A stretch of DNA of 64,000 nt, from IMG/VR virus record IMGVR_UViG_3300047379_000570, positions 1 through 64,000 of that record, one strand, 5' to 3'. Made by a program: the position numbers and the translations under genes. Each line of letters opens with the position of its first letter. Position 1 is the first letter of the stretch. Positions 1-64,000 of the stretch are shown here, piece by piece. The notes under the pieces are model-generated. The model was not told the DNA's origin and did not search any database. It was given only the letters and a program-made list of their open reading frames with translations. Source of the DNA: a virus.

Positions 1-25
1 TTTTTGATCACATGCAATTAATATA

Positions 26-481
26 CTATATTGAGGCATCTTCCATGCCTGCAACTCTTAGCTTAACTACATTAGTAATTTGCCATTGTTTTTGATCCAG
101 TGCTTTAAGAACACCTAACCATTTGTTTCGTACAAGTGCAAACTCGTTGATAATTTTTTCGTAGTCAACAACGTCTGCCTCACCGTCTACGTATTTTTCA
201 ACGTCACGGCTTGACAGAGCTCGTTGATAATTTTCGAGATATTTCTTAAAGAACGAACTGCGCAATCTACGCAGTTCGATATTTAAGTAGTTTAAGATTG
301 CTTCAATTTCTTGTAACTGATTAAAACGGTGTTCAACAAGGCCTGGCATAGCAGCCGCAGACTTCTCAACATTACCTACAAGTTTGCATTCTGCACGAGC
401 TTGGATTAATTCTTGCTCAAAGTGTGCTATTGCATCAGGTATTCTACTTATGTCGCGGCTTACTTCGCTATACCATCCCAT
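26..481 (-). CDS. uvsY: UvsY-like recombination mediator (probable)
   Basis: A 151-residue, mostly helical, charged protein encoded downstream of the UvsX recombinase gene. In T4, UvsY is a small helical protein (137 residues) that loads UvsX onto ssDNA coated with gp32. The size, the helical charged composition (for example the FFKKYLENYQRAL segment near residue 78) and the position beside uvsX and gp32 fit that role. Its stop lies close to the window edge and its start is 3 nt from the stop of the small acidic gene upstream, so it belongs to the gp32-uvsX transcription unit. There is no catalytic motif to confirm it. The assignment rests on size, fold type and synteny, and a conserved phage protein of unknown role is the alternative. 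Confidence 0.5.
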   Translation of the reverse strand: MGWYSEVSRDISRIPDAIAHFEQELIQARAECKLVGNVEKSAAAMPGLVEHRFNQLQEIEAILNYLNIELRRLRSSFFKKYLENYQRALSSRDVEKYVDGEADVVDYEKIINEFALVRNKWLGVLKALDQKQWQITNVVKLRVAGMEDASI

Positions 482-484
482 TAT

Positions 485-706
485 TTAATCCCATTCATCT
501 TCTTCTTCGTCGTTATCTAAATCTAGATAGTAGTGAATAGCATCGTCTAATGCTGCATCACATCCCATAGATTCTTTTAGAGTTTGATCAGAAACTCCGT
601 AGTCAGCCATAAGATCGACAAATTTTTCAGCTATAATTTCTATTTGTTTTTTGTCTAAATATTCCTTAAACAAAGTCCAAATGTCGGCAATGTTCTCTTC
701 ATTCAT
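485..706 (-). CDS. Small acidic conserved hypothetical protein
   Basis: A 73-residue protein starting at the ATG at 706 (MNEENIAD), which overlaps the last 8 bases of uvsX and so suggests translational coupling. A longer in-frame reading to 751 would run deeper into uvsX and is less likely. The C-terminus is strongly acidic (NDEEEDEWD), a feature often seen in phage proteins that mimic DNA or bind basic partners. I do not recognise a family. Its position between uvsX and the uvsY-like gene suggests a role in recombination or replication, but that is inference from context only. Confidence 0.6.
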   Translation of the reverse strand: MNEENIADIWTLFKEYLDKKQIEIIAEKFVDLMADYGVSDQTLKESMGCDAALDDAIHYYLDLDNDEEEDEWD

Positions 707-1790
707 TAAACGCTTCCTCAATAAGATTATCGTCAGTTGCTTCTTCGTCAACTTCAGCGGTATTTACCACTTGAGACTCTTTTACAAGATAGTCTGACAT
801 AACCTTATCAAGGTTTGTACCAATCCACTTTTTACGATAGTCAAGGATCTCTTCACCATCAAGTGTAGTGTACGCAAGTCTGTTTCCCTGCTTTTTAATA
901 ATGTCTTTTGCTTCGAACAATTCAAGCAAACCACTATAAGGATTCATTCCTGTTTCATAAGGAATTTTAACCTGTACACCTTCAAAAGGTTTAGCGTAAC
1001 GAGTCTTCATAACTTTACAGCCAGCACGGATACCCATAACTTGACTGATCTTGTTACCATCTTCGTCTTCTTTTAGTTTAAGTTTCTTCATAGCAACAAC
1101 AATACTTGATGCATAAATGAAGCCTTGTCCACCACTGATCTTGTCATCTGGATCAAACATATCTTGTGATGCGTATGTGTGATTAGTACATACAAGTCCT
1201 ACGTTATGTGAACCAATCATGTTAACTGTGTTACGAACAAGTGAAGTCAATGCCTTAGGCTTACGGCCCATATCACCTTTCATATCACCCTTGTTAAACT
1301 GATCAACGTCAGTAGGTGTTAGCAACATACCCAAACTGTCAATAACAAATAGTACCTTAGGACGGTCCTCTTCGTTCATTGCTTTGTAGTCTGTCATAAA
1401 CGTACTAATAGTCTTAGCAACGTCATCAATCATTGACATGTTAAGTTTAAGTAGTTTGTCTTCTGATGTGTCTACATCTAGTGCATGTAGCCACGATTCG
1501 TCAAGTGCGTTCTCTGAGTCAATAAGAACTACAAAGATACCTTGTTGTTGTGCTTCTTTTACAATGTTGCCTGCACAAATGTATGATTTGCCTGCGCCTG
1601 ACTCACCTGCAAATACTGTTACCTTACCCATAGGAACACCTTTATTAAAGTCTCCTGAAATAAGATAGTTAAGGGCATAGTTACCAGTGCTAATCCAGTC
1701 AGTAGGATCATTAAATCCTGCACTCATACCAGATATAGACTTAGTTAATGCCGTCCGAAACTTAGTCGGATCAAATGCCTTATTAGCCAT
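699..1790 (-). CDS. uvsX: UvsX, RecA-like recombinase
   Basis: A 363-residue RecA/Rad51-type strand-exchange ATPase, close to the size of T4 UvsX (391). Walker A is GESGAGKS at residues 62-69. Walker B is VLFVIDSLGML, with the aspartate at residue 151. UvsX forms filaments on ssDNA and drives recombination-dependent replication and repair with gp32 and UvsY. The ATG at 1790 has a good ribosome binding site (AGGAG) upstream. The gene follows gp32 after a short intergenic hairpin and overlaps the next small acidic gene. The acidic tail (EEATDDNLIEEAFNE) is typical of phage recombinases. The assignment is secure. Confidence 0.96.
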   Translation of the reverse strand: MANKAFDPTKFRTALTKSISGMSAGFNDPTDWISTGNYALNYLISGDFNKGVPMGKVTVFAGESGAGKSYICAGNIVKEAQQQGIFVVLIDSENALDESWLHALDVDTSEDKLLKLNMSMIDDVAKTISTFMTDYKAMNEEDRPKVLFVIDSLGMLLTPTDVDQFNKGDMKGDMGRKPKALTSLVRNTVNMIGSHNVGLVCTNHTYASQDMFDPDDKISGGQGFIYASSIVVAMKKLKLKEDEDGNKISQVMGIRAGCKVMKTRYAKPFEGVQVKIPYETGMNPYSGLLELFEAKDIIKKQGNRLAYTTLDGEEILDYRKKWIGTNLDKVMSDYLVKESQVVNTAEVDEEATDDNLIEEAFNE

Positions 1791-1815
1791 ATATATTCTC
1801 CTAAATTAAAAGCGT

Positions 1816-1835
1816 ATGGGGGATTGCTCCCCCAT
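1816..1835 (-). other. Intergenic hairpin between gp32 and uvsX
   Basis: A perfect 8-bp inverted repeat with a 4-base loop (GCAA on the transcribed strand). It lies just after the gp32 stop and before the uvsX ribosome binding site. The sequence after the stem on the minus strand has only a short, displaced T-run, so full termination is doubtful. It could attenuate read-through or protect the gp32 message. Confidence 0.6.
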
Positions 1836-1840
1836 TGTTA

Positions 1841-2839
1841 TTACTGTCCTTGACGTGATCTAATCATCGCTAAGATGTCTTGAGCATTACCACCTTCTGC
1901 CGGTGCCGCCTCAGCTGTTGGTGCTGGAGCAGGTGCTGCCTCTGCTACTGGAGCAGGTGCTGCCGGTGCCGCCTCAGCTGTTGGTGCGCTTGCACTTGTA
2001 GCAGTTGCTTGCGGGCTAGGTGCTGTATTTGGATCACCTGTACGTGCTTGCATACCTGCTGGACGGAAGTAATTACTCCAGCGATCTGCATCGTATGCTT
2101 CACCGTCTACAGACGCTTCAAACATTTCTTGCATTACTTTTTGTGCAGTCTCGTCTGGCTTCTTTGGAAGGAAGTCTGATAAGTTAAACAAACCGTGCGT
2201 ATTAATAGCTGACATTTCTTCATCACTTAATGGACGCTCTCTACGTGCCCAGTTTGATGTGCCATAGTCTGCATAACCACCTTTTGATGTTTTGTTAAGA
2301 CGGAAGTCTACACCAGCAGTGTAATCTGTTGGCATTTCTTCCATATCAGGATCCATTAATGCCGCTTTGATGATTTGATAAATCTGTGGACCAATAATAA
2401 AGCGTCTAACTGGATTGTCTGGCGCTTGATCGTCAGCAAGTGGATTATCTGTAACAAAGCCTTGGAATACGTATGAACGCTTCTTCCAATACTTACGACC
2501 CATATCTTCTAGACTTGGATCTTTAAACCAACCACGTACTTCATTAAGAATGTTACATGTCTCACCATACATTTCCATACATGGAATTTGTACTTGTACT
2601 GGACGTGAATCAGTTTCACCTTTGATGCCTTGAAATGGCAACTTGATCATTAAACGCTCTTTCCAAAAGAAAGTATTGTCTGCGTCCCCATCAGGAAGGA
2701 AACGTAGAGTACAACTCTCGCCTTCTTTAATATTCCAAAATGGGTAAATTGGGTTTGGACCGCTTGGGCCATTTGAACCACCTGAAGCGCGGTTCTCTTG
2801 TTCTTTGAGCTTTGCTCGGATTTCTGCTAATGATGCCAT
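1841..2839 (-). CDS. gp32: gp32, single-stranded DNA-binding protein
   Basis: A 332-residue ssDNA-binding protein that coats replication and recombination intermediates, works with UvsX/UvsY and holds the replisome together. The N-terminal segment LAEIRAKLKEQ corresponds to the cooperative-binding region, and the core has the typical TLRFLPDGD stretch. Only two cysteines (IPCMEMYGETC) sit where T4 gp32 has its zinc ligands, so the zinc site may be altered or absent. The C-terminal tail is an Ala/Pro/Glu-rich linker built from short repeats (TAEAAPA type), ending in a short conserved tip, as expected for the protein-interaction tail. The ATG at 2839 has the strong site GGAGG upstream. A sigma70-type promoter and a structured leader precede the gene. 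Confidence 0.92.
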   Translation of the reverse strand: MASLAEIRAKLKEQENRASGGSNGPSGPNPIYPFWNIKEGESCTLRFLPDGDADNTFFWKERLMIKLPFQGIKGETDSRPVQVQIPCMEMYGETCNILNEVRGWFKDPSLEDMGRKYWKKRSYVFQGFVTDNPLADDQAPDNPVRRFIIGPQIYQIIKAALMDPDMEEMPTDYTAGVDFRLNKTSKGGYADYGTSNWARRERPLSDEEMSAINTHGLFNLSDFLPKKPDETAQKVMQEMFEASVDGEAYDADRWSNYFRPAGMQARTGDPNTAPSPQATATSASAPTAEAAPAAPAPVAEAAPAPAPTAEAAPAEGGNAQDILAMIRSRQGQ

Positions 2840-2863
2840 AGTTTGTGCCTCCTATAAATGCCT

Positions 2864-2888
2864 ATGTGCTTTGTAGCTACATTGCTAC
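2864..2888 (-). promoter_or_regulatory. Possible pseudoknot in the gp32 leader (translational operator)
   Basis: On the minus-strand RNA, GTAGC (2888-2884) pairs with GCTAC (2877-2873) around the loop AATGTA. The loop bases ATGT can pair with ACAT at 2867-2864, giving an H-type pseudoknot about 25 nt upstream of the gp32 start. T4 gp32 is known to repress its own translation through a leader pseudoknot. The pairing here is seen in the sequence; the regulatory role is inferred. Confidence 0.45.
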
Positions 2889-2920
2889 TTTGTGCCTATT
2901 AATTTTGTAGCACAGTTATT

Positions 2921-2948
2921 AGTATAACATCGCTACAATATTTGTCAA
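2921..2948 (-). promoter_or_regulatory. sigma70-type promoter for gp32-uvsX
   Basis: Minus strand: TTGACA (2948-2943), 16-bp spacer, TATACT (2926-2921), with an A/T-rich tract just upstream. The predicted start near 2914 gives a leader of about 75 nt. It lies after the stop of the 787-residue gene, so it separates early DNA-metabolism transcription from that gene. Confidence 0.8.
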
Positions 2949-2996
2949 GTCTTTTTTTAAAGAAAAAACATAAAAACTTATAAGTGGGTTAGCAGA

Positions 2997-5360
2997 TTAT
3001 AAACCTGCTAACTCTCTCATTCTTAAATATTCGGTGTCTTGTTCTGCCTCTTTATACCCATACATTTCTGCTACTTTATTATTGATTTTTTCAATAAATG
3101 CCTTAGCAGGTTCTATGAACTGCTCACCGTAGTCCTTTTCTACCATAGTAAGTACTGCGGTCTCGCCTTTTGGAAACTGGCCTGCTTCTCTATCAAAGTA
3201 ACTTAGTATAAATTCGCCTAATGGTGTCTTTTGATCTTTTTCAAGTGTAATCTCATCACCGTCTGGTCCTTTGATTTTGTCGCCTTTTTTCTTACCGTCT
3301 TTTTTAGCTTGTGCTACAGCACCTGAATATGCATTGCCTTCATCGGTGTCGTCTTCTTTTTTGTTTCTGTCAAAGTCTGTTGTATATAGATATTCTATTA
3401 CAGGATACAATACAGTTACAATCGCATTACCAAAGCGAGCATTTTTACCTGATCCTGGCTTAGTTTCTAGTTTCTTTGCTTCGCCACGTAGTTTCATCAT
3501 TGCGTCAATTGCATCTTTGGCATTTTTGTCTAGTCCGCTAAACCCATTTGTTCTTGCTTCAATAAATGAATACACATCCCATACATCGCCAACATACGCA
3601 TTTGCTAAGTTGCCTTGATCATCGTCTTGACCACGTTCAATCTTTTTGCCCATTCCACGTAGTGCGCCCAATACTTCAATAGCATCTTTACTTGTATTAA
3701 TATATGCTTCTTCAAGATCGTCTTCTTCCATAGAAGCAGTTTGCATATTGTCATCGCCGTTGCTTTTAAGCATGTCAATTACTTTTTTGCCGCCATATAA
3801 TAATGCAACTACTGCTAGTGCAGGTAGTGCATATTTTGAAGCCATTGCTGCAACTTGTTTAACTGCATCACCGCCTAAAAATGCTGAAATCTCACCCTGA
3901 ATAGCTTCAACTCCGCCTTCAGCTTTTGCAATTAAATCACTTGCTGAAGTTGCAAGGTCTCCTGCCATATCGCCTACTGCATCAATAGCATCGCCTGCTT
4001 TTTTGCCAACATATGCTCCGCCACCTACTGCTGCTGTGGTTCCTGGATTTTTAGCTGCTACTTTGCCTGCGCCTTTAGCAACTGCACCCGCGCCTTGCGC
4101 TCCTTTAGTAAGTATCTTTGCACCCATCTGTATAAGTTTTGGTGCTGCTACTCTTGCCGCAGTTATTAATGCAGGAATAGCTAATGCTGGAAGAAATTCG
4201 TCTGTACGTTCTTCACTAAACTGACCCATCATTTCTTCAAAGCCTTGCTCTAGTTCAATTTCTTCTTTTGTTTTTTTCTTAATAGCAGTTGCCATATCAT
4301 CGTGGCCATCTTTTTCCTCTGCACCTGCTTTGGCATTACCTGCTTTTTTCATAGCTTCAATACCTTTGCTGGCTTCGCCTACTAATTCTTTTGGACCTAA
4401 TTCTTGTGCTTTTGTTGCTTCACTTACTAGTTTGTAAATGTACGGAAATACATCTGCTAGTTCTTCGTTAAACTGTTTGATAGTTAATTCGTCAATCCAG
4501 TTTTCTTTTACGTCTTCTGGCACATCTTCCATCATTGGTGTTTCAAATGATGCAAATGCTTCTGCATAGTATGCTGGCTTTTGAAGTGATGCAATTGTTT
4601 TCTTAACTGTGCTAATACGCTCTTTTACTGCATCGTTATATTCTGCTAGGCTTTCTGCCATTACAGCACTACGACCCATGTAGTTTTTAAACTTGCGTAG
4701 TTTTGCCATTTCTTCTGATAAACCTACAATGTGTTTACCAAAGTCGTCATATGTGTTACCGCCTTCTGCAACGTGTCTTGCCATTGCTCTAGCACCACTA
4801 AGATGTTTAAATGGATAACGGAATCTTTCACCGTCGGCGCTTTCAATATAAATTTTGCCAATTTTTTGTGTGCGTCCTGTTGCACTTTCCTGATTAATAC
4901 CTTCTGTATGTTTAATCACAATACGTGCTTCACCAACTTTTTGATAGCTAATACGGCTAGTGCCATAAAGTTTTGATTCTGTCATCTTTTCTTCCCCAGA
5001 AGTTTTTGCTAAAAATCTATAATCTCTTTTTTGTAAGTTTGATTTAGTGATGTCTCTTACGCTATAGTCTAACATTCTCTTCTTTGCAAAATATCTTAAC
5101 TCTTTTAAAAATGAGTACCAATCTTGTTTAGCCAGCGTATCTTCATTGCTAATAAATTCTTTGCTATAAATTATGGTTAAACCGTCATCCTCGTCAATGC
5201 TTACACTTACATTACCTAACCCATTATAATCAAAATCAAAAAATCTTGCAACTTCAGGTTGGTTAGTTACATTGCCGGCTGCATCTCCAATAGTAACATT
5301 TGGAAAACGTCCACGTATCTTATTAAAAAGATCTTCACTTATTTTGTCAAACTCGTTCAT
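2997..5360 (-). CDS. Large putative virion/internal head protein (unknown function)
   Basis: A 787-residue protein that I cannot assign to a named family. It has an ordered N-terminal half (about residues 1-350), a central Ala/Gly-rich region with two hydrophobic stretches (LAIPALITAARVAAPKLI near residue 388 and YALPALAVVALLYGG near residue 510) separated by small-residue repeats, then a charged C-terminal part. Several sites fit the (L/I)-x-E pattern cut by T4-type prohead proteases. The gene lies immediately downstream of the large terminase and has its own late promoter 4 nt before the ATG, with no ribosome binding site. A packaged protein that inserts in the host membrane at infection would fit, but this is inference. 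Confidence 0.55.
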   Translation of the reverse strand: MNEFDKISEDLFNKIRGRFPNVTIGDAAGNVTNQPEVARFFDFDYNGLGNVSVSIDEDDGLTIIYSKEFISNEDTLAKQDWYSFLKELRYFAKKRMLDYSVRDITKSNLQKRDYRFLAKTSGEEKMTESKLYGTSRISYQKVGEARIVIKHTEGINQESATGRTQKIGKIYIESADGERFRYPFKHLSGARAMARHVAEGGNTYDDFGKHIVGLSEEMAKLRKFKNYMGRSAVMAESLAEYNDAVKERISTVKKTIASLQKPAYYAEAFASFETPMMEDVPEDVKENWIDELTIKQFNEELADVFPYIYKLVSEATKAQELGPKELVGEASKGIEAMKKAGNAKAGAEEKDGHDDMATAIKKKTKEEIELEQGFEEMMGQFSEERTDEFLPALAIPALITAARVAAPKLIQMGAKILTKGAQGAGAVAKGAGKVAAKNPGTTAAVGGGAYVGKKAGDAIDAVGDMAGDLATSASDLIAKAEGGVEAIQGEISAFLGGDAVKQVAAMASKYALPALAVVALLYGGKKVIDMLKSNGDDNMQTASMEEDDLEEAYINTSKDAIEVLGALRGMGKKIERGQDDDQGNLANAYVGDVWDVYSFIEARTNGFSGLDKNAKDAIDAMMKLRGEAKKLETKPGSGKNARFGNAIVTVLYPVIEYLYTTDFDRNKKEDDTDEGNAYSGAVAQAKKDGKKKGDKIKGPDGDEITLEKDQKTPLGEFILSYFDREAGQFPKGETAVLTMVEKDYGEQFIEPAKAFIEKINNKVAEMYGYKEAEQDTEYLRMRELAGL

Positions 5361-5364
5361 ATTG

Positions 5365-5372
5365 TATTTATC
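5365..5372 (-). promoter_or_regulatory. Late promoter (GATAAATA) for the 787-aa gene
   Basis: GATAAATA on the minus strand resembles the T4 late -10 element TATAAATA. Only 4 nt separate it from the ATG at 5360, so the predicted transcript starts within or at the start codon. It overlaps the end of the terminase gene. Confidence 0.7.
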
Positions 5373-6951
5373 AATAGTTGCTGCTAATGAAGATTGGCAT
5401 GGGTGCTTCGTAATCTTCTAAATCTTCTGCTTGTGTAAAAGTATTATATACTCTAGGATCCCAATCTTTTAATACATCCATCATCCTTATTGCAAGTAAT
5501 GTTGCGCTAACAAGATCATCAGATAAACCAGGCTTTGCTTGATAACTCGAGCCTGTTGCAATAAATCCTTTTAGTTCGCTAATAAATGACTTTGAATTAA
5601 CTGTCATTTTATCATTTTCAACCATAGTTTTTAGTCTGCTACATGCTGTAACTTTTGAACTATGTGTAGTATTAAATCCTTTGCGGAACTTTCTTACATG
5701 TCCCTTACGCATAGGTTCGCTTACAAAAAGTCCAGGTATGTTCTCTTCGCCAAAATCATTAATAACAATTAGACATGCTTCGCCAATACCGTTGTTTTCT
5801 ACACTCCAGTATATGCCTTGAGGATTGTTAGTTTCTTGTTCTAAGTATTTACATATGTCAGATAGTACACGAACTTGGCCGGGTATAGCTGTTTGATTAT
5901 GTTGCCATTCTGCTACTTGTTCATAGCTCGGTAGTTCAAAAACTTGTATTGCTGCATAATCTCCACCTGTTCCCATACTAGGATCAAGTGCTACAGCATA
6001 TGTGTATTGATTTGTAGGCTTTTTGTACCAACGAGTTTGACCCATATTTAACATTGGATTTTTACCTTCAAGTACAGCAAGTTTAATTGAATTAATTAGT
6101 GTTTCATCAAATACTAGGAATTCACAACCGTATTCACGTCTAAACTTCTCCTCGCCAATACGACCAATTTCTTCTTCTTTCCATTTGTCATCACGGTCGG
6201 GATGTTCGTGCCATTCAGCAACAAAACTATGAAATCCGTTTATACCTAGTTCTTGTTCATTTCCGTGTGCATCAAACTTTTGTTCTGCTTGTTTCCAAAT
6301 AGTAGCAAATGTATCTTCATCTGAGTTAGGTGTACTAGTAATAATAGCACGACCACCTGTTGCTAGTGTAGGAGATATTGATGTCCAAAACTCTTCTGCA
6401 ATGTTGGGCTGCACAAATGCAAACTCGTCACAGTATAGTAATGATATGGACATACCACGTCCTGTATTTCCCGTTGTAGTCTGTGCTACAATACGTGATC
6501 CATTTTCAAACTCAATTGATTGTTTGTTGTATGACGTAACGCCTGCTCTAATATGGTCAGGACATGTTTCATATACATAACGTATACGTGCCATAATTTC
6601 TTGCGCACCTGTGTATTTGTGTGCAGCAACAAGAATTGTTTGGTCTGGGTTAAACATTGCATACCATGCAAGATAGATACTAGCACATGTAGTTTTGCCT
6701 GTTTGCCTAGGCATCATGTTAATATTAAAACGGTAAGTGTGATAACTGTGCATTAGACGCAGTTGGTATTCGTAAGGATCAAATATCAACTTACCTCTTA
6801 CAGGATGTTGTATATATGCAAAGTGCCGAGCAAAATGTAAGTATCCTTCGTTAGGATCCATACAGGCTGTAAGGTCCTGAATTTGCTCTTCAGTAAAAGT
6901 TTCTTGTTTGTTCGCCTTTTTAATTAAGACGCCGTCTAATGATGCTGCCAT
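5371..6951 (-). CDS. gp17: gp17, terminase large subunit
   Basis: A 526-residue DNA-packaging motor and nuclease. The Walker A-like motif MPRQTGKT is at residues 80-87 and Walker B (LLYCDEFAFV) has the Asp-Glu pair at 175-176. The C-terminal RNase H-like nuclease shows the acidic motif LDPSMGTGGDYAAI (near residue 338), the SVENNG segment, and a late Asp pair in GLSDDLVSA. T4 gp17 is 610 residues, so this is a compact version. The small subunit gp16 is encoded 1.5 kb upstream, with two other genes between them. The ATG at 6951 has a late promoter 5 nt upstream and no Shine-Dalgarno sequence. There is no sign of an intron or frameshift. Confidence 0.96.
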   Translation of the reverse strand: MAASLDGVLIKKANKQETFTEEQIQDLTACMDPNEGYLHFARHFAYIQHPVRGKLIFDPYEYQLRLMHSYHTYRFNINMMPRQTGKTTCASIYLAWYAMFNPDQTILVAAHKYTGAQEIMARIRYVYETCPDHIRAGVTSYNKQSIEFENGSRIVAQTTTGNTGRGMSISLLYCDEFAFVQPNIAEEFWTSISPTLATGGRAIITSTPNSDEDTFATIWKQAEQKFDAHGNEQELGINGFHSFVAEWHEHPDRDDKWKEEEIGRIGEEKFRREYGCEFLVFDETLINSIKLAVLEGKNPMLNMGQTRWYKKPTNQYTYAVALDPSMGTGGDYAAIQVFELPSYEQVAEWQHNQTAIPGQVRVLSDICKYLEQETNNPQGIYWSVENNGIGEACLIVINDFGEENIPGLFVSEPMRKGHVRKFRKGFNTTHSSKVTACSRLKTMVENDKMTVNSKSFISELKGFIATGSSYQAKPGLSDDLVSATLLAIRMMDVLKDWDPRVYNTFTQAEDLEDYEAPMPIFISSNY

Positions 6952-6956
6952 ACGTA

Positions 6957-6964
6957 TATTTATT
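6957..6964 (-). promoter_or_regulatory. Late promoter (AATAAATA) for gp17
   Basis: AATAAATA on the minus strand with a 5-nt gap to the ATG at 6951. By the geometry of T4 late promoters, +1 would be the A of the ATG. It is immediately downstream of a terminator, so gp17 appears to be separately transcribed. Confidence 0.7.
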
Positions 6965-6965
6965 G

Positions 6966-6992
6966 AAAAAAATAGGCTCCGAAGAGCCTATT
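6966..6992 (-). terminator. Rho-independent terminator with UUCG loop
   Basis: Minus-strand RNA: a 9-bp perfect stem (AATAGGCTC/GAGCCTATT) with a TTCG tetraloop, followed by a T-run. It sits 20 bases after the stop of the 280-residue gene and just before the gp17 promoter. Confidence 0.9.
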
Positions 6993-7011
6993 GAGTTTGC
7001 TGGGAGGAACT

Positions 7012-7854
7012 TTAGCTACAACCGCAGCTTGAACACGCCATTAATTCTTTTTTACCTGGTGCGCCGCACTTTGGACAGTCTTTTGTTTGACCGCCTTCGT
7101 CAGTACCTTTTTTCTTAAACTGTGGAGGTACTTCACCTTTTTTAGGCTTGCTACCTTTTTTGCCTTTAGCAAGATCGTTTGGACCTTTGCCGTCTTCTGC
7201 ATAATCAGGAATACCATTCTTATTTGTGTCTGGCTTTTTCTTTTCACTTAGTGCTGCCATTAGTGTTGCTTTGATTGCTTCAACAGCCATTGGGTTATCG
7301 CCATCTTGTGTAGCAGGGTATGCTTTCTTCTTGCGGTTTAAATCATTGCCATCTGGAATAGCATCGCTCGTGTCACCGTACTGTGGATCAGGTTCGTTTG
7401 CATATTCTTCAAGATCGTCTTCTGTAGCAAGTTCTTCATCAGTTAATGAATCGCCTGCTGCTGCACCTGTCAATGCTCCTAGTGGTCCGCCTAGAGCCAT
7501 TCCTAAAGCGCCACCTCCAATAGCACCTAACGTTCCTGCTTTTAAATCTTGATCATCTGGATTATCATCATCGCCTGGAATTTCTGGATCATCATCCATT
7601 GCTGAACGGAACTTTTCCATATCGCCACGCATACCTAAACTTGGAGCACCAACTGGTTCTGCTGCTGGCATACCTGCATTTTTCATCATGTTAATAAGAT
7701 CAGCTACATGATCTTTACCACTAGCATTAATGCTTACATTCATTGATACTGGTTGTCCGGCATCAGCACCTGGCATAGCAGTTGGCATAGGATCTTCGTT
7801 CATTCCACATTCTTCAATATGATCCATTGATTCAATTAATTTTTTCATACTCAT
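7012..7854 (-). CDS. Putative head-associated protein with glycine-zipper, Ca-loop and zinc-ribbon segments
   Basis: A 280-residue protein of unknown function with distinct segments. The N-terminus MSMKKLIESMDHIEE contains the (L/I)-x-E pattern of prohead-protease sites. The middle has a glycine-zipper stretch (GALGMALGGPLGALTGAA). The C-terminal part has DTNKNGIPDYAED, the form of an EF-hand/dockerin calcium loop, and ends in CPKCGAPGKK...CSSCGCS, a zinc-ribbon-like cluster. The start has AGGAGG upstream and the gene follows the 186-residue gene by 4 nt, so the two are probably expressed together. It ends at a strong terminator. A role in the capsid or as an ejected protein is inferred from the N-terminal site and location. 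Confidence 0.55.
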   Translation of the reverse strand: MSMKKLIESMDHIEECGMNEDPMPTAMPGADAGQPVSMNVSINASGKDHVADLINMMKNAGMPAAEPVGAPSLGMRGDMEKFRSAMDDDPEIPGDDDNPDDQDLKAGTLGAIGGGALGMALGGPLGALTGAAAGDSLTDEELATEDDLEEYANEPDPQYGDTSDAIPDGNDLNRKKKAYPATQDGDNPMAVEAIKATLMAALSEKKKPDTNKNGIPDYAEDGKGPNDLAKGKKGSKPKKGEVPPQFKKKGTDEGGQTKDCPKCGAPGKKELMACSSCGCS

Positions 7855-7858
7855 ATTC

Positions 7859-8419
7859 TCAGCCTCCTACAACTGCTTTAGTATTTTCTACATCGCTAAT
7901 GTCAGATGACTCTCCAACTGGTGCACCTTCAGCACCACTGTGTTCATTTTCTTTGCGAGCTATTTCTAATTCTTTTAATAAATCCATAACACGATTCCCT
8001 GCAACGTTATCTTGGGCAGACTCGCCGCCCATATCTTCTTTTGTAAGCATTGCTTCATACGGAGCATCGTCTTTGGTTTCTTGATATTCTTCTCTTGGAT
8101 CATTAGCATTACGTACAATAATATATGCTTGATCAAGTCCACAACAACGACCTATATATTCTTGTAGTACTTGACTAGTAGTTGGATATTCAACTTCTGC
8201 TTCAAAGTAAGTAACTTCCATATTTTGTAATTGTGGAAAATCTAAAGGACGTTCCTGGATTGGTGTTTTCTTGCCTGGCGTAATATTTACAACACTGTAT
8301 TTCTTTAGTGCAGTTTCCATTCTTTCTACACACTCGGGCGTACAATCTGGTCCAGCAATACCAATTTTAAATTCGTATGTCTTTTTTGATTCTGTTAATA
8401 TTTCTTTAAATGATCTCAT
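7859..8419 (-). CDS. Conserved phage hypothetical with capsid-targeting-like N-terminus
   Basis: A 186-residue protein starting MRSFKEILTESKK. This basic/aromatic segment ending in I-L-T-E has the form of the capsid-targeting sequences that T4-type phages remove with the gp21 protease. The rest has a compact N-terminal part (residues 15-110, with CTPEC and RCCGLD cysteine pairs) and a long acidic, low-complexity tail. It lies between the terminase subunit genes. I do not recognise a functional family. The N-terminus suggests packaging into the prohead, which is an inference. Confidence 0.55.
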   Translation of the reverse strand: MRSFKEILTESKKTYEFKIGIAGPDCTPECVERMETALKKYSVVNITPGKKTPIQERPLDFPQLQNMEVTYFEAEVEYPTTSQVLQEYIGRCCGLDQAYIIVRNANDPREEYQETKDDAPYEAMLTKEDMGGESAQDNVAGNRVMDLLKELEIARKENEHSGAEGAPVGESSDISDVENTKAVVGG

Positions 8420-8445
8420 TGTGCAATGATCCTGTCCTATATGTA

Positions 8446-8952
8446 TTATTTATCTTTATCAAGGCCTTTTAGTTTCTCTAATAGACTGTTTCTATCAGTA
8501 ACTACATATCCTTCGCCGTTGATCATACCGTCATCAGGGCCAACTTTTCCGTCTTTATCCATTTTTTCTTTTTTAAGTTGCAGTTCTACCATTTTAAGTT
8601 TTTTGTCTAGTTTTGCAACTTTAGCATCTAGCCCTGTTTTAAGAAAGGTTCCAGCAACTTCAAATACTCTACCACTATAACGCTGTTCTACATTCATACC
8701 TAAATCCATTAGATCCTCGTATGCTGTCATAGCTTTGTTTGCAACTTCATTAAGCTCCTTATCGGCCATGTCGCCTAAGCCTTTCACTTGCGGAAGTGCT
8801 GAACTAATTTTATCAAACTCTGCAATGTCACGCATAGTTTTATTAGTTTCTTCTATTTCATATTTTTGTTGTTCTTCTTCTTGAGCTTCTGCTTCTTGTA
8901 TAATTTCTTTTGCGTCAGGCAAATTAAGAAGATCTTCTAATTTTTTAGTCAT
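8446..8952 (-). CDS. gp16: gp16, terminase small subunit
   Basis: A 168-residue helical protein with an acidic, Glu-rich N-terminal part, a central helical region (AMTAYEDLMDLGMNVEQR, then FEVAGTFLKTGLDAKVAKLD) and a charged coiled-coil-like tail. Length, the central helices and the location in the packaging cluster match T4 gp16 (164 residues), which forms a ring that recognises DNA and stimulates the gp17 ATPase. Its own late promoter lies about 27 nt upstream of the ATG. The stop overlaps the late promoter of the next gene downstream. There is no catalytic motif, as expected for the family. Confidence 0.75.
   Translation of the reverse strand: MTKKLEDLLNLPDAKEIIQEAEAQEEEQQKYEIEETNKTMRDIAEFDKISSALPQVKGLGDMADKELNEVANKAMTAYEDLMDLGMNVEQRYSGRVFEVAGTFLKTGLDAKVAKLDKKLKMVELQLKKEKMDKDGKVGPDDGMINGEGYVVTDRNSLLEKLKGLDKDK
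8447..8454 (-). promoter_or_regulatory. Late promoter (GATAAATA) for the 186-aa gene
   Basis: GATAAATA on the minus strand, 27 nt before the ATG at 8419 and overlapping the end of gp16. The leader is about 20 nt. Confidence 0.6.
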
Positions 8953-8978
8953 GGTTCCAATCCATTATATGCTACTAT

Positions 8979-8986
8979 TATTTATC
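8979..8986 (-). promoter_or_regulatory. Late promoter (GATAAATA) for gp16
   Basis: GATAAATA on the minus strand, 26 nt before the gp16 ATG, overlapping the last codons of the gp4 gene. Confidence 0.6.
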
Positions 8987-9419
8987 TTCTACGACCATTA
9001 TGAAAAATATCCTGTTCAGTAACAATACGGAAATATACACCCTTTTGTTTACACCATGCTCTAGCTGCTTCCCACTTTGCTTGATTAACAATATAATGTG
9101 CTTGATTATGTCTGCTTTTTCCTAATTTTTCTTTTAGTGCTTGCGAGCTAGGTTTAACTTCAACTAACTCAACACGTTGCTTTCCATTTTTGTCAGCATA
9201 TACAATAAAAAAATCAGGAACATATATTGTTTGCTTTCCTGTTAGTGGATTTCTGTAGGGGATACGTATTGATTCACTTGCCCATTGACTGACACTAGGA
9301 TGTTCGTCACAAAATTTCATGAATGTAAACTCCCAACCTGATCTATACGTTGGTGTTTTATTACCCATATATTTTTTAGGATTTTTTAGAGTAAATTTGC
9401 CTTGTGCAAAATGTGCCAT
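8982..9419 (-). CDS. gp4: gp4-like head completion nuclease
   Basis: A 145-residue protein with a TnsA/PD-(D/E)xK-type nuclease fold: GWEFTFMKFCDEHP near residue 28, then IYVPDFFIVY (Asp) and VELVEVKP (Glu-x-Lys) near residue 87. T4 gp4 (also called gp50) is a 150-residue head completion protein needed for filled heads to join tails, and its cyanophage homologues share this layout. The start codon lies 1 nt after the stop of the 126-residue gene upstream, which implies translational coupling. Length and motifs both match the family. The DNA-cutting activity is predicted from the motif only. Confidence 0.85.
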   Translation of the reverse strand: MAHFAQGKFTLKNPKKYMGNKTPTYRSGWEFTFMKFCDEHPSVSQWASESIRIPYRNPLTGKQTIYVPDFFIVYADKNGKQRVELVEVKPSSQALKEKLGKSRHNQAHYIVNQAKWEAARAWCKQKGVYFRIVTEQDIFHNGRRR

Positions 9420-9420
9420 A

Positions 9421-9801
9421 TCATATTACAACATTTCTTTGATCAAATAATTCATAGTTTAATTTTTGATCTTTGAAACCTAACGCACTAGTTTTTGATC
9501 TATTGAGATTTAAAATTTGAGCTACAATAACACTTAATTGTACATCTGTAACACCTTTTAACGTGTCTAATAATGCTTGAACATTTAAGTTATCTATTTT
9601 TGCTTGTTGTAATAATACGCTTGCAGTGTTTATAGCTGCTACTTTATCAAAACCTCTTTTTAAGAAGTAACCAATAGTTGCATCAACTTCTTCCGGATTA
9701 TAATTAATATCTAATTCAAAAAAGTTTTTGTAATATTCCGGAGTCGGTTCTGTTGATAATGATCTTGCGTCTGTTGTTGTATCGCTTTTAGTTCTTGCCA
9801 T
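9421..9801 (-). CDS. Conserved structural protein, tail or baseplate region (unknown)
   Basis: A 126-residue protein. The N-terminus is disordered (Thr/Ser-rich, ending TPEYYKNFFELD), followed by helices in GYFLKRGFDKVAAINTASVL and LLDTLKGVTDVQLS. It is coupled to both neighbours: its ATG overlaps the stop of the tube-initiator-like gene (TAATG), and gp4 begins 1 nt after its stop. This protein type is typical of marine T4-like phages, but I cannot name a T4 equivalent. A small baseplate or neck component is likely from context. Confidence 0.55.
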   Translation of the reverse strand: MARTKSDTTTDARSLSTEPTPEYYKNFFELDINYNPEEVDATIGYFLKRGFDKVAAINTASVLLQQAKIDNLNVQALLDTLKGVTDVQLSVIVAQILNLNRSKTSALGFKDQKLNYELFDQRNVVI

Positions 9802-11015
9802 TAAGCTACTCCTGCTAGTGCGTTTGAAGCGGTTTGGATTAATAAAAGATTCCCGCCTTGAATTAGATTAATTAGATTTTGATCTATTGCTGATTTTTCA
9901 ACTGCTGTAGCACTATTATATGTATTAATATCAACATTTGGTATTACACCTGTATTAATTAAAGCTGGTGTAAGTAATGCTTTTGTTGCCGGATCATTTA
10001 ACGCTGCTATGATTGCTGCTGCATCAAGTTGCGGAGAGTTAGATTCAGTAGCTGATGATACTGTAGTATCGGCTTGTGAATCAACATTATACACACCATT
10101 TCCGCCTCCAGTGACCGCAGCCACAGCCGCACTAACAACGCCGGCGGCAGCAGCAGAAGCAAAATTTGAAGCAGTATTTGATCCGCCGGTGAGAAACTCA
10201 TTAACTGCTGCTCCAAGTAATGCAGGTAATAATCCGCCTGCTCCAAATTCGCCGGCTATTCCATTATCAATAATACCTAATGGACTCTTCTCTACATCGT
10301 AACCAACATCCGCATCACCAAATCCTACAATAGGATCTTGACTTACTTTCCCTTCACTATATAACACGCCTTCGTATGCAACTGTCATTGACGCTTCGTT
10401 GAATGATCCATCAGTGCTATCTACATTGCCGTGATCCCAAGCAGACAGTAAAGGATTTAATAATGTATATGCAAACCATTGTCTTCTTGCTAGTTGATAT
10501 ATTGTTATATAACTAAAAAACGGAGTTCTTTTTCTATTATTTAAACCGTAGTTTGGTACATCACCAAAATACTTGTCTCTTGGCAAATATGCCGCTTGTG
10601 ATCCTGTTGGACTGCGGTTACCATCAGCAAAGTAATATTTGTAATATTCTTTAAGCATTGCACGTACTGCACCTAAATTATCATCATGCAATGTCATTCT
10701 AATATCTTGATAATCTAATCTTGTTTGAATGTTTTTCTTTCTATTGTATTGTTGTTTATTTTCTACACTTGCTCTAAAACTAGGTAAGTCTGTTGATTTT
10801 ACAAGTATTCCTAATTCTTTTTGGAAAAGAAAAGAATTAGCAGTTGCACTATTGCCAACTTCTGCATTTGGCTGAAATACCACATGATACATGTACTTTT
10901 GTTTAGGTGCAAAAGTAAAATTACTATTGGTATAAATCTTGTGCGCATGTTGCGCATCGCGCAAATGTGTGCCCGCAGTAAAATTATAAAGGAAGCTGTC
11001 TACTATACTACTCAT
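9801..11015 (-). CDS. Tail tube initiator/cap protein (gp54- or gp48-like)
   Basis: A 404-residue protein. Residues about 35-190 contain a tube-like beta domain with the phrases KYMYHVVFQPN, VKSTDLPSFRASVE and QYNRKKNIQTRLDYQDI, the pattern used by T4 gp19/gp54-type tube proteins. The C-terminal half is low-complexity Ala/Gly-rich, then a short helical end. In T4, gp48 (364 residues) and gp54 (320) cap the baseplate and start tube polymerisation. Its location next to the gp19 gene supports this role. A late promoter lies 5 nt before the ATG with no Shine-Dalgarno sequence. Which of gp48 or gp54 it represents is not clear. Confidence 0.65.
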   Translation of the reverse strand: MSSIVDSFLYNFTAGTHLRDAQHAHKIYTNSNFTFAPKQKYMYHVVFQPNAEVGNSATANSFLFQKELGILVKSTDLPSFRASVENKQQYNRKKNIQTRLDYQDIRMTLHDDNLGAVRAMLKEYYKYYFADGNRSPTGSQAAYLPRDKYFGDVPNYGLNNRKRTPFFSYITIYQLARRQWFAYTLLNPLLSAWDHGNVDSTDGSFNEASMTVAYEGVLYSEGKVSQDPIVGFGDADVGYDVEKSPLGIIDNGIAGEFGAGGLLPALLGAAVNEFLTGGSNTASNFASAAAAGVVSAAVAAVTGGGNGVYNVDSQADTTVSSATESNSPQLDAAAIIAALNDPATKALLTPALINTGVIPNVDINTYNSATAVEKSAIDQNLINLIQGGNLLLIQTASNALAGVA

Positions 11016-11020
11016 ATAAA

Positions 11021-11028
11021 TATTTATC
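11021..11028 (-). promoter_or_regulatory. Late promoter (GATAAATA) for tube initiator-like gene
   Basis: GATAAATA on the minus strand with a 5-nt gap to the ATG at 11015. Predicted +1 is the A of the ATG. Confidence 0.7.
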
Positions 11029-11055
11029 CTTATAGATTAAGTACGTATATAAAGA

Positions 11056-11090
11056 AAAGCGAAGATTGACGTTAACCAATCCTCGCTTTT
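11056..11090 (-). terminator. Terminator after gp19
   Basis: A 13-bp stem with one mismatch (AAAGCGA.GATTG with CAATC.TCGCTTT) and an 8-nt loop, flanked by A- and T-runs so it could work in either direction. It lies between the gp19 stop and the next late promoter, so the tube gene is insulated from its neighbour. Confidence 0.85.
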
Positions 11091-11115
11091 TATAATGCCA
11101 ATCTTTGAAACTAGT

Positions 11116-11757
11116 TTAGTTAGAAACTGTTGTTCCGCCAATAGCGCCTGTAGTAGCTCGTGCAACAGACTCACCAATACCAGTAATATCATCGCCGCCA
11201 AATTGTACAGCATTATCATAACGGATTGTTAATGAAGTAGTTACTGCATCACTAGTAGCATATGCTAATGTATTGTAGTTTGCTGATTCGATATAACAAC
11301 CTACTAGTTGGAATCTATCAATTACATTTGCTCCGTCTGTACCATTACCACCGTCTAGAATTTCAATTCTAGTTTGGAATTTGTACGAACCACTTGATAC
11401 AGCACTTTGCTGCTCAAAGAAGTCAAACTGTCTTTGAAGTTGCTGACCAACAATTTTTTGTACGTTGTTGTTTGCATCTTCACGCAATGTAAGCGTAACT
11501 GGTTCCCATGTGTGCTTACCTGCAAGATATGTTCTTGAGTTGTAAGCATCAATTGTCATTTGTTCAAAAGATAAGTTAGGACGAGTTACGTCTACTACTT
11601 GTCTTGAAATTTCTCTTGTACCATCTGGTCCACCAGTAGTACCAAAATTATCTAATAATACTCTAAAACGATACTGTAATTTAGGCATCAATAAAGATGA
11701 GTTTGATCCAGCACCCTCTGTAGGAATACTAATGTTTTGTAGTGTTGTGATTGGCAT
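11116..11757 (-). CDS. gp19: gp19, tail tube protein
   Basis: A 213-residue major tail tube subunit that stacks as hexamers inside the sheath. The typical tube-fold phrases are present: LQYRFRVLLDNFG (residue 25 onward), DVTRPNLSFEQMTIDAYNSR, HTWEPVTLTLRED and a late IRYDNAVQFGGDD. T4 gp19 has 163 residues, so this version has extra segments (a longer N-terminus and an extended C-terminal tail). It lies directly downstream of the sheath gene, the T4-type gene pair. An AGGAG site and a late promoter (CATAAATA) precede it, and a strong terminator follows it, as suits a highly expressed gene. Confidence 0.93.
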   Translation of the reverse strand: MPITTLQNISIPTEGAGSNSSLLMPKLQYRFRVLLDNFGTTGGPDGTREISRQVVDVTRPNLSFEQMTIDAYNSRTYLAGKHTWEPVTLTLREDANNNVQKIVGQQLQRQFDFFEQQSAVSSGSYKFQTRIEILDGGNGTDGANVIDRFQLVGCYIESANYNTLAYATSDAVTTSLTIRYDNAVQFGGDDITGIGESVARATTGAIGGTTVSN

Positions 11758-11782
11758 TTTTTATAATCTCCTGTTACACATG

Positions 11783-11790
11783 TATTTATG
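11783..11790 (-). promoter_or_regulatory. Late promoter (CATAAATA) for gp19
   Basis: CATAAATA on the minus strand, 25 nt before the ATG, leaving room for a short leader with AGGAG. Confidence 0.6.
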
Positions 11791-11796
11791 CTATTT

Positions 11797-11820
11797 TGGG
11801 TGGAGTATTTCATCCACCCA
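11797..11820. other. Hairpin between gp18 and gp19
   Basis: A perfect 8-bp inverted repeat (TGGGTGGA/TCCACCCA) with an 8-nt loop, directly after the gp18 stop. The minus strand lacks a T-run after the stem, so it may be an RNA 3'-end stabiliser rather than a classical terminator. Confidence 0.55.
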
Positions 11821-11833
11821 TAAAGTGCGCATA

Positions 11834-14800
11834 TTATCCTAGTGCAGCAATCTCCCCAGTATTCTTAAGTCTTAGCGGAATGTAAATAAATTCAATCGCC
11901 TTAACTGGTTCAATAGCTACGTCTAAATAAAGCTCGTTACGATCAATTCTAGCTGCTGTGTTGTTTGATTCGTCACATACAACTAAGTAATCGTAAACAG
12001 CTCTTAGTGCTACCAATTCTAATAACAGTGCGTCTGCTGCTGCTTTAATTTGGTCACGTGTAATCTTGTCATTTGGTTCAAACAAGTATGGTTTTGCCAA
12101 TAGTTCAAGTTGTCCACGTAAGTAAACAGTTAAACGTGCTACGTTAACTCTATCCAATGCACTTGCGTTTCTTGCACGAGTCTTTTGTCCAAATACTACT
12201 AATCCTGCACCACTTAAGAATGTAATTGGATTAATTTTATTTGAATATAGTGTATCACGCTGTCCTGTGTTTAGTGCTACTGAAACAAACTCTCCTTCGT
12301 TATTAATATAACCCGAGCTTGTTGCGTTGCTTACGCCACCGCGTCTTGTACCTGCTGGAGCAAACCAGGGGAACGCAACTTGGTCGTTAAGTATAATAGT
12401 ACGTAGTGCCATATGACTTGGAGGAACAACAATGTTGTTACCAAAGTTGTCACTTGTAAAGCCTGCACCGTAATACATAGCCATATACTCGTCAAAGCTC
12501 ACTGCACCATTGTCGTTATCTTCAACAGCAAGTCTAACGTTTGATGCCCATTCATTTAATGAAGTTGCATCTGGTGTTAAACGGAATGGTGTGTCACCAA
12601 CTACAAACGATGTTAAACGTCTATCCGTGTTTAGTGTAATCATTTCACCAATTAGTTCAGGATAACCTGGCGCTGCCATTAAGTTAAACTGACGTGATTC
12701 TTCGTCACGTATTTCTTGGTTACTGTTTACTAGTGCTTGTAACGCTTGTACAACACTCTTGCGTTGTGCATGACGACCAAATGTTCCTGAACCGTCTTCG
12801 TTATTGCCTGAGTCTGTTACCCAACGATGTGGATAATAATTAGTTGTACTTAGGTCTCCGTAACGTCCGTTAGTTCCGTTAGTATCTACGTAGTTACGCT
12901 CAAAACGCTTAACATTGAAGCCACTTCTACGTGTGTTCCATAGCAACATACCTCTTGGATATAATGCTGGATCTGGAGCATCTGGATCTAAATAATCGCT
13001 AGTAACCATTTCTGAAATAGTTGCACTTGGTGCAACTAATGTTGTACCACCTGTGTCACCGTAGCGAGCATCACCAAACAAAATTCCATCTTCAGTAGTT
13101 TGGTCTGAGTTATCAACTAAAATCCAACCACTTGCTCCTGTTGCAGCAATAGTTGCATTATATTTGTAAATTATTGGATAGTCTTCAACACTTGCTGTGC
13201 TTACCCAAATGTCGCCTGTTACTAGTGCTGATGCACCGTCTGCTTGCGTTGTTGGTTCAGCTGCTGATACAATTGGACCTTGTGGATCTGTACCACTAAA
13301 CGGACTTGCAATTGAGCTTTCACCTGACGCTCCGTCATATGCAAGACCTACCCAAGTATCACCATTGTGTACCATAATGTCAACTTCATCAACAATTGAA
13401 TTGTACCATAGTGCGCCTTGTGCTGTTAAGCTCAATGGTGCGCTGTTTGAAGCAGTATAAGTTAATGGTGCCCAGTTTGAAGCTACAAACTGCTTTGGTG
13501 ATGTAGCTGCTGTTGTGCCTGGAGCAAAATACAAGTTAGTTGTTCCACCAGCACTTGCACTAAAGCCAAATAGTTCTAAGCCACCGTCAGTGTCAACTAA
13601 GTCAATTTCACCGCCTAGTTTGTGTGAAATCTGTACTCGATTTTGTGCATCAACTACAGCAATAACATTTGTTAATCCTGCTGCGTTAATTTGGCCAGCT
13701 AATGTATCTGCATCAGCAATGTCAGCAGCAGTTGTAACGCTTACTGTAACTGGTGATGTTTTACTAGCTGAAGCTGCTGTTGTTTCTGCAATAGTAAATG
13801 TATATGTAGCTGCTGCAATACCTGTTGATGTAACTTTAGAGCTAGTAATTACAGTTGCTCCAATTGCACTTCTACGGTATATTTTAAAATCTGCAATTGG
13901 TGGTGTAGTACCGTTAACATTAACATCTGCAAACAAAGAATCAACAGTAATGTTTGTTCCGCCACCTGTTGGATCTAAACCGTAAATTGCTTGCTCAGGT
14001 CTACTAAAAATTGGTGTTACAACTTTGTTCCAAACAGCTCCTGCTGCTGAATATTGTTTTACACTAATGTTTGCGCCGCCGTTTGGTTGTGTAGTTTTAA
14101 GCCAAACACTGCCTGATGGTGCAGGTGATGTGTCTGAAGACTTAAAAGTTGGTACGCTTGTGTGTGGAGCAATTTGCACTCTTGGTGCAGAGTATGTTCC
14201 AGCTGTTAAACCTAAGTTTGCTACTAGTGTTCCGCTGCCTTCTGCAATAGAAACTGTTCCTGTAGCTGTAGTGCCCGAACCGCCTTCATCATCAATTGCT
14301 GTAGCATCTACATAAATTTTAATTCTGCTATCAATTAGTGCAGCATTTATGCCTGTTACTGCCGCTGCATTAATTGCTGCAACCACATCAGTAAATGTTG
14401 TACCGCCAGCAACGACTGAAACACCATTTAGTACAATTGTATGTGTAGCATCAACTGCTCCCGGCGCATTGGTGCCTGTTGCTGCTGGATAACTATCTGC
14501 CCATTCGTTACTTCCGAGTGCAACCCATTTGCCTGCATTTGCTGTTCTTGTTGCTTGTGATGCACCGTAACCTGGTGACTTATAAAATACTCTATTATCA
14601 TTGCTTGAATGATCAATAGCATAGTCTCCAATAGCACCAATTGATTGTTTAGGTAAATCACTACCATCTAAGTCATCGCTTGATGTAATAGCAATGTGTG
14701 TTTTGCTTGAAAACGTTTGTCCGCCTACAGTTGTAATTGCGGCGCCGTTCCATTCTAAAATACCAAATTCACTTGCAAGCGTGTCTAACCACCATGCACC

Positions 14801-15196
14801 GTCTGCTGGTGCGCCACCTGGGGCTGTTGCACTTGCTTCTAATTCAGCTAAGTCAATATCTGCTCTAACTACATATGCACGATTTGAAACGCCTAATGAT
14901 GAATAAGCAGCTTGTAATCCGTATTCGTTAAGCTCTCCGCCGTGAATCATATTGCCTGAAGCGTCACTATAAAATAGTGGATCGCCAAATGTTTCACCAA
15001 GCTCTCGCTGACTGGTGATTAAGTAAGGTTTACCAGCGTTTGCCTTTGTTGTACCTGATGCTGTTCCTGTGCCACTGCTTGAAAGTTTATTACTAGCAGT
15101 TGCTACAAAAATCATAGGTACAGTGCCGCCAGCTGCTGGGGTGTAGAATGATTCGTCAATTACACTGACTTCTACGCCTGGTGATACTAATGCCAT
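11834..15196 (-). CDS. gp18: gp18, contractile tail sheath (enlarged)
   Basis: An 1120-residue tail sheath protein, far longer than T4 gp18 (659). The canonical start (ALVSPGVEVSVIDESFY) and the canonical end (a polymerisation domain with DRVNVARLTVYLRGQLELL and the final AIEPVKAIEFIYIPLRL) are both present. The extra length lies in the middle, about residues 150-720, as Ala/Thr/Gly-rich beta material probably displayed on the outer surface of the sheath. Sheath subunits contract to drive the tube through the host envelope. The start has an AGGAG site and a late-type promoter upstream. Confidence 0.95.
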   Translation of the reverse strand: MALVSPGVEVSVIDESFYTPAAGGTVPMIFVATASNKLSSSGTGTASGTTKANAGKPYLITSQRELGETFGDPLFYSDASGNMIHGGELNEYGLQAAYSSLGVSNRAYVVRADIDLAELEASATAPGGAPADGAWWLDTLASEFGILEWNGAAITTVGGQTFSSKTHIAITSSDDLDGSDLPKQSIGAIGDYAIDHSSNDNRVFYKSPGYGASQATRTANAGKWVALGSNEWADSYPAATGTNAPGAVDATHTIVLNGVSVVAGGTTFTDVVAAINAAAVTGINAALIDSRIKIYVDATAIDDEGGSGTTATGTVSIAEGSGTLVANLGLTAGTYSAPRVQIAPHTSVPTFKSSDTSPAPSGSVWLKTTQPNGGANISVKQYSAAGAVWNKVVTPIFSRPEQAIYGLDPTGGGTNITVDSLFADVNVNGTTPPIADFKIYRRSAIGATVITSSKVTSTGIAAATYTFTIAETTAASASKTSPVTVSVTTAADIADADTLAGQINAAGLTNVIAVVDAQNRVQISHKLGGEIDLVDTDGGLELFGFSASAGGTTNLYFAPGTTAATSPKQFVASNWAPLTYTASNSAPLSLTAQGALWYNSIVDEVDIMVHNGDTWVGLAYDGASGESSIASPFSGTDPQGPIVSAAEPTTQADGASALVTGDIWVSTASVEDYPIIYKYNATIAATGASGWILVDNSDQTTEDGILFGDARYGDTGGTTLVAPSATISEMVTSDYLDPDAPDPALYPRGMLLWNTRRSGFNVKRFERNYVDTNGTNGRYGDLSTTNYYPHRWVTDSGNNEDGSGTFGRHAQRKSVVQALQALVNSNQEIRDEESRQFNLMAAPGYPELIGEMITLNTDRRLTSFVVGDTPFRLTPDATSLNEWASNVRLAVEDNDNGAVSFDEYMAMYYGAGFTSDNFGNNIVVPPSHMALRTIILNDQVAFPWFAPAGTRRGGVSNATSSGYINNEGEFVSVALNTGQRDTLYSNKINPITFLSGAGLVVFGQKTRARNASALDRVNVARLTVYLRGQLELLAKPYLFEPNDKITRDQIKAAADALLLELVALRAVYDYLVVCDESNNTAARIDRNELYLDVAIEPVKAIEFIYIPLRLKNTGEIAALG

Positions 15197-15236
15197 GTTA
15201 TTTCTCCTATTTGGATGACTAGTTGTTCTATATGTA

Positions 15237-15244
15237 TATTTACC
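15237..15244 (-). promoter_or_regulatory. Late promoter variant (GGTAAATA) for gp18
   Basis: GGTAAATA on the minus strand, 40 nt before the gp18 ATG. It is a weaker match than other sites, but it is the only candidate in this gap. Confidence 0.45.
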
Positions 15245-15299
15245 ATTTAATTAATAAAACACCTGCAATACACACCTAAAAAAGGTACCAAAAAGGTGA

Positions 15300-15307
15300 G
15301 CTAAATA
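15300..15307 (+). promoter_or_regulatory. Late-type promoter (GCTAAATA) for HNH gene
   Basis: GCTAAATA with a 4-nt gap to the ATG at 15312. There is no Shine-Dalgarno sequence. This is the same close spacing seen at other late genes in this window. Confidence 0.5.
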
Positions 15308-15311
15308 CAGT

Positions 15312-15647
15312 ATGAGACCTTTATGTGTATGCGGTAAAAGACCGGCTGCTATTAATTACAAGAAAGATGGCAAAACATACTACCGTAAAAAGTGCGAACA
15401 ATGTTTACGCAACGGTGCAGGACACGGTATTCCTTTATGGGAACAGCGCGGATATGTTAAAAAAAATGTATGTGAAAAATGCGGATTTAAATCTAAGCAT
15501 TCAGAACAATTCAATGTATTTCATGTTGACGGTAATTTAGAAAATTGTAGACCAAATAATTTAAAAACTATATGCGCTAATTGTCAACGTATTGTGCAAA
15601 AAGAAGGTATACGTTGGAAGCAAGGAGATTTAACTCCGGACTTTTAG
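15312..15647 (+). CDS. HNH-type endonuclease-like protein
   Basis: A 111-residue protein on the strand opposite to its neighbours. It has three zinc-ligand pairs (CVC, CEQC, CEKC), then the HNH-like core FHVDGNLENCRPNNL and a last pair in ICANCQ. Such small HNH proteins are common in T4-like phages as free-standing homing nucleases or packaging-associated nucleases. Here it interrupts the structural gene run between gp18 and the dNMP kinase, and its 3' end overlaps the kinase gene by 18 bases on the opposite strand. Its placement and orientation suggest acquisition by homing. Activity is predicted from motifs only. Confidence 0.75.
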   Translation: MRPLCVCGKRPAAINYKKDGKTYYRKKCEQCLRNGAGHGIPLWEQRGYVKKNVCEKCGFKSKHSEQFNVFHVDGNLENCRPNNLKTICANCQRIVQKEGIRWKQGDLTPDF

Positions 15648-16136
15648 ATGTTCTATTAACTGATATGTATTGAACATTAATTGATCTAAATCTCTATTAT
15701 TATCAATAGTAAAATCAGCCATCCATTGTTCTAAGCTCATTGAATCTTTTGATTCAGGCGGTAAATGATCTGATCTATCAACCCAAATTGCATAATCAAA
15801 AACATTAGTATTTTTCATAGCAAAGAATTCACGTTTGTTACGCAGTCCGCAATATATATCGTGTTCTTTGAATATTTCTCTACCTAACGTTGCTGCATCT
15901 CTTTCATTATAATCGCAAATAGCATCATACCATTCTTTACGATGATGATGTCTATCTGCATAACATTCTTCTTCATCTTTGTATTTGTATTTGTCTTTCA
16001 GCATATCAAAGATAAAAAGTTTTGAACAAAATCGACTACTGCTCTCAAAACTGTAACCGTAATTCTTTTCTAGTATTTCACAGACTGTGTCTTTGCCATG
16101 CCTGCCATGACCAATAACTAATAATTTAGGTAACAT
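15630..16136 (-). CDS. Deoxynucleoside monophosphate kinase-like protein (gp1-like)
   Basis: A 168-residue P-loop protein. The Walker A-like motif GHGRHGKDT (residues 9-17) is of the dNMP kinase/adenylate kinase type, and later segments (AIWVDRSDHLP and FTIDNNRDLDQL) fit the nucleotide-kinase fold. T4 gp1 (241 residues) phosphorylates dTMP, dGMP and hydroxymethyl-dCMP, and this protein is shorter. A consensus sigma70 promoter precedes it, consistent with early expression for nucleotide metabolism. The ATG at 16136 has GGAG upstream. Substrate cannot be inferred. A related kinase such as dephospho-CoA kinase is a less likely alternative. Confidence 0.7.
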   Translation of the reverse strand: MLPKLLVIGHGRHGKDTVCEILEKNYGYSFESSSRFCSKLFIFDMLKDKYKYKDEEECYADRHHHRKEWYDAICDYNERDAATLGREIFKEHDIYCGLRNKREFFAMKNTNVFDYAIWVDRSDHLPPESKDSMSLEQWMADFTIDNNRDLDQLMFNTYQLIEHLKVRS

Positions 16137-16161
16137 AAAATCTCCGCATAATATAATTTAT

Positions 16162-16190
16162 ATTATAACAAAAATTTAATATATTGTCAA
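16162..16190 (-). promoter_or_regulatory. Consensus sigma70 promoter for dNMP kinase
   Basis: Minus strand: TTGACA (16190-16185), exactly 17-bp spacer, TATAAT (16167-16162). All 12 bases match the consensus. The predicted leader is about 19 nt and includes the GGAG site. Confidence 0.9.
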
Positions 16191-16196
16191 GTGTTT

Positions 16197-16955
16197 TTAT
16201 CCAATTAAAAAACCGTAACCAACACCACCGCCTACTTGCAGTGATAGTTCAGATTCTAATTTTTCCATTTCAGCTTGCGCTTCGGCTTTTAGTGCATCAC
16301 CATTAAGTGTTGAGCCGCCTTGTGGTCCTGCAACAGTAGCAAACTTACTACGTGCTTCTCCTAGCATATATTTACAGGCTGCTAATGTATAATCTTTAAT
16401 CCATTGCACAGCTAGATAATCGCTAAGTAATTCTGCATCAGGACGATAATTGTAAACATATAGTAACAATTCTTCTTCGGCCCTTGGACGTTGTAATAGT
16501 GTTAATTTTTTAGTTGTAGTATTCCATTTAAATTCAATAAATGAACCAAACATTCTACCTACTAGTTCTTGATGTTGTGAAAATAAATCGTATGTTGCTA
16601 ATCCACCCATTTTACTACTAGACAATAGATATGTATTTGTGTAAGCTAAATTGAACGGTTCAAACATACTACCGCCGTCTCCGCCGCCGGTTCTTGAACC
16701 AATACTCCTGCGGAATAGTTTACGCACTTCAATTACTTCATTTGGTAGTACGTATTCGTTTTGATCTACTACTGTTGTTAAAAACATATACGATTCTTCA
16801 ACACTATTATCACTGCGCTGTCTGAATTTTGTTAATGCTTTAGTTAATGCAGTTTGATAATGAATAGGATCTAATTCAACGTCTACCATTCCTCCACCGA
16901 GGAAAGTATTAACATAATCAAATACTTCTTGTTTTTGTGTTGCTAAATCTGCCAT
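16197..16955 (-). CDS. gp13: gp13, neck protein
   Basis: A 252-residue neck protein using the ATG at 16955 (MADLATQKQE), which has GGAG upstream; a longer in-frame reading to 17015 would cross the promoter. Recognisable segments are the N-terminal helix ending LGGGMVDVELDP, then YVLPNEVIEVRKLFRR and LYVYNYRPDAELLSDYLAVQW. T4 gp13 is 309 residues and joins the portal vertex of the filled head with gp14 to accept the tail. gp14 is encoded divergently next door, sharing the promoter region. The length is slightly shorter than T4. Confidence 0.88.
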   Translation of the reverse strand: MADLATQKQEVFDYVNTFLGGGMVDVELDPIHYQTALTKALTKFRQRSDNSVEESYMFLTTVVDQNEYVLPNEVIEVRKLFRRSIGSRTGGGDGGSMFEPFNLAYTNTYLLSSSKMGGLATYDLFSQHQELVGRMFGSFIEFKWNTTTKKLTLLQRPRAEEELLLYVYNYRPDAELLSDYLAVQWIKDYTLAACKYMLGEARSKFATVAGPQGGSTLNGDALKAEAQAEMEKLESELSLQVGGGVGYGFLIG

Positions 16956-16972
16956 ATGAGTTTCTCCAATAG

Positions 16973-16994
16973 TATTTATCGTTGGCGATAAATA
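16973..16994. promoter_or_regulatory. Divergent late promoter pair (perfect palindrome)
   Basis: TATTTATC (16973-16980), spacer GTTGGC, GATAAATA (16987-16994): two identical late -10 elements back to back, one firing left into gp13 and one right into gp14. The minus transcript would have a leader of about 12 nt with GGAG. The plus element is 5 nt from the ATG at 17000, so that transcript is predicted to be leaderless. Confidence 0.85.
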
Positions 16995-16999
16995 TGTAT

Positions 17000-18172
17000 A
17001 TGCCAAGACTATCATTATATAAACCCGAACGCGGCAATGACTATTACTTTTTGGATAAGCAAATCCAAGAAATGTTTACCATTGGCGGCACCGATATTAA
17101 CATACACAAATACTTAGGTACTGATGCACCTAGTGAAGATGACCGTAGTGCTGTACAACCCGAGTACGATGCTGTAAAAGAAACAAATATACAAGATTTG
17201 TTATTCTTAGAAAATAGAGATAGAAAATACGATCCTGATGTTTATACAATGCGCGGCATTTATAATGTACAAGATATTGATTTTGATCTATCACAATTTG
17301 GATTATTTTTAAGTAATGATACATTGTTTATGACTATACCAATTAATAGCAGTGTAAAGACATTAGGCAGAAAGATTATGAGTGGCGATGTAATTGAATT
17401 GCCGCATTTAAAAGACGAATATGCATTAAATGACTACGATGTTTCACTTAAACGGTTTTATGTTGTAGAGGATGTAAACAGAGCCGCAGAAGGATTTAGT
17501 CAAACATGGTATCCACATTTATATAGACTAAAATTAAAACAAATTTATGATGGTCAAGAATATGCAGAAATACTTGATCTTCCTGTATCAGAAGATTCTG
17601 ATACAACACTAAGAGATGTATTATCTACCTATGAAAAAGAAATGCAAATTAATAGTGCAGTAGTTGCACAAGCAGAAGCAGACGCTCCTAAGAGTGGTTT
17701 TGACACTAGTCATTATTATTCTATAGCAACCGACGATAACGGCAATATTGCATTACAAACAGCAGATGAAACTGACTTAGATGCAAGTAATATTAATATT
17801 AATGCAGATGAAATAGCAGATAGGCCTGATAGAGCAGGATATTCAGGATACCTTGTTAACTACGGCGACGGCAATGCGCCAAATGGTTCTCCATTTGGCT
17901 TTGGTATACAATTTCCTAGAGATAATGCAGACGGAGATTATTTTTTGCGTACAGATTTTTTTCCAAATAGAATGTTTAAATTTGACGGCTTACGTTGGAT
18001 AAAGATAGAAGACAATTTAAGAATGGATCTAAGCAATACACTAGAACGCAGAACTTACAAGTCCTCGTTTATTAACAATACTGCAACAAATAATATAGAC
18101 GGCGAACAAGTTGAAGAAAGACAAAGTCTATCAAAGGCGCTTAGGCCAAAAAAACCAACGGCGGATAATTAA
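17000..18172 (+). CDS. gp14: gp14, neck protein
   Basis: A 390-residue neck protein starting at MPRLSLYKPERGNDY. An ATG two codons upstream (16994) overlaps the promoter and is less likely. Typical gp14 phrases include the start, then LDKQIQEMFTIGGTDI, KYDPDVYTMRGIYNVQDIDF and DVIELPHLKDE. T4 gp14 has 256 residues; the extra length is in the C-terminal half, which includes a domain ending FKFDGLRWIKIEDNL that resembles appended beta domains of marine phages. It forms the head-tail neck with gp13. Its stop overlaps the start of gp15 (TAATG). Confidence 0.88.
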   Translation: MPRLSLYKPERGNDYYFLDKQIQEMFTIGGTDINIHKYLGTDAPSEDDRSAVQPEYDAVKETNIQDLLFLENRDRKYDPDVYTMRGIYNVQDIDFDLSQFGLFLSNDTLFMTIPINSSVKTLGRKIMSGDVIELPHLKDEYALNDYDVSLKRFYVVEDVNRAAEGFSQTWYPHLYRLKLKQIYDGQEYAEILDLPVSEDSDTTLRDVLSTYEKEMQINSAVVAQAEADAPKSGFDTSHYYSIATDDNGNIALQTADETDLDASNININADEIADRPDRAGYSGYLVNYGDGNAPNGSPFGFGIQFPRDNADGDYFLRTDFFPNRMFKFDGLRWIKIEDNLRMDLSNTLERRTYKSSFINNTATNNIDGEQVEERQSLSKALRPKKPTADN

Positions 18173-19584
18173 TGTTACATTTTTACGACGGCCAAATAAG
18201 AAGATACACTACGCAAATGATGCGTATACTAAGTAACTTTCCAGTAAAAGATGGTAAGGGTACAATTAAAGACGTACCAGTAACATACGGAGATTTAACT
18301 AGGCAAGTAGCAAGTATTATTAGAGAAAATAGTGAAAACAAACTTCCAACTGTTCCTAGAATAGCTGTATACCTAACTGGATTAGAACTTGATAAAGATC
18401 GTTTAGCTGATGCTACTTATACACGCAAAACAAATATAAGGGAACGTGCATATGATACAGAAAACGAAGAATATCTTAACTATCAAGGCAAAAACTATAC
18501 AGTTGAAAGATTAATTCCAACTCCTTATATGATGCGATTAAATGCAGATATTTGGGCAAGTAATACTGATCAAAAACTACAACTACTAGAGCAAATACTA
18601 GTATTATTTAATCCTAGTTTAGAAATGCAAACTACTGATAACTTTATCGACTGGACTAGTATAACTGTTGTAAATTTAGAAAATGTAACATGGTCTAATC
18701 GAAGTATTCCTGTAGGTGTTGATAGTGAAATTGATATAGCAACACTTACGTTTAGTATTCCAATATATATTAGTCCGCCTACTAAAGTTAAAAAAATGGG
18801 CGTCATTACAAATGTTATTACTTCAATGTTTGACGAGTCAAGAGGTGATATTGACACTGGTATAAGTGCTCCTCAAATAAACCAATACGATGACTTTGCT
18901 AAGCCTGGTACAGTAGAAACTGGATTTGGTCGTAAAGCAAATACTGATATTTCAAAAGAGGCAGCTAACGTAAACTTTAATACATTTGGTGCATACGTAG
19001 ACGGAGATACTGTAAGATTAGTATCAAATGGAGCCGTTGGAGTTAAAAACTGGAGAGAAATATTTATAGCACTTCCAGGAACATATGCTGCGGATGTAGC
19101 TAGAGTATTCTTTAGAAGCATTGATAATGATAGTACAGCAACTGGCACATTTACCCTTAATCCGTTTGATGAAACTATAATTAACGTAAATTGGGATGAT
19201 GATAGTTTTCCATCAGACACTATTATTGCTGGTAGAACTAGTATTGATTATATTATTAATCCGTTAAATTACAATCCTACATCTATTAAAACACCTGGCT
19301 TACGCTTATTACTACTAGACAATTTAAGTAGCCCAGATGCAACAGAATATCCAGCAGCATGGAAAAATAGTGATAGCACAGGATTTTTTGCTAGTGCAAA
19401 CGACATTATAGAATGGGACGGCAACAATTGGTCAATTGTATTTGATGCTAGTGAATCTACAGAAACAGTATATACTACAAATCTTAATACTAGTACACAA
19501 TATAGATATAAAGATGATGAATGGTTAAAGTCAGTAGATGGAGATTATCCAGTTGGTACATGGAGGATTGACTTAACTGGCTAA
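18172..19584 (+). CDS. gp15: gp15, proximal tail sheath stabiliser/tail completion protein
   Basis: A 470-residue protein whose first 230 residues match the gp15 family: YDGQIRRYTTQMMRILSNF, VTYGDLTRQVASIIREN, RIAVYLTGLELDKDR and TFSIPIYISPPTKVKKMG. T4 gp15 (272 residues) caps the finished tail and contacts the neck. The remaining 240 residues are an added beta-rich region, which ends with DDEWLKSVDGDYPVG. The gene overlaps the gp14 stop by one base, so the two are translationally coupled. The extension parallels those in gp14 and gp18 and is probably surface-exposed. Confidence 0.88.
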   Translation: MLHFYDGQIRRYTTQMMRILSNFPVKDGKGTIKDVPVTYGDLTRQVASIIRENSENKLPTVPRIAVYLTGLELDKDRLADATYTRKTNIRERAYDTENEEYLNYQGKNYTVERLIPTPYMMRLNADIWASNTDQKLQLLEQILVLFNPSLEMQTTDNFIDWTSITVVNLENVTWSNRSIPVGVDSEIDIATLTFSIPIYISPPTKVKKMGVITNVITSMFDESRGDIDTGISAPQINQYDDFAKPGTVETGFGRKANTDISKEAANVNFNTFGAYVDGDTVRLVSNGAVGVKNWREIFIALPGTYAADVARVFFRSIDNDSTATGTFTLNPFDETIINVNWDDDSFPSDTIIAGRTSIDYIINPLNYNPTSIKTPGLRLLLLDNLSSPDATEYPAAWKNSDSTGFFASANDIIEWDGNNWSIVFDASESTETVYTTNLNTSTQYRYKDDEWLKSVDGDYPVGTWRIDLTG

Positions 19585-19592
19585 CTATATGT

Positions 19593-20033
19593 ATGACAGA
19601 TATGATTACATGTAGTGGAGCATTATTTTACACATTAGATACTAATAGATTTCTTTTCCTGCATAGAGCTAACGGCAAACGTAATAACATGTGGGGACTA
19701 GTCGGAGGCACTAACGAAGCTGCTGAAACTCCGTTCGAAGGACTTAAACGAGAAATTGAAGAAGAAATAGGATTTTTGCCAGATATCAAAAAAACACTTC
19801 CTTTAGAAAGTTTTTTAAGTGCAGATAGTAAATTTTATTTCCATACTTATCTTTGTGTAATACATTGTGAATTTATTCCTATCCTTAATAACGAACACGA
19901 CGGTTATGCTTGGTGTAGTTTTACTAAGTGGCCAAAACCGTTACATCATGGACTACGTAATACTTTACAAAGTAGAGTTAATTTAAATAAACTAGAAACT
20001 GTATTTCAAACTATAAATCTCCTTGACAAATAG
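19593..20033 (+). CDS. Nudix hydrolase
   Basis: A 146-residue Nudix protein. The Nudix box is visible as GGTNEAAE followed by seven residues and REIEEEIGF (about residues 42-65), with all key glutamates present. Nudix enzymes hydrolyse nucleoside diphosphates linked to another group, such as nucleotide sugars, (d)NTPs or ADP-ribose. It sits between the neck genes and the heptose genes; its final codons contain the -35 box of the hldE promoter. A house-cleaning role for nucleotide sugars or mRNA cap-like ends is possible. The substrate cannot be predicted from the sequence. Confidence 0.85.
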   Translation: MTDMITCSGALFYTLDTNRFLFLHRANGKRNNMWGLVGGTNEAAETPFEGLKREIEEEIGFLPDIKKTLPLESFLSADSKFYFHTYLCVIHCEFIPILNNEHDGYAWCSFTKWPKPLHHGLRNTLQSRVNLNKLETVFQTINLLDK

Positions 20034-20051
20034 CTTAAAAGAAAGTATAAT
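20023..20051 (+). promoter_or_regulatory. Consensus sigma70 promoter for the heptose operon
   Basis: TTGACA (20023-20028), 17-bp spacer, TATAAT (20046-20051): all 12 bases match. Six bases separate the -10 box from the hldE ATG, so the predicted +1 is the A of the ATG. The -35 box overlaps the stop codon region of the Nudix gene. Confidence 0.9.
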
Positions 20052-20057
20052 AAAGTT

Positions 20058-21200
20058 ATGAAAGTCTTAGTTCTTGGTGACATAATCATCGACAAATATA
20101 TTTACGGTACTAGTTCACGTATTAGTCCTGAGGCTCCTGTTCCTGTTGTAACATATAAACGTGAAGTTGAAACACTTGGCGGTGCAGGACTTGTATATGA
20201 AAATCTTAAAAGTTTAGGTGTTGATGTTGAGTTAGTTGAAACAAATCAGCCACACAGTATAAAAACACGCATTATATGTGACGGACATTATATCACACGA
20301 ATAGATGATGATAAAAATGCAAATGGTGACGAAGTATTGAGAGCTATCAAACGTCAACCTAATCTAGAACAATACGAATATGTTATTCTAAGTGATTACA
20401 ACAAAGGTACATTAGATGAGTCGATAGAGATTATTAAATATCTAAACACATTTGGCTGTAAGGTAATTGTAGATCCTAAAGAACATGCAACTCAATATAA
20501 AGACGCATGGTTAGTAAAACCTAATAACAGTGAATTTACTAAGTTTGGGTTTTGTCAGTGGCAAGGAAATATTATTACTACTAATGCTGGTGATAATGTA
20601 CTTGCTAGTATAGATGGTGTTGAGTATAATCTGCCTGTTGCACAAGTAGAAGTATCAGATGTTACTGGCGCAGGTGATTGTTTCTTAGCTGCATTTGTAT
20701 ACGGTTTAACTAAGAATTATGATTATACGCAATGTTTAGAACTTGCTATTAAAGGATCTAGACGTGCAGTACAGCACGTAGGTACACATATACTTACACA
20801 CAGTGATATTGAAGAACGTGTAATCTTTACAAACGGTGTGTTTGATATTATGCACACAGGACATTTTAATTTATTAAAAGAAGCACGTAGTTTAGGCGAC
20901 AAACTTGTAGTTGGGCTTAATTCAGATGCAAGCGTAAAGCGCCTAAAAGGCAACGCCCGTCCAATAAACAATATAGAAAAACGTGTTGAACAGATATCTA
21001 TACTACCTTGGGTAGATGAAGTTCACGTTTTTGAACAAGATACTCCTTATGAGTTAATTAAACATATACAGCCTAACTTAATTGTAAAAGGCGGAGATTA
21101 TACTGTTGAAACTGTTGTAGGACATGATTTAACTGATGTGCATATTATACCTACAGTAGACGGATACTCAACAACACAAATTATAGAGAATAGCAAATGA
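20058..21200 (+). CDS. hldE: HldE-like bifunctional heptose-7-P kinase / heptose-1-P adenylyltransferase
   Basis: A 380-residue two-domain enzyme of ADP-heptose synthesis. Residues 1 to about 250 are a PfkB/ribokinase-type domain: VLGDIIIDKYIYG at the start, the GGAG segment, and the catalytic GAGDCFLAAF. Residues from about 255 are a nucleotidyltransferase domain with FTNGVFDIMHTGH (HxGH), GLNSDASVKRLKG and IVKGGDY. In E. coli HldE (477 residues) the first domain phosphorylates D-glycero-D-manno-heptose-7-P at C1 and the second adds AMP. The kinase domain here is shortened. The gene has no ribosome binding site and starts right after a consensus promoter. Its last four bases overlap hldD (ATGA). 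Confidence 0.88.
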   Translation: MKVLVLGDIIIDKYIYGTSSRISPEAPVPVVTYKREVETLGGAGLVYENLKSLGVDVELVETNQPHSIKTRIICDGHYITRIDDDKNANGDEVLRAIKRQPNLEQYEYVILSDYNKGTLDESIEIIKYLNTFGCKVIVDPKEHATQYKDAWLVKPNNSEFTKFGFCQWQGNIITTNAGDNVLASIDGVEYNLPVAQVEVSDVTGAGDCFLAAFVYGLTKNYDYTQCLELAIKGSRRAVQHVGTHILTHSDIEERVIFTNGVFDIMHTGHFNLLKEARSLGDKLVVGLNSDASVKRLKGNARPINNIEKRVEQISILPWVDEVHVFEQDTPYELIKHIQPNLIVKGGDYTVETVVGHDLTDVHIIPTVDGYSTTQIIENSK

Positions 21201-22015
21201 GAATATTAATAACTGGATATAAAGGATTTATTGGAAGAAATCTAGCAATGTATTTGCAGCGTCAAGGACATGATGTAGAAGGATGGGAATGGCAGCCTGG
21301 TATCATTCCTAGTACAGAAGACTACGATTGGTGTATACATTTAGGTGCAATTAGTTCAACTACTTTTACTGATGTAAATCAAATACTAGAACAAAATTTT
21401 GAATTTAGTATTAGGCTTGCACAAGTGTGTGAAAACTTTGGTACTAATTTACAATATGCATCTAGTGCAAGTGTATACGGACCTACTACACATTTTACTG
21501 AAGATGGTCCTTTATTGCCGCAGTCGCCGTATGCATGGTCAAAATATTTGTTTGATAGATATATTACACAATACAAGGACGAATTCGGTATCTTAGTGCA
21601 AGGCTTCCGTTACTTTAATGTGTACGGAGAAGGCGAAGAACACAAAGGTGATCAAGCAAGTCCTTATACTAAATTTGCATATCAAGCTAAAGACAACGGT
21701 GTAATTAAATTATTTGAAGATAGTAATAACTATCTTAGAGATTTTGTATGTGTAGAAGACATATGTAAAGTACACGAACTAATGTTAAATGTAGATGCTA
21801 CAGACATTTACAATGTAGGCACAGGACGTCCAGTAAGTTTTGAAACAGTAGCACAAACTATTGTTAACAAACTTGGCGGACAAATTGAATATATCCCAAT
21901 GCCAGAAAATTTAAAGTCGCAATACCAAAGTTATACATGTGCTAATATAGATAAATTAAATTCTGTAATAGATATGAATTGGACAAATATAGAGGATTAT
22001 ATTAATGGAAAGTGA
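21197..22015 (+). CDS. hldD: HldD-like ADP-heptose 6-epimerase (NAD-dependent epimerase)
   Basis: A 272-residue short-chain dehydrogenase/epimerase. The NAD-binding motif GYKGFIGRN lies at residues 7-15, followed by the SSASVYG segment and the YAWSK catalytic Tyr/Lys pair near residue 112. The phrase FRYFNVYGEGEEHKGDQAS is very close to the diagnostic HldD stretch in E. coli HldD (310 residues). That enzyme converts ADP-D-glycero-D-manno-heptose to the L-glycero form used in LPS inner core. It overlaps hldE by 4 nt and the cupin gene by 11 nt, a tightly coupled operon. A general NDP-sugar epimerase is the fallback assignment. Confidence 0.85.
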   Translation: MRILITGYKGFIGRNLAMYLQRQGHDVEGWEWQPGIIPSTEDYDWCIHLGAISSTTFTDVNQILEQNFEFSIRLAQVCENFGTNLQYASSASVYGPTTHFTEDGPLLPQSPYAWSKYLFDRYITQYKDEFGILVQGFRYFNVYGEGEEHKGDQASPYTKFAYQAKDNGVIKLFEDSNNYLRDFVCVEDICKVHELMLNVDATDIYNVGTGRPVSFETVAQTIVNKLGGQIEYIPMPENLKSQYQSYTCANIDKLNSVIDMNWTNIEDYINGK

Positions 22016-22424
22016 AACTACTCGATTAAATGGCGTTGTAGAAAAAGGATGGGGTTACGAATTAATCTGGGCAACTAATGACAAATATTGTGGGAAACTT
22101 ATGGTTTTCCAAAAAGCGGGCGCTCGATTTAGTATGCATTTTCACCGAGAAAAAGATGAAACTTGGTTTGTAAACAATGGTAGATTTTTAGTAAAATGGA
22201 TTGATACTAAAACTGCTAAATGGGATGAAAGAGAGCTTAAAGCAGGCGATACATGGCATAATCCTCCATTACAGCCACACCAACTAATTGCTATTACAGC
22301 AGGAAGTAGTATTACAGAAGTAAGCACACCTGATAGTGTTGAAGATAACTATCGAGTTGCGCCAGGTGACAGTCAAAGAGAAAACAATGAGCCGATTCCA
22401 GAAGCCAGTACAGCAACAGAATAG
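22005..22424 (+). CDS. Cupin protein, mannose-6-phosphate isomerase type II-like
   Basis: A 139-residue single cupin. Motif 1 is present as ARFSMHFHREKDETW (metal ligands His, His, Glu) and the second motif supplies a histidine in LQPHQLIAI. The phrases GWGYELIW at the start and MHFHREKDETW resemble the C-terminal cupin domain of mannose-6-phosphate isomerase/guanylyltransferase. It probably isomerises or binds a sugar phosphate. In this operon it could supply the isomerase step (sedoheptulose-7-P to heptose-7-P), for which no GmhA gene is seen, but that is speculative. Overlap with both neighbours supports joint expression. Confidence 0.75.
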   Translation: MESETTRLNGVVEKGWGYELIWATNDKYCGKLMVFQKAGARFSMHFHREKDETWFVNNGRFLVKWIDTKTAKWDERELKAGDTWHNPPLQPHQLIAITAGSSITEVSTPDSVEDNYRVAPGDSQRENNEPIPEASTATE

Positions 22425-22983
22425 TTATACCAAATACGTTGTTGGTTTAGATCGCGACGGAGTAATCAATAAAGATCTTGGAACATATGTTACTAAATCT
22501 CAAGATTTTATTCCTATAGAAAAAAGTTTAGAAGCAATTGCATTAATACGATCTAAAGGTCATCAAATTGTAATTATTACAAATCAAGGCGGAATACAAA
22601 AGGGTGTACTTACAGAGACACAAGTAAATGAAGTCCACAAACACATGTTTGACCTTTTAGGAAAAGTAGGATGTCCAAGTATTGACGGATTGTATCATAG
22701 CTCTAGTAGTTTAAAACATGATTTTTTTGCTAAACCTAATATAGGAATGTTTGAACGTGCCCAAGATGAAATACCTAATGTTAATTTTTCTAAAGGCATA
22801 TACATTGGTGATAAACTTTCTGATCTAAAAGCAGCAGATAAAATAGGCGCAAAGCCTATACTAGTGCGTACTGGATACGGATTAGAAACTGAAAAACTGC
22901 TTAATACTCGTTTTACTTATAACAAACTTAAAAAGAAAACTCGAATATTTGATAGTCTTTGGGACGTTGCACAAGCCCTTTAG
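22387..22983 (+). CDS. GmhB-like HAD phosphatase (heptose bisphosphatase family)
   Basis: A 198-residue HAD enzyme using the ATG at 22387 (MSRFQKPVQQQ), which overlaps the cupin gene by 38 bases. Motif I is LDRDGVINKD with nucleophile Asp22, motif II is IITNQGG, and motifs III/IV are KPNIGMF and GDKLSDLKAADK. This is the GmhB/HisB-N arrangement; GmhB removes the C7 phosphate of heptose-1,7-bisphosphate between the two HldE steps. The cysteines that bind zinc in E. coli GmhB are missing (the loop reads YHSSSSLKHDFFAKP). Its stop overlaps, on the opposite strand, the stop of the giant fibre gene. Given hldE and hldD next to it, GmhB function is likely. Confidence 0.8.
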   Translation: MSRFQKPVQQQNSYTKYVVGLDRDGVINKDLGTYVTKSQDFIPIEKSLEAIALIRSKGHQIVIITNQGGIQKGVLTETQVNEVHKHMFDLLGKVGCPSIDGLYHSSSSLKHDFFAKPNIGMFERAQDEIPNVNFSKGIYIGDKLSDLKAADKIGAKPILVRTGYGLETEKLLNTRFTYNKLKKKTRIFDSLWDVAQAL

Positions 22984-25900
22984 GCTTGCGCTTCACCCCA
23001 TTTAAGAATCAAGTTAGCTTCAACATTTGTACCGCCCACTTTATACACATTAATAGCAAGTACGTCTGGACCATTTGGGAATGTTCCTCGTCCACCTAGC
23101 GTAGTGTTTGTAAGCTCTTTCAATTCACTAAAGTCAACAGTTGCACGTTCTCCTGGTGTTGCAATAAAGGAGAACACAGTTTCACCTGGTTGTGCATAGG
23201 GTGGTTGAACGAATGTAAATTCTACTGTACCACTACCTGCTGTTAGTGTTCCACTAAACGAATTGTTAAACTGTATTTCATAAAATTCAGTAGATCCATG
23301 TTGTTTAGGAGTTATACTGTTAACCTGTGTGTTAGCAGGGAAAGTTACTGTGCCGCCGTTACTTAGATTTGTACCTTGCTTAACTCCTGCACTATCAACT
23401 TCTGATTTACTAAGATATGCAAAGTTTCTGCCTACAAGTGATTGATTAAACGTAAATGTCATAGTCTGACCAGAGCCTACAGTGTTTTGAACATTTTGAG
23501 ACAGTCTAACAAAAACGTAATTGCTGTTGTTTTCATCTACAGAAGTAATAGTTGTACCGCTCCGTATGTTGCTGCCAGTAACTGTAGCACCAACTACAAT
23601 AGGACCATTTGATTCATATTGTGATTTGTTTAGATATAGATAGTTACCTCGTCTCCAAGTACTATAAAATGTATTTACAGTAAATGATAAACTACCAACT
23701 GCTGTAGCTGTTGCTGTAGTAGCAGCATCACCTGATGACCATACAACAGAACCACCAGCAGCAACTTGGGCAAAGCTAGGCTGACCACCTTGCGCAACAC
23801 CGCTCAATGTTGTCCAACCAACATCGTTTGGATTGATTGGATAGTTTTGCGGGTTAAGTACACCTTCAACAACAATACCGCCAGTTATTGGTGCATTACT
23901 ATTTCCAGTATCAACACCGTCTGATGTAACTTCAAGACCTTGTAGCAACAATTGTGCTCTGTTTAGTAGTTCTCTTTCACCTAAGTCTCCAATAATTGCG
24001 TTTGATACACTAGGTGCTAGTCTAATCATAAACGCTGTTTGTTTAGTAGTACTAACCTCAATTCCTGGTTCTGCATATGAGAAGATATATCCTCTATCTT
24101 CATCAAATCCGCCGTCTGTTAAGAACGCCGAACCCCAGTGACTAATTAAAGGAGTAATTGTATTACTAATTAATATTACGCCAGTTCTTGCCTCATGCGG
24201 GACAGCTCCGCCTGCGCTATAAGTACGTTCGGCGCCTGCTTGGAAGTTAGTTAATGTTGTTCCTCTTGTTAAACCAGTTAGATGATTTGAAGAACGTCCA
24301 CTAAACGTAATAATTTCATTATCAATATAAACAGTGCCGTATTCTGGGAAGAAACTTCCGTCCACTAGTTCTAAAGTAGTTGCACTTGCATCCAAATCTG
24401 CTGCTAGTTTACCCGGAGGTCCTTCGTTAGTAACTTCATAACGCACAGGCAAGTTACCTGAACGCATAAATGCTTCTGTGTTTACGTTTGAGTTACGCAT
24501 TCTGTGACAGAATATAAAGTTACCATCTTGTCCACGTAGCATAAAGTCAATAAAACCAGCACCATACCAACTGTATTGAATACCAATCATTTGCATTTTA
24601 GCAATGTCAATGTCATAACCACTTGGTCCGGTGCCATCCAATGTGTCTAGATTAAAGTCAGCTGACTTAACTTTCTTATCAATAACTAGATTCATTTTTG
24701 CACCAGTAGCAGGAGTTACACCTCTAAAGTCAGGCGTAACAGTACAAGATGTTTGGCTAGTAACATTTGTTACCACGTGTGTCATACCTTTGATAATAAC
24801 TCTATCACCTGCTGTTAACTGATCGCGGAATCTTGTGTTTGTTCCTGTTACTAGATTCCCGTCAACTTCAATTGCAATAGTTCCAGCTACCTGCTGAGTA
24901 CCAGTACGTTGATTAACACTAACGTTAGTACCGTCGAATTCCCAGAAAATACCGTTTTGATCGTCAAAGATGCCTGAACGTACAGTTGCGCCGTGCCATG
25001 CAACAACACTCATTTGTGCGCCAAAACCAATGTTGGCTTCTTGTTTAAATGCTCCAATAGTATCTTCAACTACGGCTGTATTTCTTCTTTTCTTAAGTTC
25101 TGCAAGAGTATCTGCAATTCTTGTAGATAACGATTCAGCTTGTGAAACACCGTCTAAATAATTTATAAGATCGTTAGTATCATCTACAGTGAAGCTTCCT
25201 GAGTTGTTAATATCGCCCCACGCATATCCATCTGGTGCAGTCTCGTTGATAAAGAAATCGTGTATGTCATTAGTGTTAGTTCCACCTGCTGCTTCATCAA
25301 ATGCAACAACTAGTGGTGACGTATTAGTCGGCGAGTTTAAAACAATTTCTGTAGTGTCGCCTAATCTGCGTTTTGATCTAACTGTAAATGAACGTTCACT
25401 TAATACTTCTTCAACTGTGTAATCAAATCCTGGAGGTACTTCTGGATTAACTCCTGAATTATATCCCGGTGTTTCTACACCTAACAATCTAATTATACCA
25501 CCTGCTTGTACGCCGTGATCGTTATCATCTGTTGTAATAGTAATTAACGAATTAAGTTCTGTTCCAGCTGCCGATATAGTTGAAAGATCGTAACTTGGAG
25601 CAAATAGCGCACCAGTTGTATACATAATACCCTTACCTGATTGGTAACGAATATATTTTTTACTTTGACGTATTGCTTGTGCGCCATGCTGTGGACCGCC
25701 TGTTCCTAACTGCACACCGCCATCAAATGGTCTGTGAACAAAGAAGCTGTCTGGCCTTGCATATATTACGCCATTGATCGGATCAGTAGCATCTGTTGTA
25801 ATTGTTCCTGCTGCTCTAGCAGTATATCTTAGTTTATCTATTGCCGGAATATTAGTAACAAGGAATGCTCCGTCTGCAAGATCATGATTGTTTGTTCCGT

Positions 25901-28900
25901 CATCTGTTGATGTTGCTGTAATAAACGTATCGCCAGGCACAAGTCCGTGTGCAGCAGGGAATGTAACTTCTAATGTTGCAATAGCACTAAACGTAATTGC
26001 TGTGTTTGCAGCCATTTGCCCTGTTGTTGCTTCTGTCATTGTAAATGTTGATATTAACGGAACTTGTGAGCCTGGATTTGCTGGCTGTTGTGTTGTTGTA
26101 AATGTTGTTAATGCATTATTAGATAGAGTATCAACACCTGTAACTGTGATAGTAATATCATTGGTGCCATTTACACCGTCCATATCACTACCATTAAGTA
26201 TTAATACATCACCTATTTCATATTGTGTTCCGCCGTCACCGTCTATTTCTGCGTAGCCGCCGTTTATTCGCTGAACACTAAATTCAGCGCCGGCGCCCGG
26301 TCTATTAACGTTGGTTGGCAATAAACCTAAATAAGTTTCTGTTCCACTTGTTGCTGTACCTGAACTACTAAATCCTGTAATTGCGCCAGTGCCGCTTACA
26401 CTTGTTACTGTAATAGTAATGTCATTTGCTGGCGTTTGACCTTGTAGATCTGTACCTAATATTTTAAGTTCTTGATCTACAAAGAAGTTAAGTCCGCCAG
26501 TGTTTAATGTAACTGCATAGTTGCTTGGTGTAAGAGCAATATCAAATAATGCTCCAGTACCTAAAATAACTGTGCCTGTTGCATCTGTTGTATCACCAGT
26601 ATTTGAACCAGTGCCTGTAACACTAGCAGCAGTAATATCGCCTGTTCCGCCAACATTGTCAATTGTAACTACAGCATCGGTGCCTCCACCAATTTCTGCC
26701 GCTGCAACTGTAAATTGGTCTCCAATACTATAACCAGTACCTGGAGTAGTAACAATTACACTGTAAGTTGTTCCTTGCATTCTAATATCAATTACTGCAT
26801 CTGCGCCACCCGAACCATTAGTGTATGTATAAGGTACAGAAGCAAACAACGCATCAACGTCTGGTGCAACACCGCTTTCAACTACTATAGTATCGATATT
26901 TCCTGTTTCACCGCCGGCTCCTGTAGTAATTCCCGTAACTTTTATAATTAAGTCGTTAGTACCGTCAACGCCGCCAGCAAATGTACTACCTAAAATTCTT
27001 AGTCTGTCGTTAACTACAAAGTTTTCTGAAATATTTGGCGGAGTACCTTCAACGCCAACTGAAGTATATGTGTTACCAGATAGTGTTACTGTAAATTCTG
27101 GCGGATTAATACCAACGCCGCCTACTAGAGTTGCATCTAATGCTGTATAGTTTGCTGTGCCTGCAACTGCTGTACCTGTAAGTGTTACTGTTGCAATACC
27201 GCCAGTTGCTGTAATACTATCAACTGTACCAAACATATCATTGGTGCCAGTTGCACCACCTAATTCAGTTCCGTCAATTTTAAATGCATCACCTACCTCA
27301 TAATTAAGACCTGCTAAATCAATTGCTGATAGAGAATAAGATCCGCCGGATCTTTGTATATCAAGCAACGCACCAGTACCAATAGGCTGAACTGTTGTTG
27401 GGGTTAATATTGGATATGTTTTTGTATTTGACACAAGTGGTGCAGTTAATGCACTACTTAATGAAACTGTACTTCCTACAACATTGTTAATAAATGTTGC
27501 TACACCATCGCCTCTATCTAATGCTAGGTTTGGAACAACACCGGTTGCATCAAACAATAGTATATCTGTATCTCCAATATTAGCATTGGATCCAATATTT
27601 AATGTTAAGTACTCGCCACCGCCTGCACTGTTATCAATAATATTAGTAACCTGTGAACCTACTGGAATAAGAGGACTTGTTAAAGGTGAACCAACTTCAG
27701 GTGAATTACCGTCAAACGGAATAGTATTTGCTCCGGTTTGGACTATTAGCTCAGACACCATTGCACCCGAAGAACCGTTACTTAATACATCAAATTCTGC
27801 GCCGTCAATTCCTGCTCCGGTATAAAAACCACCTTTTCTTAGTTGAGTATAACCGGCTGCTAATTGCTGACCGTCTGCTGTTCCTACTTTTGATTTAGCA
27901 TAGTACTGGAAACTTAAATTAGTTGGTACACTAATAATAACAAACGAACCTTCAGCTCGTGCAGCGCCTGCAACAGATGTTTCAAGAGCTTTAATTGTAA
28001 TAGGTGTACCTACGTCAAATCCGTGTGCTGATACTGTTGTAACTGTAATTAGCGAAGCACCAATACCGTCTGTTCCTGTACTTGCGTCAGTTACAACACT
28101 TAGAACACTTGTATCTGTTCCTGGAATTTCATATACACTTGGATATCCGCGCATCATAGAAATTGCAGACCATTTAGTAGGCTGTAAGCCGTATTCAAAG
28201 TCAGCATCAAGCATACTTAATGGAGGAGCAATACGCATACGTTCAATTGCATCTGTTCCAAAATCATATGGTCGTTGTGTTACTACACTTTTTCCATTTT
28301 CCATTTTTTCTACAAAAATTTGTAGATCGTCAGTTGTTGAATGTGTAGTTGTATTGTATTTTAAATTAATAGTAGTTACAGCATCAGTTGTTTGTAAATA
28401 CTTTGGAAAATCATCGTCGCTGCCATGATCTTTAATAACACATTCTGCACCGGCTTCGGGGTCACTAAAATTATAAATTATTTCATTTTTAGTTGTGTTA
28501 GTAACAAGCAATAATTCGTCCGAAGTATATCTACCTTGAATTTTAATATTACCTAAACCTGTTGTTTCTGCTGTAGGAAGGCTAGTAATTCCGTTAGTAA
28601 GAACATCAACAGTGTTTTGTGAAAGTGTTACAGCTCGCATACTTGCGCCAGCAATCACTGCTCCTGTTACTGCACTTGAAAATGTATGTAATGAAGTATC
28701 AGAACTTATACCTACATTCATTGTAATAGATGTTGCAGTGACGCCAGTAATAGTAATTGGTTTATTAAAATATGGATCACGCTGCAATTCATTAGGAACA
28801 CCTGCTCTGCGTGGATAAGGATGTAATGTAGCATTACCATCTAATGCACAAGTAAATGTTATTCCATCTGGTCTAATAATAATTTCATCATCAGCTTGAA

Positions 28901-30287
28901 GTGTGTGCGTACCAATCTCTAAAGTCATAATACCTGTTGAAGGCGTATATGTAGCATCAGTAGGCGTATAATGTGTTGTTTCTGCAGGTGTTGATGTATC
29001 TATAGTTTGTGTTACACCTACTTCATTTTGTGCGGTCCATGCTGTGTTATAAAGAATGTAATCTCTAATTAAATCTTGCAAAAATGCATGTGTGTCAATT
29101 TCTGGTATTCTATTTCCGTCAACTTGTGCAACACCTTGATCCCAATAGTAACTTATTGATTTAGTAATGCTTTCATTGCCACCATAACGGATATCGTGCA
29201 AATAAGAATCAATAATATAACCTACATCTCTTTCACACTTTGCTTGATTATATGTGTATCCAGTTTCCCATGTTACTTCGCTAACAATTTTATTCTTGTT
29301 GTTCATAATAGAATTTTTAGCTTGTTGCAGTACGTTTGTAACCCACCCAACACTAGGCACTGTTCTAGTTAATAGATCTAAAGTTGCTACTCCTGTTTCA
29401 ATAACATCTGACATGATGTCAATTAATCCAGTAAGTGTTGTTCCTTCACCTGCGTCTGCATTTGATCCTGATGTTACTTGTGCAGTACTGTTTCCAGTGC
29501 TAACTGTTACAGTAGAACCTGTTACAACTTGAGCAATGATTGTTTTTAATCTACCATAACCTGCAACTACTGCGTCTTGATGATCGCCTGTTATTGATGC
29601 AGCAGGGTCAGATGAATTTGGAAATAACTTTGCACTATCAAAACTTGCACTATTTCCGCCATAAAGAATATCATATATTGCTGCTTCAATAGCATACTTT
29701 ACATCAGTTGAACCTTTTGTTAAACCATAAGCTGCGTTAACGTCATACGAAGGATAGTTTACAAGTGTCCATGCTAAAACTTCGTCTCTTAAAAACGTTG
29801 CGTTTGCTATAAGTCTATCTTTTGCAGCAATTTTACTTGCTGTTGCATTTGTTGGATTAGTAACTGAAAGGGCACTAGCTGTGCCAGTTCTCATAATATT
29901 TTTAATTTCAATAACGGATGATTTTACTCTTGCCTTTGCTGAAGTATCAGCAGCTACTTGAGGAATCAACAGCATATGATTTAATGCTCTATCAATTGTT
30001 CTAAAAACTGTTTCTGAATTATCGATAGAGTAACCTTCAGCTCTACCTAAAAATAATGCATTAAAGTTTGTATTTAGTGCAACATCAAATGCTGTACCGT
30101 CGATTATATATCCTATATCCCGTTTACATTTAGCTGTGTCAGCAATTTCTTTGTTAATGTATGCTGTGCTTTCTGCTTGCAAAAATGCTTTGTTAGCATT
30201 TAGTAGAGCATATGCATTCGGGTACAGATTTCCTTCAGTACCGAGTCCTGGGGTAAATTTATAATTTTTTACTTGTGTTTTTGCCAT
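22980..30287 (-). CDS. Giant modular tail fibre/structural protein (2435 aa)
   Basis: A 2435-residue virion protein of the fibre type. The N-terminus contains a helical module, ANKAFLQAES...CKRDIGYIID (Cys near residue 54), with two more copies near residues 195-213 and 348-372. The middle holds about five tandem beta repeats of roughly 90 residues (encoded at about 26080-27400), each with a G.xY..GD.L.I.G core and a G.ND motif. A later conserved core (FCHRMRNSNVNTEAFMRSG, NLPVRYEVTN) is shared with large structural proteins of marine T4-like phages. The C-terminus ends in beta-rich segments. It probably forms a long fibre or whisker that contacts the host. Its stop overlaps the convergent gmhB-like gene by 4 bases. 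The T4 equivalent is unknown. Confidence 0.75.
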   Translation of the reverse strand: MAKTQVKNYKFTPGLGTEGNLYPNAYALLNANKAFLQAESTAYINKEIADTAKCKRDIGYIIDGTAFDVALNTNFNALFLGRAEGYSIDNSETVFRTIDRALNHMLLIPQVAADTSAKARVKSSVIEIKNIMRTGTASALSVTNPTNATASKIAAKDRLIANATFLRDEVLAWTLVNYPSYDVNAAYGLTKGSTDVKYAIEAAIYDILYGGNSASFDSAKLFPNSSDPAASITGDHQDAVVAGYGRLKTIIAQVVTGSTVTVSTGNSTAQVTSGSNADAGEGTTLTGLIDIMSDVIETGVATLDLLTRTVPSVGWVTNVLQQAKNSIMNNKNKIVSEVTWETGYTYNQAKCERDVGYIIDSYLHDIRYGGNESITKSISYYWDQGVAQVDGNRIPEIDTHAFLQDLIRDYILYNTAWTAQNEVGVTQTIDTSTPAETTHYTPTDATYTPSTGIMTLEIGTHTLQADDEIIIRPDGITFTCALDGNATLHPYPRRAGVPNELQRDPYFNKPITITGVTATSITMNVGISSDTSLHTFSSAVTGAVIAGASMRAVTLSQNTVDVLTNGITSLPTAETTGLGNIKIQGRYTSDELLLVTNTTKNEIIYNFSDPEAGAECVIKDHGSDDDFPKYLQTTDAVTTINLKYNTTTHSTTDDLQIFVEKMENGKSVVTQRPYDFGTDAIERMRIAPPLSMLDADFEYGLQPTKWSAISMMRGYPSVYEIPGTDTSVLSVVTDASTGTDGIGASLITVTTVSAHGFDVGTPITIKALETSVAGAARAEGSFVIISVPTNLSFQYYAKSKVGTADGQQLAAGYTQLRKGGFYTGAGIDGAEFDVLSNGSSGAMVSELIVQTGANTIPFDGNSPEVGSPLTSPLIPVGSQVTNIIDNSAGGGEYLTLNIGSNANIGDTDILLFDATGVVPNLALDRGDGVATFINNVVGSTVSLSSALTAPLVSNTKTYPILTPTTVQPIGTGALLDIQRSGGSYSLSAIDLAGLNYEVGDAFKIDGTELGGATGTNDMFGTVDSITATGGIATVTLTGTAVAGTANYTALDATLVGGVGINPPEFTVTLSGNTYTSVGVEGTPPNISENFVVNDRLRILGSTFAGGVDGTNDLIIKVTGITTGAGGETGNIDTIVVESGVAPDVDALFASVPYTYTNGSGGADAVIDIRMQGTTYSVIVTTPGTGYSIGDQFTVAAAEIGGGTDAVVTIDNVGGTGDITAASVTGTGSNTGDTTDATGTVILGTGALFDIALTPSNYAVTLNTGGLNFFVDQELKILGTDLQGQTPANDITITVTSVSGTGAITGFSSSGTATSGTETYLGLLPTNVNRPGAGAEFSVQRINGGYAEIDGDGGTQYEIGDVLILNGSDMDGVNGTNDITITVTGVDTLSNNALTTFTTTQQPANPGSQVPLISTFTMTEATTGQMAANTAITFSAIATLEVTFPAAHGLVPGDTFITATSTDDGTNNHDLADGAFLVTNIPAIDKLRYTARAAGTITTDATDPINGVIYARPDSFFVHRPFDGGVQLGTGGPQHGAQAIRQSKKYIRYQSGKGIMYTTGALFAPSYDLSTISAAGTELNSLITITTDDNDHGVQAGGIIRLLGVETPGYNSGVNPEVPPGFDYTVEEVLSERSFTVRSKRRLGDTTEIVLNSPTNTSPLVVAFDEAAGGTNTNDIHDFFINETAPDGYAWGDINNSGSFTVDDTNDLINYLDGVSQAESLSTRIADTLAELKKRRNTAVVEDTIGAFKQEANIGFGAQMSVVAWHGATVRSGIFDDQNGIFWEFDGTNVSVNQRTGTQQVAGTIAIEVDGNLVTGTNTRFRDQLTAGDRVIIKGMTHVVTNVTSQTSCTVTPDFRGVTPATGAKMNLVIDKKVKSADFNLDTLDGTGPSGYDIDIAKMQMIGIQYSWYGAGFIDFMLRGQDGNFIFCHRMRNSNVNTEAFMRSGNLPVRYEVTNEGPPGKLAADLDASATTLELVDGSFFPEYGTVYIDNEIITFSGRSSNHLTGLTRGTTLTNFQAGAERTYSAGGAVPHEARTGVILISNTITPLISHWGSAFLTDGGFDEDRGYIFSYAEPGIEVSTTKQTAFMIRLAPSVSNAIIGDLGERELLNRAQLLLQGLEVTSDGVDTGNSNAPITGGIVVEGVLNPQNYPINPNDVGWTTLSGVAQGGQPSFAQVAAGGSVVWSSGDAATTATATAVGSLSFTVNTFYSTWRRGNYLYLNKSQYESNGPIVVGATVTGSNIRSGTTITSVDENNSNYVFVRLSQNVQNTVGSGQTMTFTFNQSLVGRNFAYLSKSEVDSAGVKQGTNLSNGGTVTFPANTQVNSITPKQHGSTEFYEIQFNNSFSGTLTAGSGTVEFTFVQPPYAQPGETVFSFIATPGERATVDFSELKELTNTTLGGRGTFPNGPDVLAINVYKVGGTNVEANLILKWGEAQA

Positions 30288-30290
30288 GTT

Positions 30291-31211
30291 TTATAATCCA
30301 AATGCTACTGAAAATGCTACTGCTGTTTTATCTACATAACCTTTATTTGCTACACTTTTCTTTGTTGTTAAAACATTATTAACATCAGCTGATGTAAATG
30401 TAGCAGTTGAAGGTGTCGTTACGCCAATTGTTGTATTGTTTATAGTACTTTCTGTTATGTTACTAGTATTTATAGGAATTGATAACCCTGTACTATTAAT
30501 TTCTCCTACAAAAGAATTATTGTTTTTAATAACAATTTTATTTGCAGCGTCTAATTCTAAGTTTGTGTTTGATGTAATATTACTGACGCCAACACCGTTA
30601 TAGTTAACACCGTTGGTTGTTAAAAAACCTTCAACAAATATATCTTTGCTTACGCCTATGCCGCCAGCAACACGCAGGGCACCTGTATCTCCAGATGTAG
30701 CATTAGTTGGAGCTGTTAGTGCTAGTTCACCAAATTGTCCTGCAGCATCAGTAATTGTAATTATATTGTAAAGGCCTGTAGCTGCATCGCCGTAATATAA
30801 TGTGTCTGGAGCATCAGTTGAAACTGTAAACTGTAGTATACCACCAGTTTGTCCTTGGGCTGCTGCTTCGGTTGTAATTACACCATCATCATGAGTATGT
30901 TGTAATCCTGTATTATATAGTGTGCCTTGATCGTCACTAAAAATACTAAATGTATTTTCAGTTAAAGTTAAGTTAAAAGTATATCGTGTAACTCTATTAA
31001 GTGCTAAGGAAGGGTTTTGCTCAGGCTCATTATTAATTAAGTAATAACCTACTGCGTCAGTAAAGGAGTAGTCAGTAGCGCCACCGGCGCCGCCTCCTCC
31101 TGCACCTGCTGCTTGAATAGAAGTTGCAACAATATTACCTTGGTCATCGACGCTGAAGTTTGGACTTGAAAATCCAAACTGTGAATTAAAAGGTTTATTT
31201 ACTACAGGCAT
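30291..31211 (-). CDS. Tail fibre/structural protein (306 aa)
   Basis: A 306-residue protein beginning MPVVNKPFNSQFGF, with a Gly/Ala linker (GAGGGGAGGATD), beta-rich middle and a C-terminal repetitive beta segment (GDTGALRVAGGIGVSKDIFVEG is a common phage fibre repeat phrase). The end, VANKGYVDKTAVAFSVAFGL, is of the type that precedes fibre trimerisation regions. It is 3 nt upstream of the giant fibre gene, so the two are co-transcribed from the perfect TATAAATA promoter upstream. It may form a connector between baseplate and fibre. No specific T4 counterpart is recognised. Confidence 0.65.
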   Translation of the reverse strand: MPVVNKPFNSQFGFSSPNFSVDDQGNIVATSIQAAGAGGGGAGGATDYSFTDAVGYYLINNEPEQNPSLALNRVTRYTFNLTLTENTFSIFSDDQGTLYNTGLQHTHDDGVITTEAAAQGQTGGILQFTVSTDAPDTLYYGDAATGLYNIITITDAAGQFGELALTAPTNATSGDTGALRVAGGIGVSKDIFVEGFLTTNGVNYNGVGVSNITSNTNLELDAANKIVIKNNNSFVGEINSTGLSIPINTSNITESTINNTTIGVTTPSTATFTSADVNNVLTTKKSVANKGYVDKTAVAFSVAFGL

Positions 31212-31229
31212 CGAAGTCTCCGTTTAGTA

Positions 31230-31237
31230 TATTTATA
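31230..31237 (-). promoter_or_regulatory. Late promoter (perfect TATAAATA)
   Basis: TATAAATA on the minus strand, identical to the T4 late consensus, 18 nt before the ATG at 31211; the leader contains GGAG. Confidence 0.8.
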
Positions 31238-31243
31238 CAAATT

Positions 31244-31636
31244 TTAATCTGCAAGGGTTTGGAAGTACGTTGCCGTATACATTACCCTTGCACCCTCTTT
31301 GCCAGCTGCTGCCGGACTTACAATTAATTCAAATGAAGACTTATCAACATTTGCACTAAGAGTTAAAATATCAGTACTTAACCCAGCCCTGCCTGTAATT
31401 GTAATTGCTGCATCATCCGGACCAGCAATTGCAAGTACTTGAATTGTCTCTTTATCATTTCTTCCGTTGTCTGCAATGATTGTATAATTAGCACTCATAA
31501 TTTCACCAATGTGCCATTTATCTAATACAATATTGCTGTGAAGAGACTTCCAATGGTTTTTATAGGCAAATTGTGTGTTGTTTCTTAGTCTAAGTGTGTT
31601 GTGCGCACCCTTAATAAAAAAATCTCTAAATTCCAT
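31244..31636 (-). CDS. Small virion structural protein (130 aa)
   Basis: A 130-residue protein with MEFRDFFIKGAHNTLRLRNNT at the N-terminus, a beta-rich body and Ala/Gly-rich C-terminal third (VSPAAAGKEGARVMY). It lies at the start of the fibre transcription unit, downstream of a late promoter, with a late promoter for the next gene just after it. No family is recognised. A small fibre or baseplate adaptor is plausible from position and composition. Confidence 0.5.
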   Translation of the reverse strand: MEFRDFFIKGAHNTLRLRNNTQFAYKNHWKSLHSNIVLDKWHIGEIMSANYTIIADNGRNDKETIQVLAIAGPDDAAITITGRAGLSTDILTLSANVDKSSFELIVSPAAAGKEGARVMYTATYFQTLAD

Positions 31637-31665
31637 GCTATTTCCTAAAGTTCAGTTTCTAGTAT

Positions 31666-31673
31666 TATTTATC
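31666..31673 (-). promoter_or_regulatory. Late promoter (GATAAATA) for the 130-aa gene
   Basis: GATAAATA on the minus strand, 29 nt before the ATG at 31636. A weaker TATAAGTA on the plus strand (31682-31689) may serve the divergent accessory genes. Confidence 0.6.
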
Positions 31674-31708
31674 TACATAGCTATAAGTAAAACATAATAG
31701 GAGACTAC

Positions 31709-32434
31709 ATGTTTAATAAGAAGATAGTGCTTAAAGCTCTCACTCCTGATTTAAGTGTATCAATGAATGCACCCATAGTATATGGTGAGAAATTAGAAAG
31801 ACCTAGTTGGCTTAAATCTATTAAGAGCACTGTAACTCATTGGAATGAACGAATAGGTTTATATGATAAATCTGGAACTGTAGCTGTATGTCCTGGTATT
31901 AGAGAATACTTGTCAAAACCAATACACATCAACATGTGGGAAGAAGTTGACATACGAATTAACCCCGATGGAAGCTGGACAAATACTCCAAGTAATGCAG
32001 GAGGTGCTTGTCCAATAGATATTTCAGAACATCCAGAGGACCAATGGAGGGGAATGTATCCTGGAAAAAGAGTTGCTCTTAAATTGACTAGTCCATGGAA
32101 ATTTACGTGTAACCAAGACATTGGGTTTTTATTTACAGAATCGCACTATAGCACATCTTATTTTAGAGAAAGAGACATTTGGTTATCTCCAGGATATACG
32201 AACTTTAAATGGCAACATTCTACTAATGTTCATTTAAATTGTCCAGTTAAAGATGAACCTTATGTTATTACACTAAAACACGGAATGCCATTAATATCTT
32301 TATTTCCGTTAACGGAAAGAAAACTTGATTTACAAATTGAAAAAATAGATTTTAACACATGGGCAGAAATAGGCGAACATTTTCCTAAAATTAAATTTGG
32401 AAAATATTATAAACAGCCTGGATTTAAAAAATGA
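31709..32434 (+). CDS. Conserved hypothetical, paralogue A (DUF6065-like)
   Basis: A 241-residue protein of unknown function. Key phrases are RVALKLTSPWKFTCNQDIGFLF, FKWQHSTNVHLNCPV and KHGMPLISLFPLTERK. The pattern of a hydrophobic sheet core, then an 'H/KxGxPLxxxxPLxER' element, resembles the DUF6065 type seen in bacteria and viruses, but I cannot confirm this. The next gene encodes a shorter, divergent paralogue with the same order of elements. AGGAG precedes the ATG. It begins a four-gene plus-strand cassette that ends in two 2OG-Fe(II) oxygenases, so a role with those enzymes is possible. Confidence 0.5.
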   Translation: MFNKKIVLKALTPDLSVSMNAPIVYGEKLERPSWLKSIKSTVTHWNERIGLYDKSGTVAVCPGIREYLSKPIHINMWEEVDIRINPDGSWTNTPSNAGGACPIDISEHPEDQWRGMYPGKRVALKLTSPWKFTCNQDIGFLFTESHYSTSYFRERDIWLSPGYTNFKWQHSTNVHLNCPVKDEPYVITLKHGMPLISLFPLTERKLDLQIEKIDFNTWAEIGEHFPKIKFGKYYKQPGFKK

Positions 32435-33150
32435 AAACAGTATATTGGGCTCCGTGGGATAGAATAGATTTATTAGAACCTATGTATTTAGGATTTACCG
32501 AACCAGTAAATGTACTTGAAGATTTACAAAAAAGACAAAATAAAGAAAATAATCAAGATAACTTTTTAAATTGTCCTGCTTTTGTAAACAGTAGTAAAAA
32601 TCTTTTTATGCTAAACAGTCCTGTTAATATAGATGTTGACATTTTTCCTGAGCATCTAAGAAATAATCTTAGCGATAATATACCATTTAATGAAAGAAAT
32701 TTTATTTTGAAACAGCCGTCTTTATTAAATGCTTATACTGTAAGATCTGCAGGCGCATGGATCTTTTTTTGTGAAGAAGAATTAGAAATAGAATCCATGC
32801 ATCCGTATATGCACAAAACACCAGTTACTGATGCAGGATTTTATGTTCCCGGAAGATTTGATATCTCACAGTGGTTTAGGCCATTAGAATATGCATTTCA
32901 ACTGCACGAAGGTAACACAAATTTTAAAGTGGGTCAAGGTGATCCTTTAATGTATGTTAATTTTAAAACTAATGAGAAAGTAAAATTACAAAAGTTTTTT
33001 CTAACCGAAGAATTATTATCGTTGTCAATGAGTTGCGTAAGATTAAAAAATACTTGGAAGCAGAGAAATTTAAATAAATTATACGACATTTTTAAAGGTT
33101 CAAAAATAAAAAATCAATTAATAAAAAAAATCAAAGAAAATTTAATATAA
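32431..33150 (+). CDS. Conserved hypothetical, paralogue B (DUF6065-like)
   Basis: A 239-residue protein overlapping the previous gene by 4 bases (ATGA), so translationally coupled to it. It repeats the layout of its neighbour: GAWIFFCEEELEI (compare the neighbour's DIGFLFTESHY), then RPLEYAFQLHEGNTNFKV and QGDPLMYVNFKTNEKV. The last 40 residues are Lys-rich. The two proteins probably arose by tandem duplication and may form a heteromer. The stop is immediately followed by the ATG of the first oxygenase. The function is unknown. Confidence 0.5.
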   Translation: MKTVYWAPWDRIDLLEPMYLGFTEPVNVLEDLQKRQNKENNQDNFLNCPAFVNSSKNLFMLNSPVNIDVDIFPEHLRNNLSDNIPFNERNFILKQPSLLNAYTVRSAGAWIFFCEEELEIESMHPYMHKTPVTDAGFYVPGRFDISQWFRPLEYAFQLHEGNTNFKVGQGDPLMYVNFKTNEKVKLQKFFLTEELLSLSMSCVRLKNTWKQRNLNKLYDIFKGSKIKNQLIKKIKENLI

Positions 33151-33726
33151 ATGATACACAGTTTATTTCCAACTACCGTATACAATATACAGATTGCTAA
33201 TACAATGCGACTCGAGTTGTTAGACGCATGTAATAGCGTGTTGACAGATGTAGGTGAAGATCATTTACTAAATATAGAAGGTTGGAATAGTACATTACAC
33301 TCGGCACCTGATGAGTCAAATGTTATTAATAATATTCCTATAGTTATTGAAACATTTAAACTTATTAAAGAATCTATACAAGATTTTTTAAATCAAAGAA
33401 ACCAACCATATTTTGAAGAAGATATGCAACACCCGTTTGGGTTTTTTAGTGATATGAAAAACAATGGATATTTACGTAGACATGCACATTTGGATTGTAA
33501 ATTTAGTGGAATTATATATTTAGAAGTAGGCGATAATGTTCCTCCTTTAGTATTTCATGATCCTAGACCGTATACTAAATTTGAATCTAGTAAATATTGT
33601 ACTAATCCTGTTATTACTATTCCACCGCAGCAAGGAATGATGTTGATATGGGATCACTGGTTAGAACATGAGGTGTATACAAAAACAAATGACAACCCTC
33701 GTAAAAGTTTTACGTTTAATATTTAG
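33151..33726 (+). CDS. 2OG-Fe(II) oxygenase (first copy)
   Basis: A 191-residue putative 2-oxoglutarate-dependent dioxygenase of the type common in marine T4-like phages. Iron ligands are visible as HAH at residues 111-113 (RRHAHLDCKFSG) and His173 in WLEHEVY, with Arg184 placed to bind 2-oxoglutarate. The ATG directly follows the stop of the previous gene. Such enzymes hydroxylate proteins, nucleobases or small molecules; the substrate here is unknown. The proximity to a carbamoyltransferase makes creation of a hydroxyl acceptor conceivable, but this is inference. Confidence 0.8.
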   Translation: MIHSLFPTTVYNIQIANTMRLELLDACNSVLTDVGEDHLLNIEGWNSTLHSAPDESNVINNIPIVIETFKLIKESIQDFLNQRNQPYFEEDMQHPFGFFSDMKNNGYLRRHAHLDCKFSGIIYLEVGDNVPPLVFHDPRPYTKFESSKYCTNPVITIPPQQGMMLIWDHWLEHEVYTKTNDNPRKSFTFNI

Positions 33727-33734
33727 GAAACAAA

Positions 33735-34334
33735 ATGGATAAAAATTTTAGAGAATCTATCCAATGGCTTAGCGTTCCAATACATTTTTGGGAGTTTAGT
33801 TTTGAGGATACCGACGAGTACTCTGTAGAAGAATTACACAATGATGTAGAGCGTGTTATTAAAGAAGTAGGCGATGCTAGGAATAAAGAAACAAATGTAA
33901 AGGCTACTATAATGACCGATTGGCTTATGACCGATCACAAGCCTTTTAAGTATATTTGCGACCATGTTGAATCTTTAATACAACAATGGCACAAAGAAAA
34001 AAGTGACTTAGATTTAAAAACATTTATGACAACATGTTGGGGATCAATATATACTCGAGGAGACTACAGTGAACTACATGCACATGTGCCTGCTTTGTAT
34101 AGCTGGGTGTATTATGTAAAAGTAGACGACGATGCTGCTCCGCTTCATTTCCCACACGAACCCGGAATGTATTATAAGCCTAAATCTGGGGATGGAATAA
34201 TTTTTCCCGGTTGGTTATCACACCAAGTACAGCAACATCAAAGCGATAATGAAAGAATTATTGTTGTAGGAAACGTTGAAGGAACTGGTGCAATTAGTTA
34301 CCCTCAACGTTCATTTACAGATGTTAATTTGTAA
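33735..34334 (+). CDS. 2OG-Fe(II) oxygenase (second copy)
   Basis: A 199-residue second oxygenase, divergent from the first. Iron ligands appear as HAH at residues 115-117 (SELHAHVPALYS) and His163 (FPGWLSHQV), with Arg174 (NERIIVVGN) for 2-oxoglutarate. The HxH form and total length match phage enzymes of this family. It begins 8 nt after the first copy, and its 3' end overlaps the convergent carbamoyltransferase gene by 11 bases. Two different copies side by side suggest two substrates or a two-step oxidation. Confidence 0.8.
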   Translation: MDKNFRESIQWLSVPIHFWEFSFEDTDEYSVEELHNDVERVIKEVGDARNKETNVKATIMTDWLMTDHKPFKYICDHVESLIQQWHKEKSDLDLKTFMTTCWGSIYTRGDYSELHAHVPALYSWVYYVKVDDDAAPLHFPHEPGMYYKPKSGDGIIFPGWLSHQVQQHQSDNERIIVVGNVEGTGAISYPQRSFTDVNL

Positions 34335-36129
34335 CTGTAATTAGTTTTCCGTATTCAGGAAGATACAGATATTCAATATCACAACTTGCTAGTGTGCGTA
34401 TTGCATCATCAAGTGTTTCTACAAGAGGCTCACCACCTAAGTTAAAACTTGTATTAAAGATAATTGGACACCCTGTTGCATCCTTAAATGCTTTAATAAT
34501 ATCATAGTAATGTTGATTCTGTTCTCTAGTAACAGTTTGAATACGACACGTTCCGTCGACATGAATAATCGCTGGAATTTTTTCTTCAATGCCTGGCTGG
34601 CAATTTACAGCATACATCATACTAGGACTATCTTCCATGCCACGAAGATCAAACCATTCGTGTACATCATCTTGTAAAATAGTTCCTGCAAATGGGCGGA
34701 AGTATTCACGGCGTTTTACTTCGTTAACATGATCTTTTCCGTTAGGATCTGTCGGATCATATAAAATACTTCTATTACCTAAAGCACGTGGTCCTGCTTC
34801 AGAACGTCCTTGAAATAAGCTAACAATGTTTTTTGATGTAATTAAATTTACAATATCGTCATGAGTTGCATCACTAATTGTTGCATCATATTTTTGTGCT
34901 GCTGTTTCTATTTCTTCGTCAGTATAATTATATTCTAATCCTAAATACAGTCCGTCATCTTTATAATCAACTTCGGCATGATCGACGATATCTTTATATA
35001 CTAGCATTGCAGCACCCATCGACGTGCCTGCGTCATTTGAAACTGGCTCAACGTAAATGTTAATTCCTTCATCTTTTAACTGCTCTAAATACCAATAATT
35101 TGCCACACAATTTAAACCGTAGCCTCCACTGATTACAACATTATTATTGCCAGTCATTTCAACAGCTTTTCTAATTAGTCTTAAAACTTCAGCCTGTGAT
35201 TCTGTTTGTACAGCATAAGCTAAATCTCTTCTATTATCTAGTTTAGTTAAATCCTCAAAATTTACATCTGAATTTTCTGTAAATTCATATGCTTGATGAT
35301 TAATGTATGCGCCGTTTGGATACTGTGGAATAATAAAATTTCTATTAGATAAACTATGTTTTGTATTTCCAAACAATTTAGGAAATGCATCGTTTGGTTT
35401 ACCATATGGAAATAATCCCATTGTTTTTCCAGCTTCAATAAAATGCCAGCCACAAAAGTATGTTACAGCTTCATATGTTTTTACAATTCCAGCTGTGTCT
35501 GAAATTACACACTCAAACGTATGACCTTCTGGATCCATAAATGCATCGCCATTATAAGTATCCATTGTTGTTAACGATGCATCTTTACAAGCTACATGTT
35601 TATATAATGTATGAATTTGATTTGGATACTCGCAAGAATAAATTGATTCTGTTTCATAGCCAGGAGCAGGCGCAGCTGGGTTATTGTTGTGATCAGTCTT
35701 GTTAACTGGCATTACTGATCCTGCACCATCTACAATTACTGCAACAGCAGATTCAAATCCACTTCTATAAAATGCACATGCAGCATGTAATTTATGATGA
35801 ATTTTTCCTAGATTAACTACTTGCGGATGTTGATTAGGATCTTCTGTTCTTGAAATTAGTCCTGTCTTCCTAAAAAAAGAAGTGTAAATATCTTCGCCTG
35901 TAAAATCAGTTCTTTGGTTACCAATATCTTCTGTTGTATGGCAAAGTACAACATAGTCTATTTTATCTGTATAGTCTAAAATTTTCATCATAACAGTTGT
36001 AGGTGTGCCATCATACTTGCGTCTTGACAGTCTTTCTTCTTCAATGGCAAATACAACTTTGCCATTTTTTAAAAGACACACACTTGCATTGTGTCCTCGA
36101 GTAATACCTGCAATCCAAATATCCTTCAT
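34324..36129 (-). CDS. NodU/CmcH-family O-carbamoyltransferase
   Basis: A 601-residue, full-length carbamoyltransferase. The N-terminal kinase-like domain starts WIAGITRGHNASVCLLKNGK and has EEERLSRRKYD; the ASKHA core includes VISGGYGLNCVANYW (near residue 334). The C-terminal YrdC-like-associated domain has GRSEAGPRALGNRSIL and GCPIIFNTSFNLGGEPLVE. Family members use carbamoyl phosphate and ATP to carbamoylate hydroxyls on sugars and related molecules. The ATG overlaps the stop of the GT9 gene (TAATG), so it is translationally coupled to a glycosyltransferase. Phage members acting on hydroxymethyl-cytosine are an alternative role. Confidence 0.92.
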   Translation of the reverse strand: MKDIWIAGITRGHNASVCLLKNGKVVFAIEEERLSRRKYDGTPTTVMMKILDYTDKIDYVVLCHTTEDIGNQRTDFTGEDIYTSFFRKTGLISRTEDPNQHPQVVNLGKIHHKLHAACAFYRSGFESAVAVIVDGAGSVMPVNKTDHNNNPAAPAPGYETESIYSCEYPNQIHTLYKHVACKDASLTTMDTYNGDAFMDPEGHTFECVISDTAGIVKTYEAVTYFCGWHFIEAGKTMGLFPYGKPNDAFPKLFGNTKHSLSNRNFIIPQYPNGAYINHQAYEFTENSDVNFEDLTKLDNRRDLAYAVQTESQAEVLRLIRKAVEMTGNNNVVISGGYGLNCVANYWYLEQLKDEGINIYVEPVSNDAGTSMGAAMLVYKDIVDHAEVDYKDDGLYLGLEYNYTDEEIETAAQKYDATISDATHDDIVNLITSKNIVSLFQGRSEAGPRALGNRSILYDPTDPNGKDHVNEVKRREYFRPFAGTILQDDVHEWFDLRGMEDSPSMMYAVNCQPGIEEKIPAIIHVDGTCRIQTVTREQNQHYYDIIKAFKDATGCPIIFNTSFNLGGEPLVETLDDAIRTLASCDIEYLYLPEYGKLITVTN

Positions 36130-37055
36130 TATGTTTTGTCCTCAATATCTTTGATAATTTTTTTAATAATATCATTTAGTTCTTTTTCACTAAAATCCAT
36201 TGCTAAATCATTTTTTCTATTTGCTAAATCTGCGTCAACACCTTGTTCGCATAGTCTAATTGGAAAATATTCAATCTGTAAGTTTTCTTTTTGTAGGATT
36301 TGAAAATGGTCTTTATATGAAACATTTTCAGCAAATGTACTTCCTAGCACCACTGTTCCTGGCTTATTAAATGCTTTAGCCATATGTTGTCCAACACTAT
36401 CACATCCTACAAAGTAATCACAACTTTCAATAATAGCTGCCCATTGTCGAAGACTTGTTTGTACTTTAAATGTTGTATCATCTACTTCGTTATTTTCACC
36501 CATGAAAATTACATTATATTTTTCTTGTAACTTAGTTATAATAGTTTTATAGTCTTTTACACTAAATGATCGACTCATTGGATCAACCATTTCATTTACT
36601 TGCGGAGCCGGTGTGGCTGATCTTCCGAATGGTTGTATTACAATTGTTTTTTCTTTATTTTGCATTTTTTGTGAATTTACAATTGCGTCAAGTGCATTTA
36701 GTTCTTCTGTTTTATTAAGAACAATTTTAATATTTTCTAAATCGCTATGATCATCAGTTTCATTAATAATGTGATCAAACGCTTCTGTTAAATGTCTTGT
36801 TTGATTATAGTAACCGTGATCTTGATAAGGTTCAGGCTGTATTAAAATATTAGGCTGAATAATATCTTTAAATACGCCTTTATGTTCGGGGGTATAAGTT
36901 ATGTCTTGTAGTTCAGGAATACCTACAAAGAAATCTAATCCGCTTCCGGATAGTATATAAAAATTAGGTCCGTGCTTTTTATAGTATTTTAGTAGTGCTG
37001 GAATAGAGCATAGTACGCGACCGGCGCCGCCATTAATTCCAAAGACTTTTTTCAT
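36129..37055 (-). CDS. Glycosyltransferase family 9 (heptosyltransferase-like)
   Basis: A 308-residue GT-B protein of the GT9 type, which includes the LPS heptosyltransferases that use ADP-heptose. The N-terminus NGGAGRVLCSIPALLKYYK matches the acceptor-domain start, though the usual Gly-Asp pair is changed. The C-terminal donor site is seen in CDYFVGCDSVGQHMAKAF and KPGTVVLGST (residues about 213-240), close to the family signature. The length is a little under E. coli WaaC/WaaF (about 320-350). Its ribosome binding site lies inside a long hairpin. It is translationally coupled to the carbamoyltransferase. The ADP-heptose genes 14 kb away offer a matching donor. Confidence 0.78.
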   Translation of the reverse strand: MKKVFGINGGAGRVLCSIPALLKYYKKHGPNFYILSGSGLDFFVGIPELQDITYTPEHKGVFKDIIQPNILIQPEPYQDHGYYNQTRHLTEAFDHIINETDDHSDLENIKIVLNKTEELNALDAIVNSQKMQNKEKTIVIQPFGRSATPAPQVNEMVDPMSRSFSVKDYKTIITKLQEKYNVIFMGENNEVDDTTFKVQTSLRQWAAIIESCDYFVGCDSVGQHMAKAFNKPGTVVLGSTFAENVSYKDHFQILQKENLQIEYFPIRLCEQGVDADLANRKNDLAMDFSEKELNDIIKKIIKDIEDKT

Positions 37056-37061
37056 GAAAAT

Positions 37062-37120
37062 GCTTCCTATCTAACAGTCAATTACATAATTAATTATATG
37101 TTGTCTGTTAGCTAGGAAGC
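37062..37120 (-). promoter_or_regulatory. Long hairpin hiding the GT9 ribosome binding site
   Basis: A 16-bp inverted repeat with one mismatch (37062-37077 with 37105-37120) and further pairing inside the A/T-rich loop (ACATA/TATGT). On the minus-strand RNA the AGGA element that would serve the ATG at 37055 is in the stem. It may block translation, act as a processing or partial terminator site, or both. The T-run after the stem is only four bases. Confidence 0.7.
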
Positions 37121-37134
37121 TAAATGTGGCTAAT

Positions 37135-37833
37135 TTATACGCCTAACACTGTTTTCATATGAGCAACCCAAGCTGTCTGGTCTGCTTCAACAGTTTCCAT
37201 ATGTGCAAGGTAAGATGCTTTGTCTTCGTCTGGTAAAACAATTTCAGATAATGTATGTTCTTGAGGTGTTCCATCTAAAAATGTAATTGGTTCAGGAAAC
37301 TCAACAATATCTGGATCATCATTTACGTCTGCTTTTACACCAGCAATTAAACGCTTTGTGTCAGCTAATACTTCTTCCCAATGCGCTAAATTATCAGTAG
37401 TAATTTCTGGAACTTCTGGTAGTTCTCTTATCGGAACATACACTGGCTTTGGAAAAGTTTTTGCTAACTTTTTACGTGCTTCTAAAGAAGTGTCAACTGC
37501 ACCTTCTAGATTTGCATCTGCGTCTGAATCGTCTGGGGTTGTGTCCATTGCATCCTGTTCAGCTTTAATTTTATCTCTAAGGGCCTGTTCAGCTGCAATC
37601 TTAGCAGCATCAGAATCTACTCGTGCTGCCGATATAAGTGGACCAATGTCATTGTTATAATCGTCGCTGCCTGGCTCATAAAATTTAGAATTATGCCAAT
37701 AGTTTCCTTCAACGCATAGTGCATCATCTGATTCTAACCATGTGTTGTTGTCGTTATTAACTAACAAATTGTCTGATTCAGTAGCAACCACTATGTCAAT
37801 GTCGAAGTTATTCTTTTTTGTTCTAAAATACAT
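37135..37833 (-). CDS. Possible fibre-assembly or adhesin accessory protein (232 aa)
   Basis: A 232-residue acidic protein. It has a beta-rich start (MYFRTKKNNFDIDIVV...EGNYWHNSKFYEP), a charged helical middle (IAAEQALRDKIKAEQDAM), a proline-rich link (KPVYVPIRELPEVPEI) and a helical end (YLAHMETVEADQTAWVAHM). Position right after a receptor-binding-type protein and this build are typical of fibre-assembly chaperones, but no family signature is visible. AAGGAG precedes the start. It is the last gene of the long fibre transcription unit before the hairpin. Confidence 0.45.
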   Translation of the reverse strand: MYFRTKKNNFDIDIVVATESDNLLVNNDNNTWLESDDALCVEGNYWHNSKFYEPGSDDYNNDIGPLISAARVDSDAAKIAAEQALRDKIKAEQDAMDTTPDDSDADANLEGAVDTSLEARKKLAKTFPKPVYVPIRELPEVPEITTDNLAHWEEVLADTKRLIAGVKADVNDDPDIVEFPEPITFLDGTPQEHTLSEIVLPDEDKASYLAHMETVEADQTAWVAHMKTVLGV

Positions 37834-37845
37834 TAATATTACTCC

Positions 37846-39354
37846 TTAGTATACTACTACTACAGCACCCGAGCCGCCGGTTGGGTAAAGTCTATTACCA
37901 CCGCCACCTGGGCCTGCTGCTTCATTTGATGTTGCGCCAAAGCCAAATTTAAAGTCTGCTACATTAGTTCCGTCTCTAGATTTTAGTGTTGACAATGGAA
38001 TAATACTATTACTTGATGGCTTTCTAGATTCTGCATCTTTAGAATAACCTAGTGTATAGTAAAGTGATCCACCGGAACTACCGTATAAGTTTTCCATAGC
38101 AGCACACGATCCACATGCACTATTACCGTAAATAAAACTAAAGTGATCTTGGCCAAAACCTACATAACATACTACTGTGTCGGAAGAGCCGCCTCCACCG
38201 CCACCACTTGCTACTTCAGGTGTTAGTAATGTTGCATCACTTACGCCTTGATATCCGTCAGCATGTGAACTACCTGCTTCAGCGCCAATTCCTACTGGAC
38301 AGTTTGTTACTTGGAATGTGTCATCACTTGCTGGATACATTTGTCCACCAGCGCCTTGTCCGCCTGATTTAGCAAAGTTAGTTACACCAGCAGCACCGCC
38401 ACCGCCGCCACCGCCGCCGTTGACGCACAAATACACACCGTTACACATTCTTTGGCAAATACACTGTGACCACGGCATGTTACTATAACATCTTCCGCCA
38501 AATACGTTATGATATGTTACCAAACATAGGCAGTTAAAATTAGTCTCACCGCCCCAGTAGAAACAACAACCACAAGTATTACCGTTTACCCCTTGTGATG
38601 GTTTTAAATAAGCAATTGTACATGTACAGTGATATCTTCTTCCGCCAAATGTGTAATCATAGCCGCCTGCTGTCCAGTTTGTACATGTACAGCCTTCTCC
38701 TGGTCCGCTGCTCGCGCCGCCGGTACCTGTTGCTGTAAGTGTTCCGTCTACAACACTGTCTTCTCTAAAGAATGGAATAAACACGCCAGCGCCGCCAGTT
38801 CTATTAACATCGCCGCCTGCTGCTGTTCCGCCTGCGTTAAAGTAACCATTAATACAATTTCTATAACCACATACTGGTAAGTCAAATCCTAAACTAACTA
38901 AGTTATCATTTGAATTATCTCTTGCTGTACTGTTTCCTGCACAGTTCCACGATATTGATGAATCTGTAGCATTGTTTGCTGTTACTGTCTGGCCGCCGAT
39001 TGATACACTACTTGCTGACAACCCGCCTACAGAGCCAACGTTAATTGTCATAGATGAGCCAGGTGCTACACCATCAAATGTTTTTTCCGAGTAGCCGCCG
39101 CCGGCGCCTACAAGGTGTCCTATAAAGTTTAAGCAGTATTCTGTTCCTGGAGTATCAACACCAGAGCAACATGTTGAGCTACTTTCAAAACAAAATTCAG
39201 TACTTCTATAGTTACTTCCGGCACCAATAACAAAAACTTTAGCTTTACTTACTCCTGCAGGGACCGACCACGTTGCTGTGCCGGGTGTTGAAAACACTTC
39301 TGCTCTCGAATAGCTTTGCTCTACGCTACTACTTCCTGATATAAATCTTCCCAT
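37846..39354 (-). CDS. Cysteine- and glycine-rich adhesin (candidate receptor-binding protein)
   Basis: A 502-residue protein with a short beta N-terminus (VFSTPGTATWSVPAGVSKAKV) of the glycine-rich phage tip family, then a body with long polyglycine runs (eight-glycine and six-glycine runs), as in T-even gp38 adhesins where glycine-rich loops bind receptors. Unusually, I count about 25 cysteines, many in CxC, CC and CxxC pairs between residues 55 and 310. The C-terminus is Gly-rich (AAGPGGGGNRLYPTGGSG). It lies at the 3' end of the fibre region before the possible chaperone gene. Receptor binding is inferred from build and place. Confidence 0.65.
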   Translation of the reverse strand: MGRFISGSSSVEQSYSRAEVFSTPGTATWSVPAGVSKAKVFVIGAGSNYRSTEFCFESSSTCCSGVDTPGTEYCLNFIGHLVGAGGGYSEKTFDGVAPGSSMTINVGSVGGLSASSVSIGGQTVTANNATDSSISWNCAGNSTARDNSNDNLVSLGFDLPVCGYRNCINGYFNAGGTAAGGDVNRTGGAGVFIPFFREDSVVDGTLTATGTGGASSGPGEGCTCTNWTAGGYDYTFGGRRYHCTCTIAYLKPSQGVNGNTCGCCFYWGGETNFNCLCLVTYHNVFGGRCYSNMPWSQCICQRMCNGVYLCVNGGGGGGGGAAGVTNFAKSGGQGAGGQMYPASDDTFQVTNCPVGIGAEAGSSHADGYQGVSDATLLTPEVASGGGGGGSSDTVVCYVGFGQDHFSFIYGNSACGSCAAMENLYGSSGGSLYYTLGYSKDAESRKPSSNSIIPLSTLKSRDGTNVADFKFGFGATSNEAAGPGGGGNRLYPTGGSGAVVVVY

Positions 39355-39364
39355 AATAAATTCC

Positions 39365-39682
39365 TTACGCTGTTGATGTTGTTATGCCGTATGCTATTGC
39401 GTTTACGTCAACAGCACTTGACCGTACTACAATTCGCTGATCTGCTCCAACTACAACGCCGGTTCTTTCTAGTACACCTTTTGGTGGTACACCTACATCG
39501 TATTCAATGTATTCTGCGTTAGTTGGTACATCAGCATCTGTAATTGCTATTCTAGCAGTAACAGTGCTTCCACTGCGATTAACAATATTAACTGTTGCTA
39601 CTGCAAAAGTACTTGCCGGCGCGGTGTAAAGAACTGTATCTGCGTTTGCTGATAAGTTTTGTGCTCCTAATTTTCCTGACAT
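39365..39682 (-). CDS. Small beta-sandwich structural protein (105 aa)
   Basis: A 105-residue protein related in pattern to two others in this region (at 50019-50348 and the first 110 residues of 56982-57509). Each starts with a variable strand, then a VNIVNRSGSTVTARIAI-like core, 'VPPKGVLE' turn and a '..G.RIVV.S' end. Such small proteins are common next to fibre genes in marine myoviruses and may cap or decorate a fibre or baseplate. GGAG precedes the ATG. The function is unknown. Confidence 0.6.
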   Translation of the reverse strand: MSGKLGAQNLSANADTVLYTAPASTFAVATVNIVNRSGSTVTARIAITDADVPTNAEYIEYDVGVPPKGVLERTGVVVGADQRIVVRSSAVDVNAIAYGITTSTA

Positions 39683-39695
39683 CTTTTAATCTCCA

Positions 39696-42600
39696 TTATC
39701 TCTGTAAAAAGTAGTTTAGTGCTAACGGACTACCAGAAATACCACCGGTAAAATTCGCTCTGCTTGTTATATTTATCGTATCATCAGTTACGTGACTAAT
39801 ACTATTTAGTTGTATTTTCACATTACCTGCTTGTATACTGTTAACATTTAGGTTGCTTCCACCGCCACCAATTTGTGACTGGATGTAAGTTCTAATTGCT
39901 TTTTGTGTTGGTACAATGCTGTCGCTATTTGCAGCAAATGTACCGTCTGTGCTAAATTCGTTAATAGCAGTATTTGAGCTTCCTAATGTAATAACACCAA
40001 GTTGCAATTCTTGTAGACCTGCTAAGTTAAACGCATCAGCATTAAGTGTTGATTTACCTGTTGACTGTTCAACACTAAACAGTTCGCCTACTCTAAAGTT
40101 ACCATCTTGGTCAGTTGATGTATAGAATACTCTACCACCACCTTCTTCTTTAGTTTCTTTAGTAGCATCCGGTGCTGTACTTGGTGTGCCAGGATAGTTA
40201 GTATCAGCAAAGTTACCTGTACCAATATCTAAGAAATCGTGTCCTGTCAAACGCACCTGTGAATAACGTATCCTTACTTCTGCTGCAACACCATGTTCTG
40301 GTGCATCCGGAATTGTAACTTCTGGTGACAACTGAAGTGTAGCAGTATAAGGTCCTGAACCTAGTAAGTTTGTTACATTAACAAGTTTATAGTAATTACT
40401 GTCTCCTGCAAACGTTACGTTAGCGCCTTCTTGTGGTATATCTGTTAAGCCTGCTAAGTTTACAAATTTACCATTTTGATAGATATCTCCATAACCGTCG
40501 CCGGATACAAATCCATCTGCACTTTCCCAGTCAACGCCTCTGTTTTGGAAGCTAGGTTGTGCAAGTGCGCCATCGCCTACTCTAACAGTCCATGTTGCGT
40601 CTACTGTATTACTTGGATCAGTTAGTGTTACTGTTGGTGGTGTTGCATATCCTGAACCTGGTTCAATAACTCTAATATTAGAAATTGCTCCACTTGCAGA
40701 CGCTGCTCTTAGTATAGCTTGTGTAAAGTTTCCACTCGAAGCGCCTACTGCATTTGCATCTCCACAACCGTATGCCCAAGTACCAGTACCGTATCCAACT
40801 GCTTGCCATAAGTTTTGTGATGGCATAACTTGTGCTGTCCAAACAATTCCGTCTGGTGATGTAGCTGCTTTTGTAGTTCCACCTGAGTCTTTTGCAACAC
40901 TTAAGAATGTTCCTTGACCGTACTTAACTGTACTCCAGTCTGCACTTGAACTCATAGTTGTTGCTGTCCAGTTAACACCGTCAAAACTAATAGCTGCTTC
41001 GTCTGTGCCAATTGCTGTTGCAACAAAACGTCCATTACCGTATGCAATTGCACTATATGTTCCTGCACCTAATGTTGGAAGTGCTCCTGCACTCCACGAT
41101 GTACCATCGTTTGTCGAGTAAGCAGTTACACCATTTGCTGCTATTGCTAACCATGTATTTGCTGCTGAACTATACACTACATCTAAAAATGCATCGCTGC
41201 CAGCAACTGAACCGCCTACAGTATTGGTTGTACCGTTATATACGCCTGTTACTCTTGTAGTATTATCGATATAAACAAGTACATCTTTAGCTATTTCTAA
41301 TGCATCTGCTGTATTTCCGCCAAGTCCATAACCTGACCAATTTGCTCCGTCATCTGTTGAATATGCAAAAACTGACCCTGAACTAGTAGCAGCAAAGTGG
41401 GCAGTTCCGCCTATTTTGCCGCCTTTAATCTTACCTAGGTTATTAGTGCTGATTGCTCCTCCTGCTGACCATGCTATTCCGTCTGTTGATGTATCAACAA
41501 CTGCACTTCCAGCAGTTACCGTTGCAAAAACATTTCCGTTATATGCAATGTCATCAACTGCTCTTGAACTACTATAGTTTGTATTTCCTGTAATAGTTTG
41601 GGTTGGCGCAGCTACAACAACTCTAGGTTCAACACTGTATGTTGATACTGCGTTTGGAGCAACAATAGTTTCTCCAGGAATCAAATGATCCCATCCAGCT
41701 GTACCAGTGCTTGGTTTTAATATTGTAGCAACTTTTGTTCCTGAATTGTATGTGTCAACATATCCATATTGTCCAGCGCCGTTACCTGTCTTAATGAATA
41801 TCATCATTCCAACATATGCTGAAGATGGTGCAGTTTCTGAACCAGCTAATGTAATGCTTGTTGTAGTACCTGCCTGTGCAGTGTTAGATGAAGCTCTGTA
41901 ATCTTCGCCTTCTGTTAATAATCTAACTTCAAAAATTCCGTTATCTCTAATTTCATCACCTACTAATACTTGATCATAACCAATACCGCTAAACGTGTAT
42001 GTATTATTTTCTGTAGTATAATTAGTACCTGCGTTGTTATATTCTAATGCCAATATTTCAGTAGCATCAGTATATACTCTACCAATTTGTGCTTCGTAAT
42101 ATCTGTTGTTTACTGTACCAGTTACAGCAGATTCTGTATCATCTACACCTTCTGCTACTGATCCAAATGCACCATATGAGTTGTTACCGTTAGTAGCACG
42201 AATCTTACCACCGTTTTCTGCAAGATAGCCAATATGGTTGTAGTATGTAAACACACTAACAAGCTCTGATCTACCTAAGTTTGTAACCCAATATCCAATG
42301 CCATCGCTTAATACTTGTGTAAAGTCGTTAGCAACAATTGAATCATTTCCACCGTCGTGTAGTGCTCCGTCAACTTTAAGACCAATACATGCTGTTCCTA
42401 AAGAAGTTACGTTTTGGATATATGGAGATCTACTTGCAATCCAAACTCTAGTATCTGCTGGACCCCATCCTGCGTCTAAACTTACATATGCTCCTGCACT
42501 TGGACGCTTAGTACCGTATGCATTATCACTGCCCAATGTGCCTGTTAAGCCTGTTACTGTACAGTTTCTAATACCTGATGCGTCTCTTACATAGAACATA

Positions 42601-45143
42601 TCTTCTTCTACTGATCCAAGTACAGCGTTTACATAGTATCTACCAGCTAATAATGCTTTATAGTTACCAGTATAAATCAAATCGTATTTTACTGCATCTA
42701 AATATCTGTTTACATCTCTTGAACACTTAGCAATATCGTATGTATATGAAGGATATGTTGCTGCAATATATGCGTGGACTTCTGCTACTAAGAATGCTCT
42801 GTTTGCTTCAATACATTCTACAGCAAAAGTATAATCAGTATGAGTTTGCGGAGTGTTTGTACCAGCAATAACTGGAACAGTTGAATCTCCTGTTGCACCA
42901 TTGATACCGTAATCAATGTAGTCATAAATTTGCTGCATTATGTTTGCTGCCGCTGCGCCTGCTACTGCTGCGCCTGAAGGTCTTGTTGTTACTTGTGTCT
43001 CTGCATTTCCAGATGTTTTTGTAACTGAACCATTTGTTGCAATATCGCTCATAATAGCTTGTAGTCTTGATATTGCATCTAAACTATATGATACATCTCC
43101 CGAAGGTGTAATTGCTCCCATTGGTGCAATTCTAGTTGAACGTAGTTCGTCACCTACAACTGCACATCTTTCAGGAACAATCATTGGAAGTACTTCTTTA
43201 AACTCACCTGTTTTAACAAACAATGAAGTATTAGCTTTAACTTCTACAGGAATACCTGTAGGCACTGTTGCATCAAGTGCTGCTGTAATTATATTAATTA
43301 ACCCAGTTAGTGTAACTTGATCGTTAGGTAATTCTACCAATGTTGCGTCAATTTGTTGTGTAATTGGACTACCAACACTGTTTAGTGTTTGATAATTTGC
43401 TGCTGGTGCTGCATTACTAATAACAGCGTCAACTACTTCTTCCATGTAGTCTAACGTTGCTGATAATTGTTGGTATTCATCTTGTATACTAGCAATTAAT
43501 GCACCACTATCAAAATAAGTTAGTGTAGCAGCTCTAGTTCTTGCATTGCCACCGTGTCCTAAGTCCCAAATAAGTGCATCAACAATTTGACCAATGTCTC
43601 TTGCACATTTTACTTTATCATCTTGAGTAAATCCATCCCAAATACTTCCGCCAGCAGCATTAGCAATTTGCCAATCTACCCACTCAGTTGCTTCTGCAGC
43701 AATAAAACTTCTATTAAGTTCTAGTAATTTTTGTGCACCAGTACTGTTATGTCCAATATCAATTCTTTCTAAACCATAACGTACAGTTTTGAAAGGTTTA
43801 TCTAATGTATATCCATAATCAATACTATCTGTACCATTATCAGCAACATAAAATACATTATTGATAATACCAAAATCGGCCCATTCTAAGTTTGAATCAT
43901 TAACTTTTAATACTTGACCATCTGTACCAAGTGGCAATCTTGCAGGACCTGCTCCGGAGTAATAAACAATATCTCCGTCAGTTGTTAATACTGTAGTTTC
44001 AGCACCACCTACCATTTGGTTCCAATAAGAACCTACTAAATCTTGGTCTGGTCTGTTTTGTGTAACTGTTTCATCTGATGTGTGTTCTGCAACACAAACA
44101 TAACTTGAGTTATCATATCTAACCATGTCGCCAGCATCATAGTATGTTGCATCTGCCCAGTCACCGTTCCATTCTTGACCTTGGTTTAAGCGATTCCAAT
44201 ATGTAGCATTAGGTGGACGATTCCCAGTACTATCAGCTGTACACAAATATGTGTAACCGCCAACGCGAACAACGTCTCCCGTTTTATACGCAACGGCATT
44301 GTCATAATCTCCAATAAATTTAAAGCCTGTTGAAAACACATCCCAATCTGTTTGTGCTGGAGTTGTAGGAGTTGTGCCAGTATGATTTTCTACAGCAACA
44401 TACTGATAACCGCCATAGTTTACAATATCGCCTCTTTGGTAAGCAGTAGAATTGCTCCATGTATCTTCAAATTCTAAACCTTCTACAAATTGTACCCAAT
44501 GGGCTGCGTCGGTTACAAATGCTGTTGAATCTGAAGTATGTCCTTGTAGGCACAACCACAGTCCGCCACCGCGTTTAACAACATCATTTAACTTATATCG
44601 TGTATCAGTTGCCCAATTATTTTTATAATCAAAACCTGTATTTAAACTATCCCAATCATTAACGTTTGCTTCTAAGCCTAAGGCTAAAGTAGCTGCACTA
44701 GTATGACCAGTAACACAACGATAAAGTCCAGCGCCGTACTTAACTAAATCTCCAACTTTGTAGTAAGTATCAATAGCCCAACTTGATTTCCAATCAAAGG
44801 ATGGCTGAGCGAATGTATCCCATTTAGATTGGTCATTTTCAAGTAGTGCTTGCGACATATGTCCAGTAGTACAAATGTATACTGTTGAACCATATTTTAC
44901 AAGATCATTTAATTCATATTGTGTACTAGCTTGCCAGTCACTTCTCCATTTTTGACCATCTGTCATTAGTTCCCATTTGTTAGTTCCTAAATCTAGATTA
45001 AAGTCCGACAATGAAGTATGTCCGGTTACACACAAGTATGTTTTACCGTTTACTAATACTACGTCATCAACGTAATAGGTTGTAGAAGTTACCCAGTTGT
45101 TTTTCCAAACAAATCTAATTCTACCTAATTTAAACTCAGCCAT
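39696..45143 (-). CDS. Giant tail fibre A with seven CBM-like repeats and a beta-propeller-like insert
   Basis: An 1815-residue fibre protein. Residues 1 to about 385 hold seven repeats of about 50 residues of the form W..-x-Y..GD.V.Y.G..Y.C...HTS, like chitin-binding CBM5/12 modules. A beta-helix-like middle follows (VPERCAVVGDELRSTRI), with two helical CxRD modules (near residues 512 and 804). Residues about 1182-1466 form a propeller-like insert with repeats of S.DG.NW and YG.G.FV. The end has FYTSTDQDGNFRVGELF and SDSIVPTQKAIRTYI, a module shared with neighbouring fibres. The next upstream gene is a paralogue without the propeller. It probably binds surface glycans. Confidence 0.8.
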   Translation of the reverse strand: MAEFKLGRIRFVWKNNWVTSTTYYVDDVVLVNGKTYLCVTGHTSLSDFNLDLGTNKWELMTDGQKWRSDWQASTQYELNDLVKYGSTVYICTTGHMSQALLENDQSKWDTFAQPSFDWKSSWAIDTYYKVGDLVKYGAGLYRCVTGHTSAATLALGLEANVNDWDSLNTGFDYKNNWATDTRYKLNDVVKRGGGLWLCLQGHTSDSTAFVTDAAHWVQFVEGLEFEDTWSNSTAYQRGDIVNYGGYQYVAVENHTGTTPTTPAQTDWDVFSTGFKFIGDYDNAVAYKTGDVVRVGGYTYLCTADSTGNRPPNATYWNRLNQGQEWNGDWADATYYDAGDMVRYDNSSYVCVAEHTSDETVTQNRPDQDLVGSYWNQMVGGAETTVLTTDGDIVYYSGAGPARLPLGTDGQVLKVNDSNLEWADFGIINNVFYVADNGTDSIDYGYTLDKPFKTVRYGLERIDIGHNSTGAQKLLELNRSFIAAEATEWVDWQIANAAGGSIWDGFTQDDKVKCARDIGQIVDALIWDLGHGGNARTRAATLTYFDSGALIASIQDEYQQLSATLDYMEEVVDAVISNAAPAANYQTLNSVGSPITQQIDATLVELPNDQVTLTGLINIITAALDATVPTGIPVEVKANTSLFVKTGEFKEVLPMIVPERCAVVGDELRSTRIAPMGAITPSGDVSYSLDAISRLQAIMSDIATNGSVTKTSGNAETQVTTRPSGAAVAGAAAANIMQQIYDYIDYGINGATGDSTVPVIAGTNTPQTHTDYTFAVECIEANRAFLVAEVHAYIAATYPSYTYDIAKCSRDVNRYLDAVKYDLIYTGNYKALLAGRYYVNAVLGSVEEDMFYVRDASGIRNCTVTGLTGTLGSDNAYGTKRPSAGAYVSLDAGWGPADTRVWIASRSPYIQNVTSLGTACIGLKVDGALHDGGNDSIVANDFTQVLSDGIGYWVTNLGRSELVSVFTYYNHIGYLAENGGKIRATNGNNSYGAFGSVAEGVDDTESAVTGTVNNRYYEAQIGRVYTDATEILALEYNNAGTNYTTENNTYTFSGIGYDQVLVGDEIRDNGIFEVRLLTEGEDYRASSNTAQAGTTTSITLAGSETAPSSAYVGMMIFIKTGNGAGQYGYVDTYNSGTKVATILKPSTGTAGWDHLIPGETIVAPNAVSTYSVEPRVVVAAPTQTITGNTNYSSSRAVDDIAYNGNVFATVTAGSAVVDTSTDGIAWSAGGAISTNNLGKIKGGKIGGTAHFAATSSGSVFAYSTDDGANWSGYGLGGNTADALEIAKDVLVYIDNTTRVTGVYNGTTNTVGGSVAGSDAFLDVVYSSAANTWLAIAANGVTAYSTNDGTSWSAGALPTLGAGTYSAIAYGNGRFVATAIGTDEAAISFDGVNWTATTMSSSADWSTVKYGQGTFLSVAKDSGGTTKAATSPDGIVWTAQVMPSQNLWQAVGYGTGTWAYGCGDANAVGASSGNFTQAILRAASASGAISNIRVIEPGSGYATPPTVTLTDPSNTVDATWTVRVGDGALAQPSFQNRGVDWESADGFVSGDGYGDIYQNGKFVNLAGLTDIPQEGANVTFAGDSNYYKLVNVTNLLGSGPYTATLQLSPEVTIPDAPEHGVAAEVRIRYSQVRLTGHDFLDIGTGNFADTNYPGTPSTAPDATKETKEEGGGRVFYTSTDQDGNFRVGELFSVEQSTGKSTLNADAFNLAGLQELQLGVITLGSSNTAINEFSTDGTFAANSDSIVPTQKAIRTYIQSQIGGGGSNLNVNSIQAGNVKIQLNSISHVTDDTINITSRANFTGGISGSPLALNYFLQR

Positions 45144-45176
45144 TGCTTACTCCAAAATTTTGTGTCTTCTTATACA

Positions 45177-45184
45177 TATTTAGC
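45177..45184 (-). promoter_or_regulatory. Possible late promoter (GCTAAATA) for fibre A
   Basis: GCTAAATA on the minus strand, 33 nt before the fibre A ATG and overlapping the fibre B stop. It is the same variant seen before the HNH gene. Confidence 0.4.
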
Positions 45185-48100
45185 CATTCCCGTTTAAGAA
45201 TAGCTGTGCTTTCAACATATCACCTAATATGCCGTCAGTGAAATTTACTTGATCTTCAAAATTAACTACTCCTGTTGGAGAGCTTATTTCATCTTGATTT
45301 AATATATTTGTTTGTCCAGCTAATAGTCCGCTGACTACAACATCGGCTCCACCACCGCCAATTTGTGCTTCAATGAATGTTGCTAGTGCTTTTTGTGTTG
45401 GTACAATATTATCACTGTTAGCAGCTAATGCTCCGTCAGTGCTAAATTCTCTAACAACTGCGCTAGTACCACCTAACGATACTCCGCCTAGTCTTAGTTC
45501 AGTTAATCCAGACAATTGGAAGTCATCTGCATTCAATGTAATAACACCAGTAGCCTGTTCAACCTTAAACAACTCGCCTACTCTAAAGTTACCATCTTGG
45601 TCAGTTGATGTGTAGAACACTCTACCACCGCCACTGTCAACTGCTTCGTTAGGTTGGCTAGGCTCGTTAGCAGAATCATAACCAAATATATATCTGCTAG
45701 GATATTCAGTATCACTTGCATTACCTGTACCGATATCTAAGAAATCGTGTCCTGTTAATCTAACTTGACTATAGCTTTCTCTAATAGTGATTGCTGTTGC
45801 ATGTGCTTGTGTTGTATTTGATTTTAAATACGGTGTTATTGCTAATGTTGCTGTAAAGTTTGGTGCTGTTCCAGTAATATTTGAAACTTCAACTACAGCA
45901 AAAAGTGTGTCAGTACCGGCAAATTCTAAGTTTGCGCCAGGTCCTGGAATCAACGATAATCCTGTTACATTAATAGTTGATCCAATTGGATATTCATCTG
46001 CATAACCGGCACCTGATACAGTTGCAACAAATGCTGATTGATATCCAGTACCTCTATTTGACCATGTAGGCTGTGCTAACACGCCATCGCCAATTCTTAC
46101 TTCCCACGCACCTGGTGATGTTGCGTTTGGATCTGTAATTGTAACCGTTGGAGGTGATGACGATACATAACCCGATCCTGGTTCAATAATTTTAAATTGA
46201 TTTAATCCGCCGCCGGAAATAGCAAGTCTTACAAACGCTGTTGTGCCGCTAGTTGGATCATCAATAACAACTCTTGGTTCAATTTGATATCTACTTGTAC
46301 TATCAGGTTGTACAAGAGTTGCTCCGGTAAAATGCTGCCAACCAGCACTGTCATCTGATTCTTTAGCGACAGTAACTTGTTTACTAACATTATCAAATGC
46401 TGTAATATATCCATATTGCCCAGCACCTGCGCCACTAATAATAACTATTCTCATACCATCATAGTTTGCAAATGTATTAATATCTGCTCCTGACATTATC
46501 ATAGTTCCTGCACCTAATGACCCGCCGTCCTGTGCGTTACCTTGTAATTGTAGATAGCCTGTTCCTAAAGGAAGTAGTCCTGTGCCTGTCAATCTAATTT
46601 GGAAGATGCCGCCATCTCTAGTATTAGCAGTTGTAGAAGCTGCTCCAGACCCTGCGCCAGTAACTGTGTATGTTGTGCTGGCATCATATCCTTCACCTGC
46701 GTTTGCATATTCTACAGTCAATACTTGGTTACCATCAGTAACTACATTGTTAACAATTGCTTGTCCTGCTCTATTATTTAATGAAGCAGTGATTGGTGTT
46801 TCAGTGTTATCAACACCTTCTGCAACACTACCATATTTTCCGTATGAGTTGTTACCATTAGTACCTCTAATTTTTCCGCCATTCTCTGCAAGATAGCCAA
46901 TGTGGTTGTAGTATGTAAACACACTAACAAGCTCTGTTCTACCTAAATTTGTACACCATACACCAATACCGTCACTTAGTACTTGTGTAAAGTCGTTAGC
47001 AACAATAGAATCGTTACCGCCATCGTGCAGGTCTCCGTCAATTTTTAATCCTGTACATCCAGTACCGATTGTAGTTACATTTTGAATATAAGGAGATCTA
47101 GTTTTAATCCAAACACTTTCATCAGTTGGGCCAGTACCTGGATCTAAACTTACATATGCTACGTCATTAACTGGGCGTTTAGTAAAGTATGCATTATCAA
47201 CAGTTAATATGTCAAACAACCCTTCCATAGTTAAATTTCTAATGCCACTAGCATTTCTAACATAGAACATCTTAGTTGACTCGTATCCTGTTTCTGGTTG
47301 TATTACTGTACTTCTTAATTCGTCACCAACAATTGCACAACCTTCTGGCACAATAATTGGAAGAATTTCTTTGTAAATTCCAGTTTTAACTATTACAGTT
47401 GATTCTTTTAAAGTTTGCACTTTTGCATTAAAGGTTGTTCCAAGACCGCCTACTTGTGTAAAAGTTTCATTTTTCCAAGTATCAAATGTTCTGTTTAGTT
47501 GATTCCATAAATCTCGACCAGCGTCTTCTTGTGCTTGTGTTCCTGACCATGTAGTTGTTCCGTCGATAAATGCTTCGTACCAACTTATCCATAAAGCAGC
47601 ATCTCCGGCAACTATTGCTCCGGAACCACTTAGGTCGCCATATGGATTACTTGTTCTAGCATTATTTGATTCTAGTACTGCTTTTAAATTAGGAGCATCA
47701 GTAGCATATTGTGCGTTTGCAGATGCGCTTAATTCTAAAGCATTATCAATAGCAGTGTAATTAATTGAATCTCTATATGTAGGATTAGCTCTAATTTGAT
47801 CACATGCATATTTGATTGTTTGATAAGGAGAGTTTAAACTTTTGCCTCTCTCTGGATTATCAATTCCAGATGGGTGTACGTAGAACACATCAGCTATAAG
47901 ATCAAGGTCTTGCCAATCTAATCCTGTAGATTCTACACGTAAAACTTGTCCTTCATTACCTCTAGCAAATCTTTGCTTGTTTAGTTTAGCAGGATCGTTT
48001 GTATATGTAATTAAATCACCACGTGTTGTTAGTACGTTTGATGTTTTACCTTCAGCATGTAAATTCCATGTTACTGAATCAGTATCTGGTCTTTTACCTG

Positions 48101-49622
48101 TTGTTGATATATGCTTTACTGTACAAATATATGTGTTTGATCCATACGTTGCAAGATCTTCTAGTTTGTATTCTCTTTGATCAGCCCACTGACCTCGCCA
48201 CTGTCTGCCGGGAACAACTACTTCCCAATGCGTTGCACTTGGAGGTTCAACTACATCTTCATTGTCTAAGATAGCAACATATAAGTAACCGTTGTGTCTA
48301 ACAACATCTCCTACTTTGTATTCTTGCGAGCTATCATAATTATAATCGCCCTTGTGATCAAAGTTTTCATAAACTTGTTGCCAAGTTGCTGTATCCGTTG
48401 CTTGCGGCTTTACGTTTACATTATTTACTAATGCTCTATATCCATATCCGCCATAGTCAACTACATCACCAATTTGATATTCAACTACTGCGTCCCATTG
48501 ATTTTCAAATTCCATTCCTTCTAAATATAAATTCCAATTGCTCAGTTCAGATGGAAAATTTGATGGACTTGCAGAAATGTGTTGTGTAACACATTTCCAA
48601 ATACTTGATCCTTTTTTAACAATGTCGTTAACTTTATAATTTATACCGGCGTTGTGATCTTGTAAATAATTAAATGCTTGAAACGCTATTTCCCACTTAG
48701 ATAAATCTAATTCGATACCTTCGTCTGTTGTTGCTGCACTAACATGTCCAGTAATACATCTGTATAGTGTTGCATTATTCTTTACAACATCATTTGGTCT
48801 GTAGCGTGTGCCGTTAACCCATGTACCCTTGTACGAATCTTGTTCTGAAATAATGTGCCAGTTCTGAGATTCTGATTCTAATCCATCGTTGAATACCGAA
48901 GTACTAGTATGTCTATTAATACATTTGTAAATATATCCATTATAAACTACTATATCGCCTATATCATATATTGTTCCAACGGTCCAGTCGTTTTTATATA
49001 CTTGGCCGTCGATTTGCTTTTCCCAGACTGCTTCATTAGATACATTAAAGTCATTGCCCATTCCTGTGTGAAAATGACAGTAAAAAAAGAATGGTGTAGC
49101 ATCAAGAGGAACAGTAATTCTTATTTCTCTATAATGTGCAGTATTAAAATTAGCGACATAATTATCACCAGTAACTTCAGTATGATTAATATAATATTTT
49201 ACACCGTCTTCAAATCTAAAACCACTGTTTACTAATGTACCATCTTCTGTTTTGCTAAAGAACATAGGATGAGGATTTGGCGCACCTCCGTTAGCATTTG
49301 GAAAATAAACGTTAGTTTGATCGTCTTGATTGAATACGTATGTTAAACCTTTCTTTAACGTAATTTCAGGACTTAGTTGTCCTGAAACTCCATTGAAGTA
49401 ATAAATGTTTCCTGTGTCAGCAGCATTTCTTCCTACAGTTACATATACTTCTTGATCCAATGTGCCAAAGTCAATATCAAAAGATGCTGCCGATGTGTGT
49501 CCTACACGACATACATATGTCGACCCTGCATATTCTACAATCTCGTCTTTAATGTATGCAGTAGTCGGAGACCATTGATTTTTCCATTTAAAACGTATTC
49601 TATCTAATTTAAAATCTGCCAT
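45180..49622 (-). CDS. Giant tail fibre B with CBM-like repeats and a cupredoxin-like insert
   Basis: A 1480-residue paralogue of fibre A. It too begins with seven CBM-like repeats (W, GD.V, Y.C..H.S), but repeat 1 is split at about residue 55 by a domain of about 140 residues. That insert reads TLKKGLTYVFNQDD, HPMFFS, then ITVPLDATPFFFYCHFHTGM, the ligand layout of a type-1 copper (cupredoxin) fold. The beta-helix middle and the C-terminal module (FYTSTDQDGNFRVGELF, then NSDNIVPTQKALATF) match fibre A. There is no propeller insert. Blocks of near-identical DNA are shared with fibre A. Surface binding is likely. Confidence 0.8.
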   Translation of the reverse strand: MADFKLDRIRFKWKNQWSPTTAYIKDEIVEYAGSTYVCRVGHTSAASFDIDFGTLDQEVYVTVGRNAADTGNIYYFNGVSGQLSPEITLKKGLTYVFNQDDQTNVYFPNANGGAPNPHPMFFSKTEDGTLVNSGFRFEDGVKYYINHTEVTGDNYVANFNTAHYREIRITVPLDATPFFFYCHFHTGMGNDFNVSNEAVWEKQIDGQVYKNDWTVGTIYDIGDIVVYNGYIYKCINRHTSTSVFNDGLESESQNWHIISEQDSYKGTWVNGTRYRPNDVVKNNATLYRCITGHVSAATTDEGIELDLSKWEIAFQAFNYLQDHNAGINYKVNDIVKKGSSIWKCVTQHISASPSNFPSELSNWNLYLEGMEFENQWDAVVEYQIGDVVDYGGYGYRALVNNVNVKPQATDTATWQQVYENFDHKGDYNYDSSQEYKVGDVVRHNGYLYVAILDNEDVVEPPSATHWEVVVPGRQWRGQWADQREYKLEDLATYGSNTYICTVKHISTTGKRPDTDSVTWNLHAEGKTSNVLTTRGDLITYTNDPAKLNKQRFARGNEGQVLRVESTGLDWQDLDLIADVFYVHPSGIDNPERGKSLNSPYQTIKYACDQIRANPTYRDSINYTAIDNALELSASANAQYATDAPNLKAVLESNNARTSNPYGDLSGSGAIVAGDAALWISWYEAFIDGTTTWSGTQAQEDAGRDLWNQLNRTFDTWKNETFTQVGGLGTTFNAKVQTLKESTVIVKTGIYKEILPIIVPEGCAIVGDELRSTVIQPETGYESTKMFYVRNASGIRNLTMEGLFDILTVDNAYFTKRPVNDVAYVSLDPGTGPTDESVWIKTRSPYIQNVTTIGTGCTGLKIDGDLHDGGNDSIVANDFTQVLSDGIGVWCTNLGRTELVSVFTYYNHIGYLAENGGKIRGTNGNNSYGKYGSVAEGVDNTETPITASLNNRAGQAIVNNVVTDGNQVLTVEYANAGEGYDASTTYTVTGAGSGAASTTANTRDGGIFQIRLTGTGLLPLGTGYLQLQGNAQDGGSLGAGTMIMSGADINTFANYDGMRIVIISGAGAGQYGYITAFDNVSKQVTVAKESDDSAGWQHFTGATLVQPDSTSRYQIEPRVVIDDPTSGTTAFVRLAISGGGLNQFKIIEPGSGYVSSSPPTVTITDPNATSPGAWEVRIGDGVLAQPTWSNRGTGYQSAFVATVSGAGYADEYPIGSTINVTGLSLIPGPGANLEFAGTDTLFAVVEVSNITGTAPNFTATLAITPYLKSNTTQAHATAITIRESYSQVRLTGHDFLDIGTGNASDTEYPSRYIFGYDSANEPSQPNEAVDSGGGRVFYTSTDQDGNFRVGELFKVEQATGVITLNADDFQLSGLTELRLGGVSLGGTSAVVREFSTDGALAANSDNIVPTQKALATFIEAQIGGGGADVVVSGLLAGQTNILNQDEISSPTGVVNFEDQVNFTDGILGDMLKAQLFLNGNG

Positions 49623-49635
49623 TTTTTTATCCTAA

Positions 49636-50007
49636 TTATTCGTTGCCAGCCGAAGATGACCCATCATCATATGCTACTTTTGTATTTACACTTGCTACTA
49701 ATTCGCCTTCACTATTAACATAATACCAAACATTTTTATCATGCCATCTATACTGTTCGTAATTTAAGTTACTATATAGAAGCTCGTGGTCGATATCTCT
49801 GCCTTCGTAAAAGTCAAAACCTTCTTCTAGTTGATCATAATCGTTTGCGTTATCGCCCGGCTTATTAATTTGTATGCTTCCATTAGCATCCATTTGATCC
49901 ATTTTGCCTAAAAACAACTCTCCAGAGTCTGTTCTACGTAATCCATAAAAATATCTATTTCTTACTGCTGATAAAATTTGATCTGCATTTTGTCCCATAT
50001 ATGACAT
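49636..50007 (-). CDS. Conserved virion structural protein (123 aa)
   Basis: A 123-residue protein beginning MSYMGQNADQILSAVRNRYFYG, then RRTDSGELFLGKMD and an acidic tyrosine-rich region (EEGFDFYEGRDIDHELLY). This protein type is typical of fibre regions of marine T4-like phages. It sits between fibre B and a small beta-sandwich gene in one transcription unit. The function is unknown; an adaptor or connector is inferred from context. Confidence 0.55.
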   Translation of the reverse strand: MSYMGQNADQILSAVRNRYFYGLRRTDSGELFLGKMDQMDANGSIQINKPGDNANDYDQLEEGFDFYEGRDIDHELLYSNLNYEQYRWHDKNVWYYVNSEGELVASVNTKVAYDDGSSSAGNE

Positions 50008-50018
50008 ATCATTACCCC

Positions 50019-50348
50019 TTATACAATATCTACATAACTAATAACGGCATCTAACGATTCGCTTTGATTCGATACAAGATACAATTGATTTGACGGTGCA
50101 AGAATTAATTTTTCTCCTGCTGCTAGTGCTCGCAAACTTGTGTTTGGCGGTACCATAACATCTTTCATAAAGTATCCTTCAACACTTGTGTCGTCATGAA
50201 CTAAAACACTAGCACTTACAACACTCTCAGTTAAGTTTGCTAAACTTAAACCTACAATAGTTGATCTAGTTGCTGCATCAGTTTCTATTGCTAAGATTGG
50301 AACTGTCCCAACTTCTTTTACTACTTTATTTTTAAATTGTGTTGCCAT
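50019..50348 (-). CDS. Small beta-sandwich structural protein (109 aa)
   Basis: A 109-residue protein with the same pattern as the 105-residue gene near 39.5 kb: ATRSTIVGLSLANLTESVV, then MVPPNTSLRALAAGEKLIL and SNQSESLDAVISYVDIV. It lies directly after the LamG-bearing fibre C. The ATG has AGGA upstream. A small capping or decoration subunit is plausible, but no family can be named. Confidence 0.6.
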   Translation of the reverse strand: MATQFKNKVVKEVGTVPILAIETDAATRSTIVGLSLANLTESVVSASVLVHDDTSVEGYFMKDVMVPPNTSLRALAAGEKLILAPSNQLYLVSNQSESLDAVISYVDIV

Positions 50349-50352
50349 CTTT

Positions 50353-53300
50353 TTATCCTAATGTTATTGCGTATTCAATTGCTAAATCTTCTGCTGCTGT
50401 TACACTGATTGAACCTGTTGCACCTGCTACAGAAACCCAACTAAATCCGTCCCATATTTCTAAATATCTTTGCTCTGTGTTGTATCGTACCATGCCAGTT
50501 TCTCTGTTTGCAGAAGCTGGACGTTGTACATTTGTTCCAACAGGTACAATAAATCCTCCTGTACCTGCAATTTTAAAATAACCAGAACCAGACTGTTCAA
50601 ATAATGTTACTGCGTCTACTGCTCTATTTGTTATCGTCGAATCTTTAAATGCTAAGTCATCAATAACAACTGCTCCGCTGCCATTGGATGACAGTACTAA
50701 ATCAGTATTTAGCGTAGTTGCTTCAATGACATTTCCGTCAATAACAATATCATCTACTTCAATTCTTGGTGTAGTTAATTTGTCTGCATCAATTGTAGTA
50801 ACTACGTTATTGCTAATATAAAATCTAATAGTATCGTCGTTTGCACCAGGAGTTAGTTCTGGTGTTATATAAGTGTCGCGATCTAAATCGTATACTCCAC
50901 TTAATGTAATCCAATTACCGTCATAACCTTCAAACAAATTAGTATCGGTATTATAACGAACCATACCAGTTGCAGGCGTTGGTCGACTTGCTGTATTTCC
51001 TTTTGGTAACTGTAAAGCACTTGACGAACTAATTCTAACTGTGCCGCTGTCTGAATCTAAATTAATATCGCCTGACAAACTTTCAATTGTATTACCACTT
51101 AATCTTAAATTTCCTGTTTCAATTTTGTCACCAGTAATTGTAGTAACGTTGCCACCAGTATTAATAGTTATGCCACCAGTAGTGTCAATATTAAAGTCTG
51201 ATGTAGTAAAATCTACAGTACCTGTTGATTGATCAATATGGAATAAATCACCAACTCTAAAATCACCTTTGTGATCAACTGAGCTATATCTTACTTTTGC
51301 TCCGTTTAATTCATTAACTTCATTTGCTTGTATTACATTTGTATCGTCGTTGTCAGTTAATTTACCTGTGCCAATGTAAGCTAAGTTTTGACTTACTAGG
51401 TACATTAATACGCCTTTGCCGTCGCCTACTACTCCGTAGTTTCCATATACACACGCACTTGCAATAGAACGCAGTTCTGCGCCAAAGTCTGTAGTATCTG
51501 CTAATGTTATATAGTTAGCTGTGGCTCCGCCGCTAAATCTTATGTCTTGTGAATTTAAAGTGTCATCTGGAAATACTGTTGCTGCATTAGTTCCATTAAA
51601 GTGTAATAACAATGATGTATCTGTATCACTTGTTTCTTCTGATGTTGGAGCAACAAAATTACTAGTATATCTAGCTACACCTTTTGAAACTCTTAGTTCG
51701 TCAATGTAACCGTTAAAATAATCTGCTGAGCCGTCAAAAATAGATCCAATTACTAATGGTTTAGCTGTGCCGTAATCATGATTGTCAGTATATGTTGCAC
51801 CCGATTGTGTTCCGTTAACAAACAATTTTGTACTTGTTCCTGATTTTGTCAGTGCTATGTGTGTCCAAGTATTTGCGCTTATTGTTGCTCCAGAAATTTG
51901 ATTTCCGCTATTTGTATAATAAAATAGTTGATTAGATGCATCAATATATATCATAGGTGCTAAATCAACTGCTGAACCTGCTCTAAAGTCAACAATAGTT
52001 TGGACAGTACCTGGATTAGTATGGTAAATCCAAAAACTAATTTCTAATTCGTCAGTACCAAAGCCAAAGTCATCTTGTGATGTTATTCCAACGTAGTCGC
52101 CAGTGCCGTCAAGTAATAAACTTGTTTGTCCAAATTTCTTCTGTGTTGTACTTAACTGAGCATCAGCATATGCTGTAGTAGATTTGCCGCCGCGCTCGGC
52201 AGCAGTTTCTAAACCTGTTAAGTTGCCTGGTATATAAAATTTACCGTCTGAATCAACACTATCAATTGTTCCTGTTGCAAGAACTGTAACACCGTCAGTA
52301 TCGTAGTAAGTAAATGTTTCCGCAGCACTAAATGTTCCTGTAACATCACTAACTCTTACTGAAGTTTTTCCTGCTGCTTTTAATCCTGTAGCACCGTTAA
52401 GTGCATATAAACCTCTGTTTGCAAAGTATGTAAAACAGTTTAACCATTCAATTCTTGTACCGTTAGTAACAGTTAATGCATCTACTCCAGGCGTAATAAA
52501 AGTTACACTATGGAATAAACATCCTGCTTCTCTTGATGCTGCATTTGCTATACTGCCGTCAAGTTTTGCGCCTCCGCCTGCATCACCTTGAGCAAAGCCT
52601 CTTGGGTCGTCTGCTGGTGTTACACTTCCTGATGTAATTACACTTACATTTCTAACATATGGTGATCTTGATGTTACTGTAAAGTTGTTTGCAAACTCAA
52701 AAGCATATCCTGGAGCAAAGAAGTCTTTAATTGTAACATCTTCGATTGTAGATTCACCGTTGAGCAAAAATGCTGTGTTGTTAATAGAACTAACATGCGG
52801 TACAATATTTACGCTACGAAGACTGTGTCCTTTTAGCGTTACACCGGCTGGTATAGTCATTGGAAATAATTCTGTATATACACCTGGATAGATGTGAATA
52901 GTATCGCCTGCTGTTGCTTGACTTAGTGCATGTTTAATTGTTGCATAGGGGTCATTAGGATGATCGCCTGTATAAGTGTCGTCGCCATTTTCTGCAACAT
53001 ATAATGTATTACCTTGGCGAAGTGCTAAGTTGATTCCGTCTGCAAGTATGTTAGTTGTAGTTACTGTTCCTGCATAAAAATTGTTAGTCCAAACATCTTG
53101 CCATTGTTTTCCGCCAAGTGCTGGGTCAGTACCTAGTTGATATGTGTCTGTTGCATCTGGTACAATGTCACTTGCAATTTCTGCATTAAAGGTAACATTG
53201 TCAGTATCTGCATCACCAATTGTAATATTACCGTCTGCTGTGATATTTCCAGTTGCCGTAATATTACCATAAACATTTGTATTACCAAATATTTCAACAG

Positions 53301-53685
53301 TGCCATTGCCATTTGGGTTTATTTGTATATTTCTGTCTGCAACATTAGTACTAATAACATTATTTTCTATGTCAAAATCGTCAATGACAAGTTTTTGTTG
53401 ATATACAGTATTTGTATTTGCACCAAGTTGAAGTCTATTTGTTACAGAAGATACAGTGTTGCCAGAGATTCTAACATCACCGAAAGCACCATCGCCTGGT
53501 ACTTCTAAATTAGTTGTTCTTGTAGTTCCGGTTACATCTAGGTCATACTGGGGACTTGCATTGTTTATGCCGATGCGACTGTTTGTAACATCTAGATATA
53601 GTAAGTCATTCTCAAAAGCTAGATCCACTCCCTCACGAAGCAGGTTTGCTTTTAAGAGCGGACCACTTATTCGACCAATAGCCAT
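50353..53685 (-). CDS. Tail fibre C with LamG-like insert
   Basis: A 1110-residue fibre protein. The N-terminus GRISGPLLKANLLREGVDLAFENDLL matches fibre D next door. A right-handed beta-helix region follows (TIHIYPGVYTELFPMTIPAG, then TVTSRSPYVRNVSVITSGS). At residue 431 the collinearity with fibre D stops, and about 300 extra residues appear before it resumes at residue 733 (DFGAELRSIASACVYG). Residues about 516-697 of the extra part form a concanavalin/LamG-like domain (FGQTSLLLDGTGDYV, LEISFWIYH, WTHIALTKSG, YIDELRVSKGVARY). The C-terminal half has fibre beta repeats. It probably binds a glycan receptor. Confidence 0.82.
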   Translation of the reverse strand: MAIGRISGPLLKANLLREGVDLAFENDLLYLDVTNSRIGINNASPQYDLDVTGTTRTTNLEVPGDGAFGDVRISGNTVSSVTNRLQLGANTNTVYQQKLVIDDFDIENNVISTNVADRNIQINPNGNGTVEIFGNTNVYGNITATGNITADGNITIGDADTDNVTFNAEIASDIVPDATDTYQLGTDPALGGKQWQDVWTNNFYAGTVTTTNILADGINLALRQGNTLYVAENGDDTYTGDHPNDPYATIKHALSQATAGDTIHIYPGVYTELFPMTIPAGVTLKGHSLRSVNIVPHVSSINNTAFLLNGESTIEDVTIKDFFAPGYAFEFANNFTVTSRSPYVRNVSVITSGSVTPADDPRGFAQGDAGGGAKLDGSIANAASREAGCLFHSVTFITPGVDALTVTNGTRIEWLNCFTYFANRGLYALNGATGLKAAGKTSVRVSDVTGTFSAAETFTYYDTDGVTVLATGTIDSVDSDGKFYIPGNLTGLETAAERGGKSTTAYADAQLSTTQKKFGQTSLLLDGTGDYVGITSQDDFGFGTDELEISFWIYHTNPGTVQTIVDFRAGSAVDLAPMIYIDASNQLFYYTNSGNQISGATISANTWTHIALTKSGTSTKLFVNGTQSGATYTDNHDYGTAKPLVIGSIFDGSADYFNGYIDELRVSKGVARYTSNFVAPTSEETSDTDTSLLLHFNGTNAATVFPDDTLNSQDIRFSGGATANYITLADTTDFGAELRSIASACVYGNYGVVGDGKGVLMYLVSQNLAYIGTGKLTDNDDTNVIQANEVNELNGAKVRYSSVDHKGDFRVGDLFHIDQSTGTVDFTTSDFNIDTTGGITINTGGNVTTITGDKIETGNLRLSGNTIESLSGDINLDSDSGTVRISSSSALQLPKGNTASRPTPATGMVRYNTDTNLFEGYDGNWITLSGVYDLDRDTYITPELTPGANDDTIRFYISNNVVTTIDADKLTTPRIEVDDIVIDGNVIEATTLNTDLVLSSNGSGAVVIDDLAFKDSTITNRAVDAVTLFEQSGSGYFKIAGTGGFIVPVGTNVQRPASANRETGMVRYNTEQRYLEIWDGFSWVSVAGATGSISVTAAEDLAIEYAITLG

Positions 53686-53795
53686 CTCTTCTCCTCAGTA
53701 CGGGGATCCTGTCCCTCTAGCCGAATTTTCACCCCTTAGGTTCTTTGCTGGCTAACCACAGTCTGACCCTGCAGGTATTGGTCATACTCTGCATT
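53686..53795 (-). promoter_or_regulatory. Structured 5' leader of fibre C
   Basis: About 110 nt between the late promoter and the fibre C ATG. On the RNA, TGACC pairs with GGTCA (53764-53768 with 53780-53784), GGTT with AACC, and GGGG with CCCC near the ribosome binding site GAGGAG. Most leaders in this phage are under 40 nt, so a leader this long and this foldable is likely functional, perhaps in RNA stability or translation control. Confidence 0.45.
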
Positions 53796-53800
53796 AATAT

Positions 53801-53808
53801 TATTTATC
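53801..53808 (-). promoter_or_regulatory. Late promoter (GATAAATA) for fibre C
   Basis: GATAAATA on the minus strand, 12 nt from the fibre D stop side and 115 nt before the fibre C ATG. Confidence 0.65.
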
Positions 53809-53819
53809 GTTTTTTGGGA

Positions 53820-56264
53820 TTAACCAAGTACTATGGCGTAAATATCGACTAATTCTTTGAGGACTACATCAGTAACTTCGGCGCCTTCTCCAGCTGAACG
53901 CTGCCATTCTTCACCGTTCCAAGTTTCAAGATATTCTTGGTCTGAGTTGTATCTAGTTTCACCTTCGATTGGAGATGGGTTTTGTTGTGCTTCTGTTCCA
54001 ACTGGAATAACTAAGCCAGTTGATCCGCCAAATTTTACATAGCCGTTATTTGTTGATGCTAATATTAAATCGTCATTAGTAGTATTTAAAAATGTACTAT
54101 CTTTCAAATCAAAATTTTCTGCTTCGACTATATTAGAAGCAGTAGTACGTCTTAATTCTAAGTCGCTGTTTGATAGTGTAGTAGTGACAGTGTTGTTATC
54201 AAACAGTACATCTCCTGTTGACAACCCATGTAGATTAGTGCTATTACTATCTATACTACCAACTGTTGTTCCTGCTGATCTAAAAATAATAGTATTATTT
54301 GTATCATGTGCATCTACGCTTGTCTGTCTGTCGCTTGAATACGTGCCGCCAAAACTTAAATTTCCAGTTGAAAATCCTTCAAATAAATTTGAATCTGTAT
54401 TATATCTAATATCAGCTTGTAAGTTATTTCTTTGTATATCTGTACCATTACTTAGAATTAAAGAAACATTATTATCTGTATTAAATAATCCAGTAACCGG
54501 AGATAGTGTTAAATCTCCATCAATAGTAGTTATTGTATTTCCGTTAATTCTAATATTGCCTACATCAACTTTTGATCCATCAATAAATGATCTTTCAAGA
54601 CCGTTGCGCACTGTTATAGAACCAATACCACTAAAGTCAATTGTACTAGCATCAATGCTTGTTGACCCAGTTTCAAAATCTACAAAAAAATTATCTCCAA
54701 CTTTAAATGTACCGTCCGCATCAGTTGTTGTGTAATATATATTTCCAGAATTTAATTCAGTAACTTCGTTTGCTGTAACAGTAAGTGTTCTATCATTTGA
54801 TACATCTTTTCCTGCGCCAATGTAAGCAAAATTATGTCCTATTAGATACATTAGTGTATTTGCGCCATCTGCTTCTGCACCTTTAGTGCCATACACATTT
54901 GCCGAGCCTATTGATCTTATTTCTGCACCAAATGTTGTGCCGTCGTTAGCTTTACCAGCAGTTCCGTTTGTTGCATACAAACCTCTATTAGCAAAGTATG
55001 TAAAGCTGTTTAGCCATTCTACTCTAACGCCATTTGTCATTGTAATACAATCTACGCCAGGGGTAATGAATGTAGCTGAATGGAAAAGCATACTAGCTTC
55101 TCTAGTACTAGACCCTGTTGATGCTCCATCAATTAAAGCACCTTTGCCTGCATCTCCTTGATCAAAGCCTCTTGGGTCATCAGCACTTACAACACTACCC
55201 TTTGTAATAACTGTTACGTTTCTAATATACGGAGAGCGGTCTGTAATTATTGTATTAGCAGCAAAAGTAAATGCATGTCCTGGGCTATAAAAATCTTTAA
55301 TTGTAAGATTTTCAATTGTAACATTTTGATTCATTTCAAATGCATTGTTTGTATTTGTTCCAGCAGTAGGTTTAATAATACAGTTTCTAATATCTTCGCC
55401 TGATATTGTAACCCTTTCAGGAACAACTAAAGGAAATACTTCTTCATATTCTCCTGGATAAACATGAATAGTTACTGGACCTTGTGTACTTGCATCAACT
55501 ACGCTAAGAGCATGTGATAATGTACGGAATGCTCCGTGTTGATGGTCACCAACATTAGTATTACTACCAAGTGTGCTTACATAAAATATGTTGCCTTGAC
55601 GCCTTGCTAATGCACTACTTTCTACAATTACATTATCTACATATGTAGAAGTACCATTTAATAAATTACTGTATATTGCATTCCAACGTTTTGTTTGTAT
55701 TCCTAATGCACTTGCATTTGAACTATCTGGTATAAGATCACTATTAACATCGGCTTCAAAGTCAACGCTGTCTTCAATGCCATCACCTAATACTAAACTT
55801 CCTCCAAATGTTATGTTACCAGTTGAATGTATGTTACCTGTTGAATTCCAAGAGCTTTGTATTTCAATTGTGCCTGTGCCATTTGGTCTTATTTCAATAT
55901 TTGTATTATCAGTAGTAGAACTAAGTTCATTCCCGTCAAACTTTAAATTTGCAGTTTCAATGCCGGTTGCAAAAATATCTCCTGTTGAATTTAAATTAAT
56001 AGTATTTTCAACTAATTGGGTTATTGAGTTTCCTTGCAATTCAAAACTGCCTAAGTTAAAAGTGCCAGTTGTTATTGCATTAGTTGTTCTAATAGGAGAG
56101 ATTGTAGTAAGTACGTCAGGACTTGCCATCGAAGTAGTGTTAATACCAATTCGACTATTGTTAACATCTAGGTAAAGTAAATCTGTTTCAAATGCAAGAT
56201 CAACACCTTGACGTTCAAGATTAGATTTGAGTACTCCACCGCCGATTCTACCTACTTGCGACAT
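53820..56264 (-). CDS. Tail fibre D (814 aa), paralogue of C without the insert
   Basis: An 814-residue fibre protein. It shares with fibre C the N-terminus (GVLKSNLERQGVDLAFETDLLYLD), the beta-helix segment (TIHVYPGEYEEVFPLVVPE), the EWLNSFTYFANRGLYATNG phrase, and FGAEIRSIGSANVYG. Here those last two are separated by about ten residues, whereas fibre C has about 300 in between. The C-terminal half has repeated beta elements and ends in a conserved WNGEEWQRSAGEG stretch. A late promoter (AATAAATA) precedes it. It is probably the ancestral form of the pair, and an adhesin or fibre shaft. Confidence 0.8.
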   Translation of the reverse strand: MSQVGRIGGGVLKSNLERQGVDLAFETDLLYLDVNNSRIGINTTSMASPDVLTTISPIRTTNAITTGTFNLGSFELQGNSITQLVENTINLNSTGDIFATGIETANLKFDGNELSSTTDNTNIEIRPNGTGTIEIQSSWNSTGNIHSTGNITFGGSLVLGDGIEDSVDFEADVNSDLIPDSSNASALGIQTKRWNAIYSNLLNGTSTYVDNVIVESSALARRQGNIFYVSTLGSNTNVGDHQHGAFRTLSHALSVVDASTQGPVTIHVYPGEYEEVFPLVVPERVTISGEDIRNCIIKPTAGTNTNNAFEMNQNVTIENLTIKDFYSPGHAFTFAANTIITDRSPYIRNVTVITKGSVVSADDPRGFDQGDAGKGALIDGASTGSSTREASMLFHSATFITPGVDCITMTNGVRVEWLNSFTYFANRGLYATNGTAGKANDGTTFGAEIRSIGSANVYGTKGAEADGANTLMYLIGHNFAYIGAGKDVSNDRTLTVTANEVTELNSGNIYYTTTDADGTFKVGDNFFVDFETGSTSIDASTIDFSGIGSITVRNGLERSFIDGSKVDVGNIRINGNTITTIDGDLTLSPVTGLFNTDNNVSLILSNGTDIQRNNLQADIRYNTDSNLFEGFSTGNLSFGGTYSSDRQTSVDAHDTNNTIIFRSAGTTVGSIDSNSTNLHGLSTGDVLFDNNTVTTTLSNSDLELRRTTASNIVEAENFDLKDSTFLNTTNDDLILASTNNGYVKFGGSTGLVIPVGTEAQQNPSPIEGETRYNSDQEYLETWNGEEWQRSAGEGAEVTDVVLKELVDIYAIVLG

Positions 56265-56287
56265 TTAATGTTCTCCCTCTGACTATG

Positions 56288-56295
56288 TATTTATT
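56288..56295 (-). promoter_or_regulatory. Late promoter (AATAAATA) for fibre D
   Basis: AATAAATA on the minus strand, 23 nt before the ATG at 56264; it overlaps the end of the 228-residue gene. Confidence 0.65.
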
Positions 56296-56977
56296 TGTCA
56301 AAGTTATGTAATACTGTAATGTCTTTTCCAAAAGGTGGCGGAGATGTAAATCTTAGATAATATCCTGTTGCTCTTACTTGCCCGGTTCCTGTAGGTGCGA
56401 CATTATTCATGTTGAATACTGTATCTACAGCATTAGATGATGCACCTAGCAACGTAAAATCTGTAGTTCCAACAGTTGTTATTTTATACTGTGTACCTTG
56501 TGTTGCTGTTGTTACATCAATTTCTCCACCTAAGTCACTTGCTGGAGGATTTTGTATTATAGTATAGTTAGTTGTTGCTATTTGGAAAACGTTTTCAACA
56601 AATACTAAAATGTGCCTTTCTTGAGAAGGTGCAAATAAAGTATTGTTTGCTAATTTACCAAATATAATATTAGTTGCGTCAGCACCTGTTAGTGTTTGTT
56701 GAACAATTCCTGGATCTCTATTAGGTTCTTTAAATCTAATCTGTCTCCAGCCGCCATCTTGATACGCTTCAAATTGATTGCTTGTAGTGTCATATCTAAC
56801 TTGACCTTCGGTTTGTGCTGTAGCAATTCCAAATTCACTTGGTCGTTCAGATGAAACGCCCTTGGGTACTAACAATGCACGTTCGCTATCAACAATTACT
56901 TGATTGTCAATATCGTACTGCACACCTTTTCCGGTAATACTTCTTGAGTTAGTAGTTTGGCGCTTTATTAATCTCAT
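56291..56977 (-). CDS. Tail structural protein with GTTDFT module (228 aa)
   Basis: A 228-residue protein. The N-terminus (ITGKGVQYDIDNQVIVD) and the phrase EGQVRYDTTSNQFEAYQDGGW are typical of phage fibre attachment regions. Residues about 155-205 carry a small beta module, TQYKITTVGTTDFTLLGAS...GQVRATG, which also occurs in the adjacent 175-residue protein. The end returns to the interrupted fold (YYLRFTSPPPFGKDI). It begins 4 nt after the adjacent gene's stop, so the two are co-expressed. A fibre-attachment or short tail fibre part is likely. Confidence 0.6.
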   Translation of the reverse strand: MRLIKRQTTNSRSITGKGVQYDIDNQVIVDSERALLVPKGVSSERPSEFGIATAQTEGQVRYDTTSNQFEAYQDGGWRQIRFKEPNRDPGIVQQTLTGADATNIIFGKLANNTLFAPSQERHILVFVENVFQIATTNYTIIQNPPASDLGGEIDVTTATQGTQYKITTVGTTDFTLLGASSNAVDTVFNMNNVAPTGTGQVRATGYYLRFTSPPPFGKDITVLHNFDK

Positions 56978-56981
56978 TTCA

Positions 56982-57509
56982 TTATACTTCCAAATAACTT
57001 ACTGTTGCTGATAATACAGTATATCTTGATGTACGAGCTTCACCTGATCCTACGCCTGCGCCTGTTGCAACAAAGATAGTTCCAATAAGACTATCGCTTG
57101 CACCAATTGATGTAAAGTCTGTTGTTCCTGGGGTAGTAATTACATATTCTTTTCCAGTTACAAAACTACCTGCTTGTACAGGAGTATCTACAAATTCTGG
57201 TTCAGATTGAAATCTAATTTTGTCGCCTTGATCAAGAACAATTTTTTCATTATCAAACGTAAATGTCTCTCCTGCAGGTAACTCTAAGTTGTTTATAACT
57301 CGAGTTACATAGTTGTCAGTTGCTTCGCCTTGTCGTACAAGGTGTATATCAAATTGAGCAGTTGTTGAACCATTATTACAAACTAAAATATTTGTAATAG
57401 CATATGTTTTGTTTTCAGGTACTGCGCCTGCATACGCACCAGGATTATTGCCTTCCGGATCTAATATGTCTACGTATGTTTGTCTTAATTGTGCGTTTAC
57501 AATTGCCAT
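56982..57509 (-). CDS. Beta-sandwich structural protein with GTTDFT module (175 aa)
   Basis: A 175-residue protein. Residues 1-110 resemble the 105- and 109-residue small beta-sandwich proteins (AITNILVCNNGSTTAQFDI, LPAGETFTFDNEKIVL). Residues about 115-160 are an inserted module, KEYVITTPGTTDFTSIGAS...GSGEARTS, and the final strand (YTVLSATVSYLEV) completes the first fold. The same module lies in the neighbour at 56291-56977. It appears to be a mobile module placed into two different hosts. Confidence 0.6.
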   Translation of the reverse strand: MAIVNAQLRQTYVDILDPEGNNPGAYAGAVPENKTYAITNILVCNNGSTTAQFDIHLVRQGEATDNYVTRVINNLELPAGETFTFDNEKIVLDQGDKIRFQSEPEFVDTPVQAGSFVTGKEYVITTPGTTDFTSIGASDSLIGTIFVATGAGVGSGEARTSRYTVLSATVSYLEV

Positions 57510-57518
57510 TTTACTTCC

Positions 57519-58556
57519 TTAAAATAACATGCTGAATAGCAGTGATCTATTTTTACTTATTAATTCATCTCGTGTTTGTTCTTTATTCACAAAAAACAAA
57601 CCTGTTTTTCCGTTAGATTGATCCGAAGCATACAATTTAATGCCTTCGGTAGTATATAACGGTTCTAAATTTTCAGGTGACACATCGTCTAAACCTGGAA
57701 CACTTGTTAATACTAGCGAATCTTCAACTTTAACTCCGCCAACTCCTGGCGCCCTAAGAACTAAATCAGCATCACTTGCTAGTGTTTCAATAGTAGTTCC
57801 TGCAACTCTTATTTGATCAAATTCCCAACGGTCTGCATACAGTTGAGAAACTACATTATTGTCTATTGCAAATTTTATTACACTTGGATTGCTTGTTGTT
57901 TCTTCGTCTTCAATAGTAATACTAGTAACTGATAACGATCCGTCACCAATTTGACTTAAGAAAACATTAGCAAAGTTATATGCAACATAATCTGCTACAC
58001 CTTGAACATTAGTTAATGCATCTGGATTTCTTAATGATCCATTAATATTGCCGCCGGCATCATATTCAAATGTACCGTATTCATAGTTTACTACATTTTC
58101 AACAGATACAGTAGGTGCTGCGCCGGAACCTGTTGACGGATTACCCGGAGTTAGCATTAACGATGCTCCGCCAGTATCTAATCCACTTGTTCTAAGTTTT
58201 TGTAAATTGCTGCCACCGTCATAAATTATAAATCCGCTTATATCTTCATCATAACCAAAATATGCATTAGCAATACTTCCTCGATTGATTTCTAATCCAG
58301 AAAATCTTTCAGTTCCTTGAATTCCATTTGAACCATCATCACCTTGATTAAGTGTAATAACTCTATCTGTAATAACAGTATCAGTAGTTTCTAGTCTTGT
58401 AAAGTTGCCTTCAACTACTAAGTCACCAGTTACAAAAACTGTTCCTGCATCTAGTCCAGTATTAAGTTTTATGTATCCGCCAGATTGAACAGTTACAGTA
58501 TAGTTACCACTATCTGCAACTCCAGGCGTTCCTGCTATATTAAGATACTTAGACAT
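57519..58556 (-). CDS. Fibre/baseplate structural protein (345 aa)
   Basis: A 345-residue beta-rich protein with a start (MSKYLNIAGTPGVADSGNYTV) and repeat phrases (VFVTGDLVVEGNFTRLETTD, VITDRVITLNQGDDGSNG) of the fibre shaft type. FSGLEINRGSIANAYFGYDE is a common T4-like fibre sequence. The C-terminus is charged and helical. AAGGAAA lies before the ATG. It is the first gene of the fibre unit after a terminator, so it may be read from an unidentified promoter or by read-through. Confidence 0.6.
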   Translation of the reverse strand: MSKYLNIAGTPGVADSGNYTVTVQSGGYIKLNTGLDAGTVFVTGDLVVEGNFTRLETTDTVITDRVITLNQGDDGSNGIQGTERFSGLEINRGSIANAYFGYDEDISGFIIYDGGSNLQKLRTSGLDTGGASLMLTPGNPSTGSGAAPTVSVENVVNYEYGTFEYDAGGNINGSLRNPDALTNVQGVADYVAYNFANVFLSQIGDGSLSVTSITIEDEETTSNPSVIKFAIDNNVVSQLYADRWEFDQIRVAGTTIETLASDADLVLRAPGVGGVKVEDSLVLTSVPGLDDVSPENLEPLYTTEGIKLYASDQSNGKTGLFFVNKEQTRDELISKNRSLLFSMLF

Positions 58557-58573
58557 TCATTTTCCTTAAAAAA

Positions 58574-58593
58574 TGTAGGGGATTGCTCCCCTA
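58574..58593 (-). terminator. Rho-independent terminator
   Basis: An 8-bp perfect stem (GTAGGGGA/TCCCCTAC) with a GCAA loop on the minus-strand RNA, followed by six Ts. It lies 11 nt after the stop of the 134-residue gene. Confidence 0.88.
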
Positions 58594-58604
58594 CTTTTCT
58601 ATTC

Positions 58605-59009
58605 TTAGTCAGCTTCAAAATCGTCTGCGTCAGTGAATGAATCATCTGTACCAGCTTCTTCCATTTCAACTGCATTGTCATCAGTTGCATCACTGAAGTT
58701 CCAAGCAATACTTGCGCCTGTGTCAAGTGTTACTTTACGTCCTGCAATTTTAGTAACTTGACGAGCTGTTCCGCCATCGTCTTTAACTGTAATAGTCATC
58801 TCGCCTACATCTAATGTACCTTGCGATTTGTCAACTAAAGTACAATCCATTGTATTAGTACCATCATAGCAACGGAACTTTTTAGATCCTAATTGCTTTA
58901 CAATCCAGCCGTTTGCTTCTGCTTGTCCTGTAGCACGATAACGTACTTTAATTTCATTGCCGCCAGCTGTCGGCTCTCCAAAATATCTTTTGTTTAGTGG
59001 TCTTCCCAT
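58605..59009 (-). CDS. Conserved small virion protein (134 aa)
   Basis: A 134-residue protein starting MGRPLNKRYFGEPTAGGNEI. The middle is beta-rich with phrases GWIVKQLGSKKFRCYDG and GEMTITVKDDGGTARQVTKIAGRKV, and the C-terminus is acidic (DDSFTDADDFEAD). It lies near the head genes, with its own late promoter, a long structured leader and a strong terminator, so it is expressed as a single-gene unit. That arrangement suggests a high-copy protein such as a capsid decoration or tail protein. Family members occur in marine T4-like phages but the role is not known to me. Confidence 0.6.
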   Translation of the reverse strand: MGRPLNKRYFGEPTAGGNEIKVRYRATGQAEANGWIVKQLGSKKFRCYDGTNTMDCTLVDKSQGTLDVGEMTITVKDDGGTARQVTKIAGRKVTLDTGASIAWNFSDATDDNAVEMEEAGTDDSFTDADDFEAD

Positions 59010-59098
59010 TTGTTTTCTCCTATAAAAAGTAGTCCTATGCCCGTTCTATGAGCTACGCTGTGGTGCAGCATAAGTCCGCCTTGCGGCACACTATCTGA
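59010..59098 (-). promoter_or_regulatory. Structured 5' leader of the 134-aa gene
   Basis: About 90 nt. Predicted hairpins include GCC-GCAA-GGC (59087-59078) and a 7-bp stem at 59072-59054 (TATGCTG/CAGCGTA, loop CACCA); near its 5' end is a CTAT/ATAG pairing (59104-59091). The ribosome binding site AGGAG lies in unpaired sequence beyond. The three hairpins sit in a row, unlike the short leaders elsewhere. Confidence 0.5.
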
Positions 59099-59104
59099 CA
59101 ATAG

Positions 59105-59112
59105 TATTTATC
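59105..59112 (-). promoter_or_regulatory. Late promoter (GATAAATA) for the 134-aa gene
   Basis: GATAAATA on the minus strand directly downstream of the ncRNA terminator, about 95 nt from the ATG. Confidence 0.65.
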
Positions 59113-59114
59113 AA

Positions 59115-59366
59115 ATAAGAAAAAAGCCCGACACAGTTAAGTATCGAGCTTTTTAATAATAAAGTGATAGGTTGGACTTTGAGAATACCAACAACCTCCT
59201 AGTAGCTCTCGCTAAATTCGGAGGAGCCTAGCATCGGATAGTTACTTCCAAAAACATATCTTTGTATCTCTACAATCATATGTTGCCACTACAGCTACTA
59301 GCCAAGTTGTGTCACTACGCAACACCGTTCCTTGCACTATCTAACTTAGACCGTCGCCTAACTTAT
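59115..59366 (-). ncRNA. Candidate structured non-coding RNA (about 250 nt)
   Basis: A gene-free stretch bounded by a sigma70-type promoter and a strong terminator, with no convincing ORF. The RNA has two hairpins with GAGA (GNRA) tetraloops. One (59282-59255) has 5 bp, tandem GA/AG mismatches, then 5 bp (CATAT-GA-TTGTA-GAGA-TACAA-AG-ATATG in parts). The other (59214-59203) is TAGC-GAGA-GCTA, enclosed by CTCCT/AGGAG pairing. AGGTTG/CAACCT pairing lies near the 3' end. Independent promoter, terminator and ordered folds all point to a real RNA gene. The function is unknown. Confidence 0.65.
59121..59154 (-). terminator. Terminator of the candidate ncRNA
   Basis: An 11-bp stem (AAAAAGCTCGA with TCGGGCTTTTT, one G-T pair) and 12-nt loop followed by T-rich sequence. 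It could act in both directions. Confidence 0.9.
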
Positions 59367-59372
59367 GTAACT

Positions 59373-59400
59373 AATATAACATCATTACAAACAATGTCAA
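59373..59400 (-). promoter_or_regulatory. sigma70-type promoter for the candidate ncRNA
   Basis: Minus strand: TTGACA (59400-59395), 16-bp spacer, TATATT (59378-59373), with an A/T tract upstream. It shares the string GATGTTATA around the -10 box with the gp32 promoter, and the same 16-bp spacing. Confidence 0.8.
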
Positions 59401-59425
59401 CCACTTTTTTAAAAAAAAGTCAAAA

Positions 59426-59449
59426 AAATAGGCCCCGTAGGACCTATTT
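59426..59449 (-). terminator. Terminator after gp23, with TACG loop
   Basis: A 10-bp stem (AAATAGGTCC with GGGCCTATTT) and TACG tetraloop on the minus strand, followed by a long T-run, 20 nt after the gp23 stop. It isolates the capsid unit from the ncRNA. Confidence 0.92.
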
Positions 59450-59469
59450 TCTGTTTAGTAAAACTAAAC

Positions 59470-60645
59470 TTAGCTAAAGCTAACTGCTGTGTCAGTAATG
59501 TCTACTTTACCCAAGTAGTCAGCTGCGTTACCAAGCGATGACGCAGTGTTATTCAACTCAACATATCCATAACGTGTCATGAATGATACTGTTGGTTCGA
59601 ATGTACCTGGATCCAATACAACTCCTGAGCTCATTAGCGGGATGTATGGGCAATAGAATGCCGCTGCATCTGATTCGCTTGAACCTTTGTAGCCGATTAG
59701 TACCGCTGAATCATCAGCAGCATAAGTGTTTACATACACTTTCATAGCGTTGTTCAAAGTACCAACCATCTTAGTGTTAGTTGGAGCTTCAAAAGCACCT
59801 TCAGTTGTACGTGCAAACGCTGAAGTTGTAGCAGATTGTAGGATTGTTAACGCGAATGGCGATACAACAGCCCAGTTACCTGCACCTCTACGTGTGCGCT
59901 GTGCAATCAAGTTACTTACGCGGTTGATCTGCACTGCCAATGCGGCATGCTCGTCACCTACGAATGTAGCTGTACCTGAAACACCTGTTTGTACATATGT
60001 TTCAGCAGCAGCACCAGCTAGTGTGTCTAAAGACGCTAGTACTTCTTGATCGATTTCAGCAGTAATCTCTTGTGCTAATGCAGCCATGATTTCTGCTTCA
60101 ACGTCAATACCGTGCATAGACTGTGCGTCTTGTGCAGCTTCAAACGTCCAGCGAGCTGACAACTTACGTGTCTTAGCTTCAACTGTCTGTTTCAAGATTT
60201 GAATTGACATTCTGTTACCGGCTTCACCTTCAAGTGCTGCTGTTGCATCAGCTTTACCTGATGTAGCATTACCTGAATATGCTTCAGCAATTTTGAATGG
60301 GCTTAAAGCTTCTTCGCCTGCTGTTGCACCTGATGCGCCTGTCCCTACTGTGTCTGAATAACGAACACGTAGAGTGTGGATTTGACCCACAGGACCAGTC
60401 ATTGGTTGTACGCCTACTAACTCGTTAGCAATAACGGTTGGCATTACACGTCTGATTACTGGAAGAATCACACGGTTTAGTGTTGCAACGTTGCCCGCGC
60501 TTGTTGCACCAGCTGTAGCACTCTCTGACAAGTACTTGCGGGTATTTTCTAGCGTAGCAGCCATAACAGACTTCTTGTTGCCTTGCAAGCCTTCAAGAAG
60601 AGCAGTTTTGGTGTCTACCCAGCGGCTTTCTAATAGTTCTGACAT
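59470..60645 (-). CDS. gp23: gp23, major capsid protein
   Basis: A 391-residue HK97-fold major capsid protein using the second of two adjacent ATGs (MSELLESRWV), which has AAGGAG at better spacing. Typical phrases are NVATLNRVILPVIRRVMP, ELVGVQPMTGPVGQIHTLRVRY, KTRKLSARWTFEAAQDAQ and NWAVVSPFALTIL. T4 gp23 is 521 residues, so this is a compact form with a short N-terminal arm and probably reduced surface insertion. L-L-E near residue 6 could be a prohead protease site. The gene follows gp22 and gp21 in T4 order. Confidence 0.96.
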   Translation of the reverse strand: MSELLESRWVDTKTALLEGLQGNKKSVMAATLENTRKYLSESATAGATSAGNVATLNRVILPVIRRVMPTVIANELVGVQPMTGPVGQIHTLRVRYSDTVGTGASGATAGEEALSPFKIAEAYSGNATSGKADATAALEGEAGNRMSIQILKQTVEAKTRKLSARWTFEAAQDAQSMHGIDVEAEIMAALAQEITAEIDQEVLASLDTLAGAAAETYVQTGVSGTATFVGDEHAALAVQINRVSNLIAQRTRRGAGNWAVVSPFALTILQSATTSAFARTTEGAFEAPTNTKMVGTLNNAMKVYVNTYAADDSAVLIGYKGSSESDAAAFYCPYIPLMSSGVVLDPGTFEPTVSFMTRYGYVELNNTASSLGNAADYLGKVDITDTAVSFS

Positions 60646-60659
60646 CATTATCTCCTTAA

Positions 60660-61760
60660 TTATAATCCAGCAAGACGTTTAATATCAACCACATTACTTT
60701 GTGTTTCATCGTCTGCTTTAGTTGCTGTCATTGTTTCTTCTCTGTTGCCTGTAACTTCTTTGCCTTCTGTTAATGCTGCCTTACGCTTTGCTGGAGTATT
60801 TCCGTCGATTACCGATGGTAAGTACTTGTCAAACTGCTTTTGCAAACGGTCTGTCTGTACTGATTCCAGTAAGTCTGTCATAATCTCGCGCTGATCATTG
60901 CTCAATGGAGCGATCAGTTCGTTCATAATCTTTTCTCTTTTTGCTGTTTCAACTAAACGCTGTTTTTCAACGTTAACTGATTCAGCTAAAGTTTTTGCCT
61001 TCGATGCAAATGCTTTTGCTTCTGAAAGTTGCTTGTTTTTAATATCAACAACTTTAAGAAGTTTAGACACTTCTGAATTCTCATTCAAGTGGCTAGTTGT
61101 ATATTCGCTTGCAAATGCTTCGAAGATTTTACGACCAAAATCGTTTCTTCGTGCTGTATCAATGTCTTCTTTAAGTGCAGCAATTTCACCTTGCAGTGAT
61201 TTGCCAACCATTTCAGATACTGCTGTAGCACTTCTTTCAATAAAATCAGTCTTAACTTTATTGAAGTGTGTTTTAGCTTCACGTACTAAACGTACTTTTG
61301 TTTCTGCTAAATCTTTCTTGTCTTCATGGAATTCTGAAATTTCATTAGACAGGGCATCTACTACAAACTCTTCTAACTGGCTATAACTTTCAGCCAGTGC
61401 AGCTTTGTCTGCTCGTAGTTCTTTGATTTCTGCTGCTAAATTTTCAGCAACAAAACCTTTTAGAAGATCTGCATTTTCACGCATTGCAACAGCATACTTC
61501 GCTTTTGCTTCTGCTAAACCTTTACGGTCTTCTTGAAATTCTGCAATCTCTTCTGCAAGACGCTCAGAAAGCATTGAGTCGATAGCTTCAACCATAGTTG
61601 ACTTATCGTGCTCATACTTCTGTGCAAATTCTTCACGAAGTTCAGCAGCTACTTGCTGCTTATTTTCAGAAACCTTTGCGTCCCACGCCTCTTCTAACTC
61701 AGCCCTGATTTCCTCTGAAACAACATCATTTTCAAACAGTGTTTTCAGTGCATCAATCAT
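60660..61760 (-). CDS. gp22: gp22, prohead scaffold core protein
   Basis: A 366-residue, highly charged, almost fully helical protein. It has three near-repeats in the middle of the form 'EI.EF.EDKK.LAE.K..' (for example SNEISEFHEDKKDLAETKVRL), then KREKIMNELIAPLSNDQRE and a C-terminal segment (FDKYLPSVIDG, NTPAKRKAALTEG). T4 gp22 is 269 residues. It forms the inner core on which gp23 assembles, and is then cut up by the protease. Its position between gp21 and gp23 is that of T4. GGAGAA precedes the ATG. Confidence 0.9.
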   Translation of the reverse strand: MIDALKTLFENDVVSEEIRAELEEAWDAKVSENKQQVAAELREEFAQKYEHDKSTMVEAIDSMLSERLAEEIAEFQEDRKGLAEAKAKYAVAMRENADLLKGFVAENLAAEIKELRADKAALAESYSQLEEFVVDALSNEISEFHEDKKDLAETKVRLVREAKTHFNKVKTDFIERSATAVSEMVGKSLQGEIAALKEDIDTARRNDFGRKIFEAFASEYTTSHLNENSEVSKLLKVVDIKNKQLSEAKAFASKAKTLAESVNVEKQRLVETAKREKIMNELIAPLSNDQREIMTDLLESVQTDRLQKQFDKYLPSVIDGNTPAKRKAALTEGKEVTGNREETMTATKADDETQSNVVDIKRLAGL

Positions 61761-61775
61761 TGTGTTCTCCTAATT

Positions 61776-62393
61776 TCACTGGAGTTTACTGATTATATTA
61801 ATCAGTGATTCCTTTAGATACTTTTGTGCCTTTGGGTCTTCTTTAGTAGCCTGTGCTAATTCATATGCCTTCATCCCGCCCCTTGAATTCATAAGTTGTT
61901 CATAAATTGGAGTAGGATATGCACCAGGAGCAGATGGCTGAGCAACTACGTCCACGGTAATAATTTCAAAGTCAGCAACGTTACCGCTGCTGTCAACTTC
62001 ACCAGAGCCCCTAGATGAAACACCTAGTTTAACTCCGCTTTCAAGCATTGTTTTAACTAGTTGTCCCATTGGGGTTGGTAAAATTTTCAACTTTCCGTAA
62101 CCGTTGTCACCATCCATCCAACATTCAGTTATCATATGGCTTACACGGTCAATATTAATGTTAAGTCCTTCTGGATGATCAACTTCTCCGAGAGGAGTAT
62201 AGCCACCGCTAATCTGATCATTGAGCGTTTTGACAGCCCTGCCGATTTCATCTACAGGATACACTCGCTGATTAGCATTACGAATACCGCCTTGGATAAT
62301 AATACCTTTTAAATAAAGGTCTTTACCTTCGTTAGCGCCTTCTAATACTACGTTAGCTTGGTCAAATGTCAAATGCTCTCGTAAATCGTTCAT
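61776..62393 (-). CDS. gp21: gp21, prohead core protease
   Basis: A 205-residue serine protease of the T4 prohead type, using the ATG at 62393 (MNDLREH). The catalytic His lies in PLGEVDHPEG (His73) and the Ser in KLGVSSRGSG (126-127). IIQGGIRNANQRVYP and FEIITVDVVAQPSAPGA are also typical. It matures the capsid by cutting at (L/I)-x-E sites in the scaffold, the head protein and packaged proteins. T4 gp21 is 212 residues, so the length matches. It lies between the acidic core protein and gp22. Confidence 0.94.
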   Translation of the reverse strand: MNDLREHLTFDQANVVLEGANEGKDLYLKGIIIQGGIRNANQRVYPVDEIGRAVKTLNDQISGGYTPLGEVDHPEGLNINIDRVSHMITECWMDGDNGYGKLKILPTPMGQLVKTMLESGVKLGVSSRGSGEVDSSGNVADFEIITVDVVAQPSAPGAYPTPIYEQLMNSRGGMKAYELAQATKEDPKAQKYLKESLINIISKLQ

Positions 62394-62414
62394 CAAGATT
62401 TCCTAACTGCTTTT

Positions 62415-63404
62415 TTAGCCGCCAATAGTTGGTTTCTTATTGTCAGCTGTCTCTGGCTTTGACTTCTTTTCAGCGCCGTGACCAGGTTCGGTTTTGCCAG
62501 CTTTTGCTGCCTTACCACCAGGAACATTTACGTTCTTGGTATTCATATCCTTAGCATTCTGATCACTTAGTGCAGAACCTTTAAGGTTACCTTTGTTAGC
62601 TTCTACGCCTGCTTCTGTACCAGCTTGGTTCAAGTTGCTTGCGGTTCCGCCCATATCGTTTTTACCTGCTACTGTTGACTTGGTGTTTGCACCGTTGTCG
62701 CCCATTGTAGCTGATACTTTTTCAACATACTCGCGCATTTGCTCGCCTGCTGTTTGTGGTTCTTTTGATTCGTCAACTTCTTCGTCAGTTGCTTCATCTA
62801 CTTCTTCATCAGTTGCTTCGTCTACTTCTTCGTCTGTAGCTTCTTCAACTTCTTCGTCTGCTGCTTCAAATGCAAATGCTTCTTCTTCTGGCTCTTCTTC
62901 GCCTTCATCGTCGTCGCCTTCGTCATCGCCAGCCATCATTTTTTCAAATTCTGCTTTTAGGTCATCTAGCGCATCTTCTAGGTCTTCTACACGATCTTCA
63001 ACATCGCCTTCTTCACCTTCGTCTTCGTCGCCTTCTTCACCGTCCATGTCCATACCTAAGTCACCGGCTAAGTCACCTGTTTGGTCCATGTTTGCCATTG
63101 GGTCTGCTTCTACTTCAAACTCGTCTAAGTCAAAGCCTTCGTCAACTTCTTCGTCAGTTGCTTCTTCTACTTCTTCATCAGTAGCTTCGTCTAAATCTTC
63201 TTCTGACTCGTCGACTTCTTCGTCAGTTGCTTCATCTACTTCTTCATCAGTAGCTTCTTCAACTTCAGCTTCGTCTTCTAATAAACCTTCGTAGATATCA
63301 CGTGATTTTTCTACTACAATCTCGTGGAATAATTCTTGTGCTGCTTCTTTGTCTTCGTTGACAAGAAGCTCTAGCATTTTTTCAAATTTGTTTTGATCTG
63401 CCAT
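62415..63404 (-). CDS. Acidic prohead core protein (gp67/gp68 position)
   Basis: A 329-residue, extremely acidic protein. Two blocks of tandem repeats of the octapeptide 'ATDEEVDE' (about residues 45-88 and 185-215) flank a helical segment (VEDRVEDLEDALDDLKAEF). The C-terminal third is Gly/Asn/Lys-rich and disordered (NVPGGKAAKAGKTEP). The N-terminal 40 residues are helical (KFEKMLELLVNEDKEAAQEL). In T4, the small core proteins gp67 and gp68 lie just upstream of gp21; this gene occupies that place and has a composition fit for a removable core. Sequence similarity to T4 proteins is not evident. Confidence 0.6.
   Translation of the reverse strand: MADQNKFEKMLELLVNEDKEAAQELFHEIVVEKSRDIYEGLLEDEAEVEEATDEEVDEATDEEVDESEEDLDEATDEEVEEATDEEVDEGFDLDEFEVEADPMANMDQTGDLAGDLGMDMDGEEGDEDEGEEGDVEDRVEDLEDALDDLKAEFEKMMAGDDEGDDDEGEEEPEEEAFAFEAADEEVEEATDEEVDEATDEEVDEATDEEVDESKEPQTAGEQMREYVEKVSATMGDNGANTKSTVAGKNDMGGTASNLNQAGTEAGVEANKGNLKGSALSDQNAKDMNTKNVNVPGGKAAKAGKTEPGHGAEKKSKPETADNKKPTIGG
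62765..63270 (-). repeat. Tandem 24-bp coding repeats (two blocks)
   Basis: Two blocks (about 62765-62860 and 63135-63270) of near-identical 24-bp units encoding ATDEEVDE. Codons vary between units, so the protein repeat seems to be selected rather than simply copied recently. Confidence 0.85.
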
Positions 63405-63476
63405 TTTTAACTCCTATAAATGTTTTGTACACTCAAGAAACATCGAAGATGCCTCCTTTGTGGGGCTGTCAATATA

Positions 63477-63484
63477 TATTTACA
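63477..63484 (-). promoter_or_regulatory. Late promoter variant (TGTAAATA) for the capsid assembly unit
   Basis: TGTAAATA on the minus strand, 72 nt before the ATG at 63404. The leader contains GGAGG, plus a second AGGAG just before the ATG. It is likely the promoter for the core protein, gp21, gp22 and gp23 unit. Confidence 0.45.
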
Positions 63485-63533
63485 TTATTTTTGAAAAAGT
63501 ACGTAGAAATAGGCTCAAAACGAACCAAAAAGT

Positions 63534-63995
63534 TTAATTAACAAATTTTTCTATAAAATCTACAACAGAAATGTGTTTTAGATTGTTTAATTTAGTAAAT
63601 TGTTTAGGAATAAAGTTGTTTTCTCCTAACACTCTTATATATCTCTTGTCAGGGTTGTTAAATATGACACTATAAGTCTGTCTCTCCCAATTACCAGAAT
63701 ATGTTGCAGGAGCATCACTTTTTTTATAATTGTCAGTATCGGCGTATATATTATTAACTGTATTATCTTCGCCTAAGCCTTTATAATCAAAACCTAGAAT
63801 GTATATTTCATTATTATTATGAGTAGAAGCTAAATGAAGGGCAGTAGGTCCACTGCTCCATCCTTTTGTTGGGTTGAAAAAATTAAATCCAGTCATTCGA
63901 TGATACAACTTATTAGGATTTGTCCATACTTCGTTACTATGTTGATAACGTGCATTATTAATTTCTATAATCATTTTAACATCAACTGCAATCAA
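63534..63995 (-). CDS. Conserved hypothetical, possibly partial at the window edge
   Basis: At least 147 residues from the in-frame ATG (MIIEINNARYQ, at about 63974); the reading frame stays open to the window edge, so the true start may lie outside. Visible phrases are WSSGPTALHLASTHNNNEIYILGFDYKG, in two parts around residue 45, and SGNWERQTYSVIFNNPDKRYIRVL. I do not know its function. It lies between the acidic core protein and, by T4-like synteny, the portal gene gp20 beyond the edge. Confidence 0.55.
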   Translation of the reverse strand: MIAVDVKMIIEINNARYQHSNEVWTNPNKLYHRMTGFNFFNPTKGWSSGPTALHLASTHNNNEIYILGFDYKGLGEDNTVNNIYADTDNYKKSDAPATYSGNWERQTYSVIFNNPDKRYIRVLGENNFIPKQFTKLNNLKHISVVDFIEKFVN

Positions 63996-64000
63996 GTAAT

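Follow-up and report, generated by a model that had tools for sequence, protein, structure and literature searches.

A phage appears to own a route to ADP-heptose together with the machinery to use it, including steps that we assign to a cupin, a GT9 glycosyltransferase and a carbamoyltransferase; judging from its genes, we put the probability of this reading at about 0.6. The starting points can be read directly in sequence: the genes, their signature residues, their linkage, a site resembling a promoter and, for an archaeal sample, the finding that cupin and GmhA exclude each other. The scheme that we infer from them comprises all of the reactions, the order of the GT9 and carbamoyltransferase steps, the timing and the target. 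The cupin would convert host sedoheptulose 7-phosphate to D-glycero-D-manno-heptose 7-phosphate, the role of GmhA; the HldE kinase domain would add a phosphate at C1, the GmhB-like phosphatase would take off the 7-phosphate, the HldE adenylyltransferase domain would produce ADP-heptose, and HldD would epimerise it. The GT9 would then pass the heptose to an acceptor, after which the carbamoyltransferase, encoded by an overlapping gene, would add a carbamoyl group. The pathway would be expressed early and its product directed at the host, most likely at a surface glycan, perhaps coating host glycans.

Organization of the two loci

The window, that is, the whole 64,000-nucleotide stretch of DNA that was analysed (IMG/VR record IMGVR_UViG_3300047379_000570), carries locus 1 at 19.6–23.0 kb, with Nudix, HldE, HldD, cupin and GmhB-like phosphatase genes, and locus 2 at 34.3–37.1 kb, with a GT9-fold gene overlapping a NodU/TobZ-type carbamoyltransferase gene. 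Open reading frames for the genes of both loci lie where an earlier note on this DNA had placed them, and a perfect TTGACA-17-TATAAT site starts exactly at position 20023, where that note began its region.

19593..20033, plus strand: Nudix hydrolase gene (Pfam NUDIX 7.6e-14)
20023..20051, plus strand: sigma-70-type promoter TTGACA-17-TATAAT (12/12 bases)
20058..21200, plus strand: compact HldE, a PfkB-type heptose 7-phosphate kinase fused to a heptose 1-phosphate adenylyltransferase (Pfam, NCBIfam)
21197..22015, plus strand: HldD-like ADP-heptose 6-epimerase, 272 aa (Pfam, NCBIfam, PDB match)
22005..22424, plus strand: cupin, proposed sedoheptulose 7-phosphate isomerase (Pfam Cupin_2, model, operon comparison)
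22387..22983, plus strand: HAD-IIIA phosphatase, GmhB-like (NCBIfam; 22387 is the first ATG)
33151..33726, plus strand: 2OG-Fe(II) oxygenase, PF13759 (Pfam; adjoins the second locus)
33735..34334, plus strand: 2OG-Fe(II) oxygenase, PF13759 (Pfam; adjoins the second locus)
34324..36129, minus strand: NodU/TobZ-type O-carbamoyltransferase, GT9-linked clade (Pfam, tree)
36129..37055, minus strand: GT9-fold glycosyltransferase, Arg13 (Pfam at threshold, model)
37062..37120, minus strand: RNA hairpin over the GT9 ribosome-binding site (fold energy against shuffles)

The phage of this record is marine and T4-like. A gene for 2435 amino acids, among others, separates the two loci, both of which have gp13 next to them and genes of tail-fibre size around them.

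The earlier note had treated the two loci as one set, and related phages bear this out: cyanophages P-SSM2, S-CAM1 and S-SSM7 have the counterparts in a single cluster close to tail or gp13 genes, and the GT9–carbamoyltransferase pair is found in 26 of the 28 related contigs that extend at least 12 kb past hldE. Among the matches listed, a close GT9 and a close carbamoyltransferase occur in exactly the same 23 phage records, all of which have an HldE match. The expectation that neither gene would occur independently of hldE and hldD is only weakly breached, by remote GT9-like genes (24–30% identity) of Aeromonas and Vibrio phages, around which no annotated hld or carbamoyltransferase genes were seen in the two stretches examined; in Vibrio phage D505 the remote gene adjoins a tail gene. 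The dependence is one-way: P-TIM68, S-T4, S-SM2 and others have hld genes without a GT9 of this phage family.

Enzymes of locus 1

The compact HldE (380 residues) combines PfkB (2.3e-16) and CTP_transf_like (4e-19) Pfam domains, with GAGD in the kinase domain and HTGH and STT in the translation. HldD (Pfam Epimerase 7.2e-36; best PDB match HldD 1eq2, 7.6e-43) keeps S89, Y112, K116 and K150, a Ser/Tyr/Lys set with a second Lys, invariant in nine aligned rows, and from E. coli HldD we take these residues to be catalytic. The top NCBIfam models for HldE, HldD and the HAD protein are HldE (2.3e-83), HldD (8.4e-68) and heptose bisphosphate phosphatase (5.1e-37), each scoring under its curated cut-off. 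The HAD-IIIA protein, under the equivalog cut-off, nevertheless carries the GmhB HAD phosphatase motifs; E. coli GmhB has a zinc-binding Cys loop, and none of this type is seen in the phage protein. The phage shares homologues of HldE, GmhB and HldD with the ADP-heptose biosynthesis pathway, but its enzymes are compact, GmhA was not found, and a cupin and a Nudix gene are added. A Nudix match is present in 77 of the 80 HldE loci.

Cupin as a candidate replacement for GmhA

GmhA was reported missing in the earlier note, and the model TIGR00441 indeed matches none of 58 phage records, the window's and 57 others, many of them, like the window's, fragments. The note's guess that the cupin replaces it gains support from archaeal operons, yet many cellular relatives of the cupin lie away from hld genes. 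The protein (Pfam Cupin_2 1.3e-7) is predicted to have a cupin fold with a His/His/Glu/His site, the putative metal ligands being H45, H47, E52 and H92. Quercetinase, oxalate decarboxylase and KdgF rank above sugar isomerases among the matches of the model. Cupins of the D-lyxose isomerase type (2y0o, 7nzo), which act on free sugars, share the fold and match by profile along the greater part of the domain (4.8e-7 and 3.3e-6), at about 20% identity.

It is genetic context, in the comparison of archaeal operons, that suggests the cupin probably stands in for GmhA as sedoheptulose 7-phosphate isomerase. Nanoarchaeal hld loci with a kinase (n = 35) have GmhA in 21 cases, the cupin in 9, neither in 5 and both in none (p 2.8e-5), and the 47 adenylyltransferase-positive genomes of nanoarchaeal phyla, sorted with score limits (141, 180 and 90 bits) chosen after the scores were known, divide into 13 with cupin but no GmhA, 26 with GmhA but no cupin, one with both, five with neither and two ambiguous (p 1.4e-6 by Fisher's test, rising to 2.2e-5 when the ambiguous pair is taken as GmhA-positive), all of these p values overstating independence because the genomes are drafts and related. 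The cupin often occupies the slot of GmhA in archaeal hld loci, and is fused to the kinase in Woesearchaeota L189, L195 and L197. Well-supported branches of the kinase tree force at least four changes of the cupin label, which is somewhat clustered on it (11 of 500 shuffles equally low). No SIS_2 domain exceeds the cut-off in eight genomes with the cupin beside hld genes (L168, L187, L189, L192 and L194–L197); one does in 4 of the 12 non-phage genomes with a cupin near hld-like genes (L159 and L199–L201).

Woesearchaeota and Parcubacteria hld clusters with a cupin (L187, L195, L252, L255) resemble the phage set in having a GT9 or GT9-like gene, kinase, cupin (30–36% identity to that of the phage) and GmhB-type phosphatase. 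The last three of them also have a Nudix gene, adjoining kinase and cupin, whereas L187 and L195, the two searched for it, have no carbamoyltransferase match.

On the host side, 121 Prochlorococcus-family genomes were searched for GmhA: 88 gave no match, and the other 33 have a GmhA-like match, four at 180 bits or more and none over the curated cut-off. Marine Synechococcus LPS is described, in the part of PMC4515613 consulted, as having neither heptose nor KDO. At slightly less than even odds, we propose the following: a new sedoheptulose 7-phosphate isomerase, the cupin, non-orthologous to GmhA, repeatedly displaced it in archaea and was acquired by marine phages, which could therefore make ADP-heptose independently of the host and supply it to a carbamoyltransferase and an unusual GT9 of Arg type, and the resulting glycan with carbamoyl-heptose would be foreign to the host. 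In the literature searched, no cupin is assigned as a GmhA replacement; if true, the assignment would fill a gap in the heptose pathways of phages and some archaea.

GT9 glycosyltransferase and carbamoyltransferase

Pfam detects GT9 only at threshold (22.0 bits against 22), and we regard the assignment as secured by the predicted structure (mean pLDDT 87.5) because GT9 enzymes head its matches among solved structures (Z 18.7–21.8), TibC being one of the closest (Z 19.2); next come three plant NDH-PSI supercomplex chains, at Z about 18, and other folds begin only at Z 12.0. The modelled fold is shared with WaaC, WaaF and TibC at 11–14% identity, but Arg replaces the Asp of the N-terminal GxGD motif. 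This Asp is catalytic in WaaC (D13) and absent from the phage family: all 28 phage rows have R13, which aligns to the Asp of the archaeal GT9 (16% identity), to whose D..G...H motif the phage D-S-x-G-Q-H motif also aligns.

The carbamoyltransferase has both Carbam_trans domains (N 1.6e-24, C 5e-59), and its start overlaps the GT9 stop in TAATG. Set against 11 other carbamoyltransferases, all 20 rows from beside a GT9 fall into a single clade (support 100/98). It is gene linkage that makes the GT9 a putative user of ADP-heptose and heptose a putative acceptor of the NodU/TobZ-type enzyme.

Promoter, timing and RNA hairpin

The −10 box of the hldE promoter ends 6 nt upstream of the hldE ATG, and a leaderless mRNA is likely. 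Across 36 distinct upstream sequences, drawn from the window and 79 of the 80 loci, the site matches at 12/12 bases in 27 and at 11 or more in 29, against a best score of 11 in 2,000 shuffles; it is imperfect in nine, and missing in four of these (L045, L052/L053, L057, L080). Late-type motifs occur at neighbouring structural genes (11 of 17 sites) and, among these 17 sites, at none of the cassette genes. Conservation of this sigma-70-type promoter points to early transcription, carried out by the polymerase of the host, and such timing favours a product directed at the host. Early timing would be limited to the synthesis genes, since no conserved sigma-70 site lies upstream of GT9 (11/12 bases in only 3 of 27). 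There, a hairpin at 37062–37120 on the minus strand (−26.2 kcal/mol, z −7.0; 0 of 200 shuffles equally stable) buries the GT9 ribosome-binding site.

Alternative targets and functions

The heptose could instead be attached to proteins of the virion itself, tail fibres or others, as TibC-type protein heptosyltransferases do, possibly once the 2OG-Fe(II) oxygenases that adjoin the transferase pair have hydroxylated them; we consider this the less probable target. The surroundings of both loci and of their cyanophage counterparts would suit it, as would the tail gene beside the remote GT9-like gene of D505 and the hairpin, as if GT9 translation were separately timed, but host-directed cargo also usually sits among tail genes, WaaC and WaaF fit the GT9 model as well as TibC does, and the hld promoter is of early type. 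The isomerase role of the cupin faces a somewhat weaker, rather unlikely rival: another sugar-tailoring or unrelated enzyme, with heptose 7-phosphate coming from host GmhA or another isomerase. A cupin fold does not by itself reveal a reaction, some genomes have neither or both of cupin and GmhA, and no hld kinase or adenylyltransferase was found in the fetched DNA of 39 of 59 cupin loci in the cellular collection (some contigs being short), near relatives L146 and L147 (65–66% identity) included; in the other 20 such a match lies nearby, and 8 of these look like phage contigs. Against this rival stand the mutual exclusion, often in the same slot, the repeated switches, the kinase fusions and the many Prochlorococcus-family genomes without a GmhA match.

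Two further readings, in which our proposed heptose pathway has no part, fare worse. Phage carbamoyltransferases acting on 5-hydroxymethylcytosine are described in the accessible text of PMC8670742, but such action on DNA, unconnected to heptose, is very unlikely here: that activity co-occurs there with thymidylate-synthase-type genes, whereas a search for PF00303 in 10 of 51 phage records, the window's included and none complete, found it in none, and the clade was seen here only beside GT9. Stuffer DNA without function, which the portion of PMC3037559 consulted leaves as a possibility for cyanophage LPS-like genes, is scarcely credible for a set with intact frames, conserved residues and a conserved promoter that has been kept in many contigs and in two groups of phages. 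With a candidate for its first enzyme, a promoter of early type and a pair of transferases dedicated to it, the pathway would give such genes a testable function.

Relation to known phage gene clusters

LPS-like cyanophage gene clusters are already known, those of P-SSM2, S-SSM7 and S-CAM1 as T4-GC 302–308 (PMC3037559, in part). They have in common with the phage here GT9, carbamoyltransferase, HldE parts, a small HAD protein, cupin and epimerase, but their genes form one cluster (interrupted in S-SSM7) rather than two loci, and HldE is two genes rather than one fused gene. Pelagimyophages, like this phage, have hldE (rfaE) near tail-fibre genes, among LPS-related genes read as modifying the host O-chain; neither a GmhA replacement nor a GT9–carbamoyltransferase partnership is named in the sections of PMC7029224 consulted. 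The small HAD protein of the cyanophage clusters (107–114 aa) is annotated as a phosphoheptose isomerase; it has HAD motifs, and if the cupin replaces GmhA this annotation would be corrected.

The heptose genes as one set

We put at roughly 60% the probability that this phage encodes an ADP-heptose route feeding a GT9 glycosyltransferase and a carbamoyltransferase, expressed early and perhaps acting on host glycans. The main result is a cupin in the probable role of GmhA, the standard SIS-fold sedoheptulose 7-phosphate isomerase. The joint reading, namely a new non-orthologous isomerase cupin, a host-independent pathway, an Arg-type GT9 and a foreign carbamoyl-heptose glycan, is held more tentatively, at slightly under even odds.

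The IMG/VR record is linear and 71,163 bases long, 64,000 of which were analysed, and genes for T4-type structural proteins (the terminase, the gp13 neck protein and the major head protein) are present in the window. As the best relatives of the terminase are those of PA5oct-type phages (53% identity), the phage is not a typical cyanophage, and we dropped that identity. We read the set as a variant form of the LPS-like clusters already described in cyanophages, and infer its reactions, their order and their target. Four further window genes, a 2435-aa gene among them, have no Pfam match; the two genes at 31709–33150 (241 and 239 aa), ahead of the 2OG-Fe(II) oxygenase genes, have none.

All genes named in the earlier note were found, in the order it gave, and its proposal that the two loci form one set is supported by a single cluster in cyanophages and by co-occurrence in phage records and IMG/VR contigs. 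In P-SSM2 and S-CAM1, the genes for GT9, carbamoyltransferase, HldE adenylyltransferase, HldE kinase, a small HAD protein and the cupin are consecutive, with the epimerase next; S-SSM7 keeps this order with other genes inserted. Searches covered 50,697 phage records and, among the matches listed, a close GT9 (identity ≥38%, coverage ≥87%) and a close carbamoyltransferase (≥44%) occur in exactly the same 23 records, and HldE is matched in all 23, in one short record only in part; repeat records are frequent, the 23 coming to about eleven phage names. The dependence is not reciprocal: this GT9 is missing from P-TIM68, S-T4, S-SM2 and others that do have hld matches. At least 80 HldE loci occur in IMG/VR, with a Nudix match in 77 of the 80 examined. 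From the 80 loci listed, 50 contigs measure 12 kb or more; 28 of these have a GT9, always with a close carbamoyltransferase (28/28). The pair is present in 26 of the 28 listed contigs that continue for 12 kb or more on the downstream side of hldE, some contigs being near-copies of one another. The two without it, the phage contigs L052 and L053, resemble each other and have neither a Nudix nor a gp13 neighbour. Since the carbamoyltransferase of S-SSM7 nests within those of the window's relatives, exchange of the GT9-linked enzyme between phage groups is suggested.

A search for GT9 loci from the single protein yielded three. Remote GT9-like proteins are found in Aeromonas phage HJ05 (L092:10001–10921) and Vibrio phage D505 (L093:8974–9708), the latter adjoining a tail gene; the stretches shown around them have no annotated hld or carbamoyltransferase gene.

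HldE is compact (380 aa, kinase part about 245 residues); in an eight-row alignment, the kinase part lacks a segment present in archaeal kinases and keeps the invariant residues. HldD retains Ser89, Tyr112, Lys116 and Lys150. In the carbamoyltransferase both domains of the family are present, and TobZ is among the solved O-carbamoyltransferases that it matches. The GT9 is borderline in Pfam (22.0 bits against 22). Against solved structures, the single protein had no match at E up to 1 and the profile had weak ones only, led by one that is not a GT9 (E 0.044), with WaaF and WaaC at 0.36–1.5, so a structure model was needed. The predicted structure (mean pLDDT 87.5) matches 3tov, WaaF, TibC and WaaC at Z 18.7–21.8, as well as three plant NDH-PSI supercomplex chains at Z ≈ 18, with the next fold at 12.0; by predicted fold, the assignment is firm. 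R13, invariant in 28/28 phage GT9 rows, aligns with an Asp of archaeal GT9 enzymes, at the position of the catalytic Asp of WaaC. The phage GT9 may use an alternative base, or act differently.

A cupin probably in place of GmhA

GmhA converts a 2-ketose phosphate into a manno-configured aldose phosphate, and some cupins are known to perform this type of conversion on other sugars. The profile of the phage cupin matches D-lyxose isomerase over most of the domain (2y0o, 4.8e-7; 7nzo, 3.3e-6) and quercetinase with a better score over a shorter stretch (7.5e-11), while the Foldseek search with the cupin model places the isomerases behind quercetinase, oxalate decarboxylase and KdgF. The fold permits the isomerase reaction, and the operon evidence points to it.

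That evidence is clearest in archaea. Among 237 genomes from the phylum of the archaeal hld locus L189, 47 have an adenylyltransferase (≥141 bits), with GmhA (≥180 bits) present in 27, absent in 18 and ambiguous in 2, and the cupin (≥90 bits) in 16, all three limits having been placed at score gaps after the scores were seen. GmhA only was found in 26 genomes, the cupin only in 13, both in 1 and neither in 5 (Fisher p 1.4e-6, or 2.2e-5 with both ambiguous genomes scored GmhA-positive). At the 35 of 47 loci with a kinase match near the adenylyltransferase gene, the counts are 21, 9, 0 and 5 (p 2.8e-5); these p values ignore relatedness and draft assemblies. Cupin and GmhA thus exclude each other in this archaeal sample. 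The cupin often occupies the slot of GmhA: two archaeal loci (L258, L267) read GT9-GmhA-HldD-kinase-GmhB-adenylyltransferase, and two others (L260, L266) GT9-cupin-HldD-kinase-GmhB-adenylyltransferase. Mapping the cupin label on the kinase tree takes nine changes, at least four of them forced by well-supported branches (bootstrap not settled), so the swap is recurrent. Phage and archaeal cupins share 30–41% identity and an invariant His/His/Glu/His set.

In a set of 58 phage records, of which many are fragments, there was no match to GmhA (TIGR00441). The cyanophage proteins annotated as phosphoheptose isomerase (107–114 aa) have no Pfam match and show D-x-D-x-T and GKP...DDKG motifs, presumably those of HAD proteins; from these motifs, they look like misannotated small HAD proteins:

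L002:17312–17653, phage locus, annotated phosphoheptose isomerase, HAD-like
L004:17055–17387, phage locus, the same annotation, HAD-like
L003:17162–17482, phage locus, the same annotation, HAD-like
L005:11193–11528, phage locus, the same annotation, HAD-like

When the phage cupin alignment was run against genome contigs, 59 loci came up. At 20 of them the DNA retrieved also holds a match to an hld kinase or adenylyltransferase; 8 of the 20 resemble phage contigs and 12 are cellular (Woesearchaeota, a Parcubacterium, Acidobacteria, a Deltaproteobacterium and an unclassified bacterium). Of the 12 genomes, 4 have a SIS_2 domain over the cut-off and 8 do not. In three loci (L189, L195, L197), heptose kinase and cupin form a single open frame followed by GmhB, both domains being confirmed by Pfam in L189 and L195, and the order in L195 is GT9, Nudix, kinase-cupin, GmhB. 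The earlier suggestion that the cupin replaces GmhA is therefore upheld in part: archaeal exclusion, the shared slot and the kinase fusions speak for it, but 39/59 loci have no hld match, which disfavours a single role for the whole family and lowers our confidence both in the cupin as isomerase and in the best explanation overall. That the cupin is not the isomerase, heptose 7-phosphate being supplied by host GmhA or another isomerase, we consider unlikely, at about one chance in four. In the open-access journal literature searched, a Burkholderia transcriptome paper pairs ADP-heptose with a cupin; we found no cupin tied to sedoheptulose together with heptose or to phosphoheptose isomerase, no non-orthologous GmhA in a heptose context and no heptose LPS in a Prochlorococcus phage.

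The relatives at L146:9932–10387 (Rickettsiales MAG) and L147:9998–10381 (Marinoscillum pacificum) are 65–66% identical to the phage cupin, with no hld match in 20 kb. Their gene layouts are very similar despite binning in different phyla, and L147 has a radical-SAM gene near the cupin.

Timing and target

Upstream of hldE lies TTGACA-17-TATAAT, ending 6 nt from the ATG. Across 36 distinct upstream sequences, from the window and 79 of the 80 loci, this promoter is perfect in 27, has at least 11 matching bases in 29 and is missing in 4, in 3 of which no Nudix gene precedes hldE; 2,000 mononucleotide shuffles made from the first 32 sequences gave at most 11 matching bases. ATAAATA is rarer overall in the window than chance (17 against 31.6 expected), yet 11 of the 17 fall in the 40 bases before a gene start, where 0.26 would be expected (for two genes an internal ATG was taken as the start); the 11 stand at neighbouring structural genes and none at a cassette gene. 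Since a sigma-70-type promoter stands at hldE and late-type motifs at structural genes, the sequence suggests that the synthesis genes are transcribed early. TATAAATA by itself was uninformative as a late-promoter test. A second perfect sigma-70-type promoter (16162–16190, minus strand) lies upstream of a 168-aa gene (15630–16136, minus strand).

The GT9 ribosome-binding site is buried in a hairpin:

37062–37120, minus strand, hairpin burying the GT9 ribosome-binding site (−26.2 kcal/mol, z −7.0)

Among 27 GT9 upstream regions, the fold is at −19 kcal/mol or below in 11, ATAAATA is present in 8 and an 11-of-12 sigma-70 site in 3, so control of the GT9-carbamoyltransferase pair is not uniform. 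In the related phage contigs L035 and L124, ATAAATA lies within the 5′ arm of the hairpin, a layout similar to that of T4 late genes with hidden start sites.

A host glycan is the favoured target because of the early-type promoter and of a published opinion on pelagimyophages that favours host glycan modification (PMC7029224). Marine Synechococcus LPS has neither heptose nor KDO (PMC4515613), and for cyanophages the sugar would therefore be one that the host surface does not normally carry. No GmhA match was seen in 88 of the 121 Prochlorococcus-family genomes; of the 33 with a match, 4 reach 180 bits and none passes the curated cut-off. Virion proteins are a possible target instead, as tail genes lie around both loci and the GT9 model has TibC among its nearest folds. 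DNA modification is the least likely, since the GT9-linked carbamoyltransferases form a clade of their own (20 rows, support 100/98), with 11 other phage carbamoyltransferases lying outside it. The thymidylate synthase beside the S-RIM44 carbamoyltransferase is ThyX by its record note and has no bearing on a 5hmC reading.

A contig binned as Rhodobacteraceae (L182:3847–11710) has the cyanophage-type set and, in addition, a second carbamoyltransferase; it is probably a phage contig. Two contigs of one Neomarinimicrobiota MAG (L144, L145), which both carry the same phage cassette, are probably phage contigs binned into it.
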